A stretch of 64,000 nt of DNA, taken from assembly GCF_002305895.1 (NCBI RefSeq), contig NZ_CP022203.1, positions 1,776,501 through 1,840,500 on the forward strand, read 5' to 3'. The position numbers and the translations under genes are program-made. Each line of letters starts with the position of its first letter. Positions within the stretch are counted from its first letter, which is position 1. Below the pieces are notes generated by a model. That model made no database searches, was not told where the DNA came from, and saw only the letters and a program-made list of their open reading frames with translations. This stretch comes from Corallococcus macrosporus DSM 14697. Its GTDB lineage: Bacteria; Myxococcota; Myxococcia; Myxococcales; Myxococcaceae. This document shows, piece by piece, positions 1-64,000 of this stretch.

Positions 1-544
1 GAGGGGGCTCGTGCAGGGGCAGCAGGTGGAGCCGCTCGGCCAGCGCCTCGTCGGAGCGGAGCAGCTCCTGCACGCGCTTGGGCTCGGTTTCGAAGATGAA
101 GCGCAGGCCGACGGTGCGCAGCCCGCGCACGGCGACGGGGGCCAGGGGGCCGCCCAGGGCCGCGGGCAGGTCACGGATGTAGACGATGGGGCGGGGGTGC
201 CGGGACAGGTAGGTCAGCAGCTCCTCGAAGCTCTCCGCCGCCTGACGCTGGGTGCTGCGCGCCAGGATGTTGGCGACGGACACCTCCACCACGCGGGCGT
301 TCGCCAGGCCGGCGTCCACGCGCCCCTCGGCGATGCGCCGCGCCACCTCCTGCACCAGGGCGCTCTTGCCCACGCCGGCCTCGCCGGACAGCAGCGGATG
401 CTTGCCGCCCCGCGTGAGCAGGCCAAGCACCTCCGTCACCGCGGCGTCCACGCCGTGCGCGGCCGGCAGCTTCCCCTCCCGCGCCAGCGCGGTGAGGTCG
501 CGGTCGATGAGCCGCTCCTGGTCCTCGCTCTTCCTCGTCGCCAT
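1..544 (-). CDS. Clp/ClpB-type AAA+ ATPase, N-terminal part (cut by window edge)
   Basis: The reading frame starts with ATG at 544 and runs off the left edge, giving about 181 residues. After a short basic start (MATRKSEDQERLIDRDLT) it has the first AAA module of a Clp-family ATPase. A Walker A motif, GEAGVGKS, lies near residue 54. The ALVQEVARRIAEG helix follows, then a VVEVSVANILARS strand typical of ClpA/ClpB D1. The canonical Clp N-domain is absent, so the gene starts almost directly with the ATPase. Proteins of this class unfold or remodel other proteins with ATP. Whether this one is a disaggregase, a secretion-type ClpV relative or a regulatory ATPase cannot be decided from the fragment. 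Confidence 0.7.
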   Translation of the reverse strand, partial: MATRKSEDQERLIDRDLTALAREGKLPAAHGVDAAVTEVLGLLTRGGKHPLLSGEAGVGKSALVQEVARRIAEGRVDAGLANARVVEVSVANILARSTQRQAAESFEELLTYLSRHPRPIVYIRDLPAALGGPLAPVAVRGLRTVGLRFIFETEPKRVQELLRSDEALAERLHLLPLHEPP

Positions 545-886
545 GTCTTTTCTGCCGCCCCCTCGCCGGAGCGCACTCTAACCCCGCTGAACCGCCGAGG
601 TGAGCGCACAATCCCCGACAAATACATGCCACGGGCGAAGGCTGCCCGCGAGCACTTCACTGGGAGCGAGGGAGAAGGGGCCCGGACGGGCCCGACGAAG
701 CGCCATCGCCAGTTCAGCTTCCAGAAAAACAGCCAGCAGCGACCTCCCGCCTGCTGGCGCGCGGGGCGGCTGTCGGGGTGGGAGCCGCCTCTGGCGGACT
801 CCCGGACCTCCGAGCGCCTCCACCACCGGGGCGGAACACTCGGGAGGCGGAAGCCACCTCGGGTGGCTCCCCTTTCCCCCACGGCC
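545..886. other. Intergenic region, no gene seen
   Basis: About 340 bases between the HNH gene and the AAA+ gene, both on the minus strand. It should hold the AAA+ gene promoter. Two GC-rich hairpins are visible, at 780-803 and 852-868. No reading frame here shows protein-like composition. Confidence 0.5.
852..868 (-). terminator. Hairpin downstream of the HNH gene
   Basis: Perfect 7-bp stem AGCCACC/GGTGGCT with a 3-base loop, 18 bases after the HNH stop codon. There is no T-tract, so it is only a candidate terminator. Confidence 0.35.
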
Positions 887-1429
887 CTACTCCTGCAGTT
901 CCACGTGCCAGTAGGCGACGTCCCTGAGGAACTTCGCCCAGGACATGGGCATGCCCTTCTCGAACAAGAACGTCAGGTGCATCGCCTCGGGCACCTTCTT
1001 CGGCTTCGTGGGCGCCGTGCGCAGGGCCATGCGGGCCTGCTCCGGCGTCCGGTTGCCCTTCTTCTGATTGCAGGGCACGCACGCGATGACGATGTTCTCC
1101 CAGCTCGTCTTGCCACCCTGCGCGCGCGGCAGGACGTGGTCATACGTGGCCTCCGGGCGCGTCACCTTGGTGCCGCAGTACTGGCAGCGGCAGTGGTCCC
1201 GCAGGTAGACGTTCTCCCGGCTGAACTTCACACCCTTGGGGCGCCGGCGCAGGCCGCGGATGAAGCGGATGACGGAGGGCATGCGAATCTCCACCGTCAC
1301 GGACCGCACCACGCGGTCCTCGTACTCCTCGACCACTTCGACCTTGCCCTGGAAGATGAGCATCACCGCGCGTTGCCAGGGAACGCGCGCGACAGGTTCG
1401 AACGACTGACTCAGGACCAGCGTCTCCAT
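887..1429 (-). CDS. HNH endonuclease
   Basis: 180 residues starting METLVLSQSFEPVARVPWQR. The C-terminal half carries a zinc-type HNH nuclease: CQYCGTKVT, then YDHVLPRAQGG (the His before the catalytic turn), NIVIACVPCNQKKGNRTP (Asn and the second CxxC), about residues 83-128. This is the common free-standing HNH family of GC-rich bacteria. The N-terminal 75 residues match the usual extension (FQGKVEVVEEYEDRVVRS). The substrate of this family is not established; it is often near defence or DNA-repair genes. It is transcribed away from the tRNA genes just upstream and could share their transcript. Confidence 0.85.
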   Translation of the reverse strand: METLVLSQSFEPVARVPWQRAVMLIFQGKVEVVEEYEDRVVRSVTVEIRMPSVIRFIRGLRRRPKGVKFSRENVYLRDHCRCQYCGTKVTRPEATYDHVLPRAQGGKTSWENIVIACVPCNQKKGNRTPEQARMALRTAPTKPKKVPEAMHLTFLFEKGMPMSWAKFLRDVAYWHVELQE

Positions 1430-1453
1430 GACATGGAGCCTCTTGGGTGAAAG

Positions 1454-1524
1454 TGGATTCGCCGGGATTCGAACCCGGATCCCTCGGGTGCAAGCCGAGT
1501 GCTCTCCCCTTGAGCTACGTACCC
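1454..1524 (-). tRNA. tRNA-Ala (anticodon TGC), slightly degenerate
   Basis: 71-base cloverleaf. Acceptor arms GGGTACG/CGAATCC contain a G3-U70 wobble, the alanine identity element, and one A-A mismatch. D arm is GCTC...GAGC. Anticodon loop CTTGCAC is closed by a perfect 5-bp stem, giving anticodon TGC. T arm is CCGGG-TTCGAAT-CCCGG. CCA is not encoded. The variable loop is only 4 bases. The mismatch and short loops suggest an accessory or relaxed copy rather than the main host gene. Confidence 0.65.
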
Positions 1525-1540
1525 ATCTGTGTGACGAGAG

Positions 1541-1608
1541 CAGGCCGCCAGGGAATCGAACCCTGCATGCCTGGATTTGGAGTTCAAGCTGCTCCCAAAG
1601 CGCGGCCT
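1541..1608 (-). tRNA. tRNA-Trp-like (CCA), reduced D arm
   Basis: 68 bases. The acceptor stem AGGCCGC/GCGGCCT is perfect, with discriminator G as in bacterial tRNA-Trp. T arm CAGGG-TTCGATT-CCCTG is perfect. Loop CTCCAAA gives anticodon CCA. The anticodon stem has one mismatch and the D arm is too short for a normal 4-bp stem. It could be a non-functional or phage-type tRNA. Confidence 0.45.
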
Positions 1609-1634
1609 ATGTGTGGACGACGTGCTGCCAGAAG

Positions 1635-1707
1635 TGCCGGCCCCCGGAGTCGAACCGGGTCCTCCTGTGCTTCAAACAGGCGCGCGGACCGCCTACGCCA
1701 GACCGGC
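1635..1707 (-). tRNA. tRNA-Phe-like (anticodon GAA)
   Basis: 73 bases. Acceptor GCCGGTC/GGCCGGC pairs fully with one wobble. D arm is a short GCG/CGC stem with GG in the loop. Anticodon arm is CCTGT-TTGAAGC-ACAGG, and T arm is CCCGG-TTCGACT-CCGGG. CCA is not encoded. Loop positions 37-38 (GC) are not the usual AA of tRNA-Phe, so the identity is less certain than the fold. Confidence 0.55.
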
Positions 1708-1713
1708 AAGCTT

Positions 1714-1766
1714 CAGCTCCCCGATTGAAGCTCCGCGCGAACTCGTTCTCTGTTTTTCTCTAGAGA
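1714..1766. repeat. 53-bp direct repeat, copy 1
   Basis: Matches 5585-5637 at 46 of 53 positions in the same orientation, with no gaps. It begins 6 bases beyond the 5' end of the Phe-like tRNA and ends in the palindrome TCTCTAGAGA. The two copies bracket the IS256 remnant, the DUF4288-like gene and IS701. Confidence 0.7.
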
Positions 1767-1951
1767 ACTCGAACTCTCTGAGCGGCAAAAAGTGAGCAGT
1801 ATTAAGGGGGGCGGGGACTGGGCCTGCGGTTGTCCCTGGATTGGGGGCCGATTGGTGCTGTGAACTTCGGCAGAGGGCCGTCCCTAGACGGTGCTTCTGC
1901 ACGCGGAGAAGCCGGTGCGCCTGCGTGGTGACGGACCACGCACGTGCTGCA

Positions 1952-2037
1952 TGGGGACGCTGGGAGTTGAACCCAGCGGGCCCTGTCGGGCTCGGGCTCT
2001 ACAGGCCCGCGCGTCTCCCCTGACGCTCTACGTCCCC
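1952..2037 (-). tRNA. tRNA-Tyr (anticodon GTA), class II
   Basis: 86 bases. Acceptor GGGGACG/CGTCCCC is perfect with discriminator A. T arm is CTGGG-TTCAACT-CCCAG. Anticodon arm CGGGC-CTGTAGA-GCCCG gives anticodon GTA. The long variable arm forms its own hairpin, AGCCC-GACA-GGGC, as expected for bacterial tRNA-Tyr. CCA is not encoded. Confidence 0.9.
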
Positions 2038-2462
2038 GGGGGAGTGGGGAGCCCTGAAAGCCGAGAGGCCAAGTCCCCTGGATGGGAGCCCGGCCTCTGC
2101 GTGGCTTGGCGCGCTGGTGGCGGCGCTCAAGCGTCAGCAGGGTACGGGCGGAGGGCCGCCAAGCCGGTCAAAGCCCGCGAGGGACTTCGAGGCAAAGCTC
2201 ACAAGGGAGCAGGAGGCGCCGTCAAACTGGGGCCAGAGGCTGTTGCGATAGCTTCGCTTCATCGGGTTCGTCTGCACCGTCAACATCGTCATGGTTGCCG
2301 CTCCTTTCTCCGGGGACCTACGGTTGTTGAACTTTGTCCCTGACACGACCCGATTTTCTTCTTGGGCTTCGCGGTGTGGTTCACGTGCCCGTGGCGGGCG
2401 CCGTGTCCCTATAGGTGTGTAGATGGTGATGAGGGACGAGCGGAAAAGCGGGAGGCTCCTCG
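2038..2462. other. Region upstream of the tRNA cluster, no gene seen
   Basis: About 425 bases. It should contain the promoter for the minus-strand tRNA genes. No convincing reading frame was found. Its right part is probably the left end of the decayed IS256-family element, but no terminal inverted repeat could be matched. Confidence 0.4.
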
Positions 2463-3400
2463 GTGAAACCAACCGAGACGGTCTCCCCCTGGCAGGGGAG
2501 CCGAGGAGTTCCCCGCGTGGACGATACCGAGTCCGAATCCCCCGCGCACGAAGAGGTGCAGGCCGACCTGCGGGCGCTGTTTCGAGGCGCCATTCGGATG
2601 ACGCTGGAGGAAGAGGTACGGGAGCTGGTGGGGGCTGGCCGGTGGCAGCGGATGGTGGGCCGGGCGGACGTGCGCAACGGCAGCTACCTGCGCACGTTGG
2701 TGACGACGGCGGGGGCCGTGGACGTGACGGTACCGCGCAGTCGGCACAGCGGCAGCGCGGGGACGTGCTGGGCCGCTACAAGCGTCGCAGCGCGGAGCTC
2801 GACGAGGCGATTACCAGCGCGTACGTGCAGGGCGTCTCCACTCGGAAAATGGGCAAGGTGACGCGCGCCCTCATGGGCGAGGCCGTCTCGCGGTCGACGG
2901 TGAGCCGGGTGACACGGACGCTGGAGGAGAAGGTGGAGGCGCTGCGTACCCAGCCCCTTATCCAGGCCTTCCCCTTCCTGTACCGTGCACCTCACCCGGA
3001 ACGTGCTCGCCAAGGCCCCCTGGAGGCTGCGTGGGCGCCTGGGCACGGCATCTTCGAGGCCCCCAACCTCCAGGATGCCAGAGAGCGGCTGGAAGCCCTT
3101 GAGCAGGAGCTGGGATGCCACCTGCCCGAGCCCATGGAGTGCCTGCGCGAGGGCTTCGCCGCCATCTGCTTCTTCGCCTTCCCCAAGGCCCACTGGAAGC
3201 GCCTACGCAGCACCAACGGCCTCGAGCGCCTCCACGGCGAGGTGAAGCGCCGCATCCGCGGCGTCGGCGCCTTCCCGGACCGCGCCAGCGCGCTGCGCCT
3301 CATCATCGCCGTCGCGCTTGAAGTCACCGGCGTTCGGGATGACCGCCGCTACCTCGACATGTCCCTGCTGAAATCAACCCCTGACACCGCCGTTGCATGA
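2463..3400 (+). pseudogene. IS256-family transposase remnant
   Basis: The frame starting at 2463 encodes the typical IS256 N-terminus (IRMTLEEEVRELVGAGRWQR, NGSYLRTLVTTAGAVDVTVP). The frame is lost near 2755. The following segment is in another frame (LGRYKRRSAELDEAITSAYV, MGEAVSRSTVSRVTRTLEEK). The catalytic middle is missing: after AFPFLY the sequence jumps to HLTRNVLAKAP in a third frame. The C-terminal signature TNGLERLHGEVKRR and VGAFPDRASALRLI is intact to 3400. With at least two frame changes and an internal deletion that removes DDE residues, it cannot be active. Confidence 0.85.
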
Positions 3401-3538
3401 TGCCGCCCAGGAACTTCCCTCCCCCGAACCCCCTCCCGACCAACTACACACGATTCGGGACTTGACCGCGGCGTGCAGGAAATTCGAGACTAGCGCTGGA
3501 CTATCAAGCTGCATGGAAGGACTACTGTCGAGGCCACC

Positions 3539-3919
3539 GTGGCTAAGCGTGCGCGAGAGAAGTGGTTTTCGGCCCACATAGTCTTGGTGATCGTACCAAA
3601 GGTGCGTGCCAATCGGGCGGCCGTGGATGTCTGGGAAAACATCGTTCTCATTAAGGCGGTGAACGCGGCCGCAGCCAAGCGAAAGGCAGCCAGTATTGGT
3701 CGGCTTCACGCTCGACGAAGCAAGACAGACGCTAATATTGAGTTTCGCGGCGTTCGAGCCGTTGTTGACGTGCTGCCCTCGCCAACCGGCAAAGCCAAAT
3801 GGAATGAGGTTCTTGAAAGCGGCGCGGAGGTCTCTTGCAATAAGCTGCAGTTCGCTTCGCCGATAGAACTCTCGAGATTCATGAAGATGTTGAAGGTCAA
3901 GGCTGAGTTGCTTTGGTAG
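3539..3919 (+). CDS. Small DUF4288-like protein
   Basis: 126 residues from a GTG start at 3539. The first half (WFSAHIVLVI, then VDVWENIVLIKAVNAAAAKR with KAASIGR) resembles DUF4288 proteins: a short beta strand set, a loop, then an ENI/L-IKA strand leading into a helix. DUF4288 proteins are small and often sit near toxin or contact-dependent genes; their biochemical role is unknown. The gene stands alone between an IS256 remnant and IS701. Base composition is less GC-rich than the prophage genes, suggesting separate acquisition. Confidence 0.55.
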   Translation: MAKRAREKWFSAHIVLVIVPKVRANRAAVDVWENIVLIKAVNAAAAKRKAASIGRLHARRSKTDANIEFRGVRAVVDVLPSPTGKAKWNEVLESGAEVSCNKLQFASPIELSRFMKMLKVKAELLW

Positions 3920-4059
3920 GAAAGCCAGCCACCGTCAGATACGAAGAATGAACTCGGTGGCGCAATGGGCTCCGAGTCTCATCAGTCCCGAGAACCGAGC
4001 ACTTTCGAGGGCCGATGAGCGTCGTCAGCTAGCGAAATCCATCACGAGACGCGTGTTAA

Positions 4060-5545
4060 CACTACTGCGTCAGGGGCCCGAGGGGTGGACGGGGAGGCCG
4101 AGCAGGCGACGAGAGGTGCGGTGCTGGTTGGCGCGGTGGCAGGTGGGACAGCGCGGCAACCAGGTGGCAATCACCCGCGCCATCGCGAGTCGTGCGGTGA
4201 TGAAGCTGTCGTGGAAGTGGCGCTCAGGCCGAGAGGGGCTGCGCGTGGGCTTCAGCCGCCCTTCGGGCCGAGGGGGGAAAACGCCGCGTGCGTTCGGCCA
4301 CGAGGAAAGCGTAGCAGCACAGCGCGACGGAGACGTGGTGATGCCAGCCGGGGTAGCGGCGGCCTTCGTAATGGTCCAGCCCCAACTCCCCCTTGAGGTC
4401 TTCGTAGACGCGCTCGGTTCTCCATCGCTGCATCACCAGACGGATGAGCTGCCGCTTCGTTCGTCCTTCTGTCAGGGAAATCAGGAAGTAGTTGGCGGGC
4501 TCGGGCTCGCCGTCTCGCCATTCAATGAGCAACGTCAGGGGCTCCTGCTCGCGCTGGGAGACGCCCGCGGCGACGACGCGGCGCAGGGCAAAGCGTGCTG
4601 ACAAGGCGTCTTGCGTGCCCTGGCGCCAGGTGCACCGTCGGAAGCCGCCTCGTTCATGAATGCGCCAGGCCAGGTCTGAAACGCTTTGCGCGTCCTTTCG
4701 AGGACGGCCCTTCGCGTCCAGGAGGCGGACGCCCGTTTGCGCAGCCACCGCAACGGCGTAATGCAAGTCCAGCGCGCGAAGGCGCGCACGGAAGTCGCTG
4801 GAGTTGCCGTAGGCGCTGTCCGCCAGGAGGACACCCGGCGCCACGCCGTCCTCCACGGCCCGCTCAATCATTCGCAGCGCCAGTTGAGGCTTGGTTTGGA
4901 AGGAAACCTCGGCGGGAATTCGGGCCTCGCGGCGGCGCGCCTCGTCGTTGGCCCAGCACTCAGGGAGGTACAGCTCGAAGTCGAGGGGCAGGTGCTCGGT
5001 ACGCGTGGCCACGCTGAGGCTGACGCCAATCTGGCAGTTGGCCACCTTCCCCGCCGAGCCGGTGTACTGCCGCTGGACACCCACCGAGTGCTTGCCCTGC
5101 TTGAGGAAGCCCGTGTCGTCCACAATCCACGCTTCCACCGACTCCCGCCGCGTCATCGCCTCCAGCGCGTACCTCGCCGCCTGGCGCCGCACCTCCCGGT
5201 CGCTCCACCTCGAGTCCACTGCGAAGTGCAACAGTCGCTGGTGCATTGCATCCACCCGCTCGGGGTCCGGACACGCCCGGGCGGCGATGGGCTCCACGCT
5301 CTTGCGCTCCCCCTCGCCCAGCAGGCCCATGGCGTAGAGGGCGAACGAGCCGCGTCGGCTCTCCTCGCCCAGCACCTCGCCGATTTGCTGGAAGTACCTC
5401 TCAAGCCGCTGCACCGCAGCGGCGTTCATGAAGGTGTCCATATCTCCTTCATGAGTGGGGCCGCTGGTGGCAGATGCAACCATGACCTGCCAGCCCAGCC
5501 CTCCATCACCCACTCCCCCTTCGGCCTACCCCTGACGCAGTAGTG
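4060..5545. mobile_element. IS701-family insertion sequence, complete
   Basis: Perfect 17-bp terminal inverted repeats CACTACTGCGTCAGGGG at 4060-4076 and 5529-5545. Each is flanked by TTAA (4056-4059, 5546-5549), which fits the 4-bp target duplication known for IS701 elements. The symmetry extends to a 22-bp match if the flanking GTTAAC is counted. One transposase gene on the minus strand fills the element. Intact ends and gene point to a recent insertion. Confidence 0.9.
4224..5441 (-). CDS. IS701-family transposase
   Basis: 405 residues from the ATG at 5441 (MDTFMNAAAVQRLERYFQQI); an ATG at 5513 would add 24 residues but lacks family similarity. The DDE catalytic signature is visible: VDDTGFLKQGKHSVGVQRQY (first Asp) near residue 98, LLADSAYGNSSDFR (second Asp), and WRTERVYEDLKGELGLDHYE with the final Glu near the C-terminus. 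This is the IS701 (formerly IS4-like) group. It catalyses cut-and-paste movement of its own element using the ends at 4060 and 5545. No frameshift or stop interrupts it. Confidence 0.93.
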   Translation of the reverse strand: MDTFMNAAAVQRLERYFQQIGEVLGEESRRGSFALYAMGLLGEGERKSVEPIAARACPDPERVDAMHQRLLHFAVDSRWSDREVRRQAARYALEAMTRRESVEAWIVDDTGFLKQGKHSVGVQRQYTGSAGKVANCQIGVSLSVATRTEHLPLDFELYLPECWANDEARRREARIPAEVSFQTKPQLALRMIERAVEDGVAPGVLLADSAYGNSSDFRARLRALDLHYAVAVAAQTGVRLLDAKGRPRKDAQSVSDLAWRIHERGGFRRCTWRQGTQDALSARFALRRVVAAGVSQREQEPLTLLIEWRDGEPEPANYFLISLTEGRTKRQLIRLVMQRWRTERVYEDLKGELGLDHYEGRRYPGWHHHVSVALCCYAFLVAERTRRFPPSARRAAEAHAQPLSA

Positions 5546-5550
5546 TTAAC

Positions 5551-6231
5551 CGAAAGGCTCCGCCGGTTTGCAGGGCCTTTCAATCAGCTCCCCGAACGAA
5601 GCCCTGCGCGAACTCGTTCTCGGCGTTTCTCTAGAGACTGCGACAGAAAAAACGAGGAACATCGGGGGGTTAGGTGAAGTCGGGAAATTTCGGGGTCCGA
5701 TTGAGTGTCCGCGAACTTCGCGGCGACTGTTCCCGGATATCGCGGATTGGGGATGGCGTCCAGCATCCTTCAGAAGGGGTGAGGGTAGGGGCGTCTCGCG
5801 CGAAGGTGAGTGTGTGTGGGTCTTCATGTTGCCCGCTATGAGGGGGCGGCACCGGCTTGGCGTTTCGGACCCTTCCCTGGGGACCGGGCTCGTCGCAGCT
5901 TGGCGCCAGCGCGAGGTCGGCCTCCGCTGCATTGGTCGCGCAACTCGCGGCCCAGCATTGACGGTGCCGGCCTCGCGGGAACGGCGTGCTGGTCGGTGTC
6001 ATACCTAGGCCCACTCTTCCTTGTGGCGGCGCTGTGCCAGGCCGCTCCGAGGCCCCTGGGGTAGCGTGGCCGCTTGTCGGGGCCCCCTCACCGGAGGCCC
6101 ACCTCAACTTTTTTTGGGGCGCATGTCCCGAAGTGCCATGCAGCCCGTGCCCTGGTTTGTAGGGCGCGAGATTCCGCGGTGTCAGCTCCGCCTGCCGTCT
6201 TCAACCGAATTGACGCCATGGACTGCGAATC
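5551..6231. other. Intergenic region with second copy of the 53-bp repeat
   Basis: About 680 bases right of IS701. It holds the repeat copy at 5585-5637 and otherwise only frames with low-complexity or shadow-like composition. Part should be the promoter region of the gene at 6232. Confidence 0.4.
5585..5637. repeat. 53-bp direct repeat, copy 2
   Basis: Partner of 1714-1766 (46 of 53 identical, same orientation). It lies 40 bases outside the right end of IS701 and also ends in TCTCTAGAGA. Confidence 0.7.
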
Positions 6232-7260
6232 ATGAGTACGAACGATTCTCCCGTGGACCCTCAGCCGAGCTCGTCCGACTGCATCAAATCGGAGTCCCCC
6301 ACCACAGCACAGGAGCTGGTCCTGGATGCCACGCCCGAAAGGCCTGCGGTGGCTGACGCCCATGGTGCTTCTCAGGCCAGCGGCGTGCCGAGCCCTCTGT
6401 GGCTCGACAACGAGGGAGCCGATTACGAGGCCGCGCTGAAGGAGGTCCTCTCTCCCCTTGTGATGGAGGTGTACCCCATCATGGTGGGCATGGCAGAGTT
6501 GGCCCGCAGGGCCGCACCTATCGTCGTTGAGGCCGTGCGTAGGGTCGTCGTGTGGGCGCAGCCTGTTCTGGAGGAGGTGGGGCATCAATGGAAGTTCTCC
6601 ATCGCCCCGGCCGTTCTCGACCTTTCGCCCATGCTCGAGGGAGTGGCGTGTGCTGCGCGCAACATCCCTGATTGGGTGTGGAACCTCGTCGAGTTGACCC
6701 GGCGCGAGAATTGGGAGGTCTTCGCTCGCTGCGCCTTCGTGGAGTATTCCCTCCACGGAACGGAAATGGCCCTGGTGCAGCAGTTCACGACGAAGACGCT
6801 GCGCCTCAACCCGAGAGCTGCTCATCTTGTTGCGGAGGCCCTCATTAAGTCGAACTGGCCGAACGCAAGCGACCCCATTGCCTATCTCAGGGGCACGGTG
6901 TTCAAGTTGCGCCAGCGTGAGAAGGCGCTCGATATCACTGGGGGGCGCAAAGGAGGCTACGTCTTCCTCCGCAAGGACTGGAGCGAGGACCCGGTGCTCC
7001 ATTTGGACCAACAAGATGGAGATCCGCGGAACGCCCAGCAGCTCTCTCGCTTCGAAACGTTGGATGGCGTCGCCAAGGTGAATTTGGACAGGGAAGCTCG
7101 CACGCTGCTGCTTGCTCGCCTCGATAGTGCTTCCGAGACGGAGGCCGCCAGGGAGAACGGGTGGGATAGCCGTCATCTGGAACGAGTGCGGAAGCGCCTT
7201 CAGCGAAACCTGCCTGGGGTACGCGCTCCCCTCATGGGAGATGAGGGCGACGACAACTAG
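6232..7260 (+). CDS. Hypothetical protein with possible C-terminal helix-turn-helix
   Basis: 342 residues, family not recognised. Residues 1-60 are low-complexity and acidic. Residues 65-170 are mainly helical with hydrophobic stretches (VYPIMVGMAELARRAAPIVV) but no clear transmembrane segment. The C-terminal third (NASDPIAYLRGTVFKLRQRE; ARENGWDSRHLERVRKRLQR) resembles the helix-turn-helix ends of sigma-like or phage regulatory proteins: a recognition-type helix after GWDS. It is the first gene right of the IS701 segment. A strong hairpin follows at 7335-7370. Regulatory function is inference from the C-terminus only. Confidence 0.6.
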   Translation: MSTNDSPVDPQPSSSDCIKSESPTTAQELVLDATPERPAVADAHGASQASGVPSPLWLDNEGADYEAALKEVLSPLVMEVYPIMVGMAELARRAAPIVVEAVRRVVVWAQPVLEEVGHQWKFSIAPAVLDLSPMLEGVACAARNIPDWVWNLVELTRRENWEVFARCAFVEYSLHGTEMALVQQFTTKTLRLNPRAAHLVAEALIKSNWPNASDPIAYLRGTVFKLRQREKALDITGGRKGGYVFLRKDWSEDPVLHLDQQDGDPRNAQQLSRFETLDGVAKVNLDREARTLLLARLDSASETEAARENGWDSRHLERVRKRLQRNLPGVRAPLMGDEGDDN

Positions 7261-7334
7261 CCTGCGCTTCAGCTCTGCGCAGCACTCTATCCGCCGCCGA
7301 CGAGTCGTGGCCTTCTGGATACAGTCTGCAGCGT

Positions 7335-7370
7335 GCTGGGGTGCGCCTTGTTTGGGCAGGCGCACCCAGC
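7335..7370 (+). terminator. Strong hairpin after the 6232 gene
   Basis: Stem TGCGCCT/AGGCGCA continued by GCTGGG/CCCAGC across one bulged G, loop of 9 bases. It lies 75 bases beyond the stop of the 342-aa gene. Confidence 0.5.
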
Positions 7371-7549
7371 GGGCTGAACTCGCCTACCCGCCCATGGCGG
7401 GCGTACCAGGAAGCGCTGCATGTCCCGACGCAGCCTTGTCCCCCTCATGACGCAGCGCCCAAGCTTCGGAAGTAAAGGGCCACATTCGCCGGGCGCATGA
7501 GCAGTGCTGGCACAGCTTACCGCATCTCTAAATGAGGTAGTCTCCACGG

Positions 7550-8674
7550 ATGACCACTCCCGCCCCCGCGACAATCACATGCATCTACTGCAGGCAGGTC
7601 CGTGAGCCGACGCGCGAGCACGTCTTGCCGCGCTCCCTTGGTGGGGATCTCGTTGCGTTAATCCTTTGCAAAGACTGCAACTCTGGGCGCCTTTCGCGCC
7701 TCGACCAAGCGTTGGCCGAGCGGTCCTTCGTGGCATTCTCTCGCATTGCTGCCACGCCCAAGGATGCTTTTGATGTGCAGCTTGGAGGGGAGCACTTTGT
7801 TCAAGAAGGCAAGTCCGGGCTGGTTCTCGAAGTCGCTCTCATCAACGGTGTTAGTGCCTCAATGCTTCCGCAAGTTCACGTGGCCGTGGTTGGCGAAACC
7901 AATCACGTCGCTATCGTAACGGCCGACGTGAGCAGCCTTGATCGTCTTCATGCCTTCGTGACGAAGAAGATTGAGAGCGGGCAGCTCAGGGCGATGCACG
8001 TCAAGCTCGGCCCCGAAGCGGCAGGTCCAACTGCGCGGCTCGTGATGCACAGAGAGCGCGATGGTTTCATTCGCGCGCAGACCGATGCCGACGCTAGGAA
8101 TGCTATTGAGGTGCTTGAGAAGGACTGGGCATCTGCATACAAGCATCACGTGGCCCTCATTACTGCGGGCAATCAGCAAGCAGAGGTACAATCGATCCCT
8201 CAGCCGAGCGTCCGAGTGAACTTGGAAATACGACCCGATGATGTGAATCGGGCAGTGGCAAAGATCGCGTTCAACGTTCTGGCTGCGCGCGTCAGCCCCG
8301 AATTTGCCCTCTCTCCGGAGTTCGACGAGCTGCGCAAGTACGTGCTTGGAGAGGACATCCGACATCGGAGTGACCTGGGACAGGACGAAGTGGCTGTCGA
8401 CTTACGCTTCGTCACGCAGCTTCCTCACGATACAGCTCCATTAGTGCCGACAGAAGAGCATGCCGTCACCATTTCATACGTGCATCCGTCGCTGTTCGCG
8501 TGGGTGACGCTATACCGGACGGACAACTTCGTCGTGAGATTTGGCGACATATCCCTGTCGGAAAATGTGCTTGCGGTGCACGAGTTTTCGTCGGTACGAA
8601 CAGGGAATGCAGCCCTGGATGTCGCCGAAACGATTCAGCGAATGACGGCTCAGGTCGAGCACCACGGAAAATAG
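7550..8674 (+). CDS. HNH_5-type endonuclease
   Basis: 374 residues. The N-terminal 50 residues form a compact HNH_5 module: CIYCRQ (first CxxC), REHVLPRSLGG (His of the motif), LILCKDCNSG (second CxxC with Asn). The remaining 320 residues (about 55-374) are not recognised. They are mixed alpha/beta and could be a sensor or target-recognition domain. HNH_5 nucleases with long C-terminal regions occur in antiphage systems, but no partner is adjacent, so a stand-alone defence role is inference. It ends in a perfect hairpin shared with the convergent gene at 8771. Confidence 0.75.
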   Translation: MTTPAPATITCIYCRQVREPTREHVLPRSLGGDLVALILCKDCNSGRLSRLDQALAERSFVAFSRIAATPKDAFDVQLGGEHFVQEGKSGLVLEVALINGVSASMLPQVHVAVVGETNHVAIVTADVSSLDRLHAFVTKKIESGQLRAMHVKLGPEAAGPTARLVMHRERDGFIRAQTDADARNAIEVLEKDWASAYKHHVALITAGNQQAEVQSIPQPSVRVNLEIRPDDVNRAVAKIAFNVLAARVSPEFALSPEFDELRKYVLGEDIRHRSDLGQDEVAVDLRFVTQLPHDTAPLVPTEEHAVTISYVHPSLFAWVTLYRTDNFVVRFGDISLSENVLAVHEFSSVRTGNAALDVAETIQRMTAQVEHHGK

Positions 8675-8677
8675 TAT

Positions 8678-8705
8678 GGCCAGTGCGAACGTGTTCGCAC
8701 TGGCC
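8678..8705. terminator. Bidirectional terminator between convergent genes
   Basis: Perfect 12-bp stem (8678-8689 with 8694-8705), loop CGTG. It starts 3 bases after the stop of the HNH_5 gene and lies 65 bases beyond the stop of the minus-strand gene at 8771. Confidence 0.7.
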
Positions 8706-8770
8706 CAGGTGTCTCGTAAGTTACGGCTCAAGATGTTGACCAAGCCATGTGTCCCTGATTCTCGGACAGC

Positions 8771-9682
8771 TCAGCCTTGGTTGTTGTCCTTCCCAGGTCC
8801 AGGTTGCGCTTCAAAGAACCTGTTCCTGCGCGCGTAGTACCAGGGCACGGGATTCTCAGGAGTCTGCTGTGCTACCTTGTAAACATTGACGGCATCGTTG
8901 ATGGATCCGTGGACCATGAGATCTGCCAGATCCTCAGCGGCTCCCTCCGAGTCGGCTTCGAACTGCAGTTCGAAGCCGACAACCCCCCACCTGAGGACGT
9001 GAAAGAGGTCGCCCAGAAGCTGCTCGAAGATGTCGAGCTGTCCTTGGATCTCATCCAGTGGCTGAAAGTACTGGTGCCGGTCGAAGCTGCGGTACTCGTA
9101 ACGGTGCGCACGGACGTGATTGCGGTCTCTGACCACGGGTTCTGTGCTCTTCATGAATCGTCTAATGAGCGCCCCTACGCCTTCTGGAGTGACTGGGTAC
9201 TCATCGGGAAATAGGCGAGCCAGGGACGCATTGATACTTCCTGCGATGCGCTCACGGTTATGCTGCTGTGTCTCTGCTTCGATGCGAGCGCGATCCGCGC
9301 CTCGCATGTCGCCGAAGAGCATTATGGGTTGCGGAGGGATCTCCGATGGCTCACACCGCCGCAAGCGGGCGCAGTCTTTTTTCAGGCGGTTCAGAAGGCC
9401 AGAGCCCTCAACAAGGCGCTCTCGGATGGATGCGAGGTCGATGACGAAGACATCGAAGCTATCGCGAAGGAGTTGCAACACAGCATCGTTCCATAGCCCC
9501 GGCGCTCTGGGGCCCGTGTTCTGACTGCGGAGGCGGTCGATGAGCTTGTCGATGGACATGGTTGTCGCGAGCAGGAGCGGGAAACGCCGCTTCGTCACGA
9601 CGTAGGCGTTGATGACCTCGTCCAGTAGTTCCAGTAGTTCATCCTGTGGCTTTGCCGGAGTCGAAGAGTCATCGGCCGTCAT
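8771..9682 (-). CDS. HEPN-like (AbiU2-like) protein, hypothetical
   Basis: 303 residues from the ATG at 9682 (MTADDSSTPAKPQDELLELL); a start 24 bases further upstream is possible. The protein is largely helical. Near residue 180 it has RDRNHVRAHRYEYRSFDRHQ, which fits the R-x(4-6)-H motif of HEPN ribonuclease or AbiU2-like domains, after a long helix (GVGALIRRFMKSTEPVVRDR). HEPN proteins are RNA-cleaving toxins or effectors in abortive infection. The fit here rests on one motif, so the family call is tentative. It faces the HNH_5 gene tail to tail. Confidence 0.6.
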   Translation of the reverse strand: MTADDSSTPAKPQDELLELLDEVINAYVVTKRRFPLLLATTMSIDKLIDRLRSQNTGPRAPGLWNDAVLQLLRDSFDVFVIDLASIRERLVEGSGLLNRLKKDCARLRRCEPSEIPPQPIMLFGDMRGADRARIEAETQQHNRERIAGSINASLARLFPDEYPVTPEGVGALIRRFMKSTEPVVRDRNHVRAHRYEYRSFDRHQYFQPLDEIQGQLDIFEQLLGDLFHVLRWGVVGFELQFEADSEGAAEDLADLMVHGSINDAVNVYKVAQQTPENPVPWYYARRNRFFEAQPGPGKDNNQG

Positions 9683-9706
9683 GTGGCCCATCATCACACA
9701 AACCAC

Positions 9707-10009
9707 TCCGGCCGTGGGAAGCAGTCGTGACTGCTTCTTCTCGAACGGGAGCTTCCTGGGCGCTTCATGGGCGGCGGTGGATGCTTCCCGGTCCAGAACG
9801 AGGTGCGCGATGCCTCCGGTAATTCCCTCTACCTATCGGTGACGGTGGTGCTCGATGTCTGCGAGCACGTCTCTCGCATCTTCCTGACGCAGTGCGGCCT
9901 TGATGCGCTCATGATGCGGCGACTACGTTTGGTGCATGCGCTACCCAATGTGGGAAGCGCTCATGCGCAACCGGTGTAGACTGGCTCCTTCCCAAACGCA
10001 GAGAGACAG
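9707..10009. other. Intergenic, no gene supported
   Basis: About 300 bases. Short frames exist on both strands (9767-9979 plus; a run on minus near 9900) but neither has a start, ribosome site and protein-like composition together. It may be decayed coding sequence. Confidence 0.35.
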
Positions 10010-10225
10010 ATGCCAGCAAGCGAGTGGAAACCAGCGGAACTGGACGTCCTATTGAAGGCGCTCAAGACGTCCCATCTGGATGTGAAAGTGAAGCGCGCCT
10101 TGGCGCACGAGGTGCGGAACCAGTGCCTTGGCGGCACGGGCTACGACCAGGCCATGGCGCAGTCTATCCTCAAGAAGCTTGGGTACGACGAGCTGCCGCA
10201 GCGCGAGAGCACGCAGGAGGAGTGA
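10010..10225 (+). CDS. Small hypothetical protein
   Basis: 71 residues (MPASEWKPAELDVLLKALKT...), charged and helical, no family recognised. A purine-rich ribosome site (AGAGAGAC) lies 5-8 bases before the ATG, and codon composition looks genuine. It sits alone upstream of the methyltransferase gene, with 260 bases between. Confidence 0.55.
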   Translation: MPASEWKPAELDVLLKALKTSHLDVKVKRALAHEVRNQCLGGTGYDQAMAQSILKKLGYDELPQRESTQEE

Positions 10226-10484
10226 CCCAGAGGTGTGGCGGCGGACCCGGTGGGGTCGCGCGCCCAGCGTTGCCCAGAGCGTTTCAGCTCAACGTGGAAG
10301 GACCCAGAGGACTGGAGCAGCGGGGAGGCTCCAGAACCTCAGAGCTAGGCTTCGCTCTTGTTGATTCCGCACGGTTTCGATGCATGAAGGAAACGTCGTC
10401 CGCGGCTTGCTCGCTCCGGATGACGTGCGCGGGATGTGGTTGCCGGATGTGGGATAGAGGCGGCGGGTAGTGTATAGTTAGGCC

Positions 10485-11147
10485 ATGGGCTTCCTGGGAT
10501 ATGATACTCGGATCGATTGGCCAACGGGCGAACTCGCCGTCCTGCTGTCAATGCTTAAGCCCGGCCGCGCACTCGAACTCGGTGCGGGTCACGGCACGGA
10601 AGCAATCTTTCTGGCCAGTCACGGGTGGAAGGTAGTCGCAGTGGAGAAAGACCGTGCCGCAGTTGAGGAGGCACGGCGGAGAGTGCAGCGGCTGAGTAAG
10701 GTTGTTCGCCGACGTCTTACCTTCCTCGAAAAAGATGCAACTACGTTTCGTGAGGAGGCCCCCGGCTCATTCGATATGGTTGTGGAGCGACTTGTTTATC
10801 AGAACCTCTTCCGTGATGTGGCAGCCGGACAGAGCGCGTTGGCTCGGACCTACACGAAGAGACGCCGAGGACTAATTCAGGGTGCGGCATACGCACTGAA
10901 GTCCGGATGCATTTTTATCATGCGGACTAGACCCTTCCGGATGGGCAAGTGGGGACGGGTTGCGCTGTCGGACTCTAGGCTGACGGTGCAAGATTTTAGG
11001 CTGGCCGAGAAGTATTTCTACGTGGGCAACGAGGTCGGGTTCAGGTCTGTTGTGACGCCATGGGAACCCCATGCATCCACGCTCGTGTCCTCGTATCTCG
11101 ACGTGAGTGTCCTGGTGCTGCATCGAAATGAGAAGCCGTACCCCTGA
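10485..11147 (+). CDS. SAM-dependent methyltransferase (class I)
   Basis: 220 residues. Rossmann-fold SAM-binding motif I is clear: ALELGAGHGTEAIFLA (about 27-42), followed by motif II acid VVAVEKDRAAVEEA and motif III LTFLEKDATTF. Motif IV is degenerate (SFDMVVERLVYQNL), not the NPPY/DPPY of DNA adenine or cytosine-N4 methylases, so a DNA target is not supported. The substrate is unknown. A TATAGT box 7 bases upstream of the ATG suggests a leaderless transcript (inference). Confidence 0.8.
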   Translation: MGFLGYDTRIDWPTGELAVLLSMLKPGRALELGAGHGTEAIFLASHGWKVVAVEKDRAAVEEARRRVQRLSKVVRRRLTFLEKDATTFREEAPGSFDMVVERLVYQNLFRDVAAGQSALARTYTKRRRGLIQGAAYALKSGCIFIMRTRPFRMGKWGRVALSDSRLTVQDFRLAEKYFYVGNEVGFRSVVTPWEPHASTLVSSYLDVSVLVLHRNEKPYP

Positions 11148-11762
11148 GTACGGGGCGGAGGCAGTGAGCCCGTAGGTTCCTGCGAAGGCGTCCCTTGGCC
11201 CTCCCGAGTGCGCGGGACCGTTTGCATCGTTCCTGACGTACGGCATCAACTGTGCCGCGAAACTCCCGTCAGTCGTGGCGATGACGCAGCGGCCGAGTTT
11301 TCGGGAGGTGCAATCATCCGCTGGAGGATCAGCGGAGCTGTGAATGCCCTGGGGCCGTGTCCACCGCTGACGCCTACCTCCCTTGGGGGATTGCCCCTCC
11401 CACGCGCCCGACGCCTACTGCTATCGGAGGAGGCGCCCCCATGCGGATGCGGCTGACGCAGGATGTGGAGCAGGAGGCCGATGGCCGGCGGGAGCTGACG
11501 GTGGAAGTATTCGTCCATGAGCGGCGCGGCGGCGTCGCTGAGCTCCAGCCCGCAGGCGCTGAGTGCCGCGTGCGGTGGCTGCGTGGGACGGCGGACCTCA
11601 ACCGCCAGGGCAGCGGCACGGCCACGGTGCGGGTGGCGGCGCCGGGGCTGTACCGCGTGCGGAGCGTCGCGAGTGCCCGGCATGCCCGGGACGCCTATGT
11701 CGAGGTGACGGAAGAGAATGGTGCCCTCGGTGAGCGTCAAGGTAGTTGTCGCGTGAGAGAGT

Positions 11763-12872
11763 TCAACCGATGCGCTTCAACTCCTGCACTGCCGGGGTGG
11801 GGTTCGGGGAGGGGTTGAGGCGCACCGGGCCTGCCGGTGTCCAGTCTCGAGTGTGGCGGCTCCATCGCTCAGGATGACGGGCTTGGGCGCGCTGGTACAC
11901 CTGATGGCGCCGGGCGAGCAGCGCCGTCTCGCGACTGAAGTGTCTGTCGTCAGGCGTGACGAAGCGGATGGCGGAGTGCAGGTGCTCGGTGTTGTACCAA
12001 TGCACGAAGCGCGTCACCCAGCAGTGCGCGTCCTCGACGGATGCGAAGGGGCGCCGCGGGAAGCTGGGGCGGTACTTCAGCGTACGGAAGAGAGCCTCGG
12101 AGAAGGCGTTGTCGTCCGAGACGCGGGGCCGGCTGAAGGAGGGCGTCACGCCCAGCCATTGCAGGGTGGCCAGCAGCGTGGCGCCCTTCATCGGGCCGCC
12201 GTTGTCCGAGTGCAATACCAGCCCCTCGGGACAGCCCGCCTCCTGCCAGCAGCGGCGGATGAGGGCCGCGGCATGCTCGGACGACTCCTCCTCGTGTACC
12301 GCGAAGCCCATGATGCGCCGGCTGAAGACGTCCACCACCAGGTACAGGTAGAGGAAGGCTCCCTTCACCGGGCCCTTCAGGTAGGTGATGTCCCAGCTCC
12401 ACACCTGATTGGGCCCGGTGGCCAGGTGCTCGGCCCGGAGCCTGGGCGTGGGGGCCCTGGCGCAGCCTCGGTGGGTGAGTTGCCCCGCCTCGCGCAGCAC
12501 CCGGTAGATGCTCGCCTCGCTGGCCACGTACTCGCCCCTGTCGGCCAGCCGGGGCACAATCTGCTTGGGCGAGACGTCGCGGAACTCCTCGCTGTTGGCC
12601 ACTGCCAGGATGCGGCGTCTCTCCACTTCCGACAGCCGGTTGGCGGGCCGGGTATGCGGACCGCACCTGCCGTCCTGGGCCGTTTCGGGCTTCCTCCAGC
12701 GCTGGACGGTGCGAGACGTCACCCCGAGTCGCTCGCAGACGGCCTCCAGCCTCACGCCCTTCTCCAGCGCCTCGTCGACGAGGGCAAGCGTCATTTCTCG
12801 CGCCTCTCGTCCACTGCGTCGTCCTCGTCTTCCGGGGACTTCTCGTCCCAGCCCATCCCCTGAAGTTTTTTT
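11763..12872 (-). CDS. IS3-family OrfB (integrase-type DDE transposase)
   Basis: Expressed as a fusion with OrfA by frameshifting at 12866-12873. The OrfB frame carries an HTH_21-like region (ILAVANSEEFRDVSPKQIVP), then the rve catalytic core: WSWDITYLKGPVKGAFLYLY (first Asp), LVLHSDNGGPMKG (second Asp), DDNAFSEALFRTLKYRPSFP (Glu), and ends HWYNTEHLHSAIRFVTPDDR. The order and spacing are those of IS3 transposases. All three catalytic residues are present. The last 60 residues are basic. An internal ATG (EMTLALVDEALEKG) could start free OrfB. Confidence 0.9.
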   Translation of the reverse strand, partial: KKTSGDGLGREVPGRRGRRSGREAREMTLALVDEALEKGVRLEAVCERLGVTSRTVQRWRKPETAQDGRCGPHTRPANRLSEVERRRILAVANSEEFRDVSPKQIVPRLADRGEYVASEASIYRVLREAGQLTHRGCARAPTPRLRAEHLATGPNQVWSWDITYLKGPVKGAFLYLYLVVDVFSRRIMGFAVHEEESSEHAAALIRRCWQEAGCPEGLVLHSDNGGPMKGATLLATLQWLGVTPSFSRPRVSDDNAFSEALFRTLKYRPSFPRRPFASVEDAHCWVTRFVHWYNTEHLHSAIRFVTPDDRHFSRETALLARRHQVYQRAQARHPERWSRHTRDWTPAGPVRLNPSPNPTPAVQELKRIG

Positions 12873-13378
12873 TCGAGCACCAGCAGCGCCGCCGTCTCGG
12901 CCAGCGCCTTCTCCTTGCGCCGCAGCTCCCGCTCCAGCTCCTTCACGCGCTTCTCCGACGAGGCCAGTCGGCGACGCTGGCTGGCCGTCAGTGGCCCGGA
13001 GGACTCGCCCGACAGGGCCCCGGCAGCCACCTGCCGCCACTCCTTCAACTGCGCCTCGTGCAGCCCCTCGCGGCGCAGCAACGCCCCCAACTTCTCACCC
13101 TCAAGCCCCTGGGCCACCACCAGCACGCGCAGCTTCTCCTCGGGCGTCCACTTCTTCGGGCCAGCGGGCTTCTTCTCCTCGGGCGGCGGCGTCATCGCCG
13201 CTACCCTACGCGCCTCGCGCAACCACTGCGACAGCGTCGGCTGCGAGACTCCCACCTGGCGGGCGAGCGCCGCAGCACTCACCGCGCCTGGCCCCACCAT
13301 CCGCTTCACCATCTCCGCCTTGAATGCATCCGTGTACGACACAGCTACCTGCCTGTACTCGCCCCCGGGGGTGGTCAA
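12791..13378 (-). CDS. IS3-family OrfA (helix-turn-helix protein)
   Basis: 195 residues. Two helix-turn-helix segments: SAAALARQVGVSQPTLSQWL (about 34-53) and a second around KLGALLRREGLHEAQLKEWR. A coiled coil follows (KRVKELERELRRKEKALAE), as in IS3 OrfA proteins that bind the terminal repeats and regulate transposition. It ends in an acidic tail. The last part overlaps the OrfB frame by about 250 bases, with the slippery run inside the overlap. Confidence 0.85.
   Translation of the reverse strand: MTTPGGEYRQVAVSYTDAFKAEMVKRMVGPGAVSAAALARQVGVSQPTLSQWLREARRVAAMTPPPEEKKPAGPKKWTPEEKLRVLVVAQGLEGEKLGALLRREGLHEAQLKEWRQVAAGALSGESSGPLTASQRRRLASSEKRVKELERELRRKEKALAETAALLVLEKKLQGMGWDEKSPEDEDDAVDERREK
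12866..12873 (-). other. Programmed -1 frameshift site in IS3
   Basis: Run of eight A (minus strand) read GAA AAA AAA C in the OrfA frame. It contains the A-AAA-AAA heptamer, and OrfB is in the -1 frame, matching the classical IS3 mechanism for making OrfAB. Confidence 0.8.
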
Positions 13379-14182
13379 CTCGGCCGGTCAGCCGAGGCGA
13401 CAACTTCCCTGACACAGGGGGCCCTCCACGCCACCGTCCTCGGGGTGGACGAACAGGTTCCGCGCACGACAGGGCCCACGCCCCAGGCCCTGGAAGAGCG
13501 ATTCGGCATCACCTCGGCCCGAACTGCGCGCGCGGCCCAGCGGCGTGATGCGGCTGACGCGCTCGCGGACCAGCTCGAGGCGGGCTGTGTCCACGCCATC
13601 CTGCCGCACGTGGTCCTCACCGTGGAGGGGCTGGAGGTGCCGCCCCGCCAGGCCGTCAGCGACAAGCAGCTCGCCTACGCGCGCGCCGTCCGTGCGAGTG
13701 CCGTCCATGGCTTCCTCAGTGCGATGCTGGCGCGCAGCGCGCTCCAACGTCGAGGAGCAGATGCCGATGCTCGCCGGCTGGGTGCAGAGCCACCTGCGTG
13801 CGGAGACGGAGAGCCGCTTCTGGCTGGACGGCCAGGTGCCCGCGGCCTCGGACATCGGCGTGTTGGGCGAGGCCTTCCGCGCGGCACGAGCCGCGAAGGT
13901 GGAGATGCCCGCGGACCCGCTGCTCCACATCGACCTGGCGTGGCCATGAGCCTGACGGTGATGTCAGACCATCTGGTGTGCTGCTCCTGGCCGCCACGCC
14001 CAGGGCACAGGTGCAGCAGCAGCCCAGGGGCGTCGACGGGCTTTCCCGACTGATTGCTCGCACACTCCGACGGCCGTCCTCAATCGTGGTCGCCGAGACC
14101 CGCAAGCGCCCGTGGACAGGTCACTCGGCATAACGTGGTGCATCGCGTTGCGGGTTGGCAGCACCCATGCGGACATGTGGTT

Positions 14183-14204
14183 GACAGGATGCTTGCATCT
14201 TGTC
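14183..14204 (+). promoter_or_regulatory. Near-perfect palindromic operator over a -35 box
   Basis: Arms GACAGGATGC and GCATCTTGTC separated by TT; 9 of 10 positions pair. The left arm overlaps TTGACA at 14181-14186, a consensus -35 hexamer. The site ends 12 bases before the ATG of the XRE-type gene, so autorepression is likely (inference). Confidence 0.7.
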
Positions 14205-14216
14205 ATTCTGTCCTAC

Positions 14217-14567
14217 ATGTCATGGACGGCAAGTGAAATTCGAGCACTCCGGGAGCGACTGCGGATGGAGCCCGCGCAGTTTGCGTCCCTGCTTGGAGTG
14301 GACCTCCGAACAGCCCATCGCTGGGAGACCGGCGAAGCCAAGCCCACGGGGGCTGCGGAGGCCGTCATGACGGGGCTGCGGGAAAGCCTCGATAAGCGGC
14401 CAGATGCCGGGCCAGCTCTCGCGAAGTTCGTGCTGGGAGCCGCTGCGGTGGGAGGGCTCGCGTACCTCATCGTGAAGCTCTTCGATGTGGCAGCCGAGAA
14501 GGAGAAAGGAGGTGGGAGCGAGGGTGAGAGCACGCCCTCGGGCCCGAACGCTTCGGGCGCTTCGTGA
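14217..14567 (+). CDS. XRE-type DNA-binding protein with C-terminal membrane helix
   Basis: 116 residues starting MSWTASEIRALRERLRMEPA. Residues 5-45 form an XRE/MqsA-like helix-turn-helix (FASLLGVDLRTAHRWETGEA with PTGAA after it). Residues 60-85 are a hydrophobic helix (FVLGAAAVGGLAYLIVKLF), followed by a charged tail. A membrane-anchored repressor is therefore predicted. The start was placed at 14217 because the frame further upstream is operator and promoter. A palindrome over its -35 box and a terminator at 14581-14624 make this a self-contained transcription unit. Confidence 0.75.
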   Translation: MSWTASEIRALRERLRMEPAQFASLLGVDLRTAHRWETGEAKPTGAAEAVMTGLRESLDKRPDAGPALAKFVLGAAAVGGLAYLIVKLFDVAAEKEKGGGSEGESTPSGPNASGAS

Positions 14568-14580
14568 CGAACGCCGGGCA

Positions 14581-14624
14581 ATCAAAAGGGGGATCGCGTT
14601 GGCGCGCGACCCCCCTCGTTTGAT
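14581..14624 (+). terminator. Terminator hairpin of the XRE-type gene
   Basis: Long imperfect stem: outer ATCAAA/TTTGAT, inner AGGGGG/CCCCCT and TCGCG/CGCG around a TTGG loop. It starts 14 bases after the stop codon. Confidence 0.7.
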
Positions 14625-14829
14625 GCTCGGCACGGCACCTGACGATGCTGGCCAGTGCTACCGCAAATGCTCTGGGCAACAGGTAGGCCCTAAAGGGGCT
14701 CTCCGTCAAGGTCGGGTGTCGCTGGACGTGGGACTGGGTGGGGATTCAGCAATGCAACGATCTGACTCAAGACGAATGCGGCGGATGGGCCATGGCCCTT
14801 CGCGCCGAACGCTGATGGAGAAGCAAGCG

Positions 14830-15243
14830 ATGAAGGTAAATTTTGGAACGGCAGTGAAGTGGGTACTCGGCGTGGCGGCTGTAGCCTTCGTGGGCGGCGC
14901 CTACTGGGTAGGGAAGAAGCCGCTGGCGTGGCTCCGGGCCGAGTTGCAGCGGGAGAACCAGCAGCGGCTGCAGGCTGAAAATCAGGCCGCAATTGCGGCC
15001 CGGGAGGCGCAGCAGGCGCAGCGCCAGGCGGAAGCTGCTCGTCAGCAGGCAGAGGCGGCTCGCGAGCGCGAGCAGGCGATGCGTGTGCGCGCAGAGCAGT
15101 CGGAGGCGGAGGCGACGAAGCAGAAAAAACAGGCCGAAGTCGTCGCCGCGGAATCCGCCAAACTGAAGCAGCAGCTCACCGTCGCTGAGGCCGCACAATC
15201 GGATGCTGCCGAGGACATCAGTAAGCCGGTGGCCTCCGCTTAG
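14830..15243 (+). CDS. Membrane-anchored coiled-coil protein, hypothetical
   Basis: 137 residues from the ATG at 14830, chosen because GGAG lies 9 bases upstream; an ATG at 14815 adds five residues. Residues 1-35 contain one transmembrane helix (WVLGVAAVAFVGGAYWVG). Residues 40-125 are a long coiled coil rich in Ala, Gln, Glu and Arg (AEAARQQAEAAREREQAMRV). The short basic N-terminus suggests an N-in topology with the coiled coil outside or in the periplasm. Family unknown. It is followed at once by a perfect hairpin and may pair functionally with the preceding membrane-bound regulator, which is inference from adjacency. Confidence 0.6.
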   Translation: MKVNFGTAVKWVLGVAAVAFVGGAYWVGKKPLAWLRAELQRENQQRLQAENQAAIAAREAQQAQRQAEAARQQAEAAREREQAMRVRAEQSEAEATKQKKQAEVVAAESAKLKQQLTVAEAAQSDAAEDISKPVASA

Positions 15244-15248
15244 GAATG

Positions 15249-15281
15249 AAGGCCCTCCTCCTCAGGTTGGAGGAGGGCCTT
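15249..15281 (+). terminator. Perfect 13-bp terminator hairpin
   Basis: Arms AAGGCCCTCCTCC and GGAGGAGGGCCTT with a 7-base loop, 5 bases after the stop of the coiled-coil gene. It may also serve the convergent gene ending at 15459. Confidence 0.75.
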
Positions 15282-15458
15282 CCATCCACCTGGGGTCGGA
15301 ACGTTTCACTCCGGAGGACGCGCTGAGCTGAAGATGTCATTTGAGCGTCTCGCTCGCGCGGATTGCCGCACTGCCTGACCCGGAATCGACGCACCCATGG
15401 CGTAGCGACCGGGTCTTGGGGGGAACAGGCGCACCCTGGTGTTCAATCGCCCTCTTCG

Positions 15459-17240
15459 TCAGGACTCACTGCGCGGCCCGCTGGCTGGTTCCTGGGAGCC
15501 GCTGCCGCCAGAAGGAGGCTCCTGAGTTGCCTGGTTCGAAGATGACCGCTGCCGATGGTTGAGGAGCCGAAGGAAGCACGCTGCATGGAGTGCTAGCGCT
15601 GCTTCTGATGGACCGCCGCGGGCCAGCAGTCCATGACAAACACGGTTCCGGAGGTTCAGTCCGATGGGTTCGTTAAGCAAGTTCCGCAGGTACCGCCGCC
15701 ACGGTTCGGGAAAGTTGCCTTGGAGCTGACTCATCAATTCACCAAGCGCTACGACACCTCCTGTTTTAGCTCCATCAGGTTCTCGTATGATGACCGCGCC
15801 GATGATAATGCAGAGGTCACGAATGATGGTCTCAAGCCGAGGAATAAGGACATGAAGTGCGTCGTCGAACTGGTTGTCTAGGTAGAGAAGAAGTGACCGG
15901 CTAATTCGTTCTGCAATCTCCTTGGAGATGATGTCAGTTGTGAAGAAGACTGTCGCTTCTTCCGGCGAGGGGCGTTGGTGTTTGTCGAAGATCGACTTCA
16001 GGCACAGCGGCGCCAGATGGCCCCAGAGATGAATCTGCCGAGTTTCAAGATCGATGACACCAGCTTCAAGATGTTCCTCTGGAGTAGAAACTCGCCGAAT
16101 CGGCCGCCCCTCAGAATCCAGGACAAATCGTTCGGCCATGAACTGCAATGGATAGTCTCGCATTAATTTTTGTGCTGTCGCAATGTTCTCCTCTGGCGTG
16201 TCTGTAGGTGGTCCGTGCCCCCCAAACCGACGTAAGCACTCACGCCAGTCCGCGCCGCCACTCATGTGACCTAGAAGCCAGTCTAGAGCCTCCTGCGGAA
16301 ACTCAACGGAGAATTCGTGAACATGGAGGCCGAGCGATTCTGGCCGCATGTTCTGCAGCTCAGCGCGTGCGGTTGCTACGAGATCTCGGAATCCATGTTG
16401 ACGGGCAACCTCCAGTGCTTTCTGGAGAAAGACGTGCCGCTGAAGGCCTGATGAGGCTAGCGCGACATCCCTCCATCGTTCCGCTTTGTCGCGTGCAGCG
16501 CGGATTGCTTTATCTGGTGTCTTCCGTGCCCAGTTGGCCTCTAGGTCTTTTATGGATTCAAATAGGTGCGGGTCTGCGCCATATTTCTGCGCTGCTCTTT
16601 GGAGTAGCGAATCAATGTCGGCTGGCGGGGCCATGCTGGATGCTGGTGTGAGCGTTTCGATGAGGCGGAGAGTCACTCCTGGCACTGGCTTTTCTTGAGC
16701 TAGTGCCTCCCATGCGGCAGAGATAATTTGAGTCACAGCTCTGGCGGCACCCTCCTGGTCATTCAGTGCGAGGGTGAGTTCGAGTGCTCGAGCTAGGCAC
16801 TCGGCGCGAAGAATGGGGTGCCAATCACTCTTCCCGAGGTCGAGGTACGAAGATATGGCAACGCGAGCCCTTTCATGTGGCTTGGGTTTCCATTTTCTTG
16901 TCCAGAGCAGGTCATTTAGGCGCGAGGAGACGATTGGGTGCTTAATGGTATCCGCGAGCCGGGCCCATTGGCTTAGCGTTGGGTCGGGGATTGTTTTGAG
17001 TGGGGGTGGGTATGCGTGGCCTTGTGTTGAGACCGCCGGTCCGAACTCGCCCCACTGCTCGCGTTCTTGGGCGCGTGGTCCCGCATGAAGTACGTAGTCA
17101 AATGCGATGATTGCTGCCGAGGCAGGATCATCTTCTTGAGGATTTGTGGGGCGTCGAAGCGCATCCGCCAAGTCAGACCAGCGTTCCGCTCCCGAGATGG
17201 CGGTTGTCAATTTGGCGGCGAGGATTTCGTCAAGGTTCAT
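15459..17240 (-). CDS. DUF4209-type protein (RNxxxHG motif), HEPN-like
   Basis: 593 residues. Most of the length is helical repeats with no recognised fold. Near residue 540 it has LNLRNRVCHGLLARGG, matching the conserved RNxxxHG signature of DUF4209, which is related to the R-x(4-6)-H active site of HEPN RNases. Preceding residues (RRYLRNLLNEPIG) are also typical. RNA-cleaving defence function is inference; DUF4209 itself is uncharacterised. Codon use is clearly less GC-rich than in the prophage, a sign of transfer. The IS4 copy sits upstream, between this gene and the divergent nuclease gene at 18729, and may have altered its promoter. Confidence 0.7.
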   Translation of the reverse strand: MNLDEILAAKLTTAISGAERWSDLADALRRPTNPQEDDPASAAIIAFDYVLHAGPRAQEREQWGEFGPAVSTQGHAYPPPLKTIPDPTLSQWARLADTIKHPIVSSRLNDLLWTRKWKPKPHERARVAISSYLDLGKSDWHPILRAECLARALELTLALNDQEGAARAVTQIISAAWEALAQEKPVPGVTLRLIETLTPASSMAPPADIDSLLQRAAQKYGADPHLFESIKDLEANWARKTPDKAIRAARDKAERWRDVALASSGLQRHVFLQKALEVARQHGFRDLVATARAELQNMRPESLGLHVHEFSVEFPQEALDWLLGHMSGGADWRECLRRFGGHGPPTDTPEENIATAQKLMRDYPLQFMAERFVLDSEGRPIRRVSTPEEHLEAGVIDLETRQIHLWGHLAPLCLKSIFDKHQRPSPEEATVFFTTDIISKEIAERISRSLLLYLDNQFDDALHVLIPRLETIIRDLCIIIGAVIIREPDGAKTGGVVALGELMSQLQGNFPEPWRRYLRNLLNEPIGLNLRNRVCHGLLARGGPSEAALALHAACFLRLLNHRQRSSSNQATQEPPSGGSGSQEPASGPRSES

Positions 17241-17386
17241 ACCGTCCTCATGTTAATGCTGGGCTCCCTTGATAGCGCACATCGCCTTCCCACGGTTCGT
17301 CGATGTAGGACAAGGCGCTTCTGTCCTAGCTTACCATCTCCAATCGTCCTGGAGAGTGGTGCCTCGGGTTGCCTCTTGTGCCACCC

Positions 17387-18689
17387 CTGAGCCGTCCCCT
17401 CATTCGAATCAAATGAAGCCGAATGCCTCGCGGAAGACGGCCTGCTCGCGGATGAGCTCGGCGAATTTCTCCATGAGGGGGCGGAGCCACTCCTCTCGCA
17501 TGTTGGCGAGGGCGCCGTAGTAGATGATGCCTTGCCGAAAGAGAGAGTACTCGCGCGTCTTACGGGTGTCGGCGCGGAACTTCCTGTCGAGCCCCGTCGC
17601 TTCGCCCGCAGCGCCGAGCAGCCTCAGCAGCGCCATGGCGAAGGCGGACAGCAGCAACAGTCTGTCGCGGCGCTCGCAGGTGCCGATAGCGATGGCGGAC
17701 AGGCCCATGCCGAAGCGCAAGTCCTTGATGTCCCGGTGCGTCTCCTCGCAGGTGAAGCGACGTCCGTAGGCCTTCACCAACTCGGTGGCAGTGGCTTCCT
17801 TGCTGCTGGCCGCCAGAAACCAGGCCTCTTTCATTCCCTTCTGGTGCACGCAGACGACGGCACCCACGCCGAAACGGGCCTGGGTGACGCGCGCTCCGCG
17901 CAGCAACTTCGGACGGCCCGTCGGGGGCACCCACTCCTTCGCCTTGTGCACCTCCCCTCCGGCACTTTCGACGTGCACGACGCCACGAAAGCGAATGACG
18001 TAGCCGAAGCTGAGTCTGTCCAGCAATTCATACAGGGCGACGTCTCCGAATCCTCGGTCCGCGAGCACCGTCACCTCCACGTCGGAGGGCAGCACCTGGT
18101 GCAACCGCTCCAGCAACGCGTCCTCATGGGCATTGCGCTGCCCGGCCAACTCGCTCTTGGGCACCGTCTTCCACAGCAACGGCGTGGCGCGGCCGTGGCG
18201 GGTGACAAGCTGGATGGCGACCGTGGTGTGGTCGTCCGACTCGAAGTCCGTCCAGTCAATGGTGACTGTCACCGCTTTGCGCTCGGCCACCACGAAGGGC
18301 ACCCACTGCGCGAACAGTCGCCACACGTCGACGCCAGAGTTGGACAGCAGTCGGTCCACCTGCTTGATGGCGTGCTTGCCTTCCAACCCCCGCGCCTGGG
18401 AGAGCGCCAGTCCGATGGCCCTCACCGAGAGGCTGGCGGCGTGCACGGCGCCCAAGGTGGCATTGGACAGCGACAGCACACGCTTGGCATGGGTGTCCGG
18501 GCCGACGGCTTCCTCAATGAACCGATGCACCTCGGCGTGCGTTATGGATTTCGACATGCTCCGCACGATGCAGGACAACCTCTGGCGCCGAAAAGCGCGC
18601 GCCTCACTGCCGCTTCCCGCGCTGCTCCGGCACCAGCCAACCGCTGGGGACGGCCCTTGACGCTCGGCTCAAATGAGGGGACGACTCAG
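17387..18689. mobile_element. IS4-family insertion sequence with 9-bp target duplication
   Basis: Inverted repeats at 17387-17407 and 18669-18689 match at all but two positions. They are flanked by identical GTGCCACCC at 17378-17386 and 18690-18698. The perfect duplication shows a recent insertion between two divergent genes. Confidence 0.92.
17409..18557 (-). CDS. IS4-family transposase
   Basis: 382 residues from the ATG at 18557 (MSKSITHAEVHRFIEEAV), which has GGAG close upstream. DDE residues are in their usual settings: VTIDWTDFESDDHTTVAIQL (first Asp), VTVLADRGFGDVALYELL (second Asp), and the YREK-type box YGRRFTCEETHRDIKDLRFG with the catalytic Glu. Uninterrupted and enclosed by intact ends, it is probably active. 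It closes 22 bases inside the left end of the element. Confidence 0.93.
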   Translation of the reverse strand: MSKSITHAEVHRFIEEAVGPDTHAKRVLSLSNATLGAVHAASLSVRAIGLALSQARGLEGKHAIKQVDRLLSNSGVDVWRLFAQWVPFVVAERKAVTVTIDWTDFESDDHTTVAIQLVTRHGRATPLLWKTVPKSELAGQRNAHEDALLERLHQVLPSDVEVTVLADRGFGDVALYELLDRLSFGYVIRFRGVVHVESAGGEVHKAKEWVPPTGRPKLLRGARVTQARFGVGAVVCVHQKGMKEAWFLAASSKEATATELVKAYGRRFTCEETHRDIKDLRFGMGLSAIAIGTCERRDRLLLLSAFAMALLRLLGAAGEATGLDRKFRADTRKTREYSLFRQGIIYYGALANMREEWLRPLMEKFAELIREQAVFREAFGFI

Positions 18690-18728
18690 GTGCCACCCAA
18701 GAGCTCCTGTTGGCTCTATGCTTGAGTG

Positions 18729-19940
18729 ATGGCTCGGTTCACAGTAGTGCTTGATGGTGGGGACCTCGTACCGCGGATCTGCCAGGACCTTCGTGCGCCT
18801 GGCGTATCGCCTGTGAGTGCCGTCGAGCGCGCTCTGGAGGCGTACCTTTTCGAGCGGTTCGAAGAACGGTTGCGCGAGCGCCTGTGCAAGCCTCCCGTCG
18901 TCCGACTGCCCGAGTACTTTCGAAGTCGCTTCGCCACGCTGCCTGCGCTGGTCGATAGTGGGTACGACACGTGGTATATGGAAGTGAGATTCTCTACCCT
19001 GCCGGGAGATGTTGTTGAGGCAGTGGAGATCGAGGCAACCGGTCTTGAGGTGCGACCAATCAGTTATGGCTTTGGAATCGAGCGCACTACACAAATGAGT
19101 GTCCGGTCGCTCAAGCGGCAAACGAACCACTGCTTTCGTATCAACCATCTCGTTCTGCCTGGTTCGCTTTTCCGTAAGATTCTTGACCGCCTCCGTGATG
19201 ATGGAGATCACCAGCAGCCATTGATTGCGAGCTTTAATCCTGGGCGCCTGCTTCAGGGCTATCGGTCGGTTTCGTTTGACCATATGCTTACCGGAGTTCG
19301 CGTGTTCTGTTCCTGTGCGAAGGCTGCGCATGCACAGATGCTGAGTGAGGCCGCGAACCTGAAGCCGCGATATGCAGATGGATCATGGCCGCATCAGGTG
19401 GAGGAATTGCTCGCGCCTGCTGTATATCAGGAAGGGGTCTGTCACCTTTGTGTCGCGCGTGCAGGGGCGGCGGAGCGTCTGCGCCGCTATGGCACTAGCA
19501 TCGAGACGGGTTTCGCAGCCTACGTCGATCAGGTGCGGATCGACATGAAAAGCGACGAGAAGACCGCGAGAGCAGAGGTGCAGCAAGTTCTTGGACTGAG
19601 TCGCTGGGTTCGAGAGGCCGCCTTGTATGGGGTGATACGAGACCTGTTTCCGAACTACCGAGTCCTGCGGGAGAACTCGCCTTCATGGCTTGGCCGGATG
19701 CGGTTGGATATATTCTTGCCGGAGTTAAATCTCGCTGTTGAGCACCAGGGCGAACAACATTATCGTCCGCTGGAGGTCTTTGGTGGGGAGCGGGCCTTTG
19801 CTCAGACGAAGGAGCGCGACGCCTTGAAGAAGCGTCTGTGTGACGAACACGGAGTTGCAGTGGTCTATGTTCGGTATGACGCAAGCATCTCCAAGGGCGC
19901 CATGCGTCAGCGGTTGCAGCGCTTTCTTAAAGAGAAATAA
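18729..19940 (+). CDS. Protein with C-terminal PD-(D/E)XK/Vsr-like nuclease domain
   Basis: 403 residues from ATG at 18729. Residues 1-300 are unrecognised and contain a possible zinc site (FCSCAKAAHAQM ... EGVCHLCVARAG). The C-terminal 100 residues look like an endonuclease fold of the DUF2726/Vsr type: RMRLDIFLPELNLAVEHQGE gives the Asp and Glu of the active site, then QHYRPLEVFGGERAF, TKERDALKKRLCDEHGVAVV and YVRYD. Such domains nick or cut DNA. The long N-terminal part probably recognises the substrate (inference). It is divergent from the DUF4209 gene, with IS4 inserted between them, and shares its lower GC content. Confidence 0.7.
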   Translation: MARFTVVLDGGDLVPRICQDLRAPGVSPVSAVERALEAYLFERFEERLRERLCKPPVVRLPEYFRSRFATLPALVDSGYDTWYMEVRFSTLPGDVVEAVEIEATGLEVRPISYGFGIERTTQMSVRSLKRQTNHCFRINHLVLPGSLFRKILDRLRDDGDHQQPLIASFNPGRLLQGYRSVSFDHMLTGVRVFCSCAKAAHAQMLSEAANLKPRYADGSWPHQVEELLAPAVYQEGVCHLCVARAGAAERLRRYGTSIETGFAAYVDQVRIDMKSDEKTARAEVQQVLGLSRWVREAALYGVIRDLFPNYRVLRENSPSWLGRMRLDIFLPELNLAVEHQGEQHYRPLEVFGGERAFAQTKERDALKKRLCDEHGVAVVYVRYDASISKGAMRQRLQRFLKEK

Positions 19941-20556
19941 GTGCGAGTTCGCCGCGTGGTGGGGCCGGTCTCTGGCAAATACTGTCGGCGAATCCGCGAC
20001 TTGCGCTCCGCGACGCTGACTTGCTCCTGGAAGTGGGCGGCCCCGGTAGACAGGCGAGGACCTGGACGAAGGCGCGCATTGGGAGTGCTCCCCGGTCATC
20101 GACGAAGGCGACGCGCCACCGCACGCTGCCTGGGCGCGGGAGGCGGCGCGCCACGCTGTCATCTTCGGAGTGCTCTTGGAGGCGAGGGCTCCCCGCTCCG
20201 AATCGAAGAGGCGCGTCGACGCGACGCACACCTGGACCTGCCGGCGCGCGCCGTCTACCTGCTCGGCCCCGTGCCTGTCCCGGCGAGGTCGCCCGAGGCT
20301 GGTCTCGGCAGGCGCGGCGCGGTGGAGCGCCAGGCGCGCGGGTACCTCAAACGCCAGCGCCACGGGCCTCGGTTGCCTCTCTCCCGGTGGGAGTACGTCT
20401 CGAAGCGCTCCACGTGGCGATGGGTGCGGCCGGCGTCGTAGGAGCGGCCCGTCTTACTGTGTACACGCGCATCCGCGGAGGCGTCTCCCGGAGCCGTGCG
20501 CTCCGGGCAGGCACAGCACAGCGGGCCTTACGCCTGCCTGCGTGGCCCCGGGGGCT
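19941..20556. other. Decayed region, no intact gene
   Basis: About 615 bases of very GC-rich sequence. On the minus strand, stretches that look like coding sequence change frame several times (20440-20260, 20220-20000), as expected of a decayed gene. No start, ribosome site and complete frame occur together. Confidence 0.4.
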
Positions 20557-20796
20557 TCAGAGCGGGACGACCGCGAAGCGCGAGCCGGGATTGAGCCGCT
20601 CAAGCTCCGCGCGTCGGGCCTCGGCGGCGTCGGCATCTTCGAACGCGTCGTTCTGCCAGGCGGCCTTGGTGGGCGCCATGCGGCTGATCGAACCGTCCTT
20701 GTTCACCGACTTCACCATGAAGCGCTTGGTGGCCTTGGCCTGGTTCGCGCGCATGGTGGTGTAGGCTCGGAAGGCGGTGGTGCTTTTAATCTTCAT
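20557..20796 (-). CDS. Small hypothetical protein
   Basis: 79 residues (MKIKSTTAFRAYTTMRANQA...), basic N-terminus and an acidic Ala-rich helix (FEDADAAEARRAELERLNPG). No family recognised. The ATG lies 36 bases downstream of copy A of the accessory promoter-like repeat, which supports the start and minus-strand expression. It is the last gene of the accessory set that carries this element. Confidence 0.65.
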   Translation of the reverse strand: MKIKSTTAFRAYTTMRANQAKATKRFMVKSVNKDGSISRMAPTKAAWQNDAFEDADAAEARRAELERLNPGSRFAVVPL

Positions 20797-21273
20797 CGAC
20801 GTCCTCGCGTTCTGCGGGGGCGTGGCTGTCCGTCGCGAAAGACATACACGCTCTTGCTTTCAGATGAAGCAAGTTCGTTTGGTCTGGAGGTCGAGCGCAC
20901 TGGAGGCGTGCGAAATACTCGCGAGAATACGCGGGGTTTCACACGGGCATTGGCGCGGCTGGCCCCGGCCTCGGTAAATACCTTGGGAGCTCGGCCGAGG
21001 GGCGGGCGCGATAGGGGCACGCCATCCGCTGGGACCAGGGCACCTCCCAGGAGGAACCGCCCTGGAGCAGTGCGCTTCGAGAGTCCATTCCTTGAGCGGG
21101 CCGCTCTTCTATGTAGCGGAATCAGGTATCGAGGTAGCCCGTGGGTGGCAGGGATGATGTAATGATGGTCGAGTAGACTGGACCTGTTGGGTCGAGTTTG
21201 TTGGGGCGAGCGTGAATTTCTCTCCGAAGGAACTTGCTGCCTTGGGGCGGGCCTAGCTGTGCTGCGGCCCTCC
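20797..21273. other. Promoter region, otherwise empty
   Basis: About 475 bases with promoter-like copy A (20832-20874) and an upstream box at 20921-20942 shared with copy C. No gene seen. The right part precedes the RDD gene. Confidence 0.45.
20832..20874 (-). promoter_or_regulatory. Accessory promoter-like repeat, copy A
   Basis: Read on the minus strand: ACTTGCTTCAT, about 11 variable bases, then GAGCGTGTATGTC and TTTCGCG. The same layout recurs at 26632, 29362, 30107, 31955 and 32322, each 30-50 bases before a minus-strand gene start. A box AACCCCGCGTATTCTCGC lies 47 bases further upstream (20921-20942). Confidence 0.75.
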
Positions 21274-21879
21274 ATGTCCGACTTCCGCGAGGCCCTTGAA
21301 TCGATTTCGGAGCCCTCATGCTCCGAGCATCCTGGCTTCTCCGCCGCCCTGGCCTGTACTCGTTGCGGCACCTTCACCTGTGCCTTCTGTGCCTCGTCCA
21401 ATGCGGGCCTGTGCTTCCGGTGCCTGCATGTGGCTCCGGAGCTGGCGACGCGCAGGGCCCGGCTCGCGGCCAGCCTTATCGACGGCGCCGCGCTCGTGCT
21501 CCCGTCCCTGCTCCTGGGCGTCCTCCGGTGCCTGGCCGTGCCGGACGAGGCGGCGATGAAGGCTCCAGCCGTCTACGCCCCGGCGCTCCTCGCGTTGCTC
21601 GTGCAGGCGAGCCTAATTCGCGGCACTGGGGCTAGCCTCGGCAAGAGGCTCTTCGGAATCCGAGTCGTCCGGAGCGACGGCCGTCCGGCTGGGGTGTGGC
21701 GCATTGCCCTGCTGAGGAACGCGCTCCCGATTGCGCTCTGCAGCTACTGCGGCTGGTTCGGCCTCGTGGACGCCCTCTTCATCGTTGGAGAGGACCGGCG
21801 GTGTCTCCACGACTGGGTGGCCGGCACACGTGTCGTGAAGGCCCTCGGGCGCGGCGCTCGTTCGCTGCGCGGTGCGTGA
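21274..21879 (+). CDS. RDD-family membrane protein with N-terminal zinc-binding region
   Basis: 201 residues from ATG at 21274. Residues 12-50 are Cys/His-rich (CSEHPGFSAALACTRCG, CAFC, CFRCLH), like a B-box-type zinc finger. The rest is an RDD domain: RARLAASLIDGAALVLPSLL (the R...D pair), a second helix around APALLALLVQASLI, then GASLGKRLFGIRVVRSDG, HDWVAGTRVV at the end. RDD proteins are multi-pass membrane proteins, some acting as ion or solute transporters. The zinc-plus-RDD layout is common in myxobacteria as far as known. It lies 60 bases upstream of the HEAT lipoprotein gene in the same direction and could be co-transcribed. Confidence 0.8.
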   Translation: MSDFREALESISEPSCSEHPGFSAALACTRCGTFTCAFCASSNAGLCFRCLHVAPELATRRARLAASLIDGAALVLPSLLLGVLRCLAVPDEAAMKAPAVYAPALLALLVQASLIRGTGASLGKRLFGIRVVRSDGRPAGVWRIALLRNALPIALCSYCGWFGLVDALFIVGEDRRCLHDWVAGTRVVKALGRGARSLRGA

Positions 21880-21939
21880 CTGGCGGACGCGTTGGGTTCG
21901 GAGTCCCTTCACAGCGAGGGGAGAATGAGAGGAACTGAC

Positions 21940-23811
21940 ATGGAGGGAGAGGTGAGGTCCGAGCGTCCCCGCTGGTTGGCCGGGCTCGTGTGCGCGGTGG
22001 TGGCGCTGTCGCTGGGGTGTTCCCGGCCATGGCAGCGGGATGACACCAGGACGTGGGAGGGCTGCTGCAAGGGGGCTGATGCGTGCCTTGCGCTGCTGGA
22101 GGAAACCAACGGCCCCGACACGGGGGAGAAGTGGTTGCCGCCGGAGCAGGCGTGTGCGGCCTGGAAACTGGGGCGAGAGGGAGAGGTCGTCGTCTCTCGG
22201 CTGGTTTCGCTGCTTCGGCACCCAGAGCGTCGCGTGCGCGGCGGTGCAGCGCAGGCGCTGGCGAACATGGAGGGGAAGGCCACGGGTGCCGTGCCTGCTC
22301 TCATCGAGGCGTATGAGCGGGAGCCCGGCGGGCTGGCCCTGCACGCGCTCTCCTCTCTCGATGACGAGCGAGCAGCGCCAGCCATTGTGCGCCACCTCCT
22401 GGAGTCGTCCACGTCGGCCCTGGAGCACCTCGGCCCGACATTGGCCCCGGTGCTGGTAGAGGTGCTGGAGAATCCGGAGTCGAGCTGGGAGGCGCTGGTG
22501 CTGGTGCGCCACGTCCTCGCCCGGCGCTCCTCCATGTACACGGAGACGTTCGTTACGCGCCTGCGGACGCTCCTCGCCCGGGAGCTGGAGGAGCCCATTC
22601 TGCGGCGCCCACCCGGAACGTCCTGCCCCTCGGTGCCTGCGCCAGGCTGCGAGGCGGTTTTCGACGGGTGCACCCCGCGAGCTGCCTACGTAGCGTCAGT
22701 GCTGGCTGCCCACGTGCGCCTGGGGGCGAAGGCCGCGCCCGAGGCGTTACAGGCGCTACAGCGGGCGGACGTGCGCCTCACACCCGTGGCGCTGCAGGCG
22801 CTGGTGGCCTTCGGGAGTCCTGCTGCGGTGCCGGGCGTCCTTGAGCAGCTCGCCGTGCCTGAGTGCCGTGCCCGGGCTCTTGCGAGCCTTGTGTTGCTGG
22901 GGGACGTGGCGCGGCCAGCCGCGACGGAGCCGCTGCTGCGGCTGCTGGCCACGGGAAAGGAGGGCTGGGAGCGCGCGCGGGCCGCGGAGGCCCTTGGACG
23001 CGTGGGAGACGCAGTCGCCCTCGAGGCGCTGCGCCAGGCGGTGTACGCGCCGCATAGCGAGGTCCAGGCCGCGGCGGTTGATGCGCTGGGCAGCTACTCC
23101 TTCCGGGCGCATGCGGAGGATCTGGTGCCGCTGTTCCAGCAGGTGGTGGCGACACACGCCTCGCCGGTGGCGCGGAGCCACGCGAGGTTGGCCTTGGAGG
23201 GACTCTCCGGGCAGGAGGTGCAGCCTGCGGAGTCCATCGACTGCGCCCATATCAGTCCAAGACGCTCCGGTGGGTGGACGCTGCGCGAGGGGCATACCTC
23301 CATCCAGTTGCACTGGGACAAGCCGAAGGCGCCCTCACAAGGGAGCCCGTGTGCATCCGTGCCAGCAGGGGACTCCGCCTCCGTCCTCGAAGTCATGGGG
23401 GAGGCCTGCCTCGTCGGGTGGGACGACGGGGAGTTTGGGGGCACGCTGGAGGTGCATGAGGCGGGGCGGGTGACGGTGCTGAAGGAGCCCCAGGCCAACC
23501 CCCTGGTAGTCGTGCGGATGCACGGCGCCCTCGTGGTGGTGGAGGGCCTCGCTCACATGTTTGGCGGCGCGGGGAGTCTGGTGCGTGTCGACGCGTCCGA
23601 GGGGCGGTGGCGTGCCACGCCATGGGTGACGCTCCCAGGCGCGCCGATGGCCTACGCGCTGGACGAGGCGGGAGACCTCGTGGCGGGGACGACGGACCAG
23701 CGACTCGACGCAGTCGTCTGTGGCCGGGCTGGCACCTTCGTGCCCGCCCACGTGGTGCGCGTCACGGGGGACGGGCGCCTGGCCCCCGTGGAGGCGGACG
23801 GACGGCCCTGA
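21940..23811 (+). CDS. HEAT-repeat lipoprotein
   Basis: 623 residues. ATG at 21940 has AGAGGA 7 bases upstream. A lipoprotein signal peptide ends in LSLGCS, so the mature protein is lipid-anchored at Cys about residue 27. Residues 75-420 are HEAT-like helical repeats: VVSRLVSLLRHPERRVRGGA, ALANMEGKATGAVPALIEAY, RARAAEALGRVGDAVALEAL, QAAAVDALGSYS. Four Cys in the middle (CPSVPAPGCEAVFDGC) may form disulphides. The last 170 residues are beta-rich without an assigned family. HEAT repeats mediate protein contacts; the partner is unknown. A perfect hairpin follows the stop. Confidence 0.8.
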   Translation: MEGEVRSERPRWLAGLVCAVVALSLGCSRPWQRDDTRTWEGCCKGADACLALLEETNGPDTGEKWLPPEQACAAWKLGREGEVVVSRLVSLLRHPERRVRGGAAQALANMEGKATGAVPALIEAYEREPGGLALHALSSLDDERAAPAIVRHLLESSTSALEHLGPTLAPVLVEVLENPESSWEALVLVRHVLARRSSMYTETFVTRLRTLLARELEEPILRRPPGTSCPSVPAPGCEAVFDGCTPRAAYVASVLAAHVRLGAKAAPEALQALQRADVRLTPVALQALVAFGSPAAVPGVLEQLAVPECRARALASLVLLGDVARPAATEPLLRLLATGKEGWERARAAEALGRVGDAVALEALRQAVYAPHSEVQAAAVDALGSYSFRAHAEDLVPLFQQVVATHASPVARSHARLALEGLSGQEVQPAESIDCAHISPRRSGGWTLREGHTSIQLHWDKPKAPSQGSPCASVPAGDSASVLEVMGEACLVGWDDGEFGGTLEVHEAGRVTVLKEPQANPLVVVRMHGALVVVEGLAHMFGGAGSLVRVDASEGRWRATPWVTLPGAPMAYALDEAGDLVAGTTDQRLDAVVCGRAGTFVPAHVVRVTGDGRLAPVEADGRP

Positions 23812-23833
23812 TGCCACTGCGCGGGAAAGGGCG

Positions 23834-23854
23834 CCCCTCCTGGGGCAGGAGGGG
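23834..23854. terminator. Terminator between convergent genes
   Basis: Perfect 9-bp stem CCCCTCCTG/CAGGAGGGG with GGG loop, between the HEAT lipoprotein gene and the minus-strand zinc-finger gene. Confidence 0.6.
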
Positions 23855-23864
23855 GCCTGGCGCG

Positions 23865-24608
23865 TCAGCCGCGTCGCGACCCCGAGCGGAACTCGCTGGC
23901 CCAGCGCTGGGCGGTGGCCTTGGCGCGCTCCTGCTCCGAAGCGAGTTGATTCGCCGCTGGCGCCCCGGCCTGCGTTGGCGCCCCGGGGCCGGAGGTGCCG
24001 TCTGCCCCGGCCGCCCCCTTCTTGCGCACCCACATGCGAGGGGTGGCGCTGACGGGCGGCTTCGGTGCAGGAGGCGCGGCGTCGGCCTTGGGCCTGCGCC
24101 CGCGCGGGAGAATGACGTCGGGGATGGTGTTAGGCGCGGCGTCCTCCACCCACGCAGCATGCAGGCGGCCCGTGGCCAACATGAGGCGCCGCTTCTGGTA
24201 GTGAGCCCCGCAGTAGCCCTGGCTGCGGTGGGGGCGCTTGCAGCCGATGACGGCGCATGCCCTGGCCGTAGGCGCGGGAGGCGGCGCCGGGGGCAGGCGC
24301 TGCGGTTGCGTGGGAGGCGGCGCCGGGGGCAGGCGCTGCGGTTGCGTGGGAGGCCTCGCGTTGTGGCCTGGGCGCTGGCTCGACACTTCCTGCTGGGGCC
24401 CCGGGGCGAGGCGCTTCGCCACCCCGGCAAGTCTCGCGACGAGGCTTGCGAGAGGGCGCGCCAGCTCTTCATCAAGGGCGGTGCGGAAGGACGCCTCAAG
24501 AGAAGTTGTGGACGTCGGAGCGGGCGACCTGCGCGTCTCCCTTATGGAAGAGCCGCGAGCTGAAACGGGAGGACGTTGGATTTTAAGCATGTGTGGCTTT
24601 GCTCGCAT
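23865..24608 (-). CDS. Proline-rich protein with a small zinc-binding module
   Basis: 247 residues from ATG 24608 (ATG 24590 is an alternative; neither has a clear ribosome site). Residues 85-112 are a proline-rich repeat, two units of TQPQRLPPAPPP. Residues 117-145 hold CAVIGCKRPHRSQGYCGAHY followed by QKRRLMLATGR, a Cys/His set (C-x4-C-x9-C-x2-H) seen in small DNA- or RNA-associated proteins of proteobacteria and phages. The C-terminus is basic and disordered (WVRKKGAAGADG). Function unknown; the zinc module suggests nucleic-acid binding. Confidence 0.65.
   Translation of the reverse strand: MRAKPHMLKIQRPPVSARGSSIRETRRSPAPTSTTSLEASFRTALDEELARPLASLVARLAGVAKRLAPGPQQEVSSQRPGHNARPPTQPQRLPPAPPPTQPQRLPPAPPPAPTARACAVIGCKRPHRSQGYCGAHYQKRRLMLATGRLHAAWVEDAAPNTIPDVILPRGRRPKADAAPPAPKPPVSATPRMWVRKKGAAGADGTSGPGAPTQAGAPAANQLASEQERAKATAQRWASEFRSGSRRG
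24276..24355. repeat. 36-bp tandem repeat, 2.2 copies
   Basis: Two identical 36-bp units (24276-24311, 24312-24347) plus 8 bases of a third. In frame in the zinc-binding protein gene, each unit adds 12 residues of proline-rich linker. Confidence 0.85.
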
Positions 24609-24807
24609 TGCTGTGTATCCGGGGCGAGTGCGCGTTGAGACGGCGGGTGATGATTACCATTCCTTGGGCATGTGTCGTAGTCGAGCCGTGCTGGAGTGAA
24701 GGAAGGGCGTGCCCGCTTCTGGTTACAATACGAAGTGACCTCACGGGAATGGTTGCTGGTGAGAATCACCCGGCGGGCTGGCACGTCGCGTGCTGTGGGG
24801 AACGCGG

Positions 24808-25455
24808 ATGATGATGAGCGAGCGGGAGGCCCTCGCAGCGGAGCTGCGACGGGTGGAGGTGGCGTTGCAGCGGGCGTACGCGGCGATGGACGGGAGTGCC
24901 GAATCACGGACGCGGCTGGCCACGGTGAAGCAGGAGTACCGGACGGCGGAGGCCGCGGCGCTGCATGCGCTGGGTGCCGAGGATGCGTTGAGGCTGGTGG
25001 AGGCGAATGACTCGGCGTGCGCTCACCCCCGGAGCAGGAAGCACCGGGGGAGTGGGTTGCTCGCGGCGCGCGAGAGTCGCCTCTCCGCAGTGGCGAGCAC
25101 CACGCATGAGGGGCGCGCCGCCTGGGCGTGCGTGAAACATCAGGCGAAACAGGACGCTTCGGCAGGCGGACGGGCCCGGGCCGCATGGGCATGCCCCGAA
25201 AGGCATGCCATGCCGGCCCGCTTCACCCTCGCGTCGCCAAGCCCTCTCGCAGCATTTCATCAACGAGGGACGCGGCCTTTTCCTCGGCCGTTGTGCCCTG
25301 CACGCGCAGCGCGACGGATTCGAATCGCTGGGTATTGGTTACAACCCAGTCGATGTACTCGGGAATGGAGAGGCGCTCCACGCCGAAGGCGATGTCCTGC
25401 ATTCCCTTCACGATTTGGACAGCCGTGCCCTCGAAGACACGTCCGTCGCGCATGA
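24808..25455 (+). CDS. Doubtful coiled-coil protein
   Basis: The first 75 codons (MMMSEREALAAELRRVEVAL..., RLATVKQEYRTAEAAALHAL) read like a real helical protein. From about 25040 the frame turns into Arg/Pro/Cys-rich shadow composition and overlaps the better supported minus-strand gene at 25223. Either the true gene is short and truncated by a lesion near 25040-25100, or the frame is spurious. No family recognised. Confidence 0.3.
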   Translation: MMMSEREALAAELRRVEVALQRAYAAMDGSAESRTRLATVKQEYRTAEAAALHALGAEDALRLVEANDSACAHPRSRKHRGSGLLAARESRLSAVASTTHEGRAAWACVKHQAKQDASAGGRARAAWACPERHAMPARFTLASPSPLAAFHQRGTRPFPRPLCPARAARRIRIAGYWLQPSRCTREWRGAPRRRRCPAFPSRFGQPCPRRHVRRA

Positions 25456-25465
25456 TGATCATCAT
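25223..25465 (-). CDS. Small hypothetical protein in the cyclotransferase operon
   Basis: 80 residues (MMIIMRDGRVFEGTAVQIVK ... VDEMLREGLATRG). The N-terminal beta hairpin (RDGRVFEGTAVQIVKGMQDI) and a C-terminal helix are visible; family not recognised. Its ATG overlaps the TGA of the upstream cyclotransferase gene (ATGA), so translational coupling is likely. It is the last gene of that operon. Confidence 0.7.
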   Translation of the reverse strand: MMIIMRDGRVFEGTAVQIVKGMQDIAFGVERLSIPEYIDWVVTNTQRFESVALRVQGTTAEEKAASLVDEMLREGLATRG

Positions 25466-25848
25466 GACTTCTTCTCCTTCAGGTGTGTGCGCCAGCAGCC
25501 GGACTCGATGATGGGGCGGCCAGCCAACCGCCCCTTGGGAAACAGGTATGCCTCGGCGCGGCCGGCACCGTCGAGGGCAATGGACGTGCGCTGGTAGAAG
25601 CGAGGGTGGCCCTCGAGCCTGTCGAGCGCTGCCAGCATGAGCGCGTCGACTTCGTACACCTCTCCCTCGATAGCGTGCTTGCCCCTGGAGGCGAGGGCAG
25701 GGAAGGGGCCGTAGTCGTAGAGACTAAAGCGGGGCTGCGTCCGCGCTGGGCCAATGAGGCGTGCGCCGCGCAGGAGGCGGTGGTTGGGCTCGCCGGACAG
25801 CAGCGTTCCGTAGACGAAGATACGCGTCGAGATTGAGGCGCGCTTCAT
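25462..25848 (-). CDS. Gamma-glutamylcyclotransferase-like protein B
   Basis: 128 residues. FVYGTLLSGEPNHRLLRGAR (residues 11-30) is the substrate-loop motif of the GGCT/AIG2 fold; FSLYDYGPFPALAS follows, then the catalytic Glu region IEGEVYEVDALMLAALDRLE and HPRFYQRTSIAL. Enzymes of this fold release 5-oxoproline from gamma-glutamyl amines or cleave gamma-glutamyl isopeptides. Its start overlaps the stop of the upstream paralogue in the sequence ATGA. Two GGCT genes in tandem near an amidoligase suggest reversal or editing of a gamma-glutamyl linkage (inference). Confidence 0.85.
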   Translation of the reverse strand: MKRASISTRIFVYGTLLSGEPNHRLLRGARLIGPARTQPRFSLYDYGPFPALASRGKHAIEGEVYEVDALMLAALDRLEGHPRFYQRTSIALDGAGRAEAYLFPKGRLAGRPIIESGCWRTHLKEKKS

Positions 25849-26285
25849 TCCGCACCTCCCAGGGCGCCCGCGAGCGCGGCGCGGTTGAAGCCCAGGCGCC
25901 CGTAGGCGTGCCAGAGGACGCGGAAGTAGCGGCCAGCGGGTGGCCAGGCCTCGAAGCTTGCTTCGGGCTGCAGGTATACCAGCGCTCGGCGGCGGAGGCC
26001 GGTCTTGTCCGTCACCAGTCGGGCGGCGCGCCGGTACGCGAAGGGGTGCCCCTCGAAGGCGTCGAGGGCGTGCAGGTCCTCGGGGGTGAGGCGGTACAGC
26101 AACCCCTCGACGTGGGCGCCGCGCACGCGCTGGAGGCTGGCGACGGCGCCGCCCCAGCGGCGGCTGTAGCCGCCAAACACCAGGGTGTGGCCGGGAAGGG
26201 TGGCCCGGGCTTCGACGGTGGCGCCGGGGCAGCGTGTGCGCATTTGGGCCCTGTCGAGGTTGGAGCCGTAGGCGAAGTAGAGCAT
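25845..26285 (-). CDS. Gamma-glutamylcyclotransferase-like protein A
   Basis: 146 residues starting MLYFAYGSNLDRAQMRTRCP, the YGSN signature of GGCT proteins. The conserved catalytic Glu segment appears as VEGLLYRLTPEDLHALDAFE, then HPFAYRRAARLV. The C-terminal 40 residues (WHAYGRLGFNRAALAGALGG) extend beyond the shorter AIG2-type paralogue next to it. It lies 130 bases downstream of the small gene at 26419 and is coupled to the next gene by a 4-base overlap. Confidence 0.87.
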   Translation of the reverse strand: MLYFAYGSNLDRAQMRTRCPGATVEARATLPGHTLVFGGYSRRWGGAVASLQRVRGAHVEGLLYRLTPEDLHALDAFEGHPFAYRRAARLVTDKTGLRRRALVYLQPEASFEAWPPAGRYFRVLWHAYGRLGFNRAALAGALGGAE

Positions 26286-26418
26286 GGGGACTCTCCGGTG
26301 GAGGGCGGGCGCGCGGCCCGCCGTTGTCGTTGCGCGCCAGGGGCACCCGTGGGCCCTGGTGTGGTGCCTCGTTGTTGGAGGCGTATTGGGAAGGGCGCGT
26401 CGTCTAGCGCGGCGCGGC

Positions 26419-26592
26419 CTACTCTTCGTTGAAGAGTTCTGCCCTCGCTCGGCCCCGAGCGCGCCGGTGCGCGAGGCGGGTGTCTCGGGTGTGGGCCCTC
26501 TTGGAGCGTCGGCTTCGGTATGTCTCGGCCGGGAACTTGTCGTGGCCCGGGCAACAGCCTTTGTCTTTGCGGGCAACTCCGTATGCTCTCAT
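26419..26592 (-). CDS. Small basic protein with Cys pair
   Basis: 57 residues: MRAYGVARKDKGCCPGHDKF, PAETYRSRRSKRAHTRDTRL, AHRRARGRARAELFNEE. Strongly basic with a CCPGH cluster that could bind metal. ATG 26592 is preceded by AAGAGA about 9 bases upstream and lies 40 bases downstream of promoter-like copy B, which supports expression. No family name known to me. Confidence 0.65.
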   Translation of the reverse strand: MRAYGVARKDKGCCPGHDKFPAETYRSRRSKRAHTRDTRLAHRRARGRARAELFNEE

Positions 26593-26631
26593 TGTTGCGT
26601 CTCTTGTGTCGGCGAGGGGTAGTCGCCCTTT

Positions 26632-26671
26632 GCGAAAGACATACATGCTCTGGTTCGCCATTGAAGCAAGC
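26632..26671 (-). promoter_or_regulatory. Accessory promoter-like repeat, copy B
   Basis: Same layout as copy A with CTTGCTTCAA, then GAGCATGTATGTC and TTTCGCA. It is 40 bases upstream of the 57-aa gene. The ISKra4 target duplication begins only 26 bases further upstream. Confidence 0.75.
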
Positions 26672-26707
26672 GCTGTCTGAGGGAGGAGCGCGAGGACCGT
26701 AGGAAGG

Positions 26708-28258
26708 GGTCTGGATCCGATCCTGAGCGCTGGGTGAGCTAACAAGCCATCGAGCGGTCGCGAGCCTGTTCATCGGCAAGGTGCGAGCCTTCGGGTGGGT
26801 TATCTCGACGGAGGTGTGCGCGTGTCGAAGGTGATGCTTGAGGTACCCGAGGAAGTCGCGAAGTTGCTCAAAGTCATGGAGGCGAAGCTGCGGCAGGAGG
26901 GCGCGGCGGGGAAAAGCTTCGGGGAAGTGGACCCGGAAGGCGCGTTGAAGGCCATTGATGAGGCGGCCGCGGCGTTGCAGTGCGATGCGAAGCGGAGGTT
27001 GCTTCAAGGCTACGACGTCGACGCCCCCCGTCTCCAACTCGCAGGCCAGCTCCACTCCCGGGTCGGCCGGTACACGGCGACGTACAAGACGCGGCAAGGG
27101 CCTGTCGAAGTAGAGCGAAGCCTCTATCGACAGGTAGGGGTGAGAAACGGGCCCACGGTGGACACCGTCAGCCTGCGCGCTGGGTGCGTGGCCGATGGGT
27201 GGATGCCCGAGGCGGCAGTGCCCATGGCGTACCTGCTGGCCCGGGGGACCTCGAGAGAGGCGGAAGCGACGGCGCGCCAGATGGGCGTGCTGCCCTACTG
27301 CCGAGCCTCGTTCGAGCGAGTGGGGCATGCGGTGGGAGCGCTGTACGGCGGCCAGCGGTCTCGGGTGGAGGCGGTGCTGGCCCAGGAGATGCGAGTGCCC
27401 CGAGGCACCCGCGGCGTGAGCGTCAGCATGGACAGGGTGGCCGTGCCGATGGAGGAGCCGAAGAAGCGGCCGGTGGGCCGCCCTCGCAAGGGCGCCCCCA
27501 CGCGCCCGGTGGACGTCGTCTGGCGCATGGCCTACGCCGCCTGCCTCACCTTCCATGACGCCCACGGCGAAGCCCTGGGCACCATCCGCTACGGACGGAT
27601 GCCACGGGGCCAGGCCCGAGAGGTGGCAGAACGCCTGGCCCGCGACGTCCAGGCCCTGGTTTCCAGGCGGCGCGGCCTGTACGTCGCCGTCCTCACCGAC
27701 GGTGCCCCTGAGTTGCACGCCTTGCTGGACGAGGCGCTGGCCACCCATGCCCCGGCGGCCAAGAAGCCGGTGCGTCTGGTGGACTTCTGGCACCTGATGG
27801 AGAAGCTCGGGGCTGCGGCTCGCGTGGTGGCTGGAGAAGAGACGACCTCCGCGCTGCGTGAGAAATGGAAGCTGTCCCTGCTCAACACGCCCGGGGCGGC
27901 GTGGGCCATTGCCATGGCGTTGCACGCCAGCGGCAAGCGGCATGTCGTCCTCGGTGACGGCAAACCGGTGCACGAGGCCCTCACCTACCTGGAGAACCAC
28001 GGCGAGCGAATGCACTATGCCGAGGCGCGCGCACGGGGACTTCCCATTGGCAGCGGCAACGTGGAGGCTACCTGCAAGTCTCTCGTCTCCCTGCGCATGA
28101 AGCGCCCTGGCGCCCGCTGGAAGGAGGCGTCCGGCCAGCACATCCTGGACTTGCGCGCCCTGGTGCTCTCGGAACGGTGGGACGCGGCCATGAACCTCAC
28201 GCTTGCGCCGCAGAGGGCCGAGGTACGGCGCGCAGCATGATCAGTATGGGAGCCACAC
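26708..28258. mobile_element. ISKra4-family insertion sequence
   Basis: Imperfect inverted ends at 26709-26726 and 28241-28258 (14 of 18 identical). An 11-base sequence CCGTAGGAAGG is present directly outside both ends (26697-26707 and 28259-28269), read as the target duplication. One plus-strand transposase gene fills the element. Confidence 0.82.
26822..28240 (+). CDS. ISKra4-family transposase
   Basis: 472 residues from GTG 26822, chosen because GGAGG lies 7 bases upstream. The family signature is near the C-terminus: ARGLPIGSGNVEATCKSLVS followed by LRMKRPGARWKEASGQHILD. Earlier are VAVLTDGAPELHALLDEAL with an acidic catalytic residue, and VRLVDFWHLMEKLGAAARVV. No internal stop. The stop codon lies only 18 bases from the right end of the element. 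Confidence 0.9.
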   Translation: MSKVMLEVPEEVAKLLKVMEAKLRQEGAAGKSFGEVDPEGALKAIDEAAAALQCDAKRRLLQGYDVDAPRLQLAGQLHSRVGRYTATYKTRQGPVEVERSLYRQVGVRNGPTVDTVSLRAGCVADGWMPEAAVPMAYLLARGTSREAEATARQMGVLPYCRASFERVGHAVGALYGGQRSRVEAVLAQEMRVPRGTRGVSVSMDRVAVPMEEPKKRPVGRPRKGAPTRPVDVVWRMAYAACLTFHDAHGEALGTIRYGRMPRGQAREVAERLARDVQALVSRRRGLYVAVLTDGAPELHALLDEALATHAPAAKKPVRLVDFWHLMEKLGAAARVVAGEETTSALREKWKLSLLNTPGAAWAIAMALHASGKRHVVLGDGKPVHEALTYLENHGERMHYAEARARGLPIGSGNVEATCKSLVSLRMKRPGARWKEASGQHILDLRALVLSERWDAAMNLTLAPQRAEVRRAA

Positions 28259-28321
28259 CCGTAGGAAGGTGCGGGCCCGGTGCCTGGGCTACTTCCTCGG
28301 GCCCCGGCGCCAGAGCAGGCA

Positions 28322-28343
28322 GGCGCCAGGGCTTCGTGGCGCC
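28322..28343 (-). terminator. Hairpin downstream of the amidoligase gene
   Basis: Stem GGCGCCA/TGGCGCC with 8-base loop, 13 bases after the stop codon at 28357. No T-tract. Confidence 0.45.
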
Positions 28344-28356
28344 CGCGAAGGCCTCG

Positions 28357-29322
<966 letters not shown>

Positions 29323-29361
29323 GGGGTTTGCCTCTCGCATTCGCGCGGGGTTGTGGCACCC

Positions 29362-29404
29362 GTCGCGAAACACATACACGCTCTTGTGTGCGAATGAAGC
29401 AAGT
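29362..29404 (-). promoter_or_regulatory. Accessory promoter-like repeat, copy C
   Basis: ACTTGCTTCATTCG, variable spacer, GAGCGTGTATGTG, TTTCGCG on the minus strand, 40 bases upstream of the amidoligase start. An upstream box AACCCCGCGTATTCTCGC at 29452-29473 matches that of copy A at nearly the same distance (47-48 bases). Confidence 0.8.
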
Positions 29405-29727
29405 CCGCTTCGACGGCCCGAAGGGTGGTTTTGGATGTGTTTGAGGGGGTTGCGAGAATACGCGGGGTTGCACGCTGGCGCCGGTGGATGGGAGCGGACG
29501 GACCGCCCGGATGGGGGGCGGCAGGCGGAATTCCAGTGTGTGTGATTGTCCTGGTGATAGGCCGGGATTGGTGGGGCGTGTGGGCGCGGACTCCCTCCGC
29601 CTTGCCCCCTGGTTCAGTCGGAGGAGCCGCCCGCCGGAGCCGGGCCGCTGGACTCCAGGGGCGGCGGGCTTTTGGTTCGGCAAGGAACCCGCGCGGTGCT
29701 GCGGCGCGGGTTCCTTGGCCCCTCCGC
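29405..29727. other. Intergenic, upstream box and terminator only
   Basis: About 320 bases. It contains the upstream box of promoter C and the terminator at 29681-29717. No gene seen. Confidence 0.5.
29681..29717 (-). terminator. Perfect 14-bp terminator hairpin
   Basis: Arms CAAGGAACCCGCGC and GCGCGGGTTCCTTG, 9-base loop, 10 bases beyond the stop of the gene at 29728. Confidence 0.75.
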
Positions 29728-30066
29728 TCAGCACCGCAGAGTGTCGAGGAGCATCATCCCGCGCATGGCCTCGGCCTCGTCGCCCTCGGCCAACTCCAGG
29801 TGGATGCGGCCGTGGGTCGGCGCATCAAGGCACTCGCTCTGGATAATCCACCGCTCGGTGGCGGGTGTTCTCAGCTCCAGGTCGGCTGAATAGGCGTGGA
29901 GCGCCGCCCTCAGATGTCGATGGGGGGTGCCTTTGGGTAGGACAACGTCGAGCTGCGGCTGAAGCGTTCCGTACCGACTCTTGGCGAGGATTACGCTCAG
30001 GTTGGCGTTCTGGAGGTCAAACACCGTTACCTGAACGATGCGGGGGGAGGGGAGTGGGGTTGCCAT
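29728..30066 (-). CDS. Hypothetical protein, paralogue of the 30596 gene
   Basis: 112 residues. The central part aligns with the neighbour at 30596-30958: LQPQLDVVLPKGTPHRHLRA against LQPEVEVAFPQGTSARQRNA, and ELRTPATERWIIQSECLD against ELRTPAQEHWLVESEVLD. The pair thus comes from duplication. Predicted alternating strands and helices; no family recognised. The ATG at 30066 lies 40 bases downstream of promoter-like copy D, and a perfect terminator follows, so it is a single-gene unit. Confidence 0.75.
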   Translation of the reverse strand: MATPLPSPRIVQVTVFDLQNANLSVILAKSRYGTLQPQLDVVLPKGTPHRHLRAALHAYSADLELRTPATERWIIQSECLDAPTHGRIHLELAEGDEAEAMRGMMLLDTLRC

Positions 30067-30106
30067 GGTGTGCATTCCTGTGGATTGGCGCGGAGCTTTG
30101 TTGCCC

Positions 30107-30149
30107 GTCGCGAAAGGCATACACGCTCTGGTGGGCGGGCGTATCAAGT
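30107..30149 (-). promoter_or_regulatory. Accessory promoter-like repeat, copy D
   Basis: ACTTGATACGCCC, then GAGCGTGTATGCC and TTTCGCG, 40 bases upstream of the gene at 29728-30066. A partial upstream box (AACCCCGGATAATA) is at 30173-30190. Confidence 0.7.
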
Positions 30150-30251
30150 CCTCTCTGCTGTTTTGGGCGTATGTATTATCCGGGGTTGGGAGGGGACGCT
30201 GCTCTGGGGGACGTGTATGGCGGGGAGGTAGAGCATTCGCGCGTCCCTATC

Positions 30252-30286
30252 GCAGCCCAGCAGCCCCCTTGACTGGGGGCGGCTGC
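30252..30286 (-). terminator. Terminator of the small gene at 30289
   Basis: Inner stem GCCCCC/GGGGGC with TTGACT loop, outer stem GCAGCC/GGCTGC. It lies 2 bases after the stop codon. Confidence 0.6.
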
Positions 30287-30288
30287 GG

Positions 30289-30474
30289 CTACGTTGCCTC
30301 CTTGGCTATCGGGGTGGACTTCGCGTCCTCCTGTGCGGCTCGAATCTTCATGAGCTTGTCGATGATTTCCGCCTTCCTGGTTTCCTCCAGGTAGGGAAAG
30401 CTGTTTCCGGTGTCGATGACGTAACGGCGCAGCTTCTTGACGGTCATTGCTTCCAATTCGCTGCGTGTCTTCAT
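30289..30474 (-). CDS. Small SAP/HeH-like protein
   Basis: 61 residues: MKTRSELEAMTVKKLRRYVI, DTGNSFPYLEETRKAEIIDK, LMKIRAAQEDAKSTPIAKEAT. The first 45 residues have the helix-loop-helix pattern of SAP or HeH domains (MTVKKLRRYVI ... TRKAEIIDKLMKI), which bind DNA or RNA ends. It is a separate small gene in the accessory set and resembles the repeated unit in the protein at 30967. A terminator follows at once. Confidence 0.65.
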   Translation of the reverse strand: MKTRSELEAMTVKKLRRYVIDTGNSFPYLEETRKAEIIDKLMKIRAAQEDAKSTPIAKEAT

Positions 30475-30595
30475 GTTGTTCCTGCAGGTGTGTTGACGCG
30501 GGGTTGGGAGTGGCTCGGGTGCGCGCGTTGCGCGCGCGTCCAGGGGAGTGGTTTGGGCAGGGGCAGTGGCTCGCGCTGCCGCCCGCCTAGCCATG

Positions 30596-30958
30596 TCATC
30601 GGAGGGCGCTTTGCAGGACTTGCAGCCCTCGCTCTGCCTCGTCACGAGTTGGCCGAGGGCCACCGACGCCGAGTAACAGCAGGTAGACGCGGCTTCTGAG
30701 CCCGTCGTCGAGCACCTCAGATTCAACGAGCCAGTGCTCTTGCGCTGGGGTGCGCAGCTCTACCTGCGTGGCAAGGAGGAGGAGGGCCGCATTGCGTTGC
30801 CGCGCGGAGGTGCCCTGCGGGAAGGCAACTTCGACTTCGGGCTGCAGCTCTGCGCCGGAGTCAGGGAGGGCCAGCCTCACTTCCACGCGGGCGCCCGCGA
30901 GCGCCTTGCGAAGCGCCACCGACACGAGGGCGTCGGTGGCTTGTTCCTTCGTCGCCAT
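30596..30958 (-). CDS. Hypothetical protein, paralogue of the 29728 gene
   Basis: 120 residues (MATKEQATDALVSVALRKAL). Shares the central block with the 112-aa protein at 29728 (see that entry), with an extra N-terminal helix. No family recognised. Its start is 9 bases downstream of the stop of the RHH-type gene at 30967, so the two are likely co-transcribed. Confidence 0.72.
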   Translation of the reverse strand: MATKEQATDALVSVALRKALAGARVEVRLALPDSGAELQPEVEVAFPQGTSARQRNAALLLLATQVELRTPAQEHWLVESEVLDDGLRSRVYLLLLGVGGPRPTRDEAERGLQVLQSALR

Positions 30959-30966
30959 GCTGGGCC

Positions 30967-31584
30967 TCACTCCTCAGTCTTCGGAGCAAAGTGCGCGGCG
31001 GCCTCGGTGGCGCCCATGGCCTTGAGTTCCCGGTAGACCGCCTGCCGGAAGAAGCGAGTCCTGCTCGGCAGGCCCGCGTCGCGCCAGGCCTTGTCCAGGG
31101 CCTTGAGGGCCTCGTCTTCGAAGGAGAGCGGGATGACGCGCTTGCCGTCCTCGCGCACCTTCAGCTCGCGCTCGGGACGCGGGCCCACCTTGATTCGCCC
31201 GGCCTCCGCCTCCCGAATCTTCCACTTGAGGTAGGGGACGTCTCGGCTACCCGTCGGGCGTCCCACGACTTCGAGGTACTTCGCCTGCAACTCCTCCAGC
31301 GACATGGCAGCGAAGCGCCCGCGCCGAGGGGCGGGCTGCGTGCCTGCGGCCGGGGTGGCGGCCGGTGATGCGGGCGCCGGAGGCGCGCTGAGGGCGGCGG
31401 CCTTCGCCCGGCGGGAGGGGCTGCGCTGCTTCTTCGCGGCGAGGGACTCCTCGATGCGGCGGATGAGGTACTTCTTGTTGGGGCTGCGCGTCTCCTCGCC
31501 CACCACTTCGCGGTAGCGGGCGCGCAGCTCCGTCAGGTTCATGGACTCCAGCTTCTTCGTCTTCGGGGCGGTGGTGCGGGGCAT
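30967..31584 (-). CDS. Protein with duplicated SAP-like unit and C-terminal RHH-like region
   Basis: 205 residues from ATG 31584. Two similar segments: MNLTELRARYREVVGEETRS with LIRRIEESLA (15-50), and MSLEELQAKYLEVVGRPTGS with LKWKIREAEAG (95-130). Each is a short helix-loop-helix like those in DUF2924/HeH proteins. An Ala/Pro linker separates them. The C-terminus (VIPLSFEDEALKALDKAW, SRTRFFRQAVYRELKAMG) resembles a ribbon-helix-helix DNA-binding domain. A DNA-binding regulator or structural protein is likely; target unknown. Confidence 0.72.
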   Translation of the reverse strand: MPRTTAPKTKKLESMNLTELRARYREVVGEETRSPNKKYLIRRIEESLAAKKQRSPSRRAKAAALSAPPAPASPAATPAAGTQPAPRRGRFAAMSLEELQAKYLEVVGRPTGSRDVPYLKWKIREAEAGRIKVGPRPERELKVREDGKRVIPLSFEDEALKALDKAWRDAGLPSRTRFFRQAVYRELKAMGATEAAAHFAPKTEE

Positions 31585-31698
31585 GGTGGTGTTTTCCTTT
31601 CCGGGCCGTGGGTACACGTCTGCCGTTCACGAGGGCGGCCCGGCGGCCCTCATGCGCTGGCGCCCCGGTGGGCGGGGCATGGTTGGTGAGAGGAGGCG

Positions 31699-31923
31699 CT
31701 ACTTGCTGCGGGCGTTGCTGGCGGCACTCAGGCCGGCCTGATAGGCGGCTTCGAGAGCCTCCTTCAGGCGCCACACTGCCACCTCGTGAAAGTCGAGGCT
31801 GTCGCTGCTGCGTGTCTTCAAGGTTTTGATGTTCAGCGTCTCGCGAGCAATGCGCTCAAAGGTTTCTTGGAGGGCCGGGTCGGGCTTCGCGGTGGCTGAG
31901 GTGTGTGGCCTGCGGGGTGCCAT
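31699..31923 (-). CDS. DUF6900-like small protein
   Basis: 74 residues. The conserved block IARETLNIKTLKTRSSDSLD followed by FHEVAVWRLKEALEAAYQAG matches the small DUF6900 family, found on plasmids, phages and in accessory regions near anti-restriction genes. Biochemical role unknown. The ATG at 31923 lies about 34 bases downstream of promoter-like copy E. Confidence 0.75.
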   Translation of the reverse strand: MAPRRPHTSATAKPDPALQETFERIARETLNIKTLKTRSSDSLDFHEVAVWRLKEALEAAYQAGLSAASNARSK

Positions 31924-31954
31924 TGTTTCATCCCTTGGTGCGCCGTTGGGTGGC

Positions 31955-31997
31955 GCGCGTGAGGCATACACGCTCTGTCTTGCGCGTATGGCAAGTC
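31955..31997 (-). promoter_or_regulatory. Accessory promoter-like repeat, copy E
   Basis: TGACTTGCCATACG, then GAGCGTGTATGCC and TCACGCG, upstream of the DUF6900-like gene. Its distal end overlaps the stop codon of the frameshifted gene at 31996. Confidence 0.7.
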
Positions 31998-32291
31998 ATT
32001 GTGCGCTGGGATTGTTCAGGTGCGCGAAGCACTCCAGGTCGATGGCTCGTGGGTCGACATGCACAAAGCTGGTGCTGCCATCCAAGAGGACAGGCGCCGC
32101 GTCGATGCAGTCCTCGGCCGTGACGCCCCGAGGCGCGCCAGCTTCTCGTCCGTGTTCACGTAGTAGTCGTCTGCGTCCGGATTGGCGTCAGGGCGAGTGC
32201 CGCCGCGCAACACGGCGAAGATGCGGACCTTCTCCCCCTGGAGGCCGGGGATTTTGTTGCCGAGGTAGATGGTTTCGGTGCCGATAATCAT
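31996..32291 (-). CDS. Hypothetical protein with an apparent -1 frameshift
   Basis: Frame 1 starts MIIGTETIYLGNKIPGLQGE and runs to DDYYVNTDEKLARLG; beyond that it becomes Arg/Ser-rich nonsense. In the -1 frame the sense sequence continues as VTAEDCIDAAPVLLDGSTSF, VHVDPRAIDLECFAHLNNPS, AQ, ending at 31996. The switch falls on GGGG at 32126-32129 (minus strand). One lost G, a sequencing error or genuine slippage could each explain it. The joined product is about 97 residues, family unknown. Promoter-like copy F lies 31 bases upstream. Confidence 0.6.
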
Positions 32292-32321
32292 AGGTGTCTC
32301 CCTGGCGCGCAGTTGGGTGGC

Positions 32322-32363
32322 GCGCGAAGACATACACGCTCCATCTTCGAGACATAGCAAGTC
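32322..32363 (-). promoter_or_regulatory. Accessory promoter-like repeat, copy F
   Basis: ACTTGCTATGTC, then GAGCGTGTATGTC and TTCGCGCG, 31 bases upstream of the gene at 32291. On the plus strand, 32425-32440 carries a similar AGTGTATGTCTATCGA that may be a stray or inverted copy. Confidence 0.72.
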
Positions 32364-32435
32364 GAGGAGCGAGGGATTCCGGCCGCCCGGGGCACGGTGG
32401 GCGCGGGAGTGCTCGGTTTCGCTGACAGTGTATGT

Positions 32436-32873
32436 CTATCGACTGGACGCGTCCGGGGCGCGGGGCTCCTCATCGGGCGACACCTCGATGCGCAAGCCCT
32501 GCGGAAACCAGCGCTCGCGAGCCTCCTGCGAAAGGGGCCGCATCAGCACCTTGCCGGCGGTGCCTCTCTTGGGCTTGAGCACCGCGTGCAGGCGCCCGCG
32601 CTGGACCAACTCGGCATGGAGGTGGCCGACGAGGAGCCGATGCAGGTGCCCGAAGCTGCCTGGCGCGGGATGCTCCGGTTCACCCTCCGGCGCGCGGATG
32701 AGGAACTCGGTGGAGCGGCAGGCGGGACAGGGCGGGAGCTGGACGAGGCCGTCGTCCACGTCCTCGCGACGCGCGACGCCCACCTCCAGGGTGCCAAGGG
32801 AGAGGCGATTGCCGCTGCCGCACCGGGCGCAGCGTTGAAGCACGTCTTCGGCAGTGACTTCGTGAATGGCCAT
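32436..32873 (-). CDS. Zinc-ribbon protein
   Basis: 145 residues: MAIHEVTAEDVLQRCARCGS, with CARC and CPAC pairs 33 residues apart forming a zinc ribbon. The second half is mixed (GSFGHLHRLLVGHLHAELVQ). Function unknown. The start is 8 bases downstream of the tail-fibre stop, so it is the last gene of the structural operon and could assist fibre assembly (inference). Confidence 0.68.
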   Translation of the reverse strand: MAIHEVTAEDVLQRCARCGSGNRLSLGTLEVGVARREDVDDGLVQLPPCPACRSTEFLIRAPEGEPEHPAPGSFGHLHRLLVGHLHAELVQRGRLHAVLKPKRGTAGKVLMRPLSQEARERWFPQGLRIEVSPDEEPRAPDASSR

Positions 32874-32881
32874 GGGCGTCC

Positions 32882-34792
32882 TTACGCGACAGCGGTGTAC
32901 GAGCCGAACCAGTACGTTGCGGCGAGGCCTGGGAGGTTTTGGTGGCTGTAGAAGGCGAAGCCGTCTCTGTCGGGCACCATGACGGTGGGGTTGCCGACGA
33001 AGCTGCCGCTGGTGGCGTAGGGGGAGAGGGTGATGGAGGAGGGCACGCCAGGAAAGCGACTGCGGAACGTCACCGAGCCTCCCCCGGACAGGTTGTCGTG
33101 CGCGGCGGTGTCGCTATTGCTGTACTGGAGGCCGAGCCGGCCCACCTCGCGCACGCTGCCCGCCAGCTCGAAGGAGGTGTTGTTGGCGGTGCTACTCAGG
33201 GGGAGTCGCAAGGTGCGCGTCCAGGAGGCGAAGGTGGCGGTGAGGCTGGCGTCGTGGAGGAACTCCACCTCGTTGCGCGAGAGGCGGAAGCCGGCGGCTG
33301 CGGCGCCGGTGGTGTCCCGGGCCCAGGCGCTCCCATTCCAGGCGGCGTTGAGGGTGAACCACACCGAGTCGCTGTCGGCGTAGAGGCGCAGCCGCGCGGC
33401 GACGCCGCCCGCGCCCTGGGCGTCGAGGAGGAGGACGCGGCCGGAGCCGAGGACGGGCTGGAGGATGGCCTTGTGCTGGCCCGCCGCCGCCTCGTTGCCG
33501 CGGAAGTGCCCGCCGCCGAAGGCCGCGAGGACTTCGGCGAGGGCGGACTCGACGGTGCCCGCCGTCAGCAGGTTGCCCGCGTCCGCGACGGAGATGGCGG
33601 AGGCTGCGTGGGCCCCCACGGCCTGGGTGACATGTCCGTTGAGGAAGCCCAGCAGCGCGGCCACCTGCTGCCGCAGATTTCCGGCGGCGAGGGCGTGGGG
33701 CGTCCCGGCCAGCACGTCTCCTCCGACGCGAGACGCACCAGGGCTTCCGGCCGTCGTCTCTCCGAGGCGGGTGACGACCTCCTGGAGTTGAGCCTGGACG
33801 CTGGTGGCGGCAACGTAGCCATGGGGCGAAGCGGCGATGGCGCTGGCGTGGTGGGCCCCGGTAGCCGCGCCCTGGTGGGCGTTGAGGAAGCCCAGCAGCG
33901 AGGAGAGCTGCGCGTCCACGGTGCTCGCAGGCAGGAGGTTGGGCGTGCCGGGCACCGCGTCCGCGCCCACGCGGGAGGCGCCCGGTGTGCCGGAGGCGGC
34001 CGAGGAGAGCTTGTCCGCGACTTCGTCTACCGCCTCCTGCACAGTGGTGGAGGTGATGAAGCCATGGGGCGCGTAGTCCACGGCACTCGCCTCGTGCCTC
34101 CGGGCGGCGCCGGAGAAGTGTCCGGCCAGCTCGGCGTCCACCTCGTCCAACGTCGCCTGCACCGTGTCCGCGCTGGGGCTCAGCACGGCCCATGTGCCGC
34201 TTTCCACGGCCACGGAGGTGCCGCGCGCGAAGATGAAGGCTTGGCGGCGCGAGGTGTCCAAGTCCGCGGCGAGAATCTGCGTCTGCCCCGGGCGGCGCCG
34301 GACGTCACACAGCAGCAGCTCGTCGGGCTGGAGGGCGGGCTTGGGCGCCTGGCCGACGGGGCCCTCCGGCGCCTGGCGCACCACCAGCTCGAAGGACTCG
34401 TCGCGGCGGAAGTACACCTGCTGGGAGTTGCCGTCCGTGCGTGGCTCGGACAGCAGGCGGGTGAAGCGCAGGAAGATGCCCACCCACCGCTCGCTGCCCG
34501 AGGTGGAGACGTCGGTGGGGATGCCCGACAAGTCCACTGCGCAGTCCACCGTTTGCCCGGTGCCGAAGAAGATGCGCTGGCCGAGGTTGTCGTAGGCGCG
34601 GCCCGGGGCCGTCAAGTCGACGGAGAGGTTGGGCACCGGGGAGTGCGGCGCGGGCACCGCCCCGGAGATGACGCCGTGGACACCCAAGTCCGAGGCGAGG
34701 TTTCTGTCTGCCTGCTCCAACTGCGCGAAGGCCAAGTCCAGCTCGGCCTCCGTCACGCGCTGCCTGAAGAAAAAATCCAGCCGGTTACTCAT
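32882..34792 (-). CDS. Tail fibre/adhesin-like protein with internal repeats
   Basis: 636 residues, MSNRLDFFFRQRVTEAELDL. Residues 1-200 are the conserved attachment region. Residues 215-430 contain three ~80-residue repeats with shared phrases: HEASAVDYAPHGFITSTTVQ, HHASAIAASPHGYVAATSVQ, and GASRVGADAVPGTPNLLPAS beside GASRVGGDVLAGTPHALAAG. The C-terminal 180 residues are beta-rich, probably the receptor-binding tip. GGAGGG precedes the ATG, and a conserved late promoter-like element lies at 34814-34845. The extra copy of the first codons at 37060 comes from a duplication. Confidence 0.8.
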   Translation of the reverse strand: MSNRLDFFFRQRVTEAELDLAFAQLEQADRNLASDLGVHGVISGAVPAPHSPVPNLSVDLTAPGRAYDNLGQRIFFGTGQTVDCAVDLSGIPTDVSTSGSERWVGIFLRFTRLLSEPRTDGNSQQVYFRRDESFELVVRQAPEGPVGQAPKPALQPDELLLCDVRRRPGQTQILAADLDTSRRQAFIFARGTSVAVESGTWAVLSPSADTVQATLDEVDAELAGHFSGAARRHEASAVDYAPHGFITSTTVQEAVDEVADKLSSAASGTPGASRVGADAVPGTPNLLPASTVDAQLSSLLGFLNAHQGAATGAHHASAIAASPHGYVAATSVQAQLQEVVTRLGETTAGSPGASRVGGDVLAGTPHALAAGNLRQQVAALLGFLNGHVTQAVGAHAASAISVADAGNLLTAGTVESALAEVLAAFGGGHFRGNEAAAGQHKAILQPVLGSGRVLLLDAQGAGGVAARLRLYADSDSVWFTLNAAWNGSAWARDTTGAAAAGFRLSRNEVEFLHDASLTATFASWTRTLRLPLSSTANNTSFELAGSVREVGRLGLQYSNSDTAAHDNLSGGGSVTFRSRFPGVPSSITLSPYATSGSFVGNPTVMVPDRDGFAFYSHQNLPGLAATYWFGSYTAVA

Positions 34793-34962
34793 GCCTGCAC
34801 CCTCCAGAGGAAGGCAAAGGCAGGGCGCGAGAAATCGGGGACATCCCGCAGGGCGTTCAGTGCAGCGTCGTCGTGTCGCCCAGCTCACTGAGCCCCAGCT
34901 CCCAGTGCTCCGGGAGAATGGACGGCAGGGGCTCCACGAGGTCCACGAAGTGGGTGTGGGCG
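34763..34962. repeat. ~195-bp direct duplication, copy 1
   Basis: Closely similar to 37050-37243. It contains the first codons of the fibre gene, the promoter-like element and a remnant of the 3' end of tail protein I ([18 protein letters not shown]). The two copies flank the plus-strand gene at 35233. Confidence 0.88.
34814..34845 (-). promoter_or_regulatory. Late promoter-like element, copy 4
   Basis: ATGTCCCCG, 14 bases, GCCTTTG on the minus strand. It ends 22 bases before the fibre gene ATG. See also 37095, 44245, 53166 and 63925. Confidence 0.75.
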
Positions 34963-35232
34963 AGCTGTGCGGAGGCGCCGGGGGAATGAGCGGCCCCCCC
35001 CCCAGCCGTCATTCGTGCCGTAGCGAGGCGTTCAAGGGGTGGGGTGATTTGGACCTGGAGGAGGGACTCGTCGACGCGTTCCTCGCCTCGGCGAAACGGG
35101 GGACTGCGTCGGGAAGTCCGAATGGGGCAAGGAGACGAAGAGCCTGGCCGCTGCAGATGGCGCTGGTCTTGCTCGCACTAAGCGAGAATCGCGCTCTGCG
35201 CTTCATACGGGACCCAAGTACCATTCGGAAGC

Positions 35233-36957
35233 ATGGACTCTCAGACGGCACTCCGCGAGTTGGAAGCTGAGCTGGACAAGGACGTCAAGGCCTTGCCGCT
35301 CCTGAAACTACCATTTCGGACAGTAGTCTCGGCTCTCTACGGCGTTGTGGATAACCGCTTTCATGGGCCACGGACCTCGCCAGAGAGTCGAGAGAACGAA
35401 GATGTTGGGTCCGCGATAGTTAATAGACTGTCATATCTGCTCCCGCTGCTTATCGACTGTCCTGTGGAGCCGTTGGGACTTAATTTGGCAAATGCGCTAA
35501 GTCCGATCACGCCACAATACCTAGCGGAGCTGGGATTTCTTCTGGCATATGCACACTTCAGTGAGCTGATGCCCGAGGTGCATCGAGGTTACTATTCGGT
35601 AAGCGGAGATGTTGCGTCCGGATTTAGGTTGACACACGCAAGTGATAGTTTTCGCTACTATGAGGCCCGAGATATCGCACTCACCGAAATCTCCATGCCG
35701 TACTATCTCCGGCCAAGACTGAAATTCGAAGCTCAACTGGTCGACGTCGTGAATCGCTTCGTTAAGCAAAAGTTCAGCCATGCGGGAGACCTCGTCACGA
35801 CTGTCACGGTTATCGCAAAGCAGCTCTATGAGGAGTTCCGGCTCGGGATTCGTGAAATTCCAATACTGACGGACGAAGGTTGCAACGCGGCATTTGGGGT
35901 GTCGCTCGAGAAGTTCAACCGCTTCCGATCAGCCTGGGCGGGCATTAGTGAGCTTTGCCTTCATCTAGCTGATGCATTTGCGCACCGAGCTCGCTCCTCA
36001 AGTGGCCGGCGTCAGCGCGAACTGTTCTTTGAAAGCATGGAGTGGACAGCGCCACTGCTTCGGCGGAATTTTCTTGAGGGGCTGGTGCTTGCTCTTACGG
36101 GACTCTCCGGAGGCGAGATTGACCATCTAATGCAGTTCTACTCATTCTCCCCTGCGGAGAAGCGTGCAAGACAAGTGGGAGATGGTTTCTTTCCGCCGAT
36201 TGCTCAGCTCGCCGATTCTCTCCATTTTAATCCAGATGCCCTTCGGTCGATGCTGTCTAGTCGGAACGTGCTGTATGTCTTGAATAGGGCGCATACTCAG
36301 GTCTTTGATGAGCAGGTTTCCGGCCATCTTGAGCCGGCCCTCATCGAAATTGCCAAGCGGCCCCTATCCCGCCTTCCGGATGTCTTCCTGGCGCAGGAAA
36401 TCGACTGGGGTGGAGGCGACATCGACCTCCTTGTGTATAGCGAGAGGGAGAATAGCGCTCTCCACATTCAGGCCAAAGCGGCAATTGCTCCACAAGGTGC
36501 ACGCATGGTCGCGGCGACTGAAGGCCGAGTAAAGGAGGCTCTTCGTCAACTAAGCGCACTCCGAAAGCTTCCGCCTGCTCAGATTGATGCGATTGTTGAG
36601 AAGGCAATCGGTCGCCCTGTTCGTGGCGTGAATTTGGTGGATGTAGTTCTCTGTCGGGCATCGTTCGGTACTGCGAAGATATGGGAACGGCTAGGGTCCG
36701 TTGCAGTTGTTAATCCGTCCATTGTGGCAGCAGTTGTGGAGAGGCTTCTTGCTACGTCCAGTTCAAACCCAGTCACGGCATTCGCCGCGACCGTGCAGGA
36801 AGTTGCTGACGACATTCAGCGTCGAGCCGCCACGGGCTGGGAGGAAGCTACGATAGAGCTTGGTCGCACAACTCTCACAATGCCGTTGCTCAGGCTGGAT
36901 TCCAACGTGCTCTGGGTGGAGCGTCAGAAATCGTATGAGCGCCTTATGGGCAAGTGA
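35233..36957 (+). CDS. Cargo protein with PD-(D/E)XK-like motif
   Basis: 574 residues, opposite in strand to the structural genes and visibly less GC-rich. Residues 1-380 are helical with no recognised family. Near residues 393-416 it has GGGDIDLLVYSERE ... ALHIQAKA, the D-x(n)-(E/Q)-x-K pattern of restriction-like nucleases, with Gln in place of Glu. Similar domains occur in defence nucleases. It stands alone, flanked by a ~195-bp duplication of the structural junction, which marks it as inserted cargo. Defence function is inference from motif and context. Confidence 0.72.
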   Translation: MDSQTALRELEAELDKDVKALPLLKLPFRTVVSALYGVVDNRFHGPRTSPESRENEDVGSAIVNRLSYLLPLLIDCPVEPLGLNLANALSPITPQYLAELGFLLAYAHFSELMPEVHRGYYSVSGDVASGFRLTHASDSFRYYEARDIALTEISMPYYLRPRLKFEAQLVDVVNRFVKQKFSHAGDLVTTVTVIAKQLYEEFRLGIREIPILTDEGCNAAFGVSLEKFNRFRSAWAGISELCLHLADAFAHRARSSSGRRQRELFFESMEWTAPLLRRNFLEGLVLALTGLSGGEIDHLMQFYSFSPAEKRARQVGDGFFPPIAQLADSLHFNPDALRSMLSSRNVLYVLNRAHTQVFDEQVSGHLEPALIEIAKRPLSRLPDVFLAQEIDWGGGDIDLLVYSERENSALHIQAKAAIAPQGARMVAATEGRVKEALRQLSALRKLPPAQIDAIVEKAIGRPVRGVNLVDVVLCRASFGTAKIWERLGSVAVVNPSIVAAVVERLLATSSSNPVTAFAATVQEVADDIQRRAATGWEEATIELGRTTLTMPLLRLDSNVLWVERQKSYERLMGK

Positions 36958-37049
36958 GGGTGTCTTTGGTTGTTTTTTAGCTCTCGATTGTCTGATGTCC
37001 CATCCCATCATGATCTTGTTCACAGGACTCTGTCTCTGCTGCGGTTAGC

Positions 37050-37243
37050 TGAAGAGGTCCAGCCGGTTGCTCATGCCTGCGCCCTCCAGTGGAGTGCAAA
37101 GGCATGGCGCGAAAAATCGGGGACATGCCGCAGGGCCTTCAGTGCAGCGTCGTCGTCTCGCCCAGCTCGCTGAGTCCCAGCTCCCAATGCTCGGGGAGAA
37201 TGGGCGGCAGGGGCTCCACCAAGTCCACGAAGTGGGTGTGCGC
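37050..37243. repeat. ~195-bp direct duplication, copy 2
   Basis: Partner of 34763-34962. It carries the true 3' end of tail protein I, the promoter-like element and a fragment of the fibre gene start (MSNRLDLFS, then stop). Confidence 0.88.
37095..37126 (-). promoter_or_regulatory. Late promoter-like element, copy 5 (duplicated)
   Basis: ATGTCCCCG, 14 bases, GCCTTTG. It precedes only the fibre-gene fragment, so it is the displaced copy produced by the duplication. Confidence 0.7.
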
Positions 37244-38353
37244 GGGCTTGAGGTACTCGACGAGGGTGCGCAGGCGCTGGCGCTCCGCGGGCGAGAGGAG
37301 GCGCTCCACCTCGACGTTGAAGGCGTAGCGGGCGAAGCGCTCCGAGGGCCCCAGCACCCAGTCCACGCCCAGCTCGGACTCGCCCAGCACGAGGGTGTCC
37401 GAGGCGAAAGGGGAGATGGCCCGCACCTCGATCCCCAAGAAGAAGCGGATGGCGTTGCGCAGGCCCAGCGCGGTGCCCTTCTGGCGATACATGTCCACGA
37501 GGACGGAGGCCAGCCGGCGCCGGGCGAGGACGTCCAGCTCGAAGGCGAAGGGGTTGCCCAAGTCCAGGAGGATGGCGTCGAGGAAGGCCTCCGGAGCGCG
37601 CTCCAAGTCGAAGACGTCGGGGAAGGCGTCCAGGTCCGCGAGGAGCAGGTCGGTCACCTCCTGGAGACAGGAGATGAAGCGGCGCAAGTCCCCCGTCACG
37701 TCGTCGCGGCGGTTGTGGCCCGGCAGCATGTCCCAGAGCTGGAAGCTCCGGGAGGACGGCCGAGCTGGACGGAAGCCCGCGAAGGTGGCGCGGTGGTAGG
37801 GGGCGAGCACAGGGTTGTCGTGCGTGTCCGTCACGGCCTCTGCACGCACTTCGTAAACCACGTCCGGCGTCAGCTCCGTGTCGAGGACGAGGTGGACGAG
37901 GGGGCCGTCGGCAGCGGCCTCGAGGGCGGCCACAGGGACTGCGGGGGCGCCACGAGGCGTGAAGGTGAAGCGCGCCGTGGGCGGCACCCGCACGTCCTCG
38001 TCGAAGGCGAGGCGCACCGACTTGGGTCCCACGGCCTGCGCGCCCACGAGGCGCGGGGCCGTCCTGTCTTCCACGGTGAAGGTGTACGTCTCGTCAAGGA
38101 GGTTCTCGCCGCCGGCCGTGGCGGAGACGACGCGCACGGAGACGGTGGCCTGGCTGGCCAGCGGCACCGCCGGGTGGAGCACCACACGCAGGGTGTCCGC
38201 CGTCTGCCTCACCTCCGCGAGTGGCCCCGCGAAGGCAGGCGCCACCTCGACGCTGGCCCCTCCCTCGAAGGCGAGGACGTCGTCCACCCAGACGGTATCC
38301 GCTGCACGAGCCCCGTCTGGAGGGGATGAGCCGGAGCGCGCAAGGTGGCGCGC

Positions 38354-38689
38354 ATGGCGAATGCGGAGCTGTGGAAGAAGCGAGTGGAGGAGTGGCGCAC
38401 CAGTGGGCTGAGCGCGGAGGAGTACTGCCGTGGGAAGGAGTTCACGCCCAGCCCGCTGTACCGGTGGTCGAGTCGACTGGCGAAGGCGGGGCGTGGAGAA
38501 GAGGAGGCGGCGGTGCCGCTGGTGAGGCTGGTTTCGTCCCCAGCCCGCGTCGAAGCCGCACCGGGTGCAGGACTCGTCGTCATTGAGGCACACGGGGCGC
38601 GGGTGCTGGTGCCGGCGGGGGCGGACGTGGCGACGGTGGGTGTAGCGCTGGCGGCGCTGGGTGCGGCGAGCCGGGGCGGGGCGCGATGA
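38354..38689 (+). CDS. tnpA: IS66 TnpA-like protein
   Basis: 111 residues from ATG 38354 (a GTG at 38345 adds three). N-terminal helix-turn-helix: [40 protein letters not shown]-like segment, typical of IS66 Orf1. The C-terminal half is variable. Its stop overlaps the ATG of the next gene. TnpA is an accessory DNA-binding protein of IS66 transposition. Confidence 0.82.
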
Positions 38690-39027
38690 TTCCGCACGGC
38701 GTCGAAATCTTCCTGGGCCTGGAGCCGATTGACTTGCGCTGGGGCTTCGAGCGGCTGTCGGGGTTGGTGGAGGAGAGGCTGGGACGCAAGCCGCGCAGCG
38801 GCGCCCTCTTCGTCTTCTTCGGCAAGCGGCGCACGGCGCTGAAGGTACTCTTCTACGACGGGACGGGGCTGTGCCTCTTCTACAAGCGGCTGGACACCGG
38901 CTGCTTCCAGGTGCCGCGAGGGTTGGAGGAAGGCGCTACCAGCCTGGCGGTGGAGGAGCACGTGCTGGAGGAGTTGCTGGACGGGCTGCGCGTGGAGGCG
39001 CCCAGGCGGGGCCCTCGCCCACATTGA
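38686..39027 (+). CDS. tnpB: IS66 TnpB protein (IS66 Orf2 family)
   Basis: 113 residues. Family landmarks: [77 protein letters not shown]. This is the small Orf2 needed for IS66 transposition, function not fully known. ATGA overlap with tnpA indicates coupling. Confidence 0.92.
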
Positions 39028-39104
39028 GAGGCGCCAGGCGCACCACCGCGCGGGGGCACCAGGCAGGTGTCGACAGCGCGGTGGCGAGTGGTTACAAGGC
39101 CGCG

Positions 39105-40802
39105 GTGTCCACGCACGAGTCTCCCATTTCCGCGCAGGCGCGCATCGCCGAGCTCGAGGCGCTGTTGAGCGCCGAGAGGCAGCGCGCCGCGCAGTTGGAG
39201 AGGGAGCGGGACGTGCTGAAAGCCTCGCACGAGAGGCTGCGGCTGGAGTTGGAGTTACTCAAGCGCCGCCTCTTCATGGCCAAGGCGGAGCGGGTGGACA
39301 CTCAGCAGTTGGAGTTGGAATTCGCCCAGAAGCTGCGCGCGCTGGAAGAGGTGGCCGGCACGCTGGGCATGGCCTCGGCGGAGGCGTCAGGCGGCGCGGG
39401 GGCGAAGCAGAAGTCCAAGCCCAAGGGCCGGCGGGACTTGAAGAGTCTGCCGCTGGAAGAGAGGCGGGTGGAGATTGCGGACCCTCTCTTCGACGAGCTG
39501 GTGGCCCAGGGGAAGGCGGAGAAAATCGGCTTCGAGGAGAGCTGCAAGCTGGCCTGGCAGCGCGGCGGTATGCGGCGCCTCGTCATCGCCCGGGTGAAGT
39601 ACCGCACCGTGGGGGCCGACGGGGAGGCCACGCTGGCCTCGGCCATGGCGCCCAAGGAAGTCTTCTTCCGCTGCCTGGCGGCGCCCTCGCTGCTGGCCCA
39701 CCTGGCCACCGAGAAGTACTGCGACGGACTGCCGTTGTTCCGCATGGAGAAGCGCCTGGCCCGCGACGGCGTGGCGGTGGACAGGGGGACGATGGCGCGG
39801 TGGCTGGAGGACATGGGCGCCACCCTGGGCACCACCGTGGTGGCCGCCATGCGCGAGGAGGCGCTGGCCACCGCCTTCTGCATCGCCACCGACGCCACGG
39901 GCGTGGCGGTGCAGCCGGCCCCCGCCGAGGGGCAGCGCCAGGCGTGCCGACGCGGCCACTACTTCGTCCAGGTAGTCGACAGGGACGCCGTCTTCTTCGA
40001 GTACACGCCGAAGGAGACGAGCGCCGCGGTGCTGGAGCTCTTCAAGGGCTTCAAGGGCTACGTGCAGGCCGACGCCAAGAGCGTCTACAACGCCCTCTTC
40101 CGACCCGCCGAGGACGCGCCCGCTGACGGCGAGGAGGGGGTGTGTCAGGAGGTGGCGTGCTGGGCGCACTGCCGCCGGGGCTTCTGGGAGGCGGCGATGG
40201 CCAAGGACGTCGTCGCCAGGGAGGGGCTGGCGCGCATCAGCCGCCTCTTCCAACTCGAAGACACGTGGAGGGACAAGCCCCCGGAGGAGATTCACCGGCT
40301 GAGGCATGCCCACCTGCGTGCACACGTGGACGCCTTCTTCGTCTGGGCCCAGGAAGAGTACGAGAAGGTGCGGGAGCAGCGCGGCCTCTTGCGCCGGGCC
40401 CTCGGCTACGCCCTGCGCCAGCGCGAGGCGCTGCGCTGCTTCCTCGACGACGGACGGCTGCTGCTTGAGAACAACCGCAGCGAGAGAGAGTTGAGGAGGA
40501 TTGCCGTCGGACGCAAGGCTTGGCTCTTCGTCGGGAGCGATGACCATGCCGAGCGCGCCGGCCACCTCTTCACCCTCATCGCCACCGCGCGGCTGCACGG
40601 ACTCGAGCCGGAGGCCTACCTGCGCGACGTCCTGCGCGTGCTGGCCTACTGGCCCCGCGAGCGCTACCTGGAACTCGCCCCCAAGTACTGGGCCGCCACG
40701 CGCGCTCGCCTCCTCCCCGCCGAACTCGACGCCGAGGTGGGCGAACTCACCGTCCCGGCGCCGGTTGCGGCCTCGTCCGAAGAGCAGTCGCCGCCGCGCT
40801 GA
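39105..40802 (+). CDS. tnpC: IS66 TnpC transposase
   Basis: 565 residues from GTG 39105 (VSTHESPISAQARIAELEAL); GTG 39081 is an alternative. Leading coiled coil, then the zinc-type linker region, then the DDE core: FCIATDATGVAVQPAPAEGQ (Asp), GYVQADAKSVYNALF (Asp), CWAHCRRGFWEAAMA, and LLLENNRSERELRRIAVGRK with the catalytic Glu, followed by WLFVGSDDHAERAGHLFTLI. Complete and uninterrupted, so probably active. Confidence 0.93.
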   Translation: MSTHESPISAQARIAELEALLSAERQRAAQLERERDVLKASHERLRLELELLKRRLFMAKAERVDTQQLELEFAQKLRALEEVAGTLGMASAEASGGAGAKQKSKPKGRRDLKSLPLEERRVEIADPLFDELVAQGKAEKIGFEESCKLAWQRGGMRRLVIARVKYRTVGADGEATLASAMAPKEVFFRCLAAPSLLAHLATEKYCDGLPLFRMEKRLARDGVAVDRGTMARWLEDMGATLGTTVVAAMREEALATAFCIATDATGVAVQPAPAEGQRQACRRGHYFVQVVDRDAVFFEYTPKETSAAVLELFKGFKGYVQADAKSVYNALFRPAEDAPADGEEGVCQEVACWAHCRRGFWEAAMAKDVVAREGLARISRLFQLEDTWRDKPPEEIHRLRHAHLRAHVDAFFVWAQEEYEKVREQRGLLRRALGYALRQREALRCFLDDGRLLLENNRSERELRRIAVGRKAWLFVGSDDHAERAGHLFTLIATARLHGLEPEAYLRDVLRVLAYWPRERYLELAPKYWAATRARLLPAELDAEVGELTVPAPVAASSEEQSPPR

Positions 40803-41074
40803 AAGCGTCTCATTCACCCCGCCAGCATGCGGCGTCCGCCCGGCCCACGGAAGACGGGGCTCGTGCAGCGGATACCCCAGACGCGCGTGGTCGCCCGGGC
40901 AATGCCGTCCGCGCCGACGTCCACCAGCTCCAGCTCCAGCGCGGCATCGACGGGGACATCCGCCTCCTCGGGGCCCGGAGCGCGGTTGAGGAGGAGGGGG
41001 CGGCGCGTCTCGGCGAAGAGGGAGACGGTGTCGACGTAGAGGGCGGGCAGCTCAACCGTGGCCATGGGGCTTCC

Positions 41075-41470
41075 TCACGGGGAGATGAGCTCCAGGCGGA
41101 CGCCCACCGTGTGGACGCCGGAGAGCTTCGAGATGTTGGCGGCCATGTCCCCGACGAGGCGCTCGCGGCCGGGGCGCCCGAGGCAGCGGGCGTACTTCAC
41201 CCCTCCCACGACGAGGGACGCTTCCCAGGCCAGGCCCGCCGGGACGCCTGGCGGCACACGGAGGCGCAAGGCACAGCGGACGAGCGCCACGCCCGTGACG
41301 TCCACCGCTTGCGTCACCTCGGCGAAGTCTCCGGGGCCCAGCTCGAAGCGGCGTCCAGGCTCCTCGTCGCCCAGGACGAAGAGGTACTCGCCCGAGGCGG
41401 GCGCGGCCCGCTGGGGCCGAATGCGGCCCTGCCCCCGGCCCAGGCGACTGGTGAATGCGGTGAGGGCCAT
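41075..41470 (-). CDS. Hypothetical tail protein
   Basis: 131 residues, beta-rich (YLFVLGDEEPGRRFELGPGD, ALVRCALRLRVPPG). No family recognised. It lies 4 bases downstream of the 231-aa gene and 9 bases upstream of the tail protein I start, inside the tail operon, so a virion or tail-assembly role is likely. Confidence 0.7.
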   Translation of the reverse strand: MALTAFTSRLGRGQGRIRPQRAAPASGEYLFVLGDEEPGRRFELGPGDFAEVTQAVDVTGVALVRCALRLRVPPGVPAGLAWEASLVVGGVKYARCLGRPGRERLVGDMAANISKLSGVHTVGVRLELISP

Positions 41471-41474
41471 GGCT

Positions 41475-42170
41475 TCACACCTGCCGGGAGAGCTCGAGCG
41501 AGTCGAAGTAGGCGCGGCGCGTGACGTCCTTCACCGCGAAGCCGAAGCCGCCCCGGCCGGAGGTGAGGGGCTGGCTGCCGGAGTTGATGCCGAGGGCGTC
41601 GTCGATGAAGTCGGCCATGCCCAGCACGGGCTGCCAGTCGGGAGGCGTGCCGAGCGGGTGCGCGGCCAAGTCATTCTGGAAGGCCTTGAGGACGACGTCG
41701 CCGTTGGCGTTGACGACGACGTCCAGCCGCAGGTGCAGCCAGGTGCCCTGCGTGAAGCTGGCCGAGGACTTCAGCAGGACGCCGGGACCGTCCGCATCGG
41801 GCAGGCCCGTGGCCACCGCGCCCTTGCGGAGCACCACCCGGTGCGGCTCGTCATCGGAGAGGCCCAGGAGGTAGGCGGAGTCGTTGACGGAAGTGCCCTG
41901 TCCGCAGAGGAAGAGGAAGGGGGAGAAGCCGGTGGGGCCGCCGCCCGGCCCGCGCTGGAGGCAGCCGCGGACGCTGCCTCCCTTGGCCATGGGGGCGAAG
42001 TCGGGAAGGTTGGCGAAGAGGGCGACGGAGCCCTGCGCGGCCGACAACGAGTTGAAGGCGAAGAGGAAGTTGCCGCCGCCCGGGGGACGGGCAATGCCCG
42101 CCGTCACGCCCCTGTCCACGGTGGCGATGTCCAGGCCGCCATTGAGGTAAGTCCAGTCTGCGAGTGCCAT
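41475..42170 (-). CDS. Hypothetical tail protein, lectin-like composition
   Basis: 231 residues: MALADWTYLNGGLDIATVDR, with VLLKSSASFTQGTWLHLRLD VV and GRGGFGFAVKDVTRRAYFDS. The strand pattern and the SFTQGTWLHLRLDV block resemble concanavalin-like sandwich domains of phage adhesins (inference). In the tail operon between the repeat protein and the 131-aa gene. Confidence 0.7.
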   Translation of the reverse strand: MALADWTYLNGGLDIATVDRGVTAGIARPPGGGNFLFAFNSLSAAQGSVALFANLPDFAPMAKGGSVRGCLQRGPGGGPTGFSPFLFLCGQGTSVNDSAYLLGLSDDEPHRVVLRKGAVATGLPDADGPGVLLKSSASFTQGTWLHLRLDVVVNANGDVVLKAFQNDLAAHPLGTPPDWQPVLGMADFIDDALGINSGSQPLTSGRGGFGFAVKDVTRRAYFDSLELSRQV

Positions 42171-42177
42171 GGTGTCC

Positions 42178-42708
42178 TCACTGCGTGGCGGCCAGAGGCC
42201 ACCCGGTGTCGAAGTCCTCGGAGGGCTGCGTGGTGTTGAAGAGGGCCACGCGCGCCGTCACGTCCTCCCAGCGCCAGGCGTAGGCCTCGTTGGTGTGCCA
42301 GCGCTGCTCGAAGTCCTCGCGCGGCGAGTCGTTGAAGAGGCCCGGCACGGAGGTGACGTCCGCCCAGTCGGTGAGGAAGGGGGCCTGGCCCCACGTCTCG
42401 ACGACGTCCCCCTCGAAGCGGTGCGGGACGAGTTGCGCGGGCGGCAGCTCGAAGAGGAAGCCGTCGTTGCCCCAGCCCCGGGAGAAGGCCTCGAAGCCGT
42501 CGCGCTGGCCGGAGAAGAAGGCGAGGGCCACAGGGACGTCGGAGAGGGCGGCGTGCCACACGTACCAGCGCTCGAAGTCCTCGCAGGACTCCTCCGGCAC
42601 ACCGAAGCCCGCGAGGGCTTCAAGGTGCGTCACCGCCGTCAGCGTCCAGTGCGCGGCCTCGCCGGGCCGGGCGCCCGCGTCCTCGAAGCTGGGGTTGAGG
42701 AGGGCCAT
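42178..42708 (-). CDS. Tail protein with EDF-type internal repeats
   Basis: 176 residues. About four short repeats containing an acidic-aromatic core: [53 protein letters not shown]. Unit length is about 35-45 residues. The start [20 protein letters not shown] suggests a carbohydrate-binding-like fold. No family recognised. Stop and start are within 10 bases of its neighbours, consistent with the operon. Confidence 0.72.
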
Positions 42709-42709
42709 G

Positions 42710-44221
42710 TCAGAGGAGCCCTCCGGTGTCCCCGTCCTGCAGGGTGACGCTGCCCAGCACCGGCAGCTCCCGCACCGTCAGCTTCACGTCCGCGGGCAGG
42801 CCGTTGAGTGTCAGGTCCATGCGCGCGTCGCCCAGCTTCCGCACTCCGGGCACGTCGCGGATGACGTTGAAGACGTCGGACCAGGCCACCTCTCCGGCCG
42901 GGAAGCCCTGGGCGTCCTTGAGGTTGAAGCCGAAGTCGATGCGCGGGTTGGGTGTGCCGTCCGGCTCGCTGACGCGGAAGTGCACGGCGAGCGCCTGGCG
43001 AACGCGCGAGGCGACGTCCTGGGCCGAAGCGCCCTGGCGCAGGAAGAGGCGCGCGGAGACGTCCACGCGCCGGTACACCGGCTCCTGGACGCTGACCTGG
43101 AAGGTGAGGGTGCAGGGGTAGACTTCGGTGACTTGCCGCAGCACCTGGGCCTTGAGGGCTGGCGTGGGGACTCCGCCGCCCTGGGGCACCACGTAGAGGA
43201 TGCCGGCGTTCTCGCCAACGGAGGCGTCCTCGTTGGACGTCAGCATGAGGGCACGCGCCACGCCGGGCAGGCGCCGGGCGTTGATTTCGAAGTCCTCGCG
43301 GGAGACGGTGCGCGTCAGGGCCCGGAGACTCTCGGGGGCGAGCAGCTTCGCGGAGGCCACCGTCTGCCTGTCCGCGCCGCCCGAGGCGGGGGCGGGGTTG
43401 TGGACGGACACCTGCACCGCGTGGCCGTGGGCGTCGCGGAAGCTGCCCTCCAGGACGACGAGGCGCCCCGCGTCCACGTTGCCGGCGGCGCCGCCACCCG
43501 TTTTGTACACCACCGCCACGGTGCCAGCGGGCGGCAGGCCGTTGGTGCCGGTGCCGAAGCGGACGGTGGCCTTGTCTCCCTGGTCAACCGAGACGAGGAA
43601 GTGAGCGTCGTTGGCGCGGGAGTTGAGGAAGGTGTCCACCTCGGTGAAGGCACCCTGGGCGGTGGACACCCGGGCGGAGCCGTCGAGGTAGGGGGCGAAG
43701 TCCAGGTGCGCCTCGAAGTCGGCGAGGCCGCGAGCGTCGAAGAGCTGGGTGTGCGTCTTCGAGTGCTCGGCCACGGCCAGGACGCGCGGCGGGTTGGCGC
43801 CGGCCGGAATGGTGACGGACGAGAGGAGCTGGAAGCGGACGGCCTCCGTCACCTCCTGGGTGCGGACGACGGTACCGGCGGGGAAGGTGACGGGGGCTGC
43901 AGGAGGCTGGGCCAGGCGCAGCTCCACCTCGGCCGTGGCCGCCTGGGCACCGTGAAGCCGGTAGCCCAGCATGCGCGCCAGGGCGATGACGTTGCGGCGC
44001 TGGGTGGCCGAAACGAGGCGCGACTCGCGGGCGAGGTGGCCCTGGTAGAAGCCGAGGACGTCGCCGACGAAGGCGTACATCTCCAGGAGCAGGTTGCCGA
44101 AGCTGGCGACGTCGAAGTCCGTCCAGTCCGGGAAGACACTCTTCACGAGAGCCACGAGGCGCGCGCGCAGGGCGTCGAAGTCGCGATGGGTGTAGTCAGT
44201 GGACGCGGGCAGAAGTGGCAC
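42710..44221 (-). CDS. Baseplate assembly protein J (gp6-like)
   Basis: 503 residues from GTG 44221 ([20 protein letters not shown]), preceded by GGAGG. N-terminal region DFASFG-like: [56 protein letters not shown]. Middle and C-terminal blocks match baseplate J proteins ([40 protein letters not shown]). J forms the ring around the hub in contractile tails. A late promoter-like element lies 24 bases upstream. It is the first structural gene after the second cargo site. Confidence 0.87.
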
Positions 44222-44244
44222 GTCGGCGAAGGCCTCCACCGGGA

Positions 44245-44279
44245 GACAAAGGCCTGCAGCCCACTTTTTTCGGGGACAT
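44245..44279 (-). promoter_or_regulatory. Late promoter-like element, copy 3
   Basis: ATGTCCCCG and GCCTTTG separated by 17 rather than 14 bases, in front of the baseplate J gene. Confidence 0.65.
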
Positions 44280-44285
44280 GGGGAC

Positions 44286-45127
44286 GGTGCTTGGCGTTGG
44301 AAGCTGCCTCGTCGTCCTCGTACGAGGCCCAAGCGCTTCAGTACCTGGCGCTCCGGCCACAGGTAGGATGGGGCACATCAACTGGTGTGCGAATTCCCAT
44401 CGACGTGAGGAGTCCTTCCAGCATGGATGCAGCGTGGTTCTGCCCGACGTTCGACTTCCGACGCCACCCGCCTGACGAGGTGATGCTTCGAGGAACTCGC
44501 CTCCTGATTGAGGACATCGGCACCAAGCACGTCGACCATTGCTTCTGCGGCCGGTGTGGCGTGCCGGTTTACAGGTCGCCCACCGACGGGGAGAGGACAC
44601 TCGGTGGCCGCGTAGCGCGCCTGTCGCATTACCCTGGCTATGACCATGTTCCATGTTCCGAGCGCCCATCGAAGGCCAGCGCTACGGAGCGCGGCGCCAC
44701 TCCATCAGGACGCCCGTCCTTTGTTTCCGGGCCAGAGACGACGCTGGTACCCGTTTGGCTGCCAGCCCGCGAAGCCCCGCGTGGACTGGTGTTGCCGCGC
44801 ACCTTTGTTGATGGTCCGGTGAGCCGCTTGGTTGATGGCCTCGGGACTACGGTTCCCCAGTCGCGTCAAGGCCTTGGCCGCCTCCGGCGGTGCCCTTCGG
44901 GCAGCCCTGACTCGACCGGAGAACCGCAGGATGGGAGCAATCAGTTCCGCTTCTCGCGGAATCTGCTGTCGCGTCAATGGCTTGGGTCCCATCACGAGCG
45001 AGATTTCTGGTGGTCCGGCTCTGTGATGGCATTTACGGAGCCTCTCCTCGGGAGTCCCTCAACCAGTGTGCGCGAGAGCAGGCGTCCGTCCCTCAAATAG
45101 CGTGCGCGGCAACACCTGGGTGGAGAG
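44286..45127. other. Cargo-site region with unassigned fragments
   Basis: About 840 bases. A plus-strand frame near 44424 reads MDAAWFCPTFDFRRHPPDEV with HCFCGRCGVPVYRSPTDGER, possibly a broken metal-binding protein. Minus-strand frames at 44378-44647 and 44705-44995 are equally plausible. None has a supported start. It looks like decayed cargo beside the gene at 45128. Confidence 0.35.
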
Positions 45128-45619
45128 ATGGGCTCTTCTCTCGACCATGAACGCAAAATGGCGCGGCCACGCGTCGCTTCAGGAGTTGCACGCTCACGCT
45201 CGAGTGCCCGGGTCAGTGTTCAGCAGATCGCGGACAGCCTGCCCGCCTTGCTCGAAAATCCCTTTGCGACAGGTGGGCGACTTCGCGACTTCATCCGTCC
45301 CATCCATCTGATTGACGGTGCGGACGAGGGAAGCGAACCAATGCTGTGGTGGGGCCGTTTACATAGCGTCAGCCATGGCAATGCGATGAATTGGCTCAAC
45401 ATCCGCACGCGTGACCGCTCCTCAGCAGCTTTCTGGGTGAAGCACAGTGTGGTGCCGAAGTTCCGCTCCGCGTGGGAGGAAGACCGGATTGTCCTCGCAT
45501 ATGCCTCCTTCGTGAGGGAGACCAAGAACGGGCGTCCGAAGCTGCGCTGGGACATTCATGACAAGGGGCAGATCGCCCTCGTGCCTGTAGAGCACGAATC
45601 GTGTTTGACGAATCTGTAA
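45128..45619 (+). CDS. Hypothetical cargo protein
   Basis: 163 residues (MGSSLDHERKMARPRVASGV). The C-terminal 115 residues look folded (LWWGRLHSVSHGNAMNWLNI, AFWVKHSVVPKFRSAWEEDR, GRPKLRWDIHDKGQIALVPV). No family recognised. It is opposite to the surrounding structural genes and ends 55 bases from the gp25 stop. It is less GC-rich than they are. Placement between gp25 and J at a conserved promoter-like site parallels the two other cargo loci. Confidence 0.6.
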   Translation: MGSSLDHERKMARPRVASGVARSRSSARVSVQQIADSLPALLENPFATGGRLRDFIRPIHLIDGADEGSEPMLWWGRLHSVSHGNAMNWLNIRTRDRSSAAFWVKHSVVPKFRSAWEEDRIVLAYASFVRETKNGRPKLRWDIHDKGQIALVPVEHESCLTNL

Positions 45620-45674
45620 CAGGACGTGAGCGGAGTTTCCGGCGTGAGGTGGATGCAACGCTGCTACTCGCGGC

Positions 45675-46061
45675 TCAAGGTCCCCGCTGGAGGGGAACGT
45701 CGAAATCCGCTGCCGTGTCGCCCTCGCGCACGCGCACATGAAGCGTCAGTATGGCTGCGTCCTGCTCGACGCGGATCTGCACGAGCTGGACGCCAGGCAG
45801 CCAGCGCGCGAGCGCGTCACGGACGTACACGCGCGCCAGCTCCGCCAGCACCGTGTCGTTGCGCTGGTGGCGAAGGCGCGAGAGGCCCGCGCCGAAGCTG
45901 GTGCGCCAGGGGAGCTCGCCTGTGGAGTGGGGCGTGGTGCCTTCCGTCAGCAGCACCTGCCGCACCTTCGAGGCGAGCAGCTCGGCCCCGGTGCCGGAGG
46001 CGAAGTCCCGCTTTTTGTCTCGGCCGAAGGGGACGAGGAGATTCTGGAGCACTCGACTCAT
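45675..46061 (-). CDS. gp25-like baseplate wedge protein
   Basis: 128 residues: MSRVLQNLLVPFGRDKKRDF ... LTEGTTPHSTGELPWRTSFG, AGLSRLRHQRNDTV. The GELPWRTSFGAGL block is the GPW/gp25 signature (a T4 gp25-type wedge). It initiates sheath assembly at the baseplate. It is 7 bases downstream of the previous gene. Confidence 0.85.
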   Translation of the reverse strand: MSRVLQNLLVPFGRDKKRDFASGTGAELLASKVRQVLLTEGTTPHSTGELPWRTSFGAGLSRLRHQRNDTVLAELARVYVRDALARWLPGVQLVQIRVEQDAAILTLHVRVREGDTAADFDVPLQRGP

Positions 46062-46068
46062 GGTGTCC

Positions 46069-46740
46069 TCACGGAAGGGGGATGGCCGCGCGCACCTGCT
46101 GCAGCGTGCGGACGATGGCGTCGAGTGGTGCGATGGCGCCATCGAGCGGGCCTTCGAGGCTGGAGAAGTCCGGCACCTGGGGGCCGCCCACCAGGCCGAG
46201 GAGGACGTTGAGGAGGGCCATGAGCTGAGAGAGGGCGGCCAGGGCCTTGCCGACGTTGACGGCCTCCTGCGCGACGTTGGCCTCCGCGCAGCCGGCCACA
46301 GCCAGGAGGCCCGCGTCTCCAAGCTGGGCGGCGCGCAGCCGGGCCTGCCCGACGCTCGACAGGCGCAGTTGCAGGTGGAGGAGCTGGCCACGGGCATGGC
46401 CCAGCTCGCCCAGGACGATGTCGATGACGCCCACCACCGCGACTGGCACCGAGAGCTGGGGGACGAGGCGGAGCAGCTTGGACACCTTCTCGGCCAGGTT
46501 CGGCAGGGCCGCGGCGATGGCTGTCGGGTCCGGCGGCGGCCCCAGCGCATCCGGTATCGCCTTCACGACTTCGAAGACAGCGAGCACCGCGCCGATGATG
46601 TCGAAGAGGGGCGTGAGCGTCGCGAGCGCCGGCTGGACGGCCTGCAGGAGCTGGTGGTGCTGCAAGGTGGCGCCGCCAGGCAGGGTGAGGGTTGGCGCCT
46701 CGGGCAGGGGAGGGATGTGGATGCAGATGGGCAGCGCCAT
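46069..46740 (-). CDS. Hypothetical tail protein, hydrophobic helices
   Basis: 223 residues starting MALPICIHIPPLPEAPTLTL. Mostly amphipathic and hydrophobic helices (ATLTPLFDIIGAVLAVFEVV, VPVAVVGVIDIVLGELGHAR). No family recognised. Located between the gpV-like spike gene and gp25 in the tail operon; a baseplate or tail-tip role is inferred from position. Confidence 0.72.
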   Translation of the reverse strand: MALPICIHIPPLPEAPTLTLPGGATLQHHQLLQAVQPALATLTPLFDIIGAVLAVFEVVKAIPDALGPPPDPTAIAAALPNLAEKVSKLLRLVPQLSVPVAVVGVIDIVLGELGHARGQLLHLQLRLSSVGQARLRAAQLGDAGLLAVAGCAEANVAQEAVNVGKALAALSQLMALLNVLLGLVGGPQVPDFSSLEGPLDGAIAPLDAIVRTLQQVRAAIPLP

Positions 46741-46748
46741 GGGCGTCC

Positions 46749-47327
46749 TCAAATGGGCTCGGCAATGGGGCGCACCACACGCCCGGCGATGGTGACTTGG
46801 GCCGCCTCCAGGGAGATGGCGCCGACCGCGCGCAGGGTGAGGGCGGTGGTGGCCTCCAGGGTGACGGTGTTCTCCTCCGCGTCGAAGGTGAGGCAGTCGC
46901 CCGTCTTCCGGTTGGTGAGCTTCAGCTTCTTCTTCCCCGCGGACTCGTCCAACTCGACGCGGAAGGTGGGCGTGGCGAGGACGCGGTTGTCGGGCGGAGA
47001 CACCTGGGCCTCTTCGGGCACCTCGCTCTGTCCGCCCGGCTTTCCCCAGTGCGCGCTGAGGTAGTAGGGCGCGTCGACGTCGCCCTGGTTGAAGAAGACG
47101 GCCACCTCCGCGCCCACGTGCGGCACCGCGAAGAAGCCCGTGTCCTTGGCGCCCCCGCCGGAGGTGCCCAGGGGCCAGGCCCAGGCGGACTCGGGCTCGA
47201 GGACACCGGGGATGCACACGCGGACGCGGCCGAGCTGTGCCTCGTCGTCGCGGCTGGTGACGTAGCCCACGTACATGCCGAGCAGGCGCGTGTCATGGGC
47301 GAGGATGTCGTCGTCGAAGGTGCTCAT
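46749..47327 (-). CDS. Baseplate spike protein V (gp5-like OB domain)
   Basis: 192 residues: [39 protein letters not shown] form the OB-fold of gpV/gp5-type spike proteins; [20 protein letters not shown] is typical of the second half. The C-terminal 60 residues ([20 protein letters not shown]) are short beta repeats as in a spike helix. It is the membrane-puncturing tip of the contractile tail. Confidence 0.85.
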
Positions 47328-47337
47328 GGTGGGCTCG

Positions 47338-48621
47338 CTACCTGGGGAGACTCATTCCGGCTTCGGGGTCCTCGACACCGATGGGCTGCCCGTCGCGGCG
47401 GTACTCGATGTACCGGGTGCCGGTGTCCCTCTCGAAGGCCTCGACTTCCTTCAGCGCCCCCGTCGTGTCGGGCGCGCTGGTGTTGGGCTGGCCGCCCTGG
47501 GGCTGGCCTTGCTTCTCGGGGCTGGCTTGCTGCCGGCGGCCGGTGCCGTCGCGCGACAGCTTCAAGTCCGTGGTGTAGCCGGAGGAGGAGAGGACGTGCT
47601 TCGCCTCGGTGACGTAATACTTCCCGGAGAGGAAGCTGGAGATGCCGCGCACCTCCACCACGGACTTGGCGCGCAAGGCGGGGTTGCCCACCACCTGGAG
47701 GGACAGCTTCACCGTGCCGGCTTCCGCGCGTCGGAAGCGGGCCTCGGACTCGCGCTGGGCTTGAGCAGGTGTCGAGGCGGAGGTGGGCTGGACGCTGGTG
47801 GTGCTGTTGCGGAGCTGCAGCGACGTGGTGCCCGTGCGCTTGTCCACCACCTCGAGGAAGTCCGCGAGGGTGGTGCGCTCCACCGTGCCACTGCTCGACT
47901 CGGCCTCGATGTTCGCCTTGGCCATGGCGTCCCGGCCACGCACGTCCACCTTGCCCACGCGGCGGCCCAGCTCCGACTCGACGTTGACGGAGAGGATGTC
48001 GCCCCGGCCCGCGTCGGCGTACCACCACAGCACCTGGGCAGGCGCGGCGGCCTGGTTACGCGGGCCGAAGGTGAGGCCCTTGTCGTCGACGTGGAACTCG
48101 AACTCCTCCCGCGCGGCCAGGCGCCGCAGAAAGCGCGCGTCTGTCTCCCCGGCCTGGTGGATGGTGTCGAAGGTCTCTCCGGTGTCCTCGACGTGGACGG
48201 AGTCCTCCTCGTAGCCGTACTCGGCGGCCACCTCGCGCACCACCTGAGCGCGCGTCTTGCCCTTCCAGGTGCGCGCCTTCGCCTCGCGGTGCATGAGGGC
48301 GGAGAGCGCCTGGCCCTCGACGGTGAGGAGTTGGAAGCCTTTCAGCTTCTTGATGACGACTCGCCGCGGCGGGGCCATGAGACCCGGGTAGCCCCAGGAC
48401 ACCTCCAGCACCGTGCCGCCCACCAACTCGGCCCTGTCGAAGAGCGCCAGGTCGAAGTTGTCCAACTGGAGGGACAGCTTGTCGGCCTTCGTCGCGGAGT
48501 CCTCGAAGGTGAGGCCGAGGACACGGCCCTCCAGGGAGAGGGGCTCACCGCTGCGGGCCTTCTCGTGTGCCAGCAGCGTGAGGCGCACGCCAGGCGCGCT
48601 CCTGTCGAGGGGCCGCGTCAT
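47338..48621 (-). CDS. Baseplate hub protein (late control D/gp27-like)
   Basis: 427 residues: [60 protein letters not shown], then [20 protein letters not shown] and [20 protein letters not shown]. These match the gpD/gp27 hub that joins tube to spike. The start codon overlaps the stop of the preceding LysM-like gene (ATGA). The C-terminal 50 residues are Gln/Gly-rich linker. Confidence 0.87.
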
Positions 48622-48959
48622 TCGCTGGCCCTCCGCCGCTGCTCGCTGAGGATGACGTCGGTGAGGACACGCAGCGAGGGGATGTAGAGGCGCCGCCCGA
48701 CCTCCAGCTCCAGCGTCGCATCGATGATGGGCTCCGGCTGGAAGTCGGCGATGGCCCACCAGAAGCCGCAGGCGCGCGGGAGGGGCGCGAAGTAGCGGCC
48801 GGCGAGGCCCCAGAGGGAGTTGCCCTGCGCCACGAGGTGGACGCGCGTGTCCGCGTGCGGCTGGAAGCCGTAGGGGACTCTCTCGGAGAGGAAGAGGCGG
48901 CCGGTCTCGTCCCGCAGGCCGAGGGAGAAGGAGTAGCGGCTGCCGGCGTGAGGGGCCAC
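48618..48959 (-). CDS. LysM-like tail protein (gpX/gp53-like)
   Basis: 113 residues from GTG 48959, overlapping the preceding stop by one base. LVAQGNSLWGLAGRYFAPLP followed by WWAIADFQPEP and VGRRLYIPSLRVLTDVIL is the tail LysM module used by gpX and gp53 proteins to fix the hub to the tube. It is in the correct order after the CIS tube-type gene. Confidence 0.78.
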   Translation of the reverse strand: MAPHAGSRYSFSLGLRDETGRLFLSERVPYGFQPHADTRVHLVAQGNSLWGLAGRYFAPLPRACGFWWAIADFQPEPIIDATLELEVGRRLYIPSLRVLTDVILSEQRRRASE

Positions 48960-49471
48960 TACGGCACCTCCTGGCGTAGCTGCTCGGAGGTGACGCGGGT
49001 GTCCAGCACCTCCTCGAAGGTGACGATGGCGGTGTAGACGAGGACGCGTCCGTCCACGGCGAGCTGGCGGTACTGGAACTCCACGCTGGCGACGACGCAC
49101 TCCACGGTGAGGAGGCCGGGCCAGAGGACGAGGACACGCGGCGGTGTCGTCGCCAGCACACCCTCGGTGCCCGCCGGGGGCACGGTGAGGGCACGCAGGA
49201 AGCCGCGGAACGCCATGATGTTGGAGGCGTCGGCCTGCTGCGTGGCGAAGAAGGCGTCGAGGTAGAACTCCACGCCTGCCAGTTGCCGGTTGGAGGTGCC
49301 CTGAAACTGGAGCACCTGGTGGGAGAGGCCAGGCACCGCCAGGCGGTTCCAATTCACCTGGAGCTTCTCGGTGAGCTGGGTGGGGTTGAAGAGGCACTCC
49401 ATGGCCTCGCCGGTGAGGACATTCACGAGGAGGCAGCGCGGAGGACGGGCAAGGCCGGCGGCGATGGACAT
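48959..49471 (-). CDS. Tail tube-initiator/CIS tube-type protein
   Basis: 170 residues: [40 protein letters not shown]. The CLFNPTQL motif and following strands match the CIS_tube (Pvc7 N-terminal) family that links tube and baseplate in contractile systems. The C-terminus has a long strand set ([20 protein letters not shown]). It lies 15 bases downstream of the tape measure gene. Confidence 0.78.
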
Positions 49472-49486
49472 GTCGGGGCCCGCCTC

Positions 49487-52180
49487 TCAGTAAGACGCCA
49501 TGGGGGAGAAGCTGCGGGAGGCGGCGTCCCTCTCGGCGCGCGCCGTGGCCTGGGCAAGCACCTCGCCGTCCACCTGGACACTCACGAGGACGGGCGCGGC
49601 GGGAGTCGAGGCTGGCTGCGAGGAGAGCACCTCGGGCTGGGGCAGCGAGGCCTGGAGGGCCGCCACCGCCGGCATGGACGAGGACTCCAGGGGCCAGTCC
49701 ACCGGCGAGGTGGGCGCGGCCGTGGTGACGACGGAGGCGGGTGTGGCGGCGCCCCCACTGGAGTCCTCAAGGCCGAAGGCGACGGACAAGTCCCGATGCA
49801 GACCCAGTCGGGCCGTGCGCAGCGCCTGCTGGAGGCCGGTGTTCGCACCGAAGAGGCTCGCCACCGCGTCCACGACACCGAGGATGGCGCCCACCAGCTC
49901 CAGGAGGACGCCGGAGATGGCGTCGACCGTGCCGAAGACGATGAGCCGCAGCCCTGTCCACGCCTCGGCCCAGTTGCCGGTGAGTGCCCCGCCCAGCGTC
50001 AACACCACGCCCCAGAAGACGTCGACGATGCCGGAGAAGGCCGCCAGGGCTGCGTTGAGGACGCCTCCCACCACGGACACCACGAGGGAGACTGCGGACA
50101 CCAGCACGCCCACGACGGTGGTGATGTTGCCGATGGCAAACCCGATGGCCTGCCCCATGGCCACCCAGATGCTGCTGCCGTCCCTCGCGGCGGAGCTGGT
50201 GCCTAGGAGGCCAGAGAGCGCCCCACCGAGGACGCGGCCCAGGTGCGCGAGGCTGCCCAGGAGGACGTCGACACCGGCCTTCATGTAGCCCCACTGCCCC
50301 GCCAGCCCTTCGGCCACTTCGGCACCGGCCGTCATGCCCATGACGACGAAGTCGAAGACGCGGGCGAGGGCGCGCCCCACCGTAGCCCCCACCTCGCCGA
50401 AGGCAGCGAACTTCGCGGCGGCGGTGGCCGCGTCGTCCCTCTCGGAGAGGAAGCCCAGCGCCGCGCCCACCCGCCCCAGCGTCGCCTGGAAGGCGTCAAG
50501 GGTGGGGCGCGCGGCCTCCAGGCCAGCGGAGAAGCCGTCGGCGATGCCAGAGAAGAAGCTGTGGATGCGGTGTGCCCACAGGTAGACGTTGATGAGGAAG
50601 TCCTTCAGGCCGGCGCTCTCCGCGCGGCCCAGCTCCTCCCGCACCGCGCCGGAGAAGCCTCCGTCCTCGAAGAGCTGGACGAGGCCGCGGAAGGCGAGCG
50701 TCACCTGCTCCTGCACACGCCGGACGAAGTCGCCCAGGCCACCGAGGTTGTGACGGAAGGCGTAGGCGAGGCCGGCTGCGGCGACGCCCAGGAGGACGAC
50801 AGCGCCCACGGCCGGAAGCACCGTGGCGAGGAGGCCCCCCAGCGTGAGGCCCAGCACCTTGAGGCCCACCACCATCAGCGCCAGGCCCACCTTGGCGGCG
50901 ATGACGGAGCCGACGAGGGTAGCGAGGGCACCAACTCCGAGCGCGAAGGCTGCGAAGGCGCGCTTCACCGGGCCGGGCAATGCCTGGAAGACACCCAGCA
51001 CCTGCTGCACCGCGCTGGCGACGAGGGTGACGAGGGGCTTCAGCACCTGGCTGAAGGGCTCTCCGAGAACGATGGCCAGCGTTTCCAGGTTCCCGGACAA
51101 CAGCGTCTTCTGCCCCTCGAAGGTATCCAGCATCTGCTCGCGGAACTTCGTGGCCGTGCCGCCCGCATTCTCGAACTGGTCGCGCAGGTACTTGAGGGCA
51201 TCGGCGCCTCGGACGACTTCGCCGGTGTCCTTGCGGATGCCGTTGGAGAACTGCGTGAGGATGGCATTCACGCCACCGAGCGCTTCGCGGCCGAACGCCT
51301 TCAACAGGAACGCGGAGCGCTGCGCCGCCGTCATGCGCTCAAGGGCGGGCGACAGCTTGTCGAGGATGCCGAGGAAGGAGAGGAAGTTGCCCTTGGAGTC
51401 GGTGACAGCAACGCCCAGTCCACGCAGGTGCTTCTGCACTTGTGGATCCGCCATGCGCTCCATGGCCACGGCCACGGCGGTGGAGGCGCGCTCCACGCCG
51501 GGGACGACATTCTTGACCAACCCCAACGCGATGAGCGTCTCGGGCAGGGACTGATTGAGGGCCTGCGCACCACGCGCGGCGGTGCCGAGGGCCAGGGGTA
51601 GTTCGTTCGCGCTCAAGGCGAAGACGTTGACGGCTTGGAGCATCTGGTCGACGGAGATAGCGGCCTTGTCGGTGGAGATGCCGAAGGCCTTCATTGCTTG
51701 GCTGGCCAAGCCCGCTGCGCCCTGGGGCGTCAGCTCTCCCAGCGAGCCACCCGCCAGGTCCAACACCGGCAGCAGCAGCTTCATGGCCTCCGCGGCTGTG
51801 AAGCCGGCCTGGGTGAGCTCGCGCAGGCCCAGCACGGACTCGGTGGGGGTGAATTGCGTGGCGAGGCTTGCCTTGATGGCCGCGTCACGGAGTTGCCCAA
51901 GCACTTCGGCCGAGGCGCCAGAGACGGCGCCCACGCCCGCCACGGCCTGCTCGAATTGGCCGGCGGTGTTGGCCAGGGACAGCGACGCGCCCAGGGTGAC
52001 GGCGCCCGCCGTGAAGAGGGACATGGCGACGCCGAGCCGCTGGAAGGCACCCTCAATGCGCGCGGTGCCCAACCCCACGCGCCTGTCCATGCGCGTGAAG
52101 TTGACCTCCACCTGGGAGAAGACTCCCGAGGCCAAGTCTCTCGCCGTAAGGACGAAGCCCAAGCCGAGGTTGTTGAGCAT
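49487..52180 (-). CDS. Tape measure protein
   Basis: 897 residues. Conserved TMP domain at 45-330: LFTAGAVTLGASLSLANTAG, ASLATQFTPTESVLGLRELT, MKAFGISTDKAAISVDQMLQ, ALGLVKNVVPGVERASTAVA. The centre holds several membrane-like helices (LVGSVIAAKVGLALMVVGLK, LPAVGAVVLLGVAAAGLAYA). The length sets the tail length; 897 residues suggest a tail of roughly 100-130 nm if the usual 1.5 angstrom per residue holds (established relation, applied as inference). Confidence 0.9.
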   Translation of the reverse strand: MLNNLGLGFVLTARDLASGVFSQVEVNFTRMDRRVGLGTARIEGAFQRLGVAMSLFTAGAVTLGASLSLANTAGQFEQAVAGVGAVSGASAEVLGQLRDAAIKASLATQFTPTESVLGLRELTQAGFTAAEAMKLLLPVLDLAGGSLGELTPQGAAGLASQAMKAFGISTDKAAISVDQMLQAVNVFALSANELPLALGTAARGAQALNQSLPETLIALGLVKNVVPGVERASTAVAVAMERMADPQVQKHLRGLGVAVTDSKGNFLSFLGILDKLSPALERMTAAQRSAFLLKAFGREALGGVNAILTQFSNGIRKDTGEVVRGADALKYLRDQFENAGGTATKFREQMLDTFEGQKTLLSGNLETLAIVLGEPFSQVLKPLVTLVASAVQQVLGVFQALPGPVKRAFAAFALGVGALATLVGSVIAAKVGLALMVVGLKVLGLTLGGLLATVLPAVGAVVLLGVAAAGLAYAFRHNLGGLGDFVRRVQEQVTLAFRGLVQLFEDGGFSGAVREELGRAESAGLKDFLINVYLWAHRIHSFFSGIADGFSAGLEAARPTLDAFQATLGRVGAALGFLSERDDAATAAAKFAAFGEVGATVGRALARVFDFVVMGMTAGAEVAEGLAGQWGYMKAGVDVLLGSLAHLGRVLGGALSGLLGTSSAARDGSSIWVAMGQAIGFAIGNITTVVGVLVSAVSLVVSVVGGVLNAALAAFSGIVDVFWGVVLTLGGALTGNWAEAWTGLRLIVFGTVDAISGVLLELVGAILGVVDAVASLFGANTGLQQALRTARLGLHRDLSVAFGLEDSSGGAATPASVVTTAAPTSPVDWPLESSSMPAVAALQASLPQPEVLSSQPASTPAAPVLVSVQVDGEVLAQATARAERDAASRSFSPMASY

Positions 52181-52183
52181 GCG

Positions 52184-52489
52184 TTACCTCCGCTTCGCGG
52201 CCTTCTCCAGCGCCTTGGCTTCTTGGGCTCGCTGCTGGCCGATGCGTTCGAGCAGCCAGTCCCTGTCCGAGGTGGGCAGCTCCAGGGCGTCACCGAGGGG
52301 AGCTGCGAGGCCGCTGCCTCCGTGCTGGTGCCAGCACAGTTGGAAGAGGCCCTCGCGCCACGTCTCCAGCGTCACACCGGGGAAGAGGTGGAGCGCTCCC
52401 GGCGCCTCGTCGTCCGTTGCGTCCCCGGAAGGAAGAAGCCCCGGTCGAAAGGGAGCTCCACCTCCTGGCGCATGAGGCACTCGGGGCAC
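52184..52489 (-). CDS. Tail assembly chaperone extension (overlapping, -1 frame)
   Basis: The first 33 codons overlap the 257-aa gene in another frame; the protein-like part is [20 protein letters not shown] to [12 protein letters not shown] (52415-52184). It is in the -1 frame relative to the upstream gene. GGGG at 52423-52426 would allow slippage giving a fusion ...[14 protein letters not shown]. Tail chaperones just upstream of the tape measure commonly use such a frameshift. A simple sequence error in the G-run is the alternative. Confidence 0.65.
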
Positions 52490-53145
52490 TCGACTTCGAG
52501 GGTGGTGTCCACGCCGCAGTCGACGGCGTCAAACTCGTCGACGAGGAAGTCGGCGTCGCGCAGGCTCAAGTCTTCAAGGAAGCGGCGCTTGTCGCGCGCG
52601 TCCACGCCGTCGACATCCTGCACCCGGTAGGCGAGGACGGAGGACAGCAGTTTCTCGGGCGCCGCACGCTGGAGCTGCGGCAGCCGCCGCTCGTCCTCCC
52701 CCGTCAGCAGCTTGAAGCGCACGCGCGTGCCAGAGTCCGGCAGCGTCGTCTCGAATCGGTTGCCGGCCATGAAGGCCGCGCGGCTCGTGTCCGAGAGGGC
52801 GCGCACCGGCAGTTGCGTCAAGTCCAGCTCCCAGTCGATGCGGGCCCGGCAGGCAGCATTCTGGCAGGGGACGGCGAAGGCATACTCGGGGCCGTAGGTG
52901 AGCACGCGCACCTGGAGGAGCGCGTAGAAGCGGTCCCCCTGCAGCACCTGGCCCCAATCCACCCTCCCGTCGGCGAAGGCGTAGGGGCCTGCTTCCAGCA
53001 GATCTTCCCAGCACGCGGAGAGCAGCTCATCCACCTGGCCGCCGCTCTTCGCCAGCTTCCTGTCCGCGAGGACGCGCTCCTCCCGCACTCGCATTCCCCG
53101 AATACGGCCCGTCAGCCCCGAGGGGCATGAGATGATGTCCGCCAT
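52372..53145 (-). CDS. Tail assembly chaperone/gp26-like protein
   Basis: 257 residues, [20 protein letters not shown]. Contains a zinc-ribbon-like pair CQNAAC near residue 92 and CPEC near 224. [15 protein letters not shown]-type and [12 protein letters not shown] segments resemble gp26-type baseplate or chaperone proteins encoded before tape measure genes. The last 25 residues ([17 protein letters not shown]) are out of character and may be the unframed tail of a frameshifted product (see 52184). GGAGG precedes the ATG; a late promoter-like element is 20 bases further up. Confidence 0.72.
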
Positions 53146-53165
53146 GTCGTCCTGCCTCCGGGAAG

Positions 53166-53197
53166 GACAAAGGCATCGGACGGCAAATCGGGGACAT
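53166..53197 (-). promoter_or_regulatory. Late promoter-like element, copy 2
   Basis: ATGTCCCCG, 14 bases, GCCTTTG, 21 bases before the gene at 53145. The divergent cargo gene starts 36 bases away on the other side. Confidence 0.75.
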
Positions 53198-53232
53198 CGA
53201 TAGACGCAGCACCAAATCTGCGTGGGGGACTC

Positions 53233-53703
53233 ATGAGCGCGTTGGTCTGGTCAGGGTCGTTTCGGATTTCAGAGCTGCTGGCGCGGTGCATGGACGAACA
53301 GGTCCTGCCTCCAGAGTCGAAGGCCGTCTATCTGGTCTCTCGGCGAGGCTGGGAGGGGGAGCCCACCGATGCCTGTATCCCGCTCTACGTCGGAGGGAAC
53401 ACGGGCTCCTCGCAGCGCTTTCGCACTCGGGTCGGGGACCTGATCGCCGACCTGCATGGCTTCTACGGTGGCGGGACAGGTCACCACAGTGGTGCGCAGG
53501 AGCTTCGGCGGTGGTGCATCAGCAACGAGGTCCACCCAGGACGACTCTTTCTGGGCTGGGCCACGAAGAAGCCCTGGTGTGGGAGGTGTACCGAAGTTCT
53601 TCTCGCGAAGAAGTTCGCTCCCTCATGGGCTGAGCGGGCGCCTCTGTGCAATGTCAGGCGCCCGCCGGGGTGCAGCACTCATGGAAAGTACGTGACTGGC
53701 TGA
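53233..53703 (+). CDS. GIY-YIG-like cargo protein
   Basis: 156 residues on the opposite strand to the tail operon. [13 protein letters not shown] ... [20 protein letters not shown] fits the GIY-YIG pattern (VYLV and LYVG strands, then the helix with a conserved Arg). A later Glu in [15 protein letters not shown] fits the catalytic Glu. Cys residues in WCGRC and CSTHG are extra. GIY-YIG enzymes cleave DNA or RNA. The stop is 3 bases from the tail-tube stop, facing it. Homing or defence cargo is possible. Confidence 0.6.
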
Positions 53704-53706
53704 GTC

Positions 53707-54168
53707 CTACTTGGCCAGCTCGAAGAAGTCGTAGGTGAGGGTGACGCTTTCGATGACGTTCTCGTCACTCTCGTTGTCCCACTCCCCGGCGATGAACTTC
53801 ACGGGCCACGCGTGGGAGAGGCTCCACCGGCGCAACGTGGTGCCGTCCCTATCTTGCTGGACGATGTCGAGGTTGCGCTTGTAGAGCGCATCGGGCAGGC
53901 CCAGTCCGCTCGTGGTGTGCACGACGTCCTGGAACCAGTCGAAGAGTTCGTGATCCTGCGTGGCGCCGCGCTCGAGGGTGACGTCGGAGAACGTGAGGCG
54001 CCCCGGGGACTTGTTGGGGATGAGGCTGCCGCCCTCGAAGTATTGGACGTTGGCGACCTCGACGGACAACTCGCTGCACTTCTGGAAACCGGAGTGCCCG
54101 AGGCCGTCAGCCTCACAGAGAAACTTGAAACGCTTATGGAAGCTGCGCGGCTGTCCGATGATGGCCAT
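53707..54168 (-). CDS. Tail tube protein
   Basis: 153 residues: [40 protein letters not shown]-like segment, [28 protein letters not shown], ending YDFFELAK. This is the gp19-like inner tube family of contractile tails and injection systems. It follows the sheath gene by 11 bases, the usual order. Confidence 0.9.
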
Positions 54169-54179
54169 GGCCAGTCTCC

Positions 54180-56397
54180 TTACAAGCCCGCCGAAGCCAG
54201 CTCGGCTTCGAGGGCGCGGGTGTCCTGGGCGATGCGCAGGACGATGAATTCGGCGGGCTTGTTGGTGGCGAGCCCGATGCGCGCCACCAGCTTTCCGGCG
54301 AAGACGGCGGACGGCGGATTGAGCGCGTCCGAGACGTCGACAAAGAAGGCCTTGGCGGGCTCCTGGCTGCGGAAGGCGCCGTTCTTCATCTGCGCGAGGA
54401 GGAAGGTGGCGATGGAGCGCCGCACCTGGGCTCGCAGCCCTTCCGTGTTGTTGCGGTGCCGCGCGAACTGCAAGCCCGCCTTGAGGCTGCGCTCGATGAA
54501 GGACACGCCCCGGCGCTCGGCGACGTAGGGGAAGTTGCCGCCCGCCTTCAGCGTGCGCGAGCCGTCGATGTAGCGCGGCTGCCCAGGCCCGGTGGTGAGC
54601 GGATTGATGCGGCGGGGGTAGACGAGGTCCCGCTTCTTCTCTTCGAGGCACTCCTTGGACTCGAAGCCCAGGACGCCGAACATGCGCCCGGCCTCGATGC
54701 CCGCGGGAGCCTCATACACACCACCGGGGCGCGTGCCGTCGTTGCGCGCGAAGACGCCAGCAATGATGCCGGAGGGCGGGACGACGAGTTGCTCCAGGTT
54801 GCCGAAGACGCCGCGGGCGGGGTTGAGCACCTTGACGCGGGGCCAGTAGAGGGCCGCGTGCTCAGAGAGCCCTTCGAGGGCGGCCTCCTGCGAGACGTAG
54901 GATACGATGTCCGTGGCGCTGTAGCCCGCGGGCGAGTCGAGGACGGCGAAGACGAGGCCGTCGCGCGCCACCTCGCAGTAGCGCACCATCGCGTTGTGGA
55001 CGGCGGGCGTGGCGCGCCCGGGCACCAGGAGAAGGGAGAGGTCCTGCACTTCGTCGAGCGCGTAAAAGGCCGCTCCGGCCGGCCTCCGAGCCGATGAAGT
55101 CCGCGTCGTCCAGGCCGACGAGGCCGTCCGCACCACCCGAGAGGGCCACCGTCTGCACGTCAGGAATCGCGTCCGGTTGCACCATGAAGGCCCGGACGTA
55201 GGTGGAGCCGGTGCGCTCGTCATTGAGGACGCGCTCGACGTAGCGTGCGTCGCCCTGGGCCGAGGAGAGGTTGGGGAAGGACTCGCGGTAGGCACCGTCC
55301 TCGAGGACGAGGACGTCGAAGGTTTCGGGAGCTCCATTCGTCGGGGGCCGCACCTCCACCTCGAGGCGGTTGGCGTAGGCGCCTGCGTCCCTGGCCTCCA
55401 GGTGGAGGACGTCGGTGGCGCCGGAGGCGTCGCCCGTATGCAGGAGCGCGTCGAGTCCGAGGCCGGAGCTCGCGTCTCCCTGCACACGCAAAGAGGCACC
55501 AGGCCCCGTGGACTGGGTGCGCAACTGCAGGGCCCCCAGGGATGACGGTGCCACACGGACGCCCGCCACCGCCGCCTCCACGAGGGCGCGTACCTCGGCC
55601 AACTCGACAGCGCGCAGGCTCTGGACGTTGCCGCTCCCCACCTGCGGGCCGCCCGCGAAGCCGAAGACTGTGTTGGCGACCGCGTCGCCCACCTCCAGGC
55701 GGCTGGAGGCGCCCTGGGTGTCGCTGGCGATTCTCAGCACACCGGCCTCCACGGTGGCGCGTCCGCCGATGAGTCCCGCGTTGAGGACGGCGGCCACCTC
55801 CTGGGCAGTGGCCTGGGTGATGTCGCCGAAGTCCTCCTCGCTGAAGGGGATGAAGACGTCCCGACCGTCGTCGACGCGCACCCGGAGCGACTGCCCGGCG
55901 GTGAGGGTGTAGGGGCCGGGGCGACCCGCGGAGACGGAAGCCGCGGTGCCGGAGAAAACGACGTCCACCGCCTCGGCGCCGTTGGCGGACACCTCCAGGC
56001 GCTGGCCGTTGGCCAGGGTGAAGGGGGGACGCAACGTGCCGCGCACGACGGCGGGCGTGGGCCCGCCGCCCGTGGTGAGGGCCGCCGCAGCAGGCGTGGC
56101 CGTGTGCGACTCGGGGTTGGAGGCGTCCTCGTAGTGGACGGTGCGCACCGCCCAGAAGTGGCTGCCGCCCTGCTCGAAGAAACCCATGGCGGCGAGGGCC
56201 AGGTCCGAGTCCGGCGTGAAGCCGCCGAAGGTGGCTTGGTACTCCTCGAAGGAGGTGCACAGCACCGCCTGGCCGATGGGGCCTCTCTGCGCCAGGCCCA
56301 CGGCGCCGGCCACGGAGGTGGGCGCCGAGGGAATGCCACGGACGCGCGGCTCCTCCTCCTCCACGACGACTTTCGACGACAGCAGTTCACGACTCAC
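54180..56397 (-). pseudogene. Tail sheath protein with one frameshift
   Basis: GTG 56397 starts VSRELLSSKVVVEEEEPRVR, the conserved sheath N-terminus (PTSVAGAVGLAQRGPIGQAV, SFEEYQATFGGFTPDSDLAL). The frame runs to [20 protein letters not shown] and then fails near 55080. The rest is in the +1 frame: [40 protein letters not shown], and the C-terminal signature [16 protein letters not shown] to [10 protein letters not shown]. Corrected length about 738 residues. The site is a GGCC-rich stretch (minus GCCGGCCGGAGCGGCC), where deletion or assembly error is possible. If real, no working sheath is made. Confidence 0.85.
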
Positions 56398-56723
56398 GAG
56401 GCACCTCGCTTCTTGCGGGACATGCGCGCCGACACCTCCGGCGCGGCAGAGGGGGGCGACGACGGCGGGGCCGTGGGGGCTTGCCGCTTCAGGGCGACTT
56501 CGCCCCGGCGAATGGCAGCCGCCACCGCGGGCACGGAGAGCGCGGCCTCGGGCACGTCCTCTAGCGACACACCCGTGGCCAGGGTGAGGGAGGAGGGCAG
56601 GCGCCGGCCGCCACGGACTGGTTGCACGCTGCAGGCGCACTCGCCGCGAGCGACGCAGTACGGCTCATGAGGCAGGAGGAAGGTGACGAGCCTGCCCAGG
56701 GTATTGGTGAGGGTGACACTCAT
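56394..56723 (-). CDS. Small phage protein between IPT protein and sheath
   Basis: 109 residues: MSVTLTNTLGRLVTFLLPHE, PYCVARGECACSVQPVRGGR. One CxC-type cluster and a Pro/Ala-rich C-terminus. No family recognised. Overlaps both neighbours by 4 bases (ATGA, GTGA), so translation is coupled; probably a head-tail or sheath-associated accessory protein. Confidence 0.72.
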   Translation of the reverse strand: MSVTLTNTLGRLVTFLLPHEPYCVARGECACSVQPVRGGRRLPSSLTLATGVSLEDVPEAALSVPAVAAAIRRGEVALKRQAPTAPPSSPPSAAPEVSARMSRKKRGAS

Positions 56724-57622
56724 GAGGTGCCTCCGGAGAGAGAGTCCGCTTCGAGTTGGGCTTCGGAGACGGCCTTGCCGAGGTCGAAGGGCAGGCCCTC
56801 GTCCACGTCGAAGCCGCGCACGAGGAATCCCCACGTGAAGGCCCGCACGTCGTCGCGGCTGCCGAGCTGCGCGCGCGCCTCGCCGTCCGCGTCCATTTCC
56901 CAGCGGACGGTGCCGAGTGAGGCGTCCTCCGCGTCCCTTGGCATGGAGAGCCACCGGTTGCGGTTGAGGAAGGTGGCCACGGCGGCCATGAGGTTGAAGA
57001 GTTCGGCGGTGCGCGCGGAGGCCACCGTGAGGGTGAAGGCCAAGTCCACCGTGTACGCAGGGCGCCTGCGCACCAGCTCCGCGCCGGAGGGGCCCTGCAC
57101 GACGTCCTCGTGAAGGACGTTGGTGGAGTAGCGACGACTCTCGCGCAGCGTGGGGCCTGACAGCACCACGGAGGGCAGAGAGGCCATGGCGATGACGTTG
57201 AGGCCGTCCGCCACCGTGTCGTCGTAGTCGACGGAGACGCTGGCGCTGACGTTGGCCACCACCTGGCGCTTCAGCTCGCGCAGCAACGTGCGCACGAGAC
57301 GGGTGAGCGCCGCTTCCTTCGCGACGCGCGGGCGCAGGTAGCGGTACGCCCCCGGAAGGGCAGCAGCCTCGCCTGGAACGGGGCGTCCGTCCGCGGAGAG
57401 GTTGTGCAGCTCCACGTCGACGAGCGCCACTGCGTTGGGCGGCGTCCGCACGTCCACGTGGGCAGTGCCCGCCTCTTCACGGATGGAGAGCACCTCCGCG
57501 CGCAGTCCGCCCAGGCGCACGGCCACCCGCGCGGCGAAGCCCGTGCCGGAGAGGCGGAGAATGTCTCCTCCGCTGGTGGGCCCGGAGGAGGGCGTCACGG
57601 AGGCGAGGGCGGGGATGGCCAT
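56720..57622 (-). CDS. IPT/TIG-domain phage protein
   Basis: 300 residues. N-terminal TIG domain: PALASVTPSSGPTSGGDILR, LSGTGFAARVAVRLGGLRAE. The rest (RYLRPRVAKEAALTRLVRTL, FNLMAAVATFLNRNRWLSMP) resembles head- or tail-completion proteins but no family was assigned. Located between the tail-completion gene and the sheath. Confidence 0.75.
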   Translation of the reverse strand: MAIPALASVTPSSGPTSGGDILRLSGTGFAARVAVRLGGLRAEVLSIREEAGTAHVDVRTPPNAVALVDVELHNLSADGRPVPGEAAALPGAYRYLRPRVAKEAALTRLVRTLLRELKRQVVANVSASVSVDYDDTVADGLNVIAMASLPSVVLSGPTLRESRRYSTNVLHEDVVQGPSGAELVRRRPAYTVDLAFTLTVASARTAELFNLMAAVATFLNRNRWLSMPRDAEDASLGTVRWEMDADGEARAQLGSRDDVRAFTWGFLVRGFDVDEGLPFDLGKAVSEAQLEADSLSGGTS

Positions 57623-58227
57623 TACCCGGGCCCTCCGAGGCCCAGCTCCTTCGCCACGCGCGCGAGGAAGCGGCGGCTGGCGCCCTGGCGAAACCGTGCG
57701 AAGGCGGGCCGCAGGAAGGGCCGCGCGGGCGTCTGCGTCACAACCACTCCGCGCCCTTGGCCGCTGCTGCGCGACTGGCCGGCCAGGCCGGCCTGGAGGA
57801 GCAGCGCGAAGAGGAAGCGCCGCATCTTCGGCGTCATGGGGATGACGACGGGCGGCCCGCCGTACTCCTGGAGCTGCGCCACGTCGACGAGGGAATCGCC
57901 GTCGGGCCCCTTCGCGGTGCGGGACACACCGATGAAAGCCTCGTCGCCCTCCACGACGACGGAGATGGAATTGCGCAGCGCCGCGGAGACGAGGAGGGCC
58001 TTCGTCCCGTTGAAACCAGCGAGCTGGCGCGCCGCCAGTGTGAGGGGCGAAGGCGGGCGGATGGGCTCACCACCAGGCGCCTGCTGGGTGAGGCCCTGCA
58101 CCACCTCCTTGCGCAGGGCGTGCGCCTCCTGGCGCAGGGCCGTCTGCATCGCCCCTTCAAGGCGCGACGAGCCCGCCGCCAGCAGTTGGCGGGCCCGTGC
58201 CCAGTCTCCGGTGCGCGAGACGGCCAT
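57622..58227 (-). CDS. Tail completion protein (HK97 gp10-like)
   Basis: 201 residues from ATG 58227 ([20 protein letters not shown]). Helical N-terminus ([20 protein letters not shown]), then [20 protein letters not shown], the ARPFLRPA motif of gp10/virion morphogenesis proteins. These close the tail-head interface. The stop overlaps the next ATG by one base. Confidence 0.7.
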
Positions 58228-58234
58228 GTGCGTC

Positions 58235-58876
58235 TCAGCCCTTCTTCGCCCGCAGGTGGGGGACGTGCGAGTTGAGCCACTCGAGGGCCACGTGGGTGGC
58301 CTCACTCACCACCGCGCCGTGGCGGACGGACACGGAGGTGAGGGCCAGGGTGTGCGCGGCGACTTCCACATCCTCCGGCCGGCAGCCGTAGTGCTTGAGG
58401 CCCTCGGCCATGGGCCGCACGGCGGGCAGGGTGCCGTAGCGCCAGTAGTGCAGCTCCAGGTTGCAGGTGTACGCCTCGGCCTCGTACTTGGCCCGAGCGG
58501 CGGGGCTGGTGAGGTAGGCCAGCTCGTAGCTGGGCCCCTCCTCGTCATGCTGGACGGCGTGCTGGTGCTCGTGGACGCACACCACCACCTGGGCCCACAA
58601 GTCCCAGCCGCCCTTCGGCACGCCCACCTCGAAGGGCAGGTAGAGGGTGCGGCCCACGGTGGTGGCGTACTTCTCCAGGAAGCGCTGCCTGTCGAGGATG
58701 CCCATGCGCTGCAGCGCCTCGGCCGCAAGCTGCATTTCGAGGGAGTCGGCCTTGTTGGCCGTCTTGGTGCGGAAGCGCTCCTGCATGTACTTCCAGAAGG
58801 CCCACACCTCCGAGGGCTGGATGTCGCGCTGGAAGAGGCCGCCCACGCCGGGGAGGGACTGGAGGTAGCCCTTCAC
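58235..58876 (-). CDS. Putative metallopeptidase (HExxH) in head-tail module
   Basis: 213 residues. [20 protein letters not shown] contains HEHQH, the zinc-metallopeptidase motif HExxH, near residue 101. A later acidic residue ([19 protein letters not shown]) could be the third ligand. No family recognised. A peptidase in the virion operon might process structural or host wall proteins; this is inference. Starts in a 4-base overlap with the preceding small gene. Confidence 0.7.
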
Positions 58877-59151
58877 AGGACACCGCCTTCCTCGGCGCCC
58901 GCGTCCACGGTGTTGGGCAGGCAGGTGTGACCGGAGACGCCCTCCTCGTTGACGTAGGTGCAGGTGAAGGCCGCGCTGCTGTGCTCGCTGACCGCGTCGC
59001 AGTCGGCGAGCACCTGCCAGTTGCCGTCGCCGTTGCAGATTTCGGCGACGTTGCCGGCGCAGCGCGTGGACACCGGCGCGCAGCCGTCCGGTGCGCGGCA
59101 GCGGGTGAGGAGGGCGGTGGCGAGAAGGGAGGTGAGCAGAAGTGTTTTCAC
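58873..59151 (-). CDS. Small exported Cys-rich protein
   Basis: 92 residues: signal peptide [18 protein letters not shown], a possible lipobox TRC or signal cleavage nearby, then six further Cys ([28 protein letters not shown]). The Cys pattern (C-x6-[11 protein letters not shown]) resembles the short CAGN/EICNGDG modules of myxobacterial exported proteins. Unusual inside a virion operon; perhaps a conversion or exclusion factor. Confidence 0.65.
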
Positions 59152-59672
59152 GTGAGTCCTCGGGCTTGGGGCCTGTCGTTGAAGGTGACGAGAAGGAGGT
59201 TTCGGCGAGGCCTCCGGCGGTGGAGGCCGAAGCCGATGGGGCGCGCCTCCGTCACGTACAGCCCTGGAGGCGTCCTCACGGCTTGCACGAGGGCGCCCGC
59301 GACGTCGTAGAGGCCCCCCAGCCTGTCGCTGGGGCGGATGAGGGCGTCGCCCGTGGCCGCGTCGACGAGGCCGAGGCGCTCCAAGTCGCGGAAGTGGAAG
59401 ACGAGTTCGAAGCTCGTCCTGGGGCTGTTGCCGGAAGGAGTCATGCGCAATGACTCAAAGGCATCCGGCTCCACCTGGCAGGGGACACGCACAGGCGGAA
59501 ATTCGCGACGGTAGGCTTCGGCCAGGCCGTCGTCGTCCGCGTCCTCGAGTACCGGCTCGCGGAAGTCCGCGTCGTACCCGCTGGCATGGAGGCCCGGGCC
59601 GGGGCCCGCCATGGTGGCGGTGTCCAAGCGGTGCAGCTCCGCGAGGAAAGGGAAGATGATCCTGCCCCTCAT
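59148..59672 (-). CDS. Hypothetical head-tail protein
   Basis: 174 residues ([20 protein letters not shown]). [54 protein letters not shown] resemble the head-closure or neck proteins at this operon position, without clear family identity. Overlaps neighbours at both ends. Confidence 0.68.
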
Positions 59673-60310
59673 CAGGCCGCTCCGGGCAAGGAGGGCTTCA
59701 CGTAGGGGGCGAGGAGGGTGTCCACCTCTGGCTCTCCAGTGAGTGGCCGCACCGAGGGGCGGACACTGTCGAGGCGATAGCTCTGCTCGCGCGTCCTCTC
59801 CTCCACCACGCGCCAGCGCGTGCGCTCCTCCAGGGAAGCCTCATCTGCCAGAGGCGAGAGGCTGCGCAGGACGAGGAGCATGCAGGCCCGGCGAATGGCG
59901 GGCGGCGTGCGCCCCTCGGGCGTCCCGTCCGCTTCGGTGTAGCCCCAGCGGGCGCCCACCGTGACGTTGCCCTCGCCGCGCGGGAAGACACGGCCATGGC
60001 GGAAGGTGAGGCGAGGCCCGTCGAAGCCTGCGCCTACCGGAGCGCCCACCACCACCAAGCGCTCCTTGGAGAAGGACACGTCCGCCCCGTACAGCGCCAG
60101 GCGGTAGAGGCGGATGGGTGGCACCGGCAGCCAGAGGGACGGGGTGCCGCGCCCGTCGAAGTGCAACGTCGCCGGGCGCGGCTCGAAGTGCCACCCCGTC
60201 ACCTTGTCGATGGTGCGCGTCGCCTCTTCGAGGAGGACGGCCAGGCGGGTGTCGCCCGCCATGGCCGGTGTGACGCCCTCGGCGCGCATGTCGGCCACCA
60301 TGGCGTACAC
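59672..60310 (-). CDS. Head-tail connector-like protein
   Basis: 212 residues (start GTG 60310 or ATG 60301). [57 protein letters not shown] follow the layout of gp6-type head-tail connectors (an N-terminal helical EATRxID segment and a beta hairpin). Position after the capsid gene supports this. Confidence 0.7.
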
Positions 60311-60311
60311 G

Positions 60312-60689
60312 TCAGTCCTTCTCTCGCTTGGCGCGACGCGTGTCCTTCTCCTCGCTGGCCTTCGGGAGGTCCTCCGTCGTCAGCGTGCCGCCGGGCCGCG
60401 CCGCACTCAGCTTCAGCTCGTCGCTGGCGTTGCGCTTCACCTTGGCCTCATCGGCCTCGGCCGCGTCGATGGCCTTCGCTTCGGCGTCCGTGCTCACGTC
60501 GAAGGCGAGCGGCGAGTAGGCGTCGCCGGGCAACTGGCGCACCGTGCGCAGGTAGTCGGCCACCGGCTTCTCCACCCGGTACCACCCGCGTTCCTCTTGA
60601 AACTTGATGCCGGCATACGTGTAGCGCCGAAGCACGTGGCCGCGGCGCGCGTCGTAGGCCTTCAGTCGGACGAGATAGGTATTATCCAT
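60312..60689 (-). CDS. Hypothetical head protein
   Basis: 125 residues: MDNTYLVRLKAYDARRGHVL, RRYTYAGIKFQEERGWYRVE, KPVADYLRTVRQ. The second half is highly charged and probably disordered. No family recognised; directly downstream of the capsid gene. Confidence 0.68.
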   Translation of the reverse strand: MDNTYLVRLKAYDARRGHVLRRYTYAGIKFQEERGWYRVEKPVADYLRTVRQLPGDAYSPLAFDVSTDAEAKAIDAAEADEAKVKRNASDELKLSAARPGGTLTTEDLPKASEEKDTRRAKREKD

Positions 60690-60700
60690 GGTGGTGGGCC

Positions 60701-61641
<941 letters not shown>

Positions 61642-61687
61642 GGGGATTCCTTCGGCGTTGAGGCTTCCTGGTGGCGGGTGGGGACGT

Positions 61688-62377
61688 TCATCCGACGTCG
61701 TGGAAGGAGAGGGCCTTGTCGACGCTCTCCCGGTTGAGGGGCTTGTTGAGGTCGAGGGGCCAACCGACGTCCTCTACGGTGGGCTTGGGCGGACGCTCCG
61801 CGGGGGCGCTGCTGTTGGGCAGGCCGAACTGCTTCTCCACTCGGCCCAGGCGCTGGTGCTGCTCCTTCACACTGCCCTCCAGCGCGCGGACGGCGTCGGT
61901 GAGCTTCGTCAGTCCTTCCATGACGCCGGAGGAGTCGGGGCTCGGTGCGGGCGGAGCCGGCTGAGGAGCCGGCGCGGCGTTGGCGGCCTTGGCGCGCGCC
62001 TCGACGTCCTCCTCGTCCTCGGAGTCGTCTTCGTCCTCTTCCAGTGCGTCGGCGAGCGCGCGCAGGTGCTGGGCCACCTCCACCACGCGCACGCCGTCGA
62101 TGCCGTCCGTGGACGTCAGCGCTTCGACGAGGGCCGTCACTGCCTCAAGGGCCTGCTGGGCGGAGGCGAGGACGGTGTCCTCGGCCTTGGAGGTGTCCGA
62201 GGTGGTGGGGCTGGCGCCCTCGGCCGGCGTGGAGTCCTGGGGAGCGTCGTGCATGTCGTCTCTCTTCACGAGGAGGAAGCGGTGCTTGTTGGCGGCCCTG
62301 TCCACGAGGGACACCTCCTCCACCACCATGTCGACGAGGCGGTGGACGGGCGCGGAGCCTTGGGTGGTGCTCGTCAT
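61688..62377 (-). CDS. Scaffold-like phage protein
   Basis: 229 residues. N-terminal [20 protein letters not shown] is the SLVDRAAN block seen after prohead protease genes. The middle is acidic ([20 protein letters not shown]), followed by a coiled coil ([19 protein letters not shown]). Acidic coiled-coil proteins in this position act as scaffolds for capsid assembly. Starts inside a 4-base overlap with the protease gene. Confidence 0.75.
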
Positions 62378-63726
62378 GCGGCCTCCGGCTGGGAGTCAGC
62401 GGCAGGTGTTTCGGAAGGGGGGGGCTCGGTAGGGGGCGATGCCTCGGGGAGGCGGCGCGCGGTGCCGCCAATGGAGAAGCCCGTCAGTTGCCCGTCCTTC
62501 ACCCGGCCCCAGAGCTCGTCGGAGAGGACGCGCACGGCGAGAAGCCAGGTGCCCTTGCGCACCGGCACTTCGCCCAGGTTGAAGTCGACGGGGGCCAGGT
62601 AGCTCTCCAGCACCTTCACGTGCCCGTTGACGCGCATCTGGTGCATGAGCCCCAGGCCGCCGAACTCCTCCATGAAGCGGTGTGCCGCCTGACGAATCTC
62701 CGCGGCGGAGTAGATGTCGCCCTGCGCGTCCACCGTCTCCGGCTCCAGGACGACGCCCAGGACGTACCGCTCGTCGTCGGGCTCGACGCCCTTGAGGAGC
62801 GGCTTCGTCGCGAGGAAGGAGGCGGTGTCGGGCGACTCCTCCGGCTGCCAGTCGTCCACCGTGAAGTCCGGGCCACCCTCCAGCGCCTTCGCGGCGGGCT
62901 GGTAGTTGGAGACGAGGAGCTGCGTCAGCACGGAGGAGCCGCCCACGCCGCGCATGGCGGCGATGGTGCGAGGCGTCCGGATGCGCTTCACCACGAAGCC
63001 GGAGCCCTTCAGCATCCCGGGCAGCTTGCCCCGGATGCCGTACGTCATGAGCCAGCGGCCCTTCAGCGACTTGAGGACGCCGTAGAAGCGCTCCTCGTCG
63101 AAGTCGCCCTCACCGACGTCGACGTTGTACCCAGGGTACGGAGGGTCGAGAAAGAGGACGGTGTCCTTCCCGTCGTACTTGCGGACCACCTTCTCGTAGT
63201 CGCCGCCGTACACCTTCACGCGCTTGAGGCGGGGGGCGTGCTGCTCGATGCGGGCGAGCGTCTTCGCCTCGACGCCCATGCCGTTGGGGCTGACGCTGCG
63301 ACCGCGCAGCTTCCCGTAGGAGAAGTGCGTCAGGTAGAGGAAGCGGTGCAGGCGCTCCACGTCCCCCTTCGGCTTGGAATCGAAGAGGCTCTTGAAGGTC
63401 TTCTCGTCGCCGACCCACGGCAGCTTCTTCAGCTTGGCGAGGCCCGCTGGCGTCAGCTTCTGGAGGAGCCGGTACGCGTCGGCGATTTCGGGGTCCGCGT
63501 CGTTGATGGCCTCGACGTCCGAGGGGGCCTTCTCGAAGAGGACGGCGGCGCTGCCGGCGAAGGGCTCCACGTACGTCTTGTGCGCGGGCAGCATTGCCAC
63601 CAGGCGCTTCGCCAGGCGCTTCTTGCCAGCAGGGCTGCCCCAGATGGTCTTCTCCACCGGCTCACCCTGGAGGGACTCCAGGACGTGCCGGGCCCGGGCG
63701 AGGGCTTTCGTGAGGGCGTCACCCAT
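62374..63726 (-). CDS. Fusion of Dam-type adenine methylase and XkdF-like prohead protease
   Basis: 450 residues. Residues 25-275 are a D12 class N6-adenine methyltransferase: [36 protein letters not shown] (motif I), [16 protein letters not shown] (motif IV DPPY). Residues 320-430 match XkdF-like putative proteases of PBSX-type phages: [68 protein letters not shown]. These functions are normally separate genes; no stop lies between them. The methylase could protect phage DNA while the protease matures the head. Confidence 0.85.
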
Positions 63727-63904
63727 CCTGGAGGCCCTCCGGGTCGAAGCCCCACGTCAGCTCTCCCGAGGTGGGGAGATTGAGGTCGCGAGGCCAGACG
63801 ATGGGCGTCGCCTCGGCCTTGGCCGTGGAGGTCGACTCCTGCGTCGTCGTGCTGCCCTCCGGCGTCGGAGGTGAGGTGGTGGAAGGTGTCGAGGGTGCCT
63901 GCAT
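63719..63904 (-). CDS. Small hypothetical phage protein
   Basis: 61 residues, MQAPSTPSTTSPPTPEGSTT ... [13 protein letters not shown]. Thr/Pro-rich first half. Its stop overlaps the start of the fusion gene by 8 bases. A ribosome site (GGAGA) and the late promoter-like element lie directly upstream. No family. Confidence 0.6.
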   Translation of the reverse strand: MQAPSTPSTTSPPTPEGSTTTQESTSTAKAEATPIVWPRDLNLPTSGELTWGFDPEGLQDG

Positions 63905-63924
63905 CGCGTTTCGTCTCCGAAAGA

Positions 63925-63956
63925 GACAAAGGCCTGCGACGCGAAATCGGGGACAT
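63925..63956 (-). promoter_or_regulatory. Late promoter-like element, copy 1
   Basis: ATGTCCCCG, 14 bases, GCCTTTG, 21 bases before the 61-aa gene that opens the head module in this window. Confidence 0.75.
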
Positions 63957-63958
63957 CA

Positions 63959-64000
63959 CTAAGTGACGGCGAGTGTCGTGGTGCGGCAGAGGCCGTGGTA
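63959..64000 (-). CDS. 3' end of an upstream phage gene (cut by window edge)
   Basis: The last 13 codons read YHGLCRTTTLAVT and then TAG at about 63959-63961, just outside the late promoter-like element. Portal or terminase genes are expected at this position in similar phages, but the fragment is too short to identify. Confidence 0.45.
   Translation of the reverse strand, partial: YHGLCRTTTLAVT

Follow-up and report, generated by a model that had tools for sequence, protein, structure and literature searches.

The tail and baseplate genes of a prophage in Corallococcus macrosporus DSM 14697 lie on the minus strand, and three loci on the plus strand interrupt them, each beside a copy of a short promoter-like element. 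This arrangement raises the question of whether such positions recurrently take up accessory genes and, if so, what determines where they lie. A preliminary description of this DNA had proposed programmed insertion sites for accessory, perhaps defence, genes. We found the loci where that description had placed them (53233-53703, 44286-45619 and 35233-36957), and we conclude that these three, together with at least one more upstream of gene A, are probably accessory-gene hotspots of a multi-hotspot myxobacterial prophage family.

The prophage and its three plus-strand loci

The window, by which we mean the whole 64-kb stretch analysed, belongs to an 8.97-Mb single-contig genome and holds most of one contractile-tailed Myxococcus prophage. 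The late genes of this prophage are on the minus strand and run from the portal gene (just past the window) and gene A, whose product combines D12 methyltransferase and XkdF-type protease domains, through capsid, sheath, tube, T4-type baseplate protein and tape measure genes to those for hub, spike, gp25, baseplate-J and a P2-I-like tail protein. The same genome holds a second, related prophage at 2.25 Mb, whose cargo differs from that of the first. Many Myxococcaceae (Myxococcus, Corallococcus, Citreicoccus) encode baseplate-J relatives that are 88-99% identical, frequently two or three to a genome; other relatives are more distant (60-76% identity). A search of a phage collection for the nearest isolate returned no close one; among the matches listed there were only distant baseplate-J proteins (<27% identity). 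The three loci, their flanking genes and the two mobile elements among them are as follows.

53707-54651, minus strand: tail tube gene L_tube (Phage_T4_gp19), upstream flank of cargo 1
53233-53703, plus strand: cargo 1, encoding a 156-aa GIY-YIG-like protein (motif-like residues), at the L_tube/M junction
52372-53145, minus strand: T4_baseplate gene M, downstream flank of cargo 1
45675-46550, minus strand: gp25-like baseplate wedge gene R, upstream flank of cargo 2
44291-45619, plus strand: cargo 2, one gene for a protein of no assigned family, at the gp25/baseplate-J junction, split by a MITE-like element
44787-45117, unstranded: MITE-like element of about 330 bp with terminal inverted repeats (GGTGTTGCCGCGCAC...)
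42710-44239, minus strand: Baseplate_J gene S, downstream flank of cargo 2, its start at 44239 being an estimate
38295-40875 (approximate), plus strand: IS66-type insertion sequence with its transposase at 38871-40802 and an 8-bp target duplication
37139-38593, minus strand: gene X (Tail_P2_I-like with a Big_5 domain), upstream flank of cargo 3
35233-36957, plus strand: cargo 3, encoding a 574-aa protein with PD-(D/E)XK-like residues, at the X/Y junction
32882-34792, minus strand: gene Y, a late protein of no assigned family, downstream flank of cargo 3

Some details of the earlier picture changed. The rest of the module had been taken to lie wholly on the minus strand, but the IS66-family transposase is a further plus-strand gene; the insertion sequence occupies the 5' end of tail gene X, the first ~90 residues of the X open reading frame (ORF) derive from it, and it is a recent insertion rather than hotspot cargo. 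The locus at 44286-45619 had been read as a possible decayed cluster and is instead one gene, intact as a 332-aa ORF in a sibling prophage of M. dinghuensis (L001:9047-10042:-) and here split by the MITE-like element, with a 163-aa ORF at 45128-45619 on the plus strand. Two other near-full-length copies of the MITE-like element are present in the genome. We also considered inverted GTCCCCG/CGGGGAC ends at the gp25/baseplate-J junction as terminal repeats and rejected them, the left one being coding sequence in a subset of R genes. The lower GC content reported for the 35233 and 45128 genes was borne out, with 55-56% at 35-37 kb and ~64% at 45 kb compared to ~70% in most of the module.

An element exclusive to the prophages marks late genes

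The element follows the pattern ATGTCCCCGAttT-N11-GCCTTTG. In the window its CGGGGACAT block is found seven times, where 0.54 would be expected. Across the 8.97-Mb genome the two-block pattern TGTCCCCGA-N12-19-GCCTTTG matched at 11 places, each of them inside one of the two prophages; the element pattern reversed as a control had no match genome-wide. Across 89 sites of close relatives the consensus is gATGTCCCCGAttT, eleven loosely conserved bases and GCCTTTGtc, followed on the 3' side by a GGAG-type ribosome-binding site and a start codon. Copies precede M, S, Y and A as well as the portal gene, so that a promoter-like element does stand beside each of the three loci. The five sites in the window each lie directly upstream of a late gene.

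63927-63955, minus strand: element upstream of A, marking a fourth variable junction (a1/A) that lies mostly past the window end
53168-53196, minus strand: element upstream of the T4-type baseplate gene M
44247-44278, minus strand: longer-spacer variant upstream of baseplate-J gene S
37097-37125, minus strand: element copy after X
34815-34843, minus strand: element upstream of Y

GTCCCC and CCTTTG are spaced 16 bases apart, which would suit a promoter recognised by a phage-directed polymerase, and we infer that the element is a late promoter. A scan of the region gave no sigma-70-like site, nor were terminator-like sites in excess; the scan may not suit this host. The lack of a sigma-70-like site and the differing spacing before gene S, where the spacer is 3-4 bases longer, count against reading the element as a promoter. 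The longer ORF of gene S reaches 44332, but its true start probably lies downstream of the element because many relatives align only from about residue 18-36.

Insertions are concentrated at element-marked junctions

We compared 53 loci from genomes and viral contigs, placing the structural genes by tblastn, measuring every gap, and counting an insert where the gap was at least 300 bp at the three junctions or, elsewhere, at least 200 bp above the minimum. In the 30 close relatives, the junctions between tail tube and T4-type baseplate gene (L/M), gp25 and baseplate-J (R/S), and P2-I-like tail gene and Y (X/Y) held inserted DNA in 59 of 73 cases (up to 5.8 kb), compared to 4 of 449 at 21 other structural junctions. 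Counted by junction, 3/3 were variable versus 0/21 (Fisher p=0.0005). The loci are kin to one another, so that site counts are not independent and a p-value at cell level should not be read literally. The variable junctions are those directly upstream of the prophage-exclusive element, with gaps of 499-4549 bp at L/M, 576-5809 bp at R/S and -32 to 2250 bp at X/Y. The other 21 junctions barely varied in length, with constant gaps of 79 bp for J/K and 210 bp for K/L (18/18 each) and 191 bp for M/N (20/20), all lacking the element, and of 197-198 bp for P/R (25/25).

These junctions are high-turnover loci between two conserved phage genes in related prophages. The proposal of recurrent insertion sites for accessory genes held on a test chosen beforehand, as the junctions carried different genes from one prophage to another between flanks that stayed syntenic. 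The relatives did not all carry the same three genes, and cargo was far from equally frequent where the element is lacking. The four exceptions among the 449 are the IS66 insertion in the window, ~520 bp at N/O in one contig, and gains at D/E and F/G; a few more distant relatives also carry cargo at N/O or P/R without a recognised element, and in a few close relatives one of the junctions has no recognised element. X/Y was filled in 12 of 26 close relatives and most of the others were empty (-32 bp). At L/M no empty site was seen in the relatives compared, and insertion there is deduced from turnover rather than from presence and absence.

The element also predicted a further hotspot outside the original three. 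At a1/A the gap from a1 to the element before A is ~404-408 bp in nine prophages and larger, ~0.8-2.8 kb, in six (G036, G071, G065, G064a, G055b and G064b). The portal junction looks variable too; its upstream neighbour aligns only partly, and we left it uncounted.

Cargo is accessory and, in part, probably defence

The three junctions held 147 predicted cargo ORFs in 112 sequence clusters across all loci, called by a simple composition score such that some short ones may be spurious. Their mean GC in close relatives was 0.61 versus 0.69 for the flanking genes, and 85% of the cargo ORFs fell under the flanks' 5th GC percentile. The three loci had been described as opposite-strand cargo, but that orientation is no rule: in close relatives 53 cargo ORFs were on the plus strand and 42 on the minus strand.

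A defence role suits part of this repertoire. Cargo includes a HEC-04 candidate defence protein (E 1.3e-221), GmrSD, an Avs4-like STAND protein (1754 aa), a DUF6602/NucC-like (PD-DExK-like) nuclease and mREase_IV-type HNH nucleases, and further matches to defence models (HEC-05, PD-Lambda-3_B, TmtA). As the sole role, defence fails: because the cargo also holds chromate and MFS transporters, MerC, glycosyltransferases, transposases or insertion sequences and one group II intron protein, it is best described as accessory, in part defence, and "defence island" would be too strong. One X/Y insert encodes a beta-helix-type protein, and many cargo ORFs had no family match.

For the three cargo proteins of the window, or close intact homologues, we found no Pfam or PADLOC match, and the window ORFs had no PHROGs match; a defence role for them would for this reason rest on motifs and neighbourhood. 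Cargo 1 carries VYLVS ... LYVGGNTG...RF..R ... E ... N, motif-like residues conserved in three homologues, but sequence searches of Pfam, PHROGs and PDB gave no match, a scan of the viral contigs found no relatives, and an AF2 model (pLDDT 43) was too weak to use. It is present in 6 of 96 family genomes, with every match inside a mapped prophage at L/M. In cargo 3, the residues E367...D398...Q413-x-K415 are conserved in a 29%-identical Rhizobium plasmid homologue, a conservation that fits a PD-(D/E)XK nuclease. A Pfam profile search with cargo 3 had no match, its AF2 model (pLDDT 37) was unusable, a PDB sequence search was empty, and no relatives appeared in the viral contigs or phage collection. 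Cargo 3 occurs in 3 of 96 family genomes, at X/Y every time, and the only matches found outside the family were two Rhizobium plasmid proteins (29% and 26% identity). The gene for the 29%-identical homologue adjoins UvrD-helicase, AAA ATPase, AbiJ-NTD4 and zeta-toxin genes, a neighbourhood that suggests a defence role for it.

Insert edges and a proposed origin of the hotspots

In most close relatives the inserts end at the element, while the other edge often coincides with, or lies close to, the upstream gene's stop codon. Empty X/Y sites consist of X, a 14-base spacer and the element; filled ones typically begin at or near the X stop codon and end at the element's ATGTCCCC. The 35233 gene had been described as lying between a structural stop codon and the next element, and its position is as described, but two element copies rather than a single one flank it, within a 198-bp direct repeat that is 89% identical.

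37051-37248, unstranded: junction copy 1, with the true X 3' end, the element and the first codons of a truncated Y copy
34769-34966, unstranded: junction copy 2, with a partial X 3' end, the element and the start of intact Y

Partial second copies of neighbouring gene ends were found at eight distinct loci, comprising X' copies of 82-243 bp (own1, G055a, G064b, G038b and G078b), an R' copy of 158 bp (G006) and S' copies of ~335 bp, up to 336 bp (G023 and L061). Five of the eight (own1, G055a, G064b, G078b and L061) are closer to another prophage's gene than to the resident one, by small margins, and in the other three the resident gene is the best match or tied. Because they are partial copies of neighbouring gene ends, these duplications point to homologous or illegitimate recombination behind the inserts and, as far as the alignments can indicate, to exchange between sibling prophages rather than a site-specific cassette system.

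We propose that the late region comprises several minus-strand transcription units, each headed by the same phage-specific promoter-like element, and that foreign genes would be tolerated only in the stretch that follows a unit's stop codon and precedes the next unit's element, since an insert there would neither break an operon nor part a promoter from its genes. Sibling prophages could then recombine through the conserved genes on either side, refilling each position or replacing its content, which would explain why cargo stays with its own junction and sometimes carries a partial gene-end copy. Cargo expression would probably come from the resident prophage and not depend on the late promoters, and many cargo genes, judging by their families, would act in phage exclusion or host competition. 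The position-specific, high-turnover inserts, their association with the element, the fidelity of cargo to junctions and the flank duplications are observed; tolerance at operon boundaries would account for the positions, and exclusion or competition would be what the cargo serves.

The term programmed implies something different, namely that the element is a recombination or integration target beside which a dedicated recombinase places mobile cassettes. Inserts do end at the element, every hotspot is marked by the same element, and some inserts lie between two copies of it (the 35233 locus; G055a and G064b at X/Y; G023 at gp25/baseplate-J). However, cargo families never cross junctions despite the common element: none of the 19 clusters found at multiple sites was mixed across junctions, where shuffles gave a mean of 13.7 and a minimum of 7. 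The 5' edges of inserts vary, what is duplicated (82-336 bp) is the end of the particular gene beside the insert (X', R' or S') and not a fixed core site, and we found no recurrent recombinase in the cargo apart from ordinary transposases and the one group II intron protein. We consider programmed insertion quite unlikely, the gene-end copies suggesting ordinary recombination instead. An integron-like system with a fixed site at both ends of each cassette was rejected, as the duplicated sequence differs by junction and belongs to the flanking gene and most inserts have only one element; the same 0/19 result led us to reject integron-like exchange between sites sharing a target. It is likewise very unlikely that the element guides acquisition through a phage-encoded recombination or replication-linked process that joins incoming DNA there and builds an ordered multi-site cargo array.

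The gaps might alternatively be passive landing sites that tolerate random DNA, with cargo of no selected role. The prophage in the window is decaying, with IS66 in X and a MITE in cargo 2, and some junctions hold transposases or remnants, but many cargo genes are intact ORFs, known defence families recur among them, and the same cargo is kept open across sibling prophages (56-85% identity for the GIY-YIG-like family, 90-99% for the 35233 family), which makes neutrality unlikely. That the flanks are tail and baseplate genes, including the P2-I-like tail protein, and that one X/Y insert encodes a beta-helix-type protein could instead suggest diversified virion modules, in which the variable DNA would code for alternative tail or receptor-binding components and not for accessory genes. 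This is highly improbable given that the cargo matches nucleases, ATPases, transporters and glycosyltransferases, that no tail-fibre family is among the cargo matches listed, and that cargo occurs on both strands, in many cases opposed to the late genes.

Relation to known systems

Accessory-gene hotspots at operon boundaries, the reading we prefer, would be a variant of the prophage defence hotspots already described. In E. coli, P2-like prophages and P4-like satellites carry small (~1-5 kb), high-turnover antiviral hotspots between two conserved phage genes, with diverse defence systems and other genes; the systems validated there include a DUF4238 protein (Rousset et al. 2022, PMC9122126). 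The myxobacterial loci share the high turnover between conserved genes, and one cargo ORF here matches DUF4238. There each phage has one hotspot, located by cos in P2 and P4 and near integrase or repressor genes in other species; the myxobacterial family differs in having at least four per prophage in the virion-gene region, each with a copy of the late promoter-like element.

A second comparison is with the lambdoid morons, which the definition quoted in PMC4378225 describes as genes of foreign composition that sit between two genes adjacent in related phages. X/Y cargo resembles them as so defined, since some close relatives have it between the two neighbouring genes and others do not, and its base composition differs, but inserts here are largely confined to element-marked junctions and can comprise several genes or 5.8 kb. 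Morons have their own promoter and terminator; our scan, which may not fit this host, gave neither a sigma-70-like site nor a terminator excess. Mu-like phages of P. aeruginosa have several fixed plasticity loci with variable accessory ORFs, each genome bearing its own combination (PMC4378225). In those regions most ORFs are short, at 34-100 codons, and lie chiefly in the left arm, whereas the family described here has larger genes, in the structural region and beside a repeated element.

In the part of the literature that we searched, we found no report of a multi-hotspot, element-marked pattern for myxobacterial prophages. If our reading is correct, one short DNA signature locates several accessory-gene pockets at once in each member of a myxobacterial prophage family that is widespread, and leads directly to candidate genes for defence and competition, many of them without a known family. 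It would also pose a testable question, whether the hotspots are placed by recombination machinery or by the boundaries of transcription units.

Mx-alpha of Myxococcus xanthus, a large prophage with several divergent copies per genome and variable accessory sitBAI toxin-immunity loci (PMC6070905, PMC5562445), is the obvious candidate relative, likened here by description (multiple divergent copies, variable accessory loci) rather than by sequence. We confirmed no sitBAI locus at the three junctions, where the only leads were lipoprotein candidates in G064b and G071; the lipobox scan for SitA-type toxins returned three candidate lipoproteins.

Further cargo at the gp25|bpJ junction

Between the gp25-like baseplate wedge gene and the baseplate-J gene, related prophages carry the following cargo:

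L010:4310-9571 (G027), 1754-aa protein with weak STAND/Avs4-like similarity
L004:7479-9919 (G064b), putative lipoprotein
L162:2467-3507 (G071), putative lipoprotein

The G027 protein is the largest among the cargo observed. One of the two putative lipoproteins contains a Gln_deamidase_2 domain, and both are candidates for outer-membrane-exchanged, SitA/SitB-like competition proteins.

Insertions and other features of the window prophage

38295-40875, IS66-type insertion, flanked by an 8-bp target duplication, at the start (5' end) of tail gene X
44787-45117, MITE-like element (~330 bp) bounded by terminal inverted repeats
28357-29379, putative amidoligase (Amidoligase_2, E 1.9e-60)
29364-29405, 30109-30150 and 31956-31997, three copies, 74-79% identical, of a repeat that spans 42 nt around CATACACGCTCT
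62374-63726, ORF with matches to two protein types, D12-class adenine methyltransferase and XkdF-type prohead protease

Because the IS66-type element interrupts the 5' end of X, the prophage is probably defective in X function. The same genome holds five further full-length copies of this element (97-100% identity) and two further near-full-length copies of the MITE-like element (96-100%).

The putative amidoligase, which is kept in relatives, is located where the late region ends on its downstream side. The 42-nt copies, close to the ends of short minus-strand ORFs, may represent a second regulatory repeat. The methyltransferase and protease matches form an unusual pairing in a single ORF, and close relatives can be aligned with it along almost the entire length.

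Follow-up and report, generated by a model that had tools for sequence, protein, structure and literature searches.

A repeated tail-gene junction as a probable recombination scar at a cargo dock in contractile-tail prophages of Myxococcaceae

Lambdoid phages carry morons, i.e. extra genes of deviating base composition that lie between unbroken structural genes. In P2- and P4-type phages, variable genes are accommodated in hotspots, small loci of ~1-5 kb that are bounded by two conserved phage genes, turn over their gene content rapidly and are rich in defence systems (2022, PMC9122126). The effector-immunity modules of the Vibrio cholerae T6SS, in turn, undergo sequential displacement by homology-facilitated illegitimate recombination (Kirchberger et al. 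2017, PMC5361080). Here we describe a repeated junction of two tail genes in a prophage of the Myxococcaceae, which we interpret, with a probability of about 0.7, as the scar left by recombination out of register at a cargo dock that is a standing feature of a contractile-tail prophage family.

The window, i.e. the whole stretch of 64,000 nucleotides that was analysed, corresponds to positions 1776501-1840500 of a single-contig, 8.97-Mb genome of the genus Myxococcus. The surroundings of the junction are those of a contractile-tail prophage, with genes for a protease with methyltransferase, a sheath, a tape measure, a GPD-type hub, baseplate protein J and tail protein I. In a single open reading frame (ORF) at 62374-63726, a D12-type adenine methyltransferase is fused with an XkdF-like head protease. 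The main part and the C-terminus of tail protein I, comprising the codons downstream of an IS66 insertion, are encoded at 37139-38294 on the reverse strand (Tail_P2_I, E = 0.0047; Big_5, E = 6.5e-5) and exhibit 87-97% identity to uninterrupted genes of relatives from the same clade. The IS66 element occupies 38295-40875 on the forward strand (DDE_Tnp_IS66, 8.9e-62) and is accompanied by an 8-bp target duplication; its breakpoints were located by alignment against the intact paralogue in L035, a second prophage of the same family in the same genome, whose junction is empty. As the element splits tail protein I, the prophage is probably not fully functional, and hence defective, in this strain. 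The preliminary description of this DNA, which stated that both neighbours of the cargo gene had been left intact, is thus right as far as the cargo insertion is concerned, but not for tail protein I in this strain. Directly downstream of the dock lies a gene for a putative tail fibre of 636 aa (32882-34792, reverse strand), the first 130 aa of which are conserved across the prophage family. It has no match in Pfam, PHROG or NCBIfam, and therefore the designation "fibre gene", used already in the preliminary description, can be retained only as a positional name that reflects its place next to the junction. Searches of a phage collection with tail protein I, the fibre and the cargo protein yielded no match.

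The junction between these two genes occurs twice. A repeat search revealed a gapless direct repeat of 198 nt, at 34769-34966 (left copy) and 37051-37248 (right copy), both on the reverse strand, with 89% identity and a spacing of 2282 bp, and blastn on the junction copies gave 90.05% identity over 191 bp. This corroborates the direct duplication of ~195 bp noticed earlier around the 574-aa cargo gene; an alignment of 198 bp without gaps, instead of the short scattered matches that would have spoken against a duplication, also rules out chance similarity of the copies. Either copy comprises the last ~35 codons and the stop of tail protein I, a 67-bp intergenic region with a start motif (TGTCCCC...CCTTTGC), a ribosome-binding site (RBS) and ~24 bp from the start of the next gene, in accord with the earlier account of the end of tail protein I, a promoter-like element (whose promoter role is putative) and the start of the following gene. 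The motif lies at 37095-37125 in the right copy and at 34813-34843 in the left one. The full-length tail I reading frame is joined to the right copy only, and the left copy starts with a displaced C-terminal remnant of tail I (codons ~357-391). The right copy is followed by a short non-coding stretch of 93 bp (36958-37050), which extends to the stop of the cargo gene and whose only other matches are in M. dinghuensis and M. qinghaiensis, then by the cargo gene, a stretch with a fragment of ~175 bp resembling IS5-family transposases (35001-35174, forward strand) and, finally, the displaced tail I end. The fragment was recognized by DNA matches of 75-82% to chromosomal sites of other Myxococcaceae, several of which lie within transposase ORFs. 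A short target duplication with element ends at both cargo borders, the sign of insertion of an IS or transposon, was not found at the window joints. Transposition with a long target duplication was rejected in view of the 198-bp overlap, the different overlaps at other loci and the presence of only an internal transposase fragment. Likewise, an assembly error or duplication can be dismissed, because the same arrangement is found in two other species and the window genome is a single contig. The joint at ~34966 is present in the window, in M. dinghuensis and in M. qinghaiensis, and in none of the 93 other genomes of the family; as the joint and the start of the remnant at codon 357 are identical in all three species, they go back to one founding event.

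The cargo gene (35233-36957, forward strand) runs antisense to the tail operon and encodes 574 aa with a PD-(D/E)XK-like signature (GGGDIDLLVY...LHIQAKA). Its GC3 is 0.56, as compared to 0.88-0.97 in the adjoining tail genes. Besides the window, it is carried by M. dinghuensis and M. qinghaiensis, members of the same genus (loci L034 and L036); single-protein and profile searches of the phylum sample revealed nothing beyond these three genomes, and none was found in the viral contigs. Comparison with the M. qinghaiensis copy (dN 0.052, dS 0.228) indicates purifying selection. Full-length relatives with 29% and 26% identity are encoded on two Rhizobium conjugative plasmids. One of them, on a plasmid of Rhizobium sp. 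Kim5 (L093, 6968-12915), directly adjoins genes for GajA (E 3e-304) and GajB (2e-242) of the Gabija system as well as an AbiJ-NTD4 gene, and the other adjoins genes for a UvrD helicase and a member of a PD-(D/E)XK nuclease family. Throughout four proteins at 26-90% identity, D398 and K415 are invariant and position 413 is Q or E. The 574-aa protein has no match in PADLOC, PHROG or NCBIfam and none above the cut-off in Pfam, sequence searches of the PDB gave no convincing relative, and a structure model based on three sequences (mean pLDDT 36.7) is too poor for use of the fold. An assignment to Gabija or to another system listed in PADLOC was rejected, as there is no profile match and the protein is only a neighbour of Gabija in Rhizobium. 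Our best guess, based on these sequence features, is a PD-(D/E)XK-like nuclease that may act against phages.

To see the junction in its different states, the gap between the tail I stop and the fibre ATG was measured in Myxococcaceae genomes (one per species, draft assemblies included) and viral contigs. In 18 related prophages the two genes are adjacent, with a gap of 67 bp in 15 loci, 68 bp in one, and 14 and 17 bp in two distant relatives. The preliminary description had asked for a relative with the single junction; such relatives exist, down to L035 in the same genome, and two junction copies without cargo, the arrangement that would have counted against an insertion, occur at none of the 18 empty loci. 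In another 22 loci, including the window and some that are related and hence do not represent independent events, the gap is 484-4644 bp long and filled with different ORFs, which amount to at least a dozen mutually unrelated coding cargos. These include the 574-aa protein (three loci), a 223-aa protein (two), a 234-aa archaemetzincin-like protein (two), GT4-conflict-like proteins (three), SnoaL-like, DUF3885, beta-helix and trypsin-like proteins, proteins of 168 and 205 aa and an apparent IS3-type element; the 168-, 205- and 223-aa proteins have no family match. Some of the cargos resemble anti-phage defence genes, namely a TmtA-like sacsin/NOV_C protein (PADLOC 9.5e-68) and a 1409-aa metallophosphatase-STAND-TPR protein (L052, 367-4596, genome G001), which is similar to nucleotide-binding defence proteins. 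The locus thus exhibits, with 18 empty and 22 occupied cases, the variable genes between two conserved phage genes that define an accessory or defence hotspot of phages, and the defence-like contents are suggested by similarity (TmtA here; GmrSD_N, HEC-05 and NYN/HEC-09 at another dock).

The way in which the cargos are joined to their surroundings differs between loci. C-terminal remnants of tail I lie between cargo and fibre, starting at codon 357 in the window, L034 and L036, ~337 in L052, 317 in L067 and 312 in L046, and they are short or decayed in L043 and L049; such displaced 3' ends behind a newcomer cargo are a feature of sequential displacement. Three contigs (L056, L057 and L050) stop within the final 30 codons of tail I, where a duplicated tail I end would be expected to interrupt short-read assemblies. 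In L046, L052 and L067 only tail I sequence is duplicated, and the intergenic part is single. The most informative case is L046, with the series tail I, SnoaL-like cargo, tail I remnant, 234-aa cargo and fibre, which can be compared with L038, where the 234-aa cargo stands alone. The two loci are 95.7% identical over the 3312 bp that begin with the remnant and include the 234-aa cargo and the fibre, as compared to 90.8% over 5570 bp upstream, and the L046 remnant is 94.2% identical to tail I of L038 versus 90.8% to its own tail I. This step suggests that L046 is an L038-like phage whose upstream part has been replaced by that of another lineage, so that the locus combines two phage lineages that meet inside tail I, with both flanking genes whole, although general phage mosaicism could account for part of the step. 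In terms of sequence pattern, a homologous anchor upstream and a non-homologous joint downstream, at the border between the SnoaL-like cargo and the remnant, are both present.

The remaining loci were examined for the same signal. The remnant is closer to another tail I than to its own in L046 and L052; the contrast is weak for the window and L034, and no other tail I is closer to the L067 remnant than its own, a pattern that duplication in situ would also give. In a tree of the 197-bp junction copies (sequences of 165-197 bp, moderate to weak support), the left and right copies of one locus are not sisters, as expected if the two arms stem from different phage lineages. The window remnant differs from its own tail I by 7 synonymous and 2 nonsynonymous changes over a short stretch, and this small count points the same way. 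Furthermore, the window and L034 share ~99% identity in the upstream part and the cargo, but only 81-96% in the fibre region (200-bp bins); since the joint is common to both and the fibre regions have diverged, the downstream arm was probably exchanged after the founding event.

According to the reading that we favour, the dock extends from the stop codon of tail protein I to the operon-start motif of the fibre, where inserts spare both structural genes. An incoming phage segment that ends in tail I plus cargo may pair with a resident prophage via the homologous upstream tail genes, and its far end would then be joined illegitimately within the tail I of the resident. Selection would retain only products that have one complete tail I upstream as well as an undamaged motif and fibre downstream, and because only such products would persist, the tail I end of the resident would be stranded as a displaced remnant past the cargo. 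In the window, the cargo DNA would be preceded by sequence of the upstream parent that includes the first 24 bp of its fibre gene, which would explain why the duplication spans the whole junction. The donor and the immediate ancestor of this founding event appear not to have survived, and its steps are modelled on L046; the process that L046 seems to record is the one proposed for the T6SS immunity arrays of V. cholerae (PMC5361080).

Other explanations of the repeat have to be weighed against this one. If a circle with the cargo and a single junction copy had entered by a single homologous crossover of the Campbell type, two full junction copies would have been left; both window copies indeed cover the same 198 bp, their anatomy alone fits a circle and displacement equally, and their 10% divergence would suit a circle from another phage lineage. 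We regard this as unlikely, given that the foreign tract in L046 takes up all 5.6 kb compared upstream of tail I, far above the 240-bp repeat that a circle would need, that three loci repeat tail I without the intergenic part, and that neither an att site nor a circularising enzyme was observed. The circular intermediate suggested in the preliminary description is not needed, although it retains some probability for the founding event in the window itself. Its other suggestion, an incoming fragment with its own homologous arm, is supported in part: the single-junction relatives and the tree of the copies speak for it, and only the clean two-armed insertion that it implies is not seen in L046. 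Altogether, upstream homology combined with illegitimate joining downstream fits the varied joints better than clean homologous insertion or crossover with a small circle.

It would be simpler to assume that the junction was duplicated in place when the cargo was captured, by filling of a staggered break or a transposition-like target duplication of ~200 bp, and has drifted since; no second phage would be necessary, and the IS5-like fragment adjoins the cargo. However, known IS families produce target duplications of a few bp, the IS66 element in the window left only 8 bp where ~200 bp would be required, the joints and the lengths of the overlaps vary between loci, and neither the separation of left and right copies in the tree nor the excess of synonymous changes in the (short) remnant is what drift from one template would give. 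We consider duplication in place quite improbable. The prospect is poorest for the collapse of tandem prophages, in which recombination and deletion between adjacent prophages would have left junction, cargo and junction. Several genomes do carry two or three prophages of this family, but a single slot holds many unrelated cargos at >20 loci while most other gene junctions are constant, random deletion ends would seldom spare both structural genes without the selection already invoked, and the DNA between the window copies is not derived from a prophage. This explanation can hardly be upheld, and recombination out of register at a standing dock remains the preferred one.

The common denominator of the dock and of two further variable sites is the start motif. 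With the pattern GTCCCC-N12-20-CTTTG, six sites were found in the window versus 0.45 expected, all on the strand of the phage genes and followed by an RBS; a pattern with a fixed 18-nt spacer found none. Five of the six fit a stricter form; two of these precede the fibre starts, and the others precede baseplate J, the protease-methyltransferase gene and the gene that follows the tube. The spacers span 17-20 nt, which is loose for a promoter, and a scan of the junction for sigma-70-type promoters found none. We infer from its positions that the motif is a putative promoter of the downstream operon; if the downstream gene has its own start signal, an insert upstream of it would leave its expression unaffected. 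All three motif-bearing gaps that were measured across relatives are variable, and most gaps that lack it differ by no more than a few bp, with the exception of the junction between the 150-aa and 120-aa genes after the fibre, which varies in 5 of 27 loci. The second dock (44278-45700, motif at 44278 on the reverse strand) lies between a gp25-like gene of 126-128 aa and baseplate J, and its gap, the gp25-like gene included, is 402-4402 bp across relatives. In L059, a duplicated baseplate J start of 336 bp (1253-1587 and 2643-2978; 90 and 87% identical) flanks ~1 kb at this dock, a scar of the same kind as that in the window. The third dock (53196-53810, to ~54180) lies between a tube-like gene and a 257-aa gene and again precedes the start motif; the span from the sheath to the 257-aa gene is 1719-5707 bp in 14 loci. 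Cargos of the third dock in relatives (L095-L108) include GmrSD-type, HEC-05-like, NYN, DUF4238 and HNH proteins, identified by profile similarity for GmrSD_N (3.4e-24), HEC-05 (1.9e-33) and NYN/HEC-09. The idea of cargo exchange between docks was dropped, as no protein is common to different docks in the sample.

Taken jointly, these observations allow for a broader and decidedly tentative reading, in which several docks are built in upstream of one motif, the remnants act as portable homologous arms by which cargos are swapped or transferred between prophages through ordinary recombination, and the 574-aa family is an undescribed defence nuclease spread in this way; the exchanged downstream arms of the window, L034 and L036 are what suggests such a role of the remnants. 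Be that as it may, the dock pinpoints, to the base, where accessory genes, including several defence-like ones, are acquired and exchanged by prophages of social soil bacteria, and each event leaves a readable record. It makes it possible to test how phages add cargo harmlessly to a packed structural operon, and whether the uncharacterised dock genes, among them those of the 574-aa PD-(D/E)XK-like family, serve as anti-phage systems. The dock also indicates that an imperfect direct repeat in a prophage need not be a simple duplication but can record where two phage lineages were joined.

With respect to the known systems, the dock resembles the P2/P4-type hotspots in being a small variable locus between conserved phage genes with defence-like contents (PMC9122126). 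However, the P2/P4-type hotspot is located next to the cos site and is bounded by gpA and gpQ, whereas the Myxococcaceae dock is found in the tail operon, between tail I and fibre, with two additional points upstream of a common motif, and its events are marked by displaced remnants of structural genes, unlike those of the P2/P4-type hotspots. With morons it shares the insertion of genes of foreign composition without breakage of structural genes, but the Myxococcaceae slot is common to many unrelated cargos and duplication of the junction is frequent. The orphan 3' ends of Rhs and CDI systems (discussed in PMC5361080) are likewise displaced C-terminal ends behind a new module; the tail I remnant, on the other hand, is not itself the variable part. 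The V. cholerae T6SS arrays are similar in having an upstream homologous anchor, an illegitimate downstream end and displaced 3' remnants stacked behind the newcomer (in L046, cargo A, tail I remnant and cargo B), and they differ in that here the module is a phage tail, the remnant is a structural-gene end with no known role, and the cargos are a mixture and not immunity genes.

Follow-up and report, generated by a model that had tools for sequence, protein, structure and literature searches.

A Dam-type methyltransferase joined to a head maturation protease in a Corallococcus macrosporus prophage, a candidate polyvalent head protein

One gene in the head operon of a Corallococcus macrosporus DSM 14697 prophage encoded a D12/Dam-type adenine-N6 methyltransferase and an XkdF-type head maturation protease in a single chain of 450 aa, and both domains were intact, conserved and selected as a unit. 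The gene lay on the minus strand at 62374..63726 (stop codon included) of the stretch of DNA that was analysed, a 64,000-nt window of NZ_CP022203.1 (positions 1,776,501-1,840,500), and was recovered from the ORF list, Pfam and PHROGs. We put at about one half the probability that its product is a "polyvalent" head protein from a contractile-tailed temperate phage, in which the protease would bring in and then free a DNA-acting cargo that leaves with the DNA. The 450-aa fusion belonged to a larger family, in which it was the simplest form and other members bore methyltransferase arrays and ligases.

The fusion ORF started with ATG preceded by a GGAGG-like, ribosome-binding-like site (GCATGACG), its stop overlapped the start of the following gene, and its GC1/2/3 values of 0.69/0.44/0.93 showed the codon composition of a real gene. 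The first-pass annotation had described one uninterrupted frame with D12 methylase motifs (EPFAGS, DPPYPGY) and an XkdF-like protease, and Pfam, PHROGs and the motif positions all agreed with it. The methyltransferase domain occupied residues ~25-277 (62896..63654, minus; Pfam and AlphaFold (AF2) model) and matched MethyltransfD12 (PF02086) over residues 34-199 (E 3.9e-16, 60 bits, cut-off 22). The AdoMet-binding motif I, EPFAGS, was found at residues 54-59 (63550..63567, minus) and the catalytic motif IV, DPPY, at residues 194-197 (63136..63147, minus), where it opens the longer DPPYPGY. The NCBIfam Dam subfamily profile TIGR00571 gave 65.3 bits, below its curated cut-off of 114.85, so the domain belongs to the D12 class and is not filed as a member of the Dam subfamily. 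The methyltransferase part of the AF2 model had a pLDDT of about 90, and residues 24-277 superposed on 7m6b (Z 23.4) and on E. coli Dam (4rtj_A; Z 21.7, rmsd 2.7, 233 aligned). T4 Dam, E. coli Dam and DpnM shared its predicted fold (Z 18-22) and motifs, but they are free-standing and only about 15-19% identical to it. Adenine methylation by this domain is predicted from its D12-class profile, its motifs and its modelled Dam-like fold.

The protease domain, whose identity was called from sequence profiles, covered residues 317-425 (62452..62778, minus); it matched Peptidase_S78_2/XkdF (PF14550) over exactly these residues (E 3e-30, 105 bits, cut-off 24) and phrog_3017 with E 3.4e-36, and it contained invariant columns in alignments A1 and A2. 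PHROGs divided the whole chain into a DNA methyltransferase over residues 34-279 and a head maturation protease over residues 301-426. His362 (LMHQ; 62641..62643, minus) and Ser418 (GFSIGG; 62473..62475, minus) were invariant in alignment A2 and are the candidate catalytic residues. The protease part of the AF2 model was middling (pLDDT ~50-76). A sequence search returned no solved relative of this domain and structure comparison listed none for it, the structural matches listed covering residues 24-292 only. Between the two enzymes lay a linker (residues 286-316; 62779..62871, minus), a probable release region judged by its dN/dS, its pLDDT and its variable length in relatives; pLDDT was below 50 across residues 297-318, and no cleavage site could be proposed from alignment A2.

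Among 19 Myxococcaceae copies the fusion frame was open and conserved, with purifying selection on both domains; dN/dS was 0.171 in the methyltransferase, 0.668 in the linker and 0.091 in the protease. A second copy, 93% identical, was present in the same genome. Matches were found in 37 of the 145 genomes of the order, more than 20 of them with the fusion at nearly full length. Sequencing error or a chance frame was ruled out by the selection, the 93% second copy and the conservation. A database search for the same architecture, proposed in the first-pass annotation, returned dozens of relatives with both domains in one ORF. The annotation had also taken the two functions to be normally separate; this did not hold in the phylum, where nearly every PF14550 match was a frame of the fused type and the XkdF domain was almost always in fused form. 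A stop between the two domains in homologues would have spoken for an error, and among the fetched loci no methyltransferase and protease were found as split neighbours.

The fusion gene sits, as judged from its neighbours, in the head operon of a contractile-tailed prophage, in the order portal, minor head (MuF-like), 61-aa ORF, fusion, scaffold-like, capsid, head-tail, and tail sheath/tape measure/baseplate genes. The earlier reading of the product as a head-assembly protein is supported by its domains, this position and its conservation. Only the 3' end of the 359-aa minor-head gene (63962..64000, minus) lay inside the window, beyond which the gene continued; it was identified by scanning the second copy and also a sister locus, and a portal gene lay upstream of it. 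The 61-aa ORF ahead of the fusion (63719..63904, minus) carried a WPRDLN...TWGFDPEG motif and resembled a 65-aa ORF in locus L191. On the other side, a scaffold-like gene of 229 aa (61688..62377, minus) overlapped the fusion's stop with its start, and the 19-aa motif (SLVDRAA) at the N-terminus of its product matched residues 4-32 of phrog_3017, at the N-terminal end of ordinary XkdF proteases. An ORF with such a motif lay downstream in 69 of 103 loci. The usual motif-protease-scaffold chain thus seems to be divided here into methyltransferase-protease and motif-scaffold. WPRDLN in the 61-aa ORF was also similar to WPLDLN in the C-terminus of the scaffold-like protein (61688-62377), perhaps as a common assembly signal.

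The coding sequence of the major capsid protein was spread over two frames that overlap and are linked by a conserved shift (60701..61641, minus; Pfam, PHROGs and comparison of copies). A fixed +2-base shift at ATGGGGTTCCTCTTACC was present in all examined close-clade Myxococcaceae copies (also in L067, L088 and L153-L165); in sister loci the capsid was one 313-aa ORF. The shift site lay within one of the least variable stretches of the gene, and dN/dS was 0.101 before the site and 0.108 past it in the shifted frame. The position at ATGGGGTTCCTCTTACC is a candidate programmed frameshift in the capsid gene.

Relatives were collected by scanning IMG/VR together with one genome for each species, giving 108 non-redundant complete ORFs with the same protease clade. 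The protease was C-terminal, with under 25 aa after it in 104 of the 108. At least one methyltransferase was present in 83 ORFs; 54 had one, 22 had two (including L022, a single methyltransferase broken by an internal deletion), seven had three and 25 had none. Three methyltransferase types followed a fixed order A-B-C, and the patterns were B in 98 cases, B-C in 29, A-B-C in 11, C in four and A-B in one, counts which take in near-identical loci fetched more than once. An EPFxG-type motif was found in 192 of 195 methyltransferase domains and DPPY in 191. Protease-only versions also occurred (L075/L205, L144 and L139), and the 186-aa protease of L075/L205 still bore a type C methyltransferase tail (AGQWQKRSRLFVASPGIRKAE), showing that loss from a fused ancestor occurs. 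In the protease tree, methyltransferase number varied from 0 to 3 among relatives; the tree was built on few columns and was used solely for this point. Two adjacent genes in L143:5143-6706 each had the same protease domain. A recurring stretch of ~80 aa between the enzymes and the protease (INDLPDxAFxYVEPGG...RHFPVxDxxGxLDxPHLRNAxARIPQS) was observed in L070, L093, L195, L150 and L135 and had no Pfam match.

The N-terminal position was not limited to methyltransferases. An ATP-dependent DNA ligase was N-terminal to the protease in L062/L107, L068/L206, L120, L126, L131 and L146, and a LigD-like 3'-phosphoesterase accompanied the ligase on these head-protease polyproteins (L107:3665-7363, L206:1277-7432, L120, L126, L131 and L146). 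In a model of the N-terminal 1100 residues of the L107 protein, residues 581-721 matched a LigD-type 3'-phosphoesterase (3p43; Z 16.2, rmsd 2.4, 120 aligned) and residues 747-1100 an ATP-dependent ligase (2cfm, Z 18.6; the M. tuberculosis LigD ligase, Z 14.8). Ahead of the phosphoesterase, residues ~100-200 (LYLVGGLANKGETKNDIDLL) held a nucleotidyltransferase-like motif in a part modelled with low confidence. The largest member, in L206 (the same gene as in L068), had 2052 aa and carried methyltransferases A and B, a stretch without assignment, methyltransferase C, phosphoesterase, ligase and protease. A 2H phosphoesterase was N-terminal in L140 and in gp18 of Arthrobacter phage Wheelbite. An inorganic pyrophosphatase (PF18823) stood before the protease in L204:2206-4290 and after it in L152:2909-5287. 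Nearly all of the exchangeable N-terminal enzymes act on nucleic acid; the pyrophosphatase of L204 and L152 is the exception, and since it does not act on DNA it counts against a DNA-directed cargo.

Phage proteins that combine several enzymes with a head-type protease at the C-terminus are a known class, described in 2017 (PMC5512222, Iyer et al. 2017). According to that paper, assemblin-like peptidases on polyvalent proteins are always C-terminal and probably process these proteins while the virion assembles. The fusion resembles the polyvalent proteins as presented there in having at least two disparate domains in one chain, a phage late-gene or virion context and a C-terminal protease of head-maturation type (here residues 317-425 of 450). 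Polyvalent proteins are predicted there to undergo processing as the virion assembles and to be injected along with the DNA, as may also hold for the fusion. Their methyltransferases, as that text describes them, are mostly DarB-type (EcoKI/TaqI-like, with LPD36 and SWI2/SNF2), whereas those found here are D12/Dam-type in one to three ordered copies; a DNA ligase with a LigD-type phosphoesterase on polyvalent proteins was not found in the main text. In a partial literature search, no description of a methyltransferase-head protease fusion was found beyond the polyvalent-protein paper, and none of ordered D12 methyltransferase arrays and phosphoesterase-ligase on the same protease.

In phage P1, the prohead protease cleaves DarA, and the Dar proteins lie inside the head and are co-ejected with the DNA against restriction (PMC12810830). 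The likeness, by analogy only, is that proteins inside the head, an adenine methyltransferase among them, are linked to a prohead protease and guard the incoming DNA; however, the Dar proteins and the protease Pro of P1 are separate and DarB is of another methyltransferase class, whereas here cargo and protease form one chain. The XkdF/Peptidase_S78_2 head proteases of PBSX, Lactococcus 28201, phiPsa374 and DLP3 belong to the same family and occupy the same head-operon position near the capsid gene. They stand alone or have a further C-terminal region, whereas here an enzyme is N-terminal and the SLVDRAA motif and scaffold-like region form a separate gene. PHROG 13242 was the 450-aa fusion itself, and PHROGs 1530 and 14859, labelled DNA methyltransferase and RNA ligase, ended in the same protease. 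Four records named "DNA methyltransferase" with an XkdF match, from phiPsa374 (151 aa), Y1-MI (156 aa), Lactococcus 28201 (349 aa) and RHph_Y1_11 (~213 aa), were considered as fusions and rejected, because they were protease-sized or protease plus downstream region and no methyltransferase domain was found in them by profile. The proteins of L079 and L084 (NC_023601.2, OR500437.1) were protease-only, about 150 aa, and labelled DNA methyltransferase, perhaps by label transfer from fused relatives. At the sensitivity of tblastn, no phage isolate record covered 80% of the fusion, which is therefore known only from prophages and metagenome contigs; no phage isolate had a near DNA match to window positions 40000-63900. 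A possible link to the prophage Mx alpha was considered; its particles have been described as tail-less (PMC6070905), whereas genes for a tail sheath, a tape measure protein and a baseplate were present in the prophage here.

With a constant C-terminal protease and exchangeable N-terminal enzymes, nearly all of them nucleic-acid-acting, a packaged cargo is the simplest reading. The protease domain would bring the methyltransferase into the prohead together with the scaffold, and the activated protease would cut the flexible linker and release it. The freed methyltransferase would remain within the shell while DNA fills it, pass together with that DNA into a new host and methylate the incoming genome ahead of host restriction, in the way that Dar proteins accompany the DNA of P1. 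Where a relative has two or three types of methyltransferase, more recognition sequences may be covered, and relatives with phosphoesterase and ligase may heal and seal the ends of the incoming genome. The first-pass annotation had proposed either DNA methylation where the head assembles or a methylase set free by cleavage; both are plausible, and the relaxed linker, modelled with low confidence, and the interchangeable N-terminal enzymes favour release of a cargo. More tentatively, the relatives may together form a class of head polyproteins in which the maturation protease both carries and releases a set of exchangeable DNA-care enzymes (ordered Dam-type methyltransferase arrays of different specificity, LigD-like phosphoesterase and ligase). 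These enzymes would be packaged along with the genome and reach the new host with it, where methylation would protect it from several restriction systems and its ends would be healed and sealed.

Equally, a methylase made late could modify the phage DNA while it is still unpackaged. It is possible, though we consider it rather unlikely, that the methyltransferase acts in the producing cell only, where it would mark replicating phage DNA before or during packaging so that progeny arrive methylated, the fusion tying its expression to the late head genes or holding the enzyme at the packaging site. The late position in the head operon and the stop-start overlap with the next gene are in line with this, as is the abundance of free-standing phage Dam-type proteins in a tblastn search of phage records; such proteins methylate DNA within the producing cell. 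However, this account leaves unexplained why the C-terminal partner should always be the protease and why phosphoesterase-ligase and 2H enzymes occur in the same slot. Dam controls the pac site of P1, and the methyltransferase might in a comparable way serve head assembly or packaging, by binding or marking packaging sites or as a DNA-binding internal scaffold, with catalysis on bulk DNA secondary. The tight conservation of the fusion and its place beside scaffold-like and capsid genes would fit, but this seems improbable, since protease-only versions (L075/L205, 186 aa; L144; L139), a methyltransferase number of 0-3 among relatives and a ligase able to fill the slot show that no single methyltransferase is needed for assembly.

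The frameshifted capsid gene downstream and the remnants of related genes (L022, L075) could suggest that the fusion is a recombination or assembly accident in a decayed prophage, without shared function. An accident would be expected to show in a dN/dS close to 1 or in a junction that is often broken. Neither was seen; instead, dozens of species and contigs shared the fusion with catalytic motifs kept and dN/dS of 0.09-0.17, and the capsid gene past the frameshift was strongly selected in the shifted frame (0.108). This explanation was already disfavoured and is very improbable.

If the reading as a packaged cargo is true, these phages carry ready protection and repair enzymes in one chain with a protease able to free them, and they would adapt by gain and loss of modules ahead of that constant protease. 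The fusion would then make it possible to test directly by what route packaged anti-restriction enzymes enter the head and are freed, and would serve as a natural system for loading capsids with an enzyme via protease fusion. It would also give a testable function to proteins that are now labelled unknown or mislabelled.
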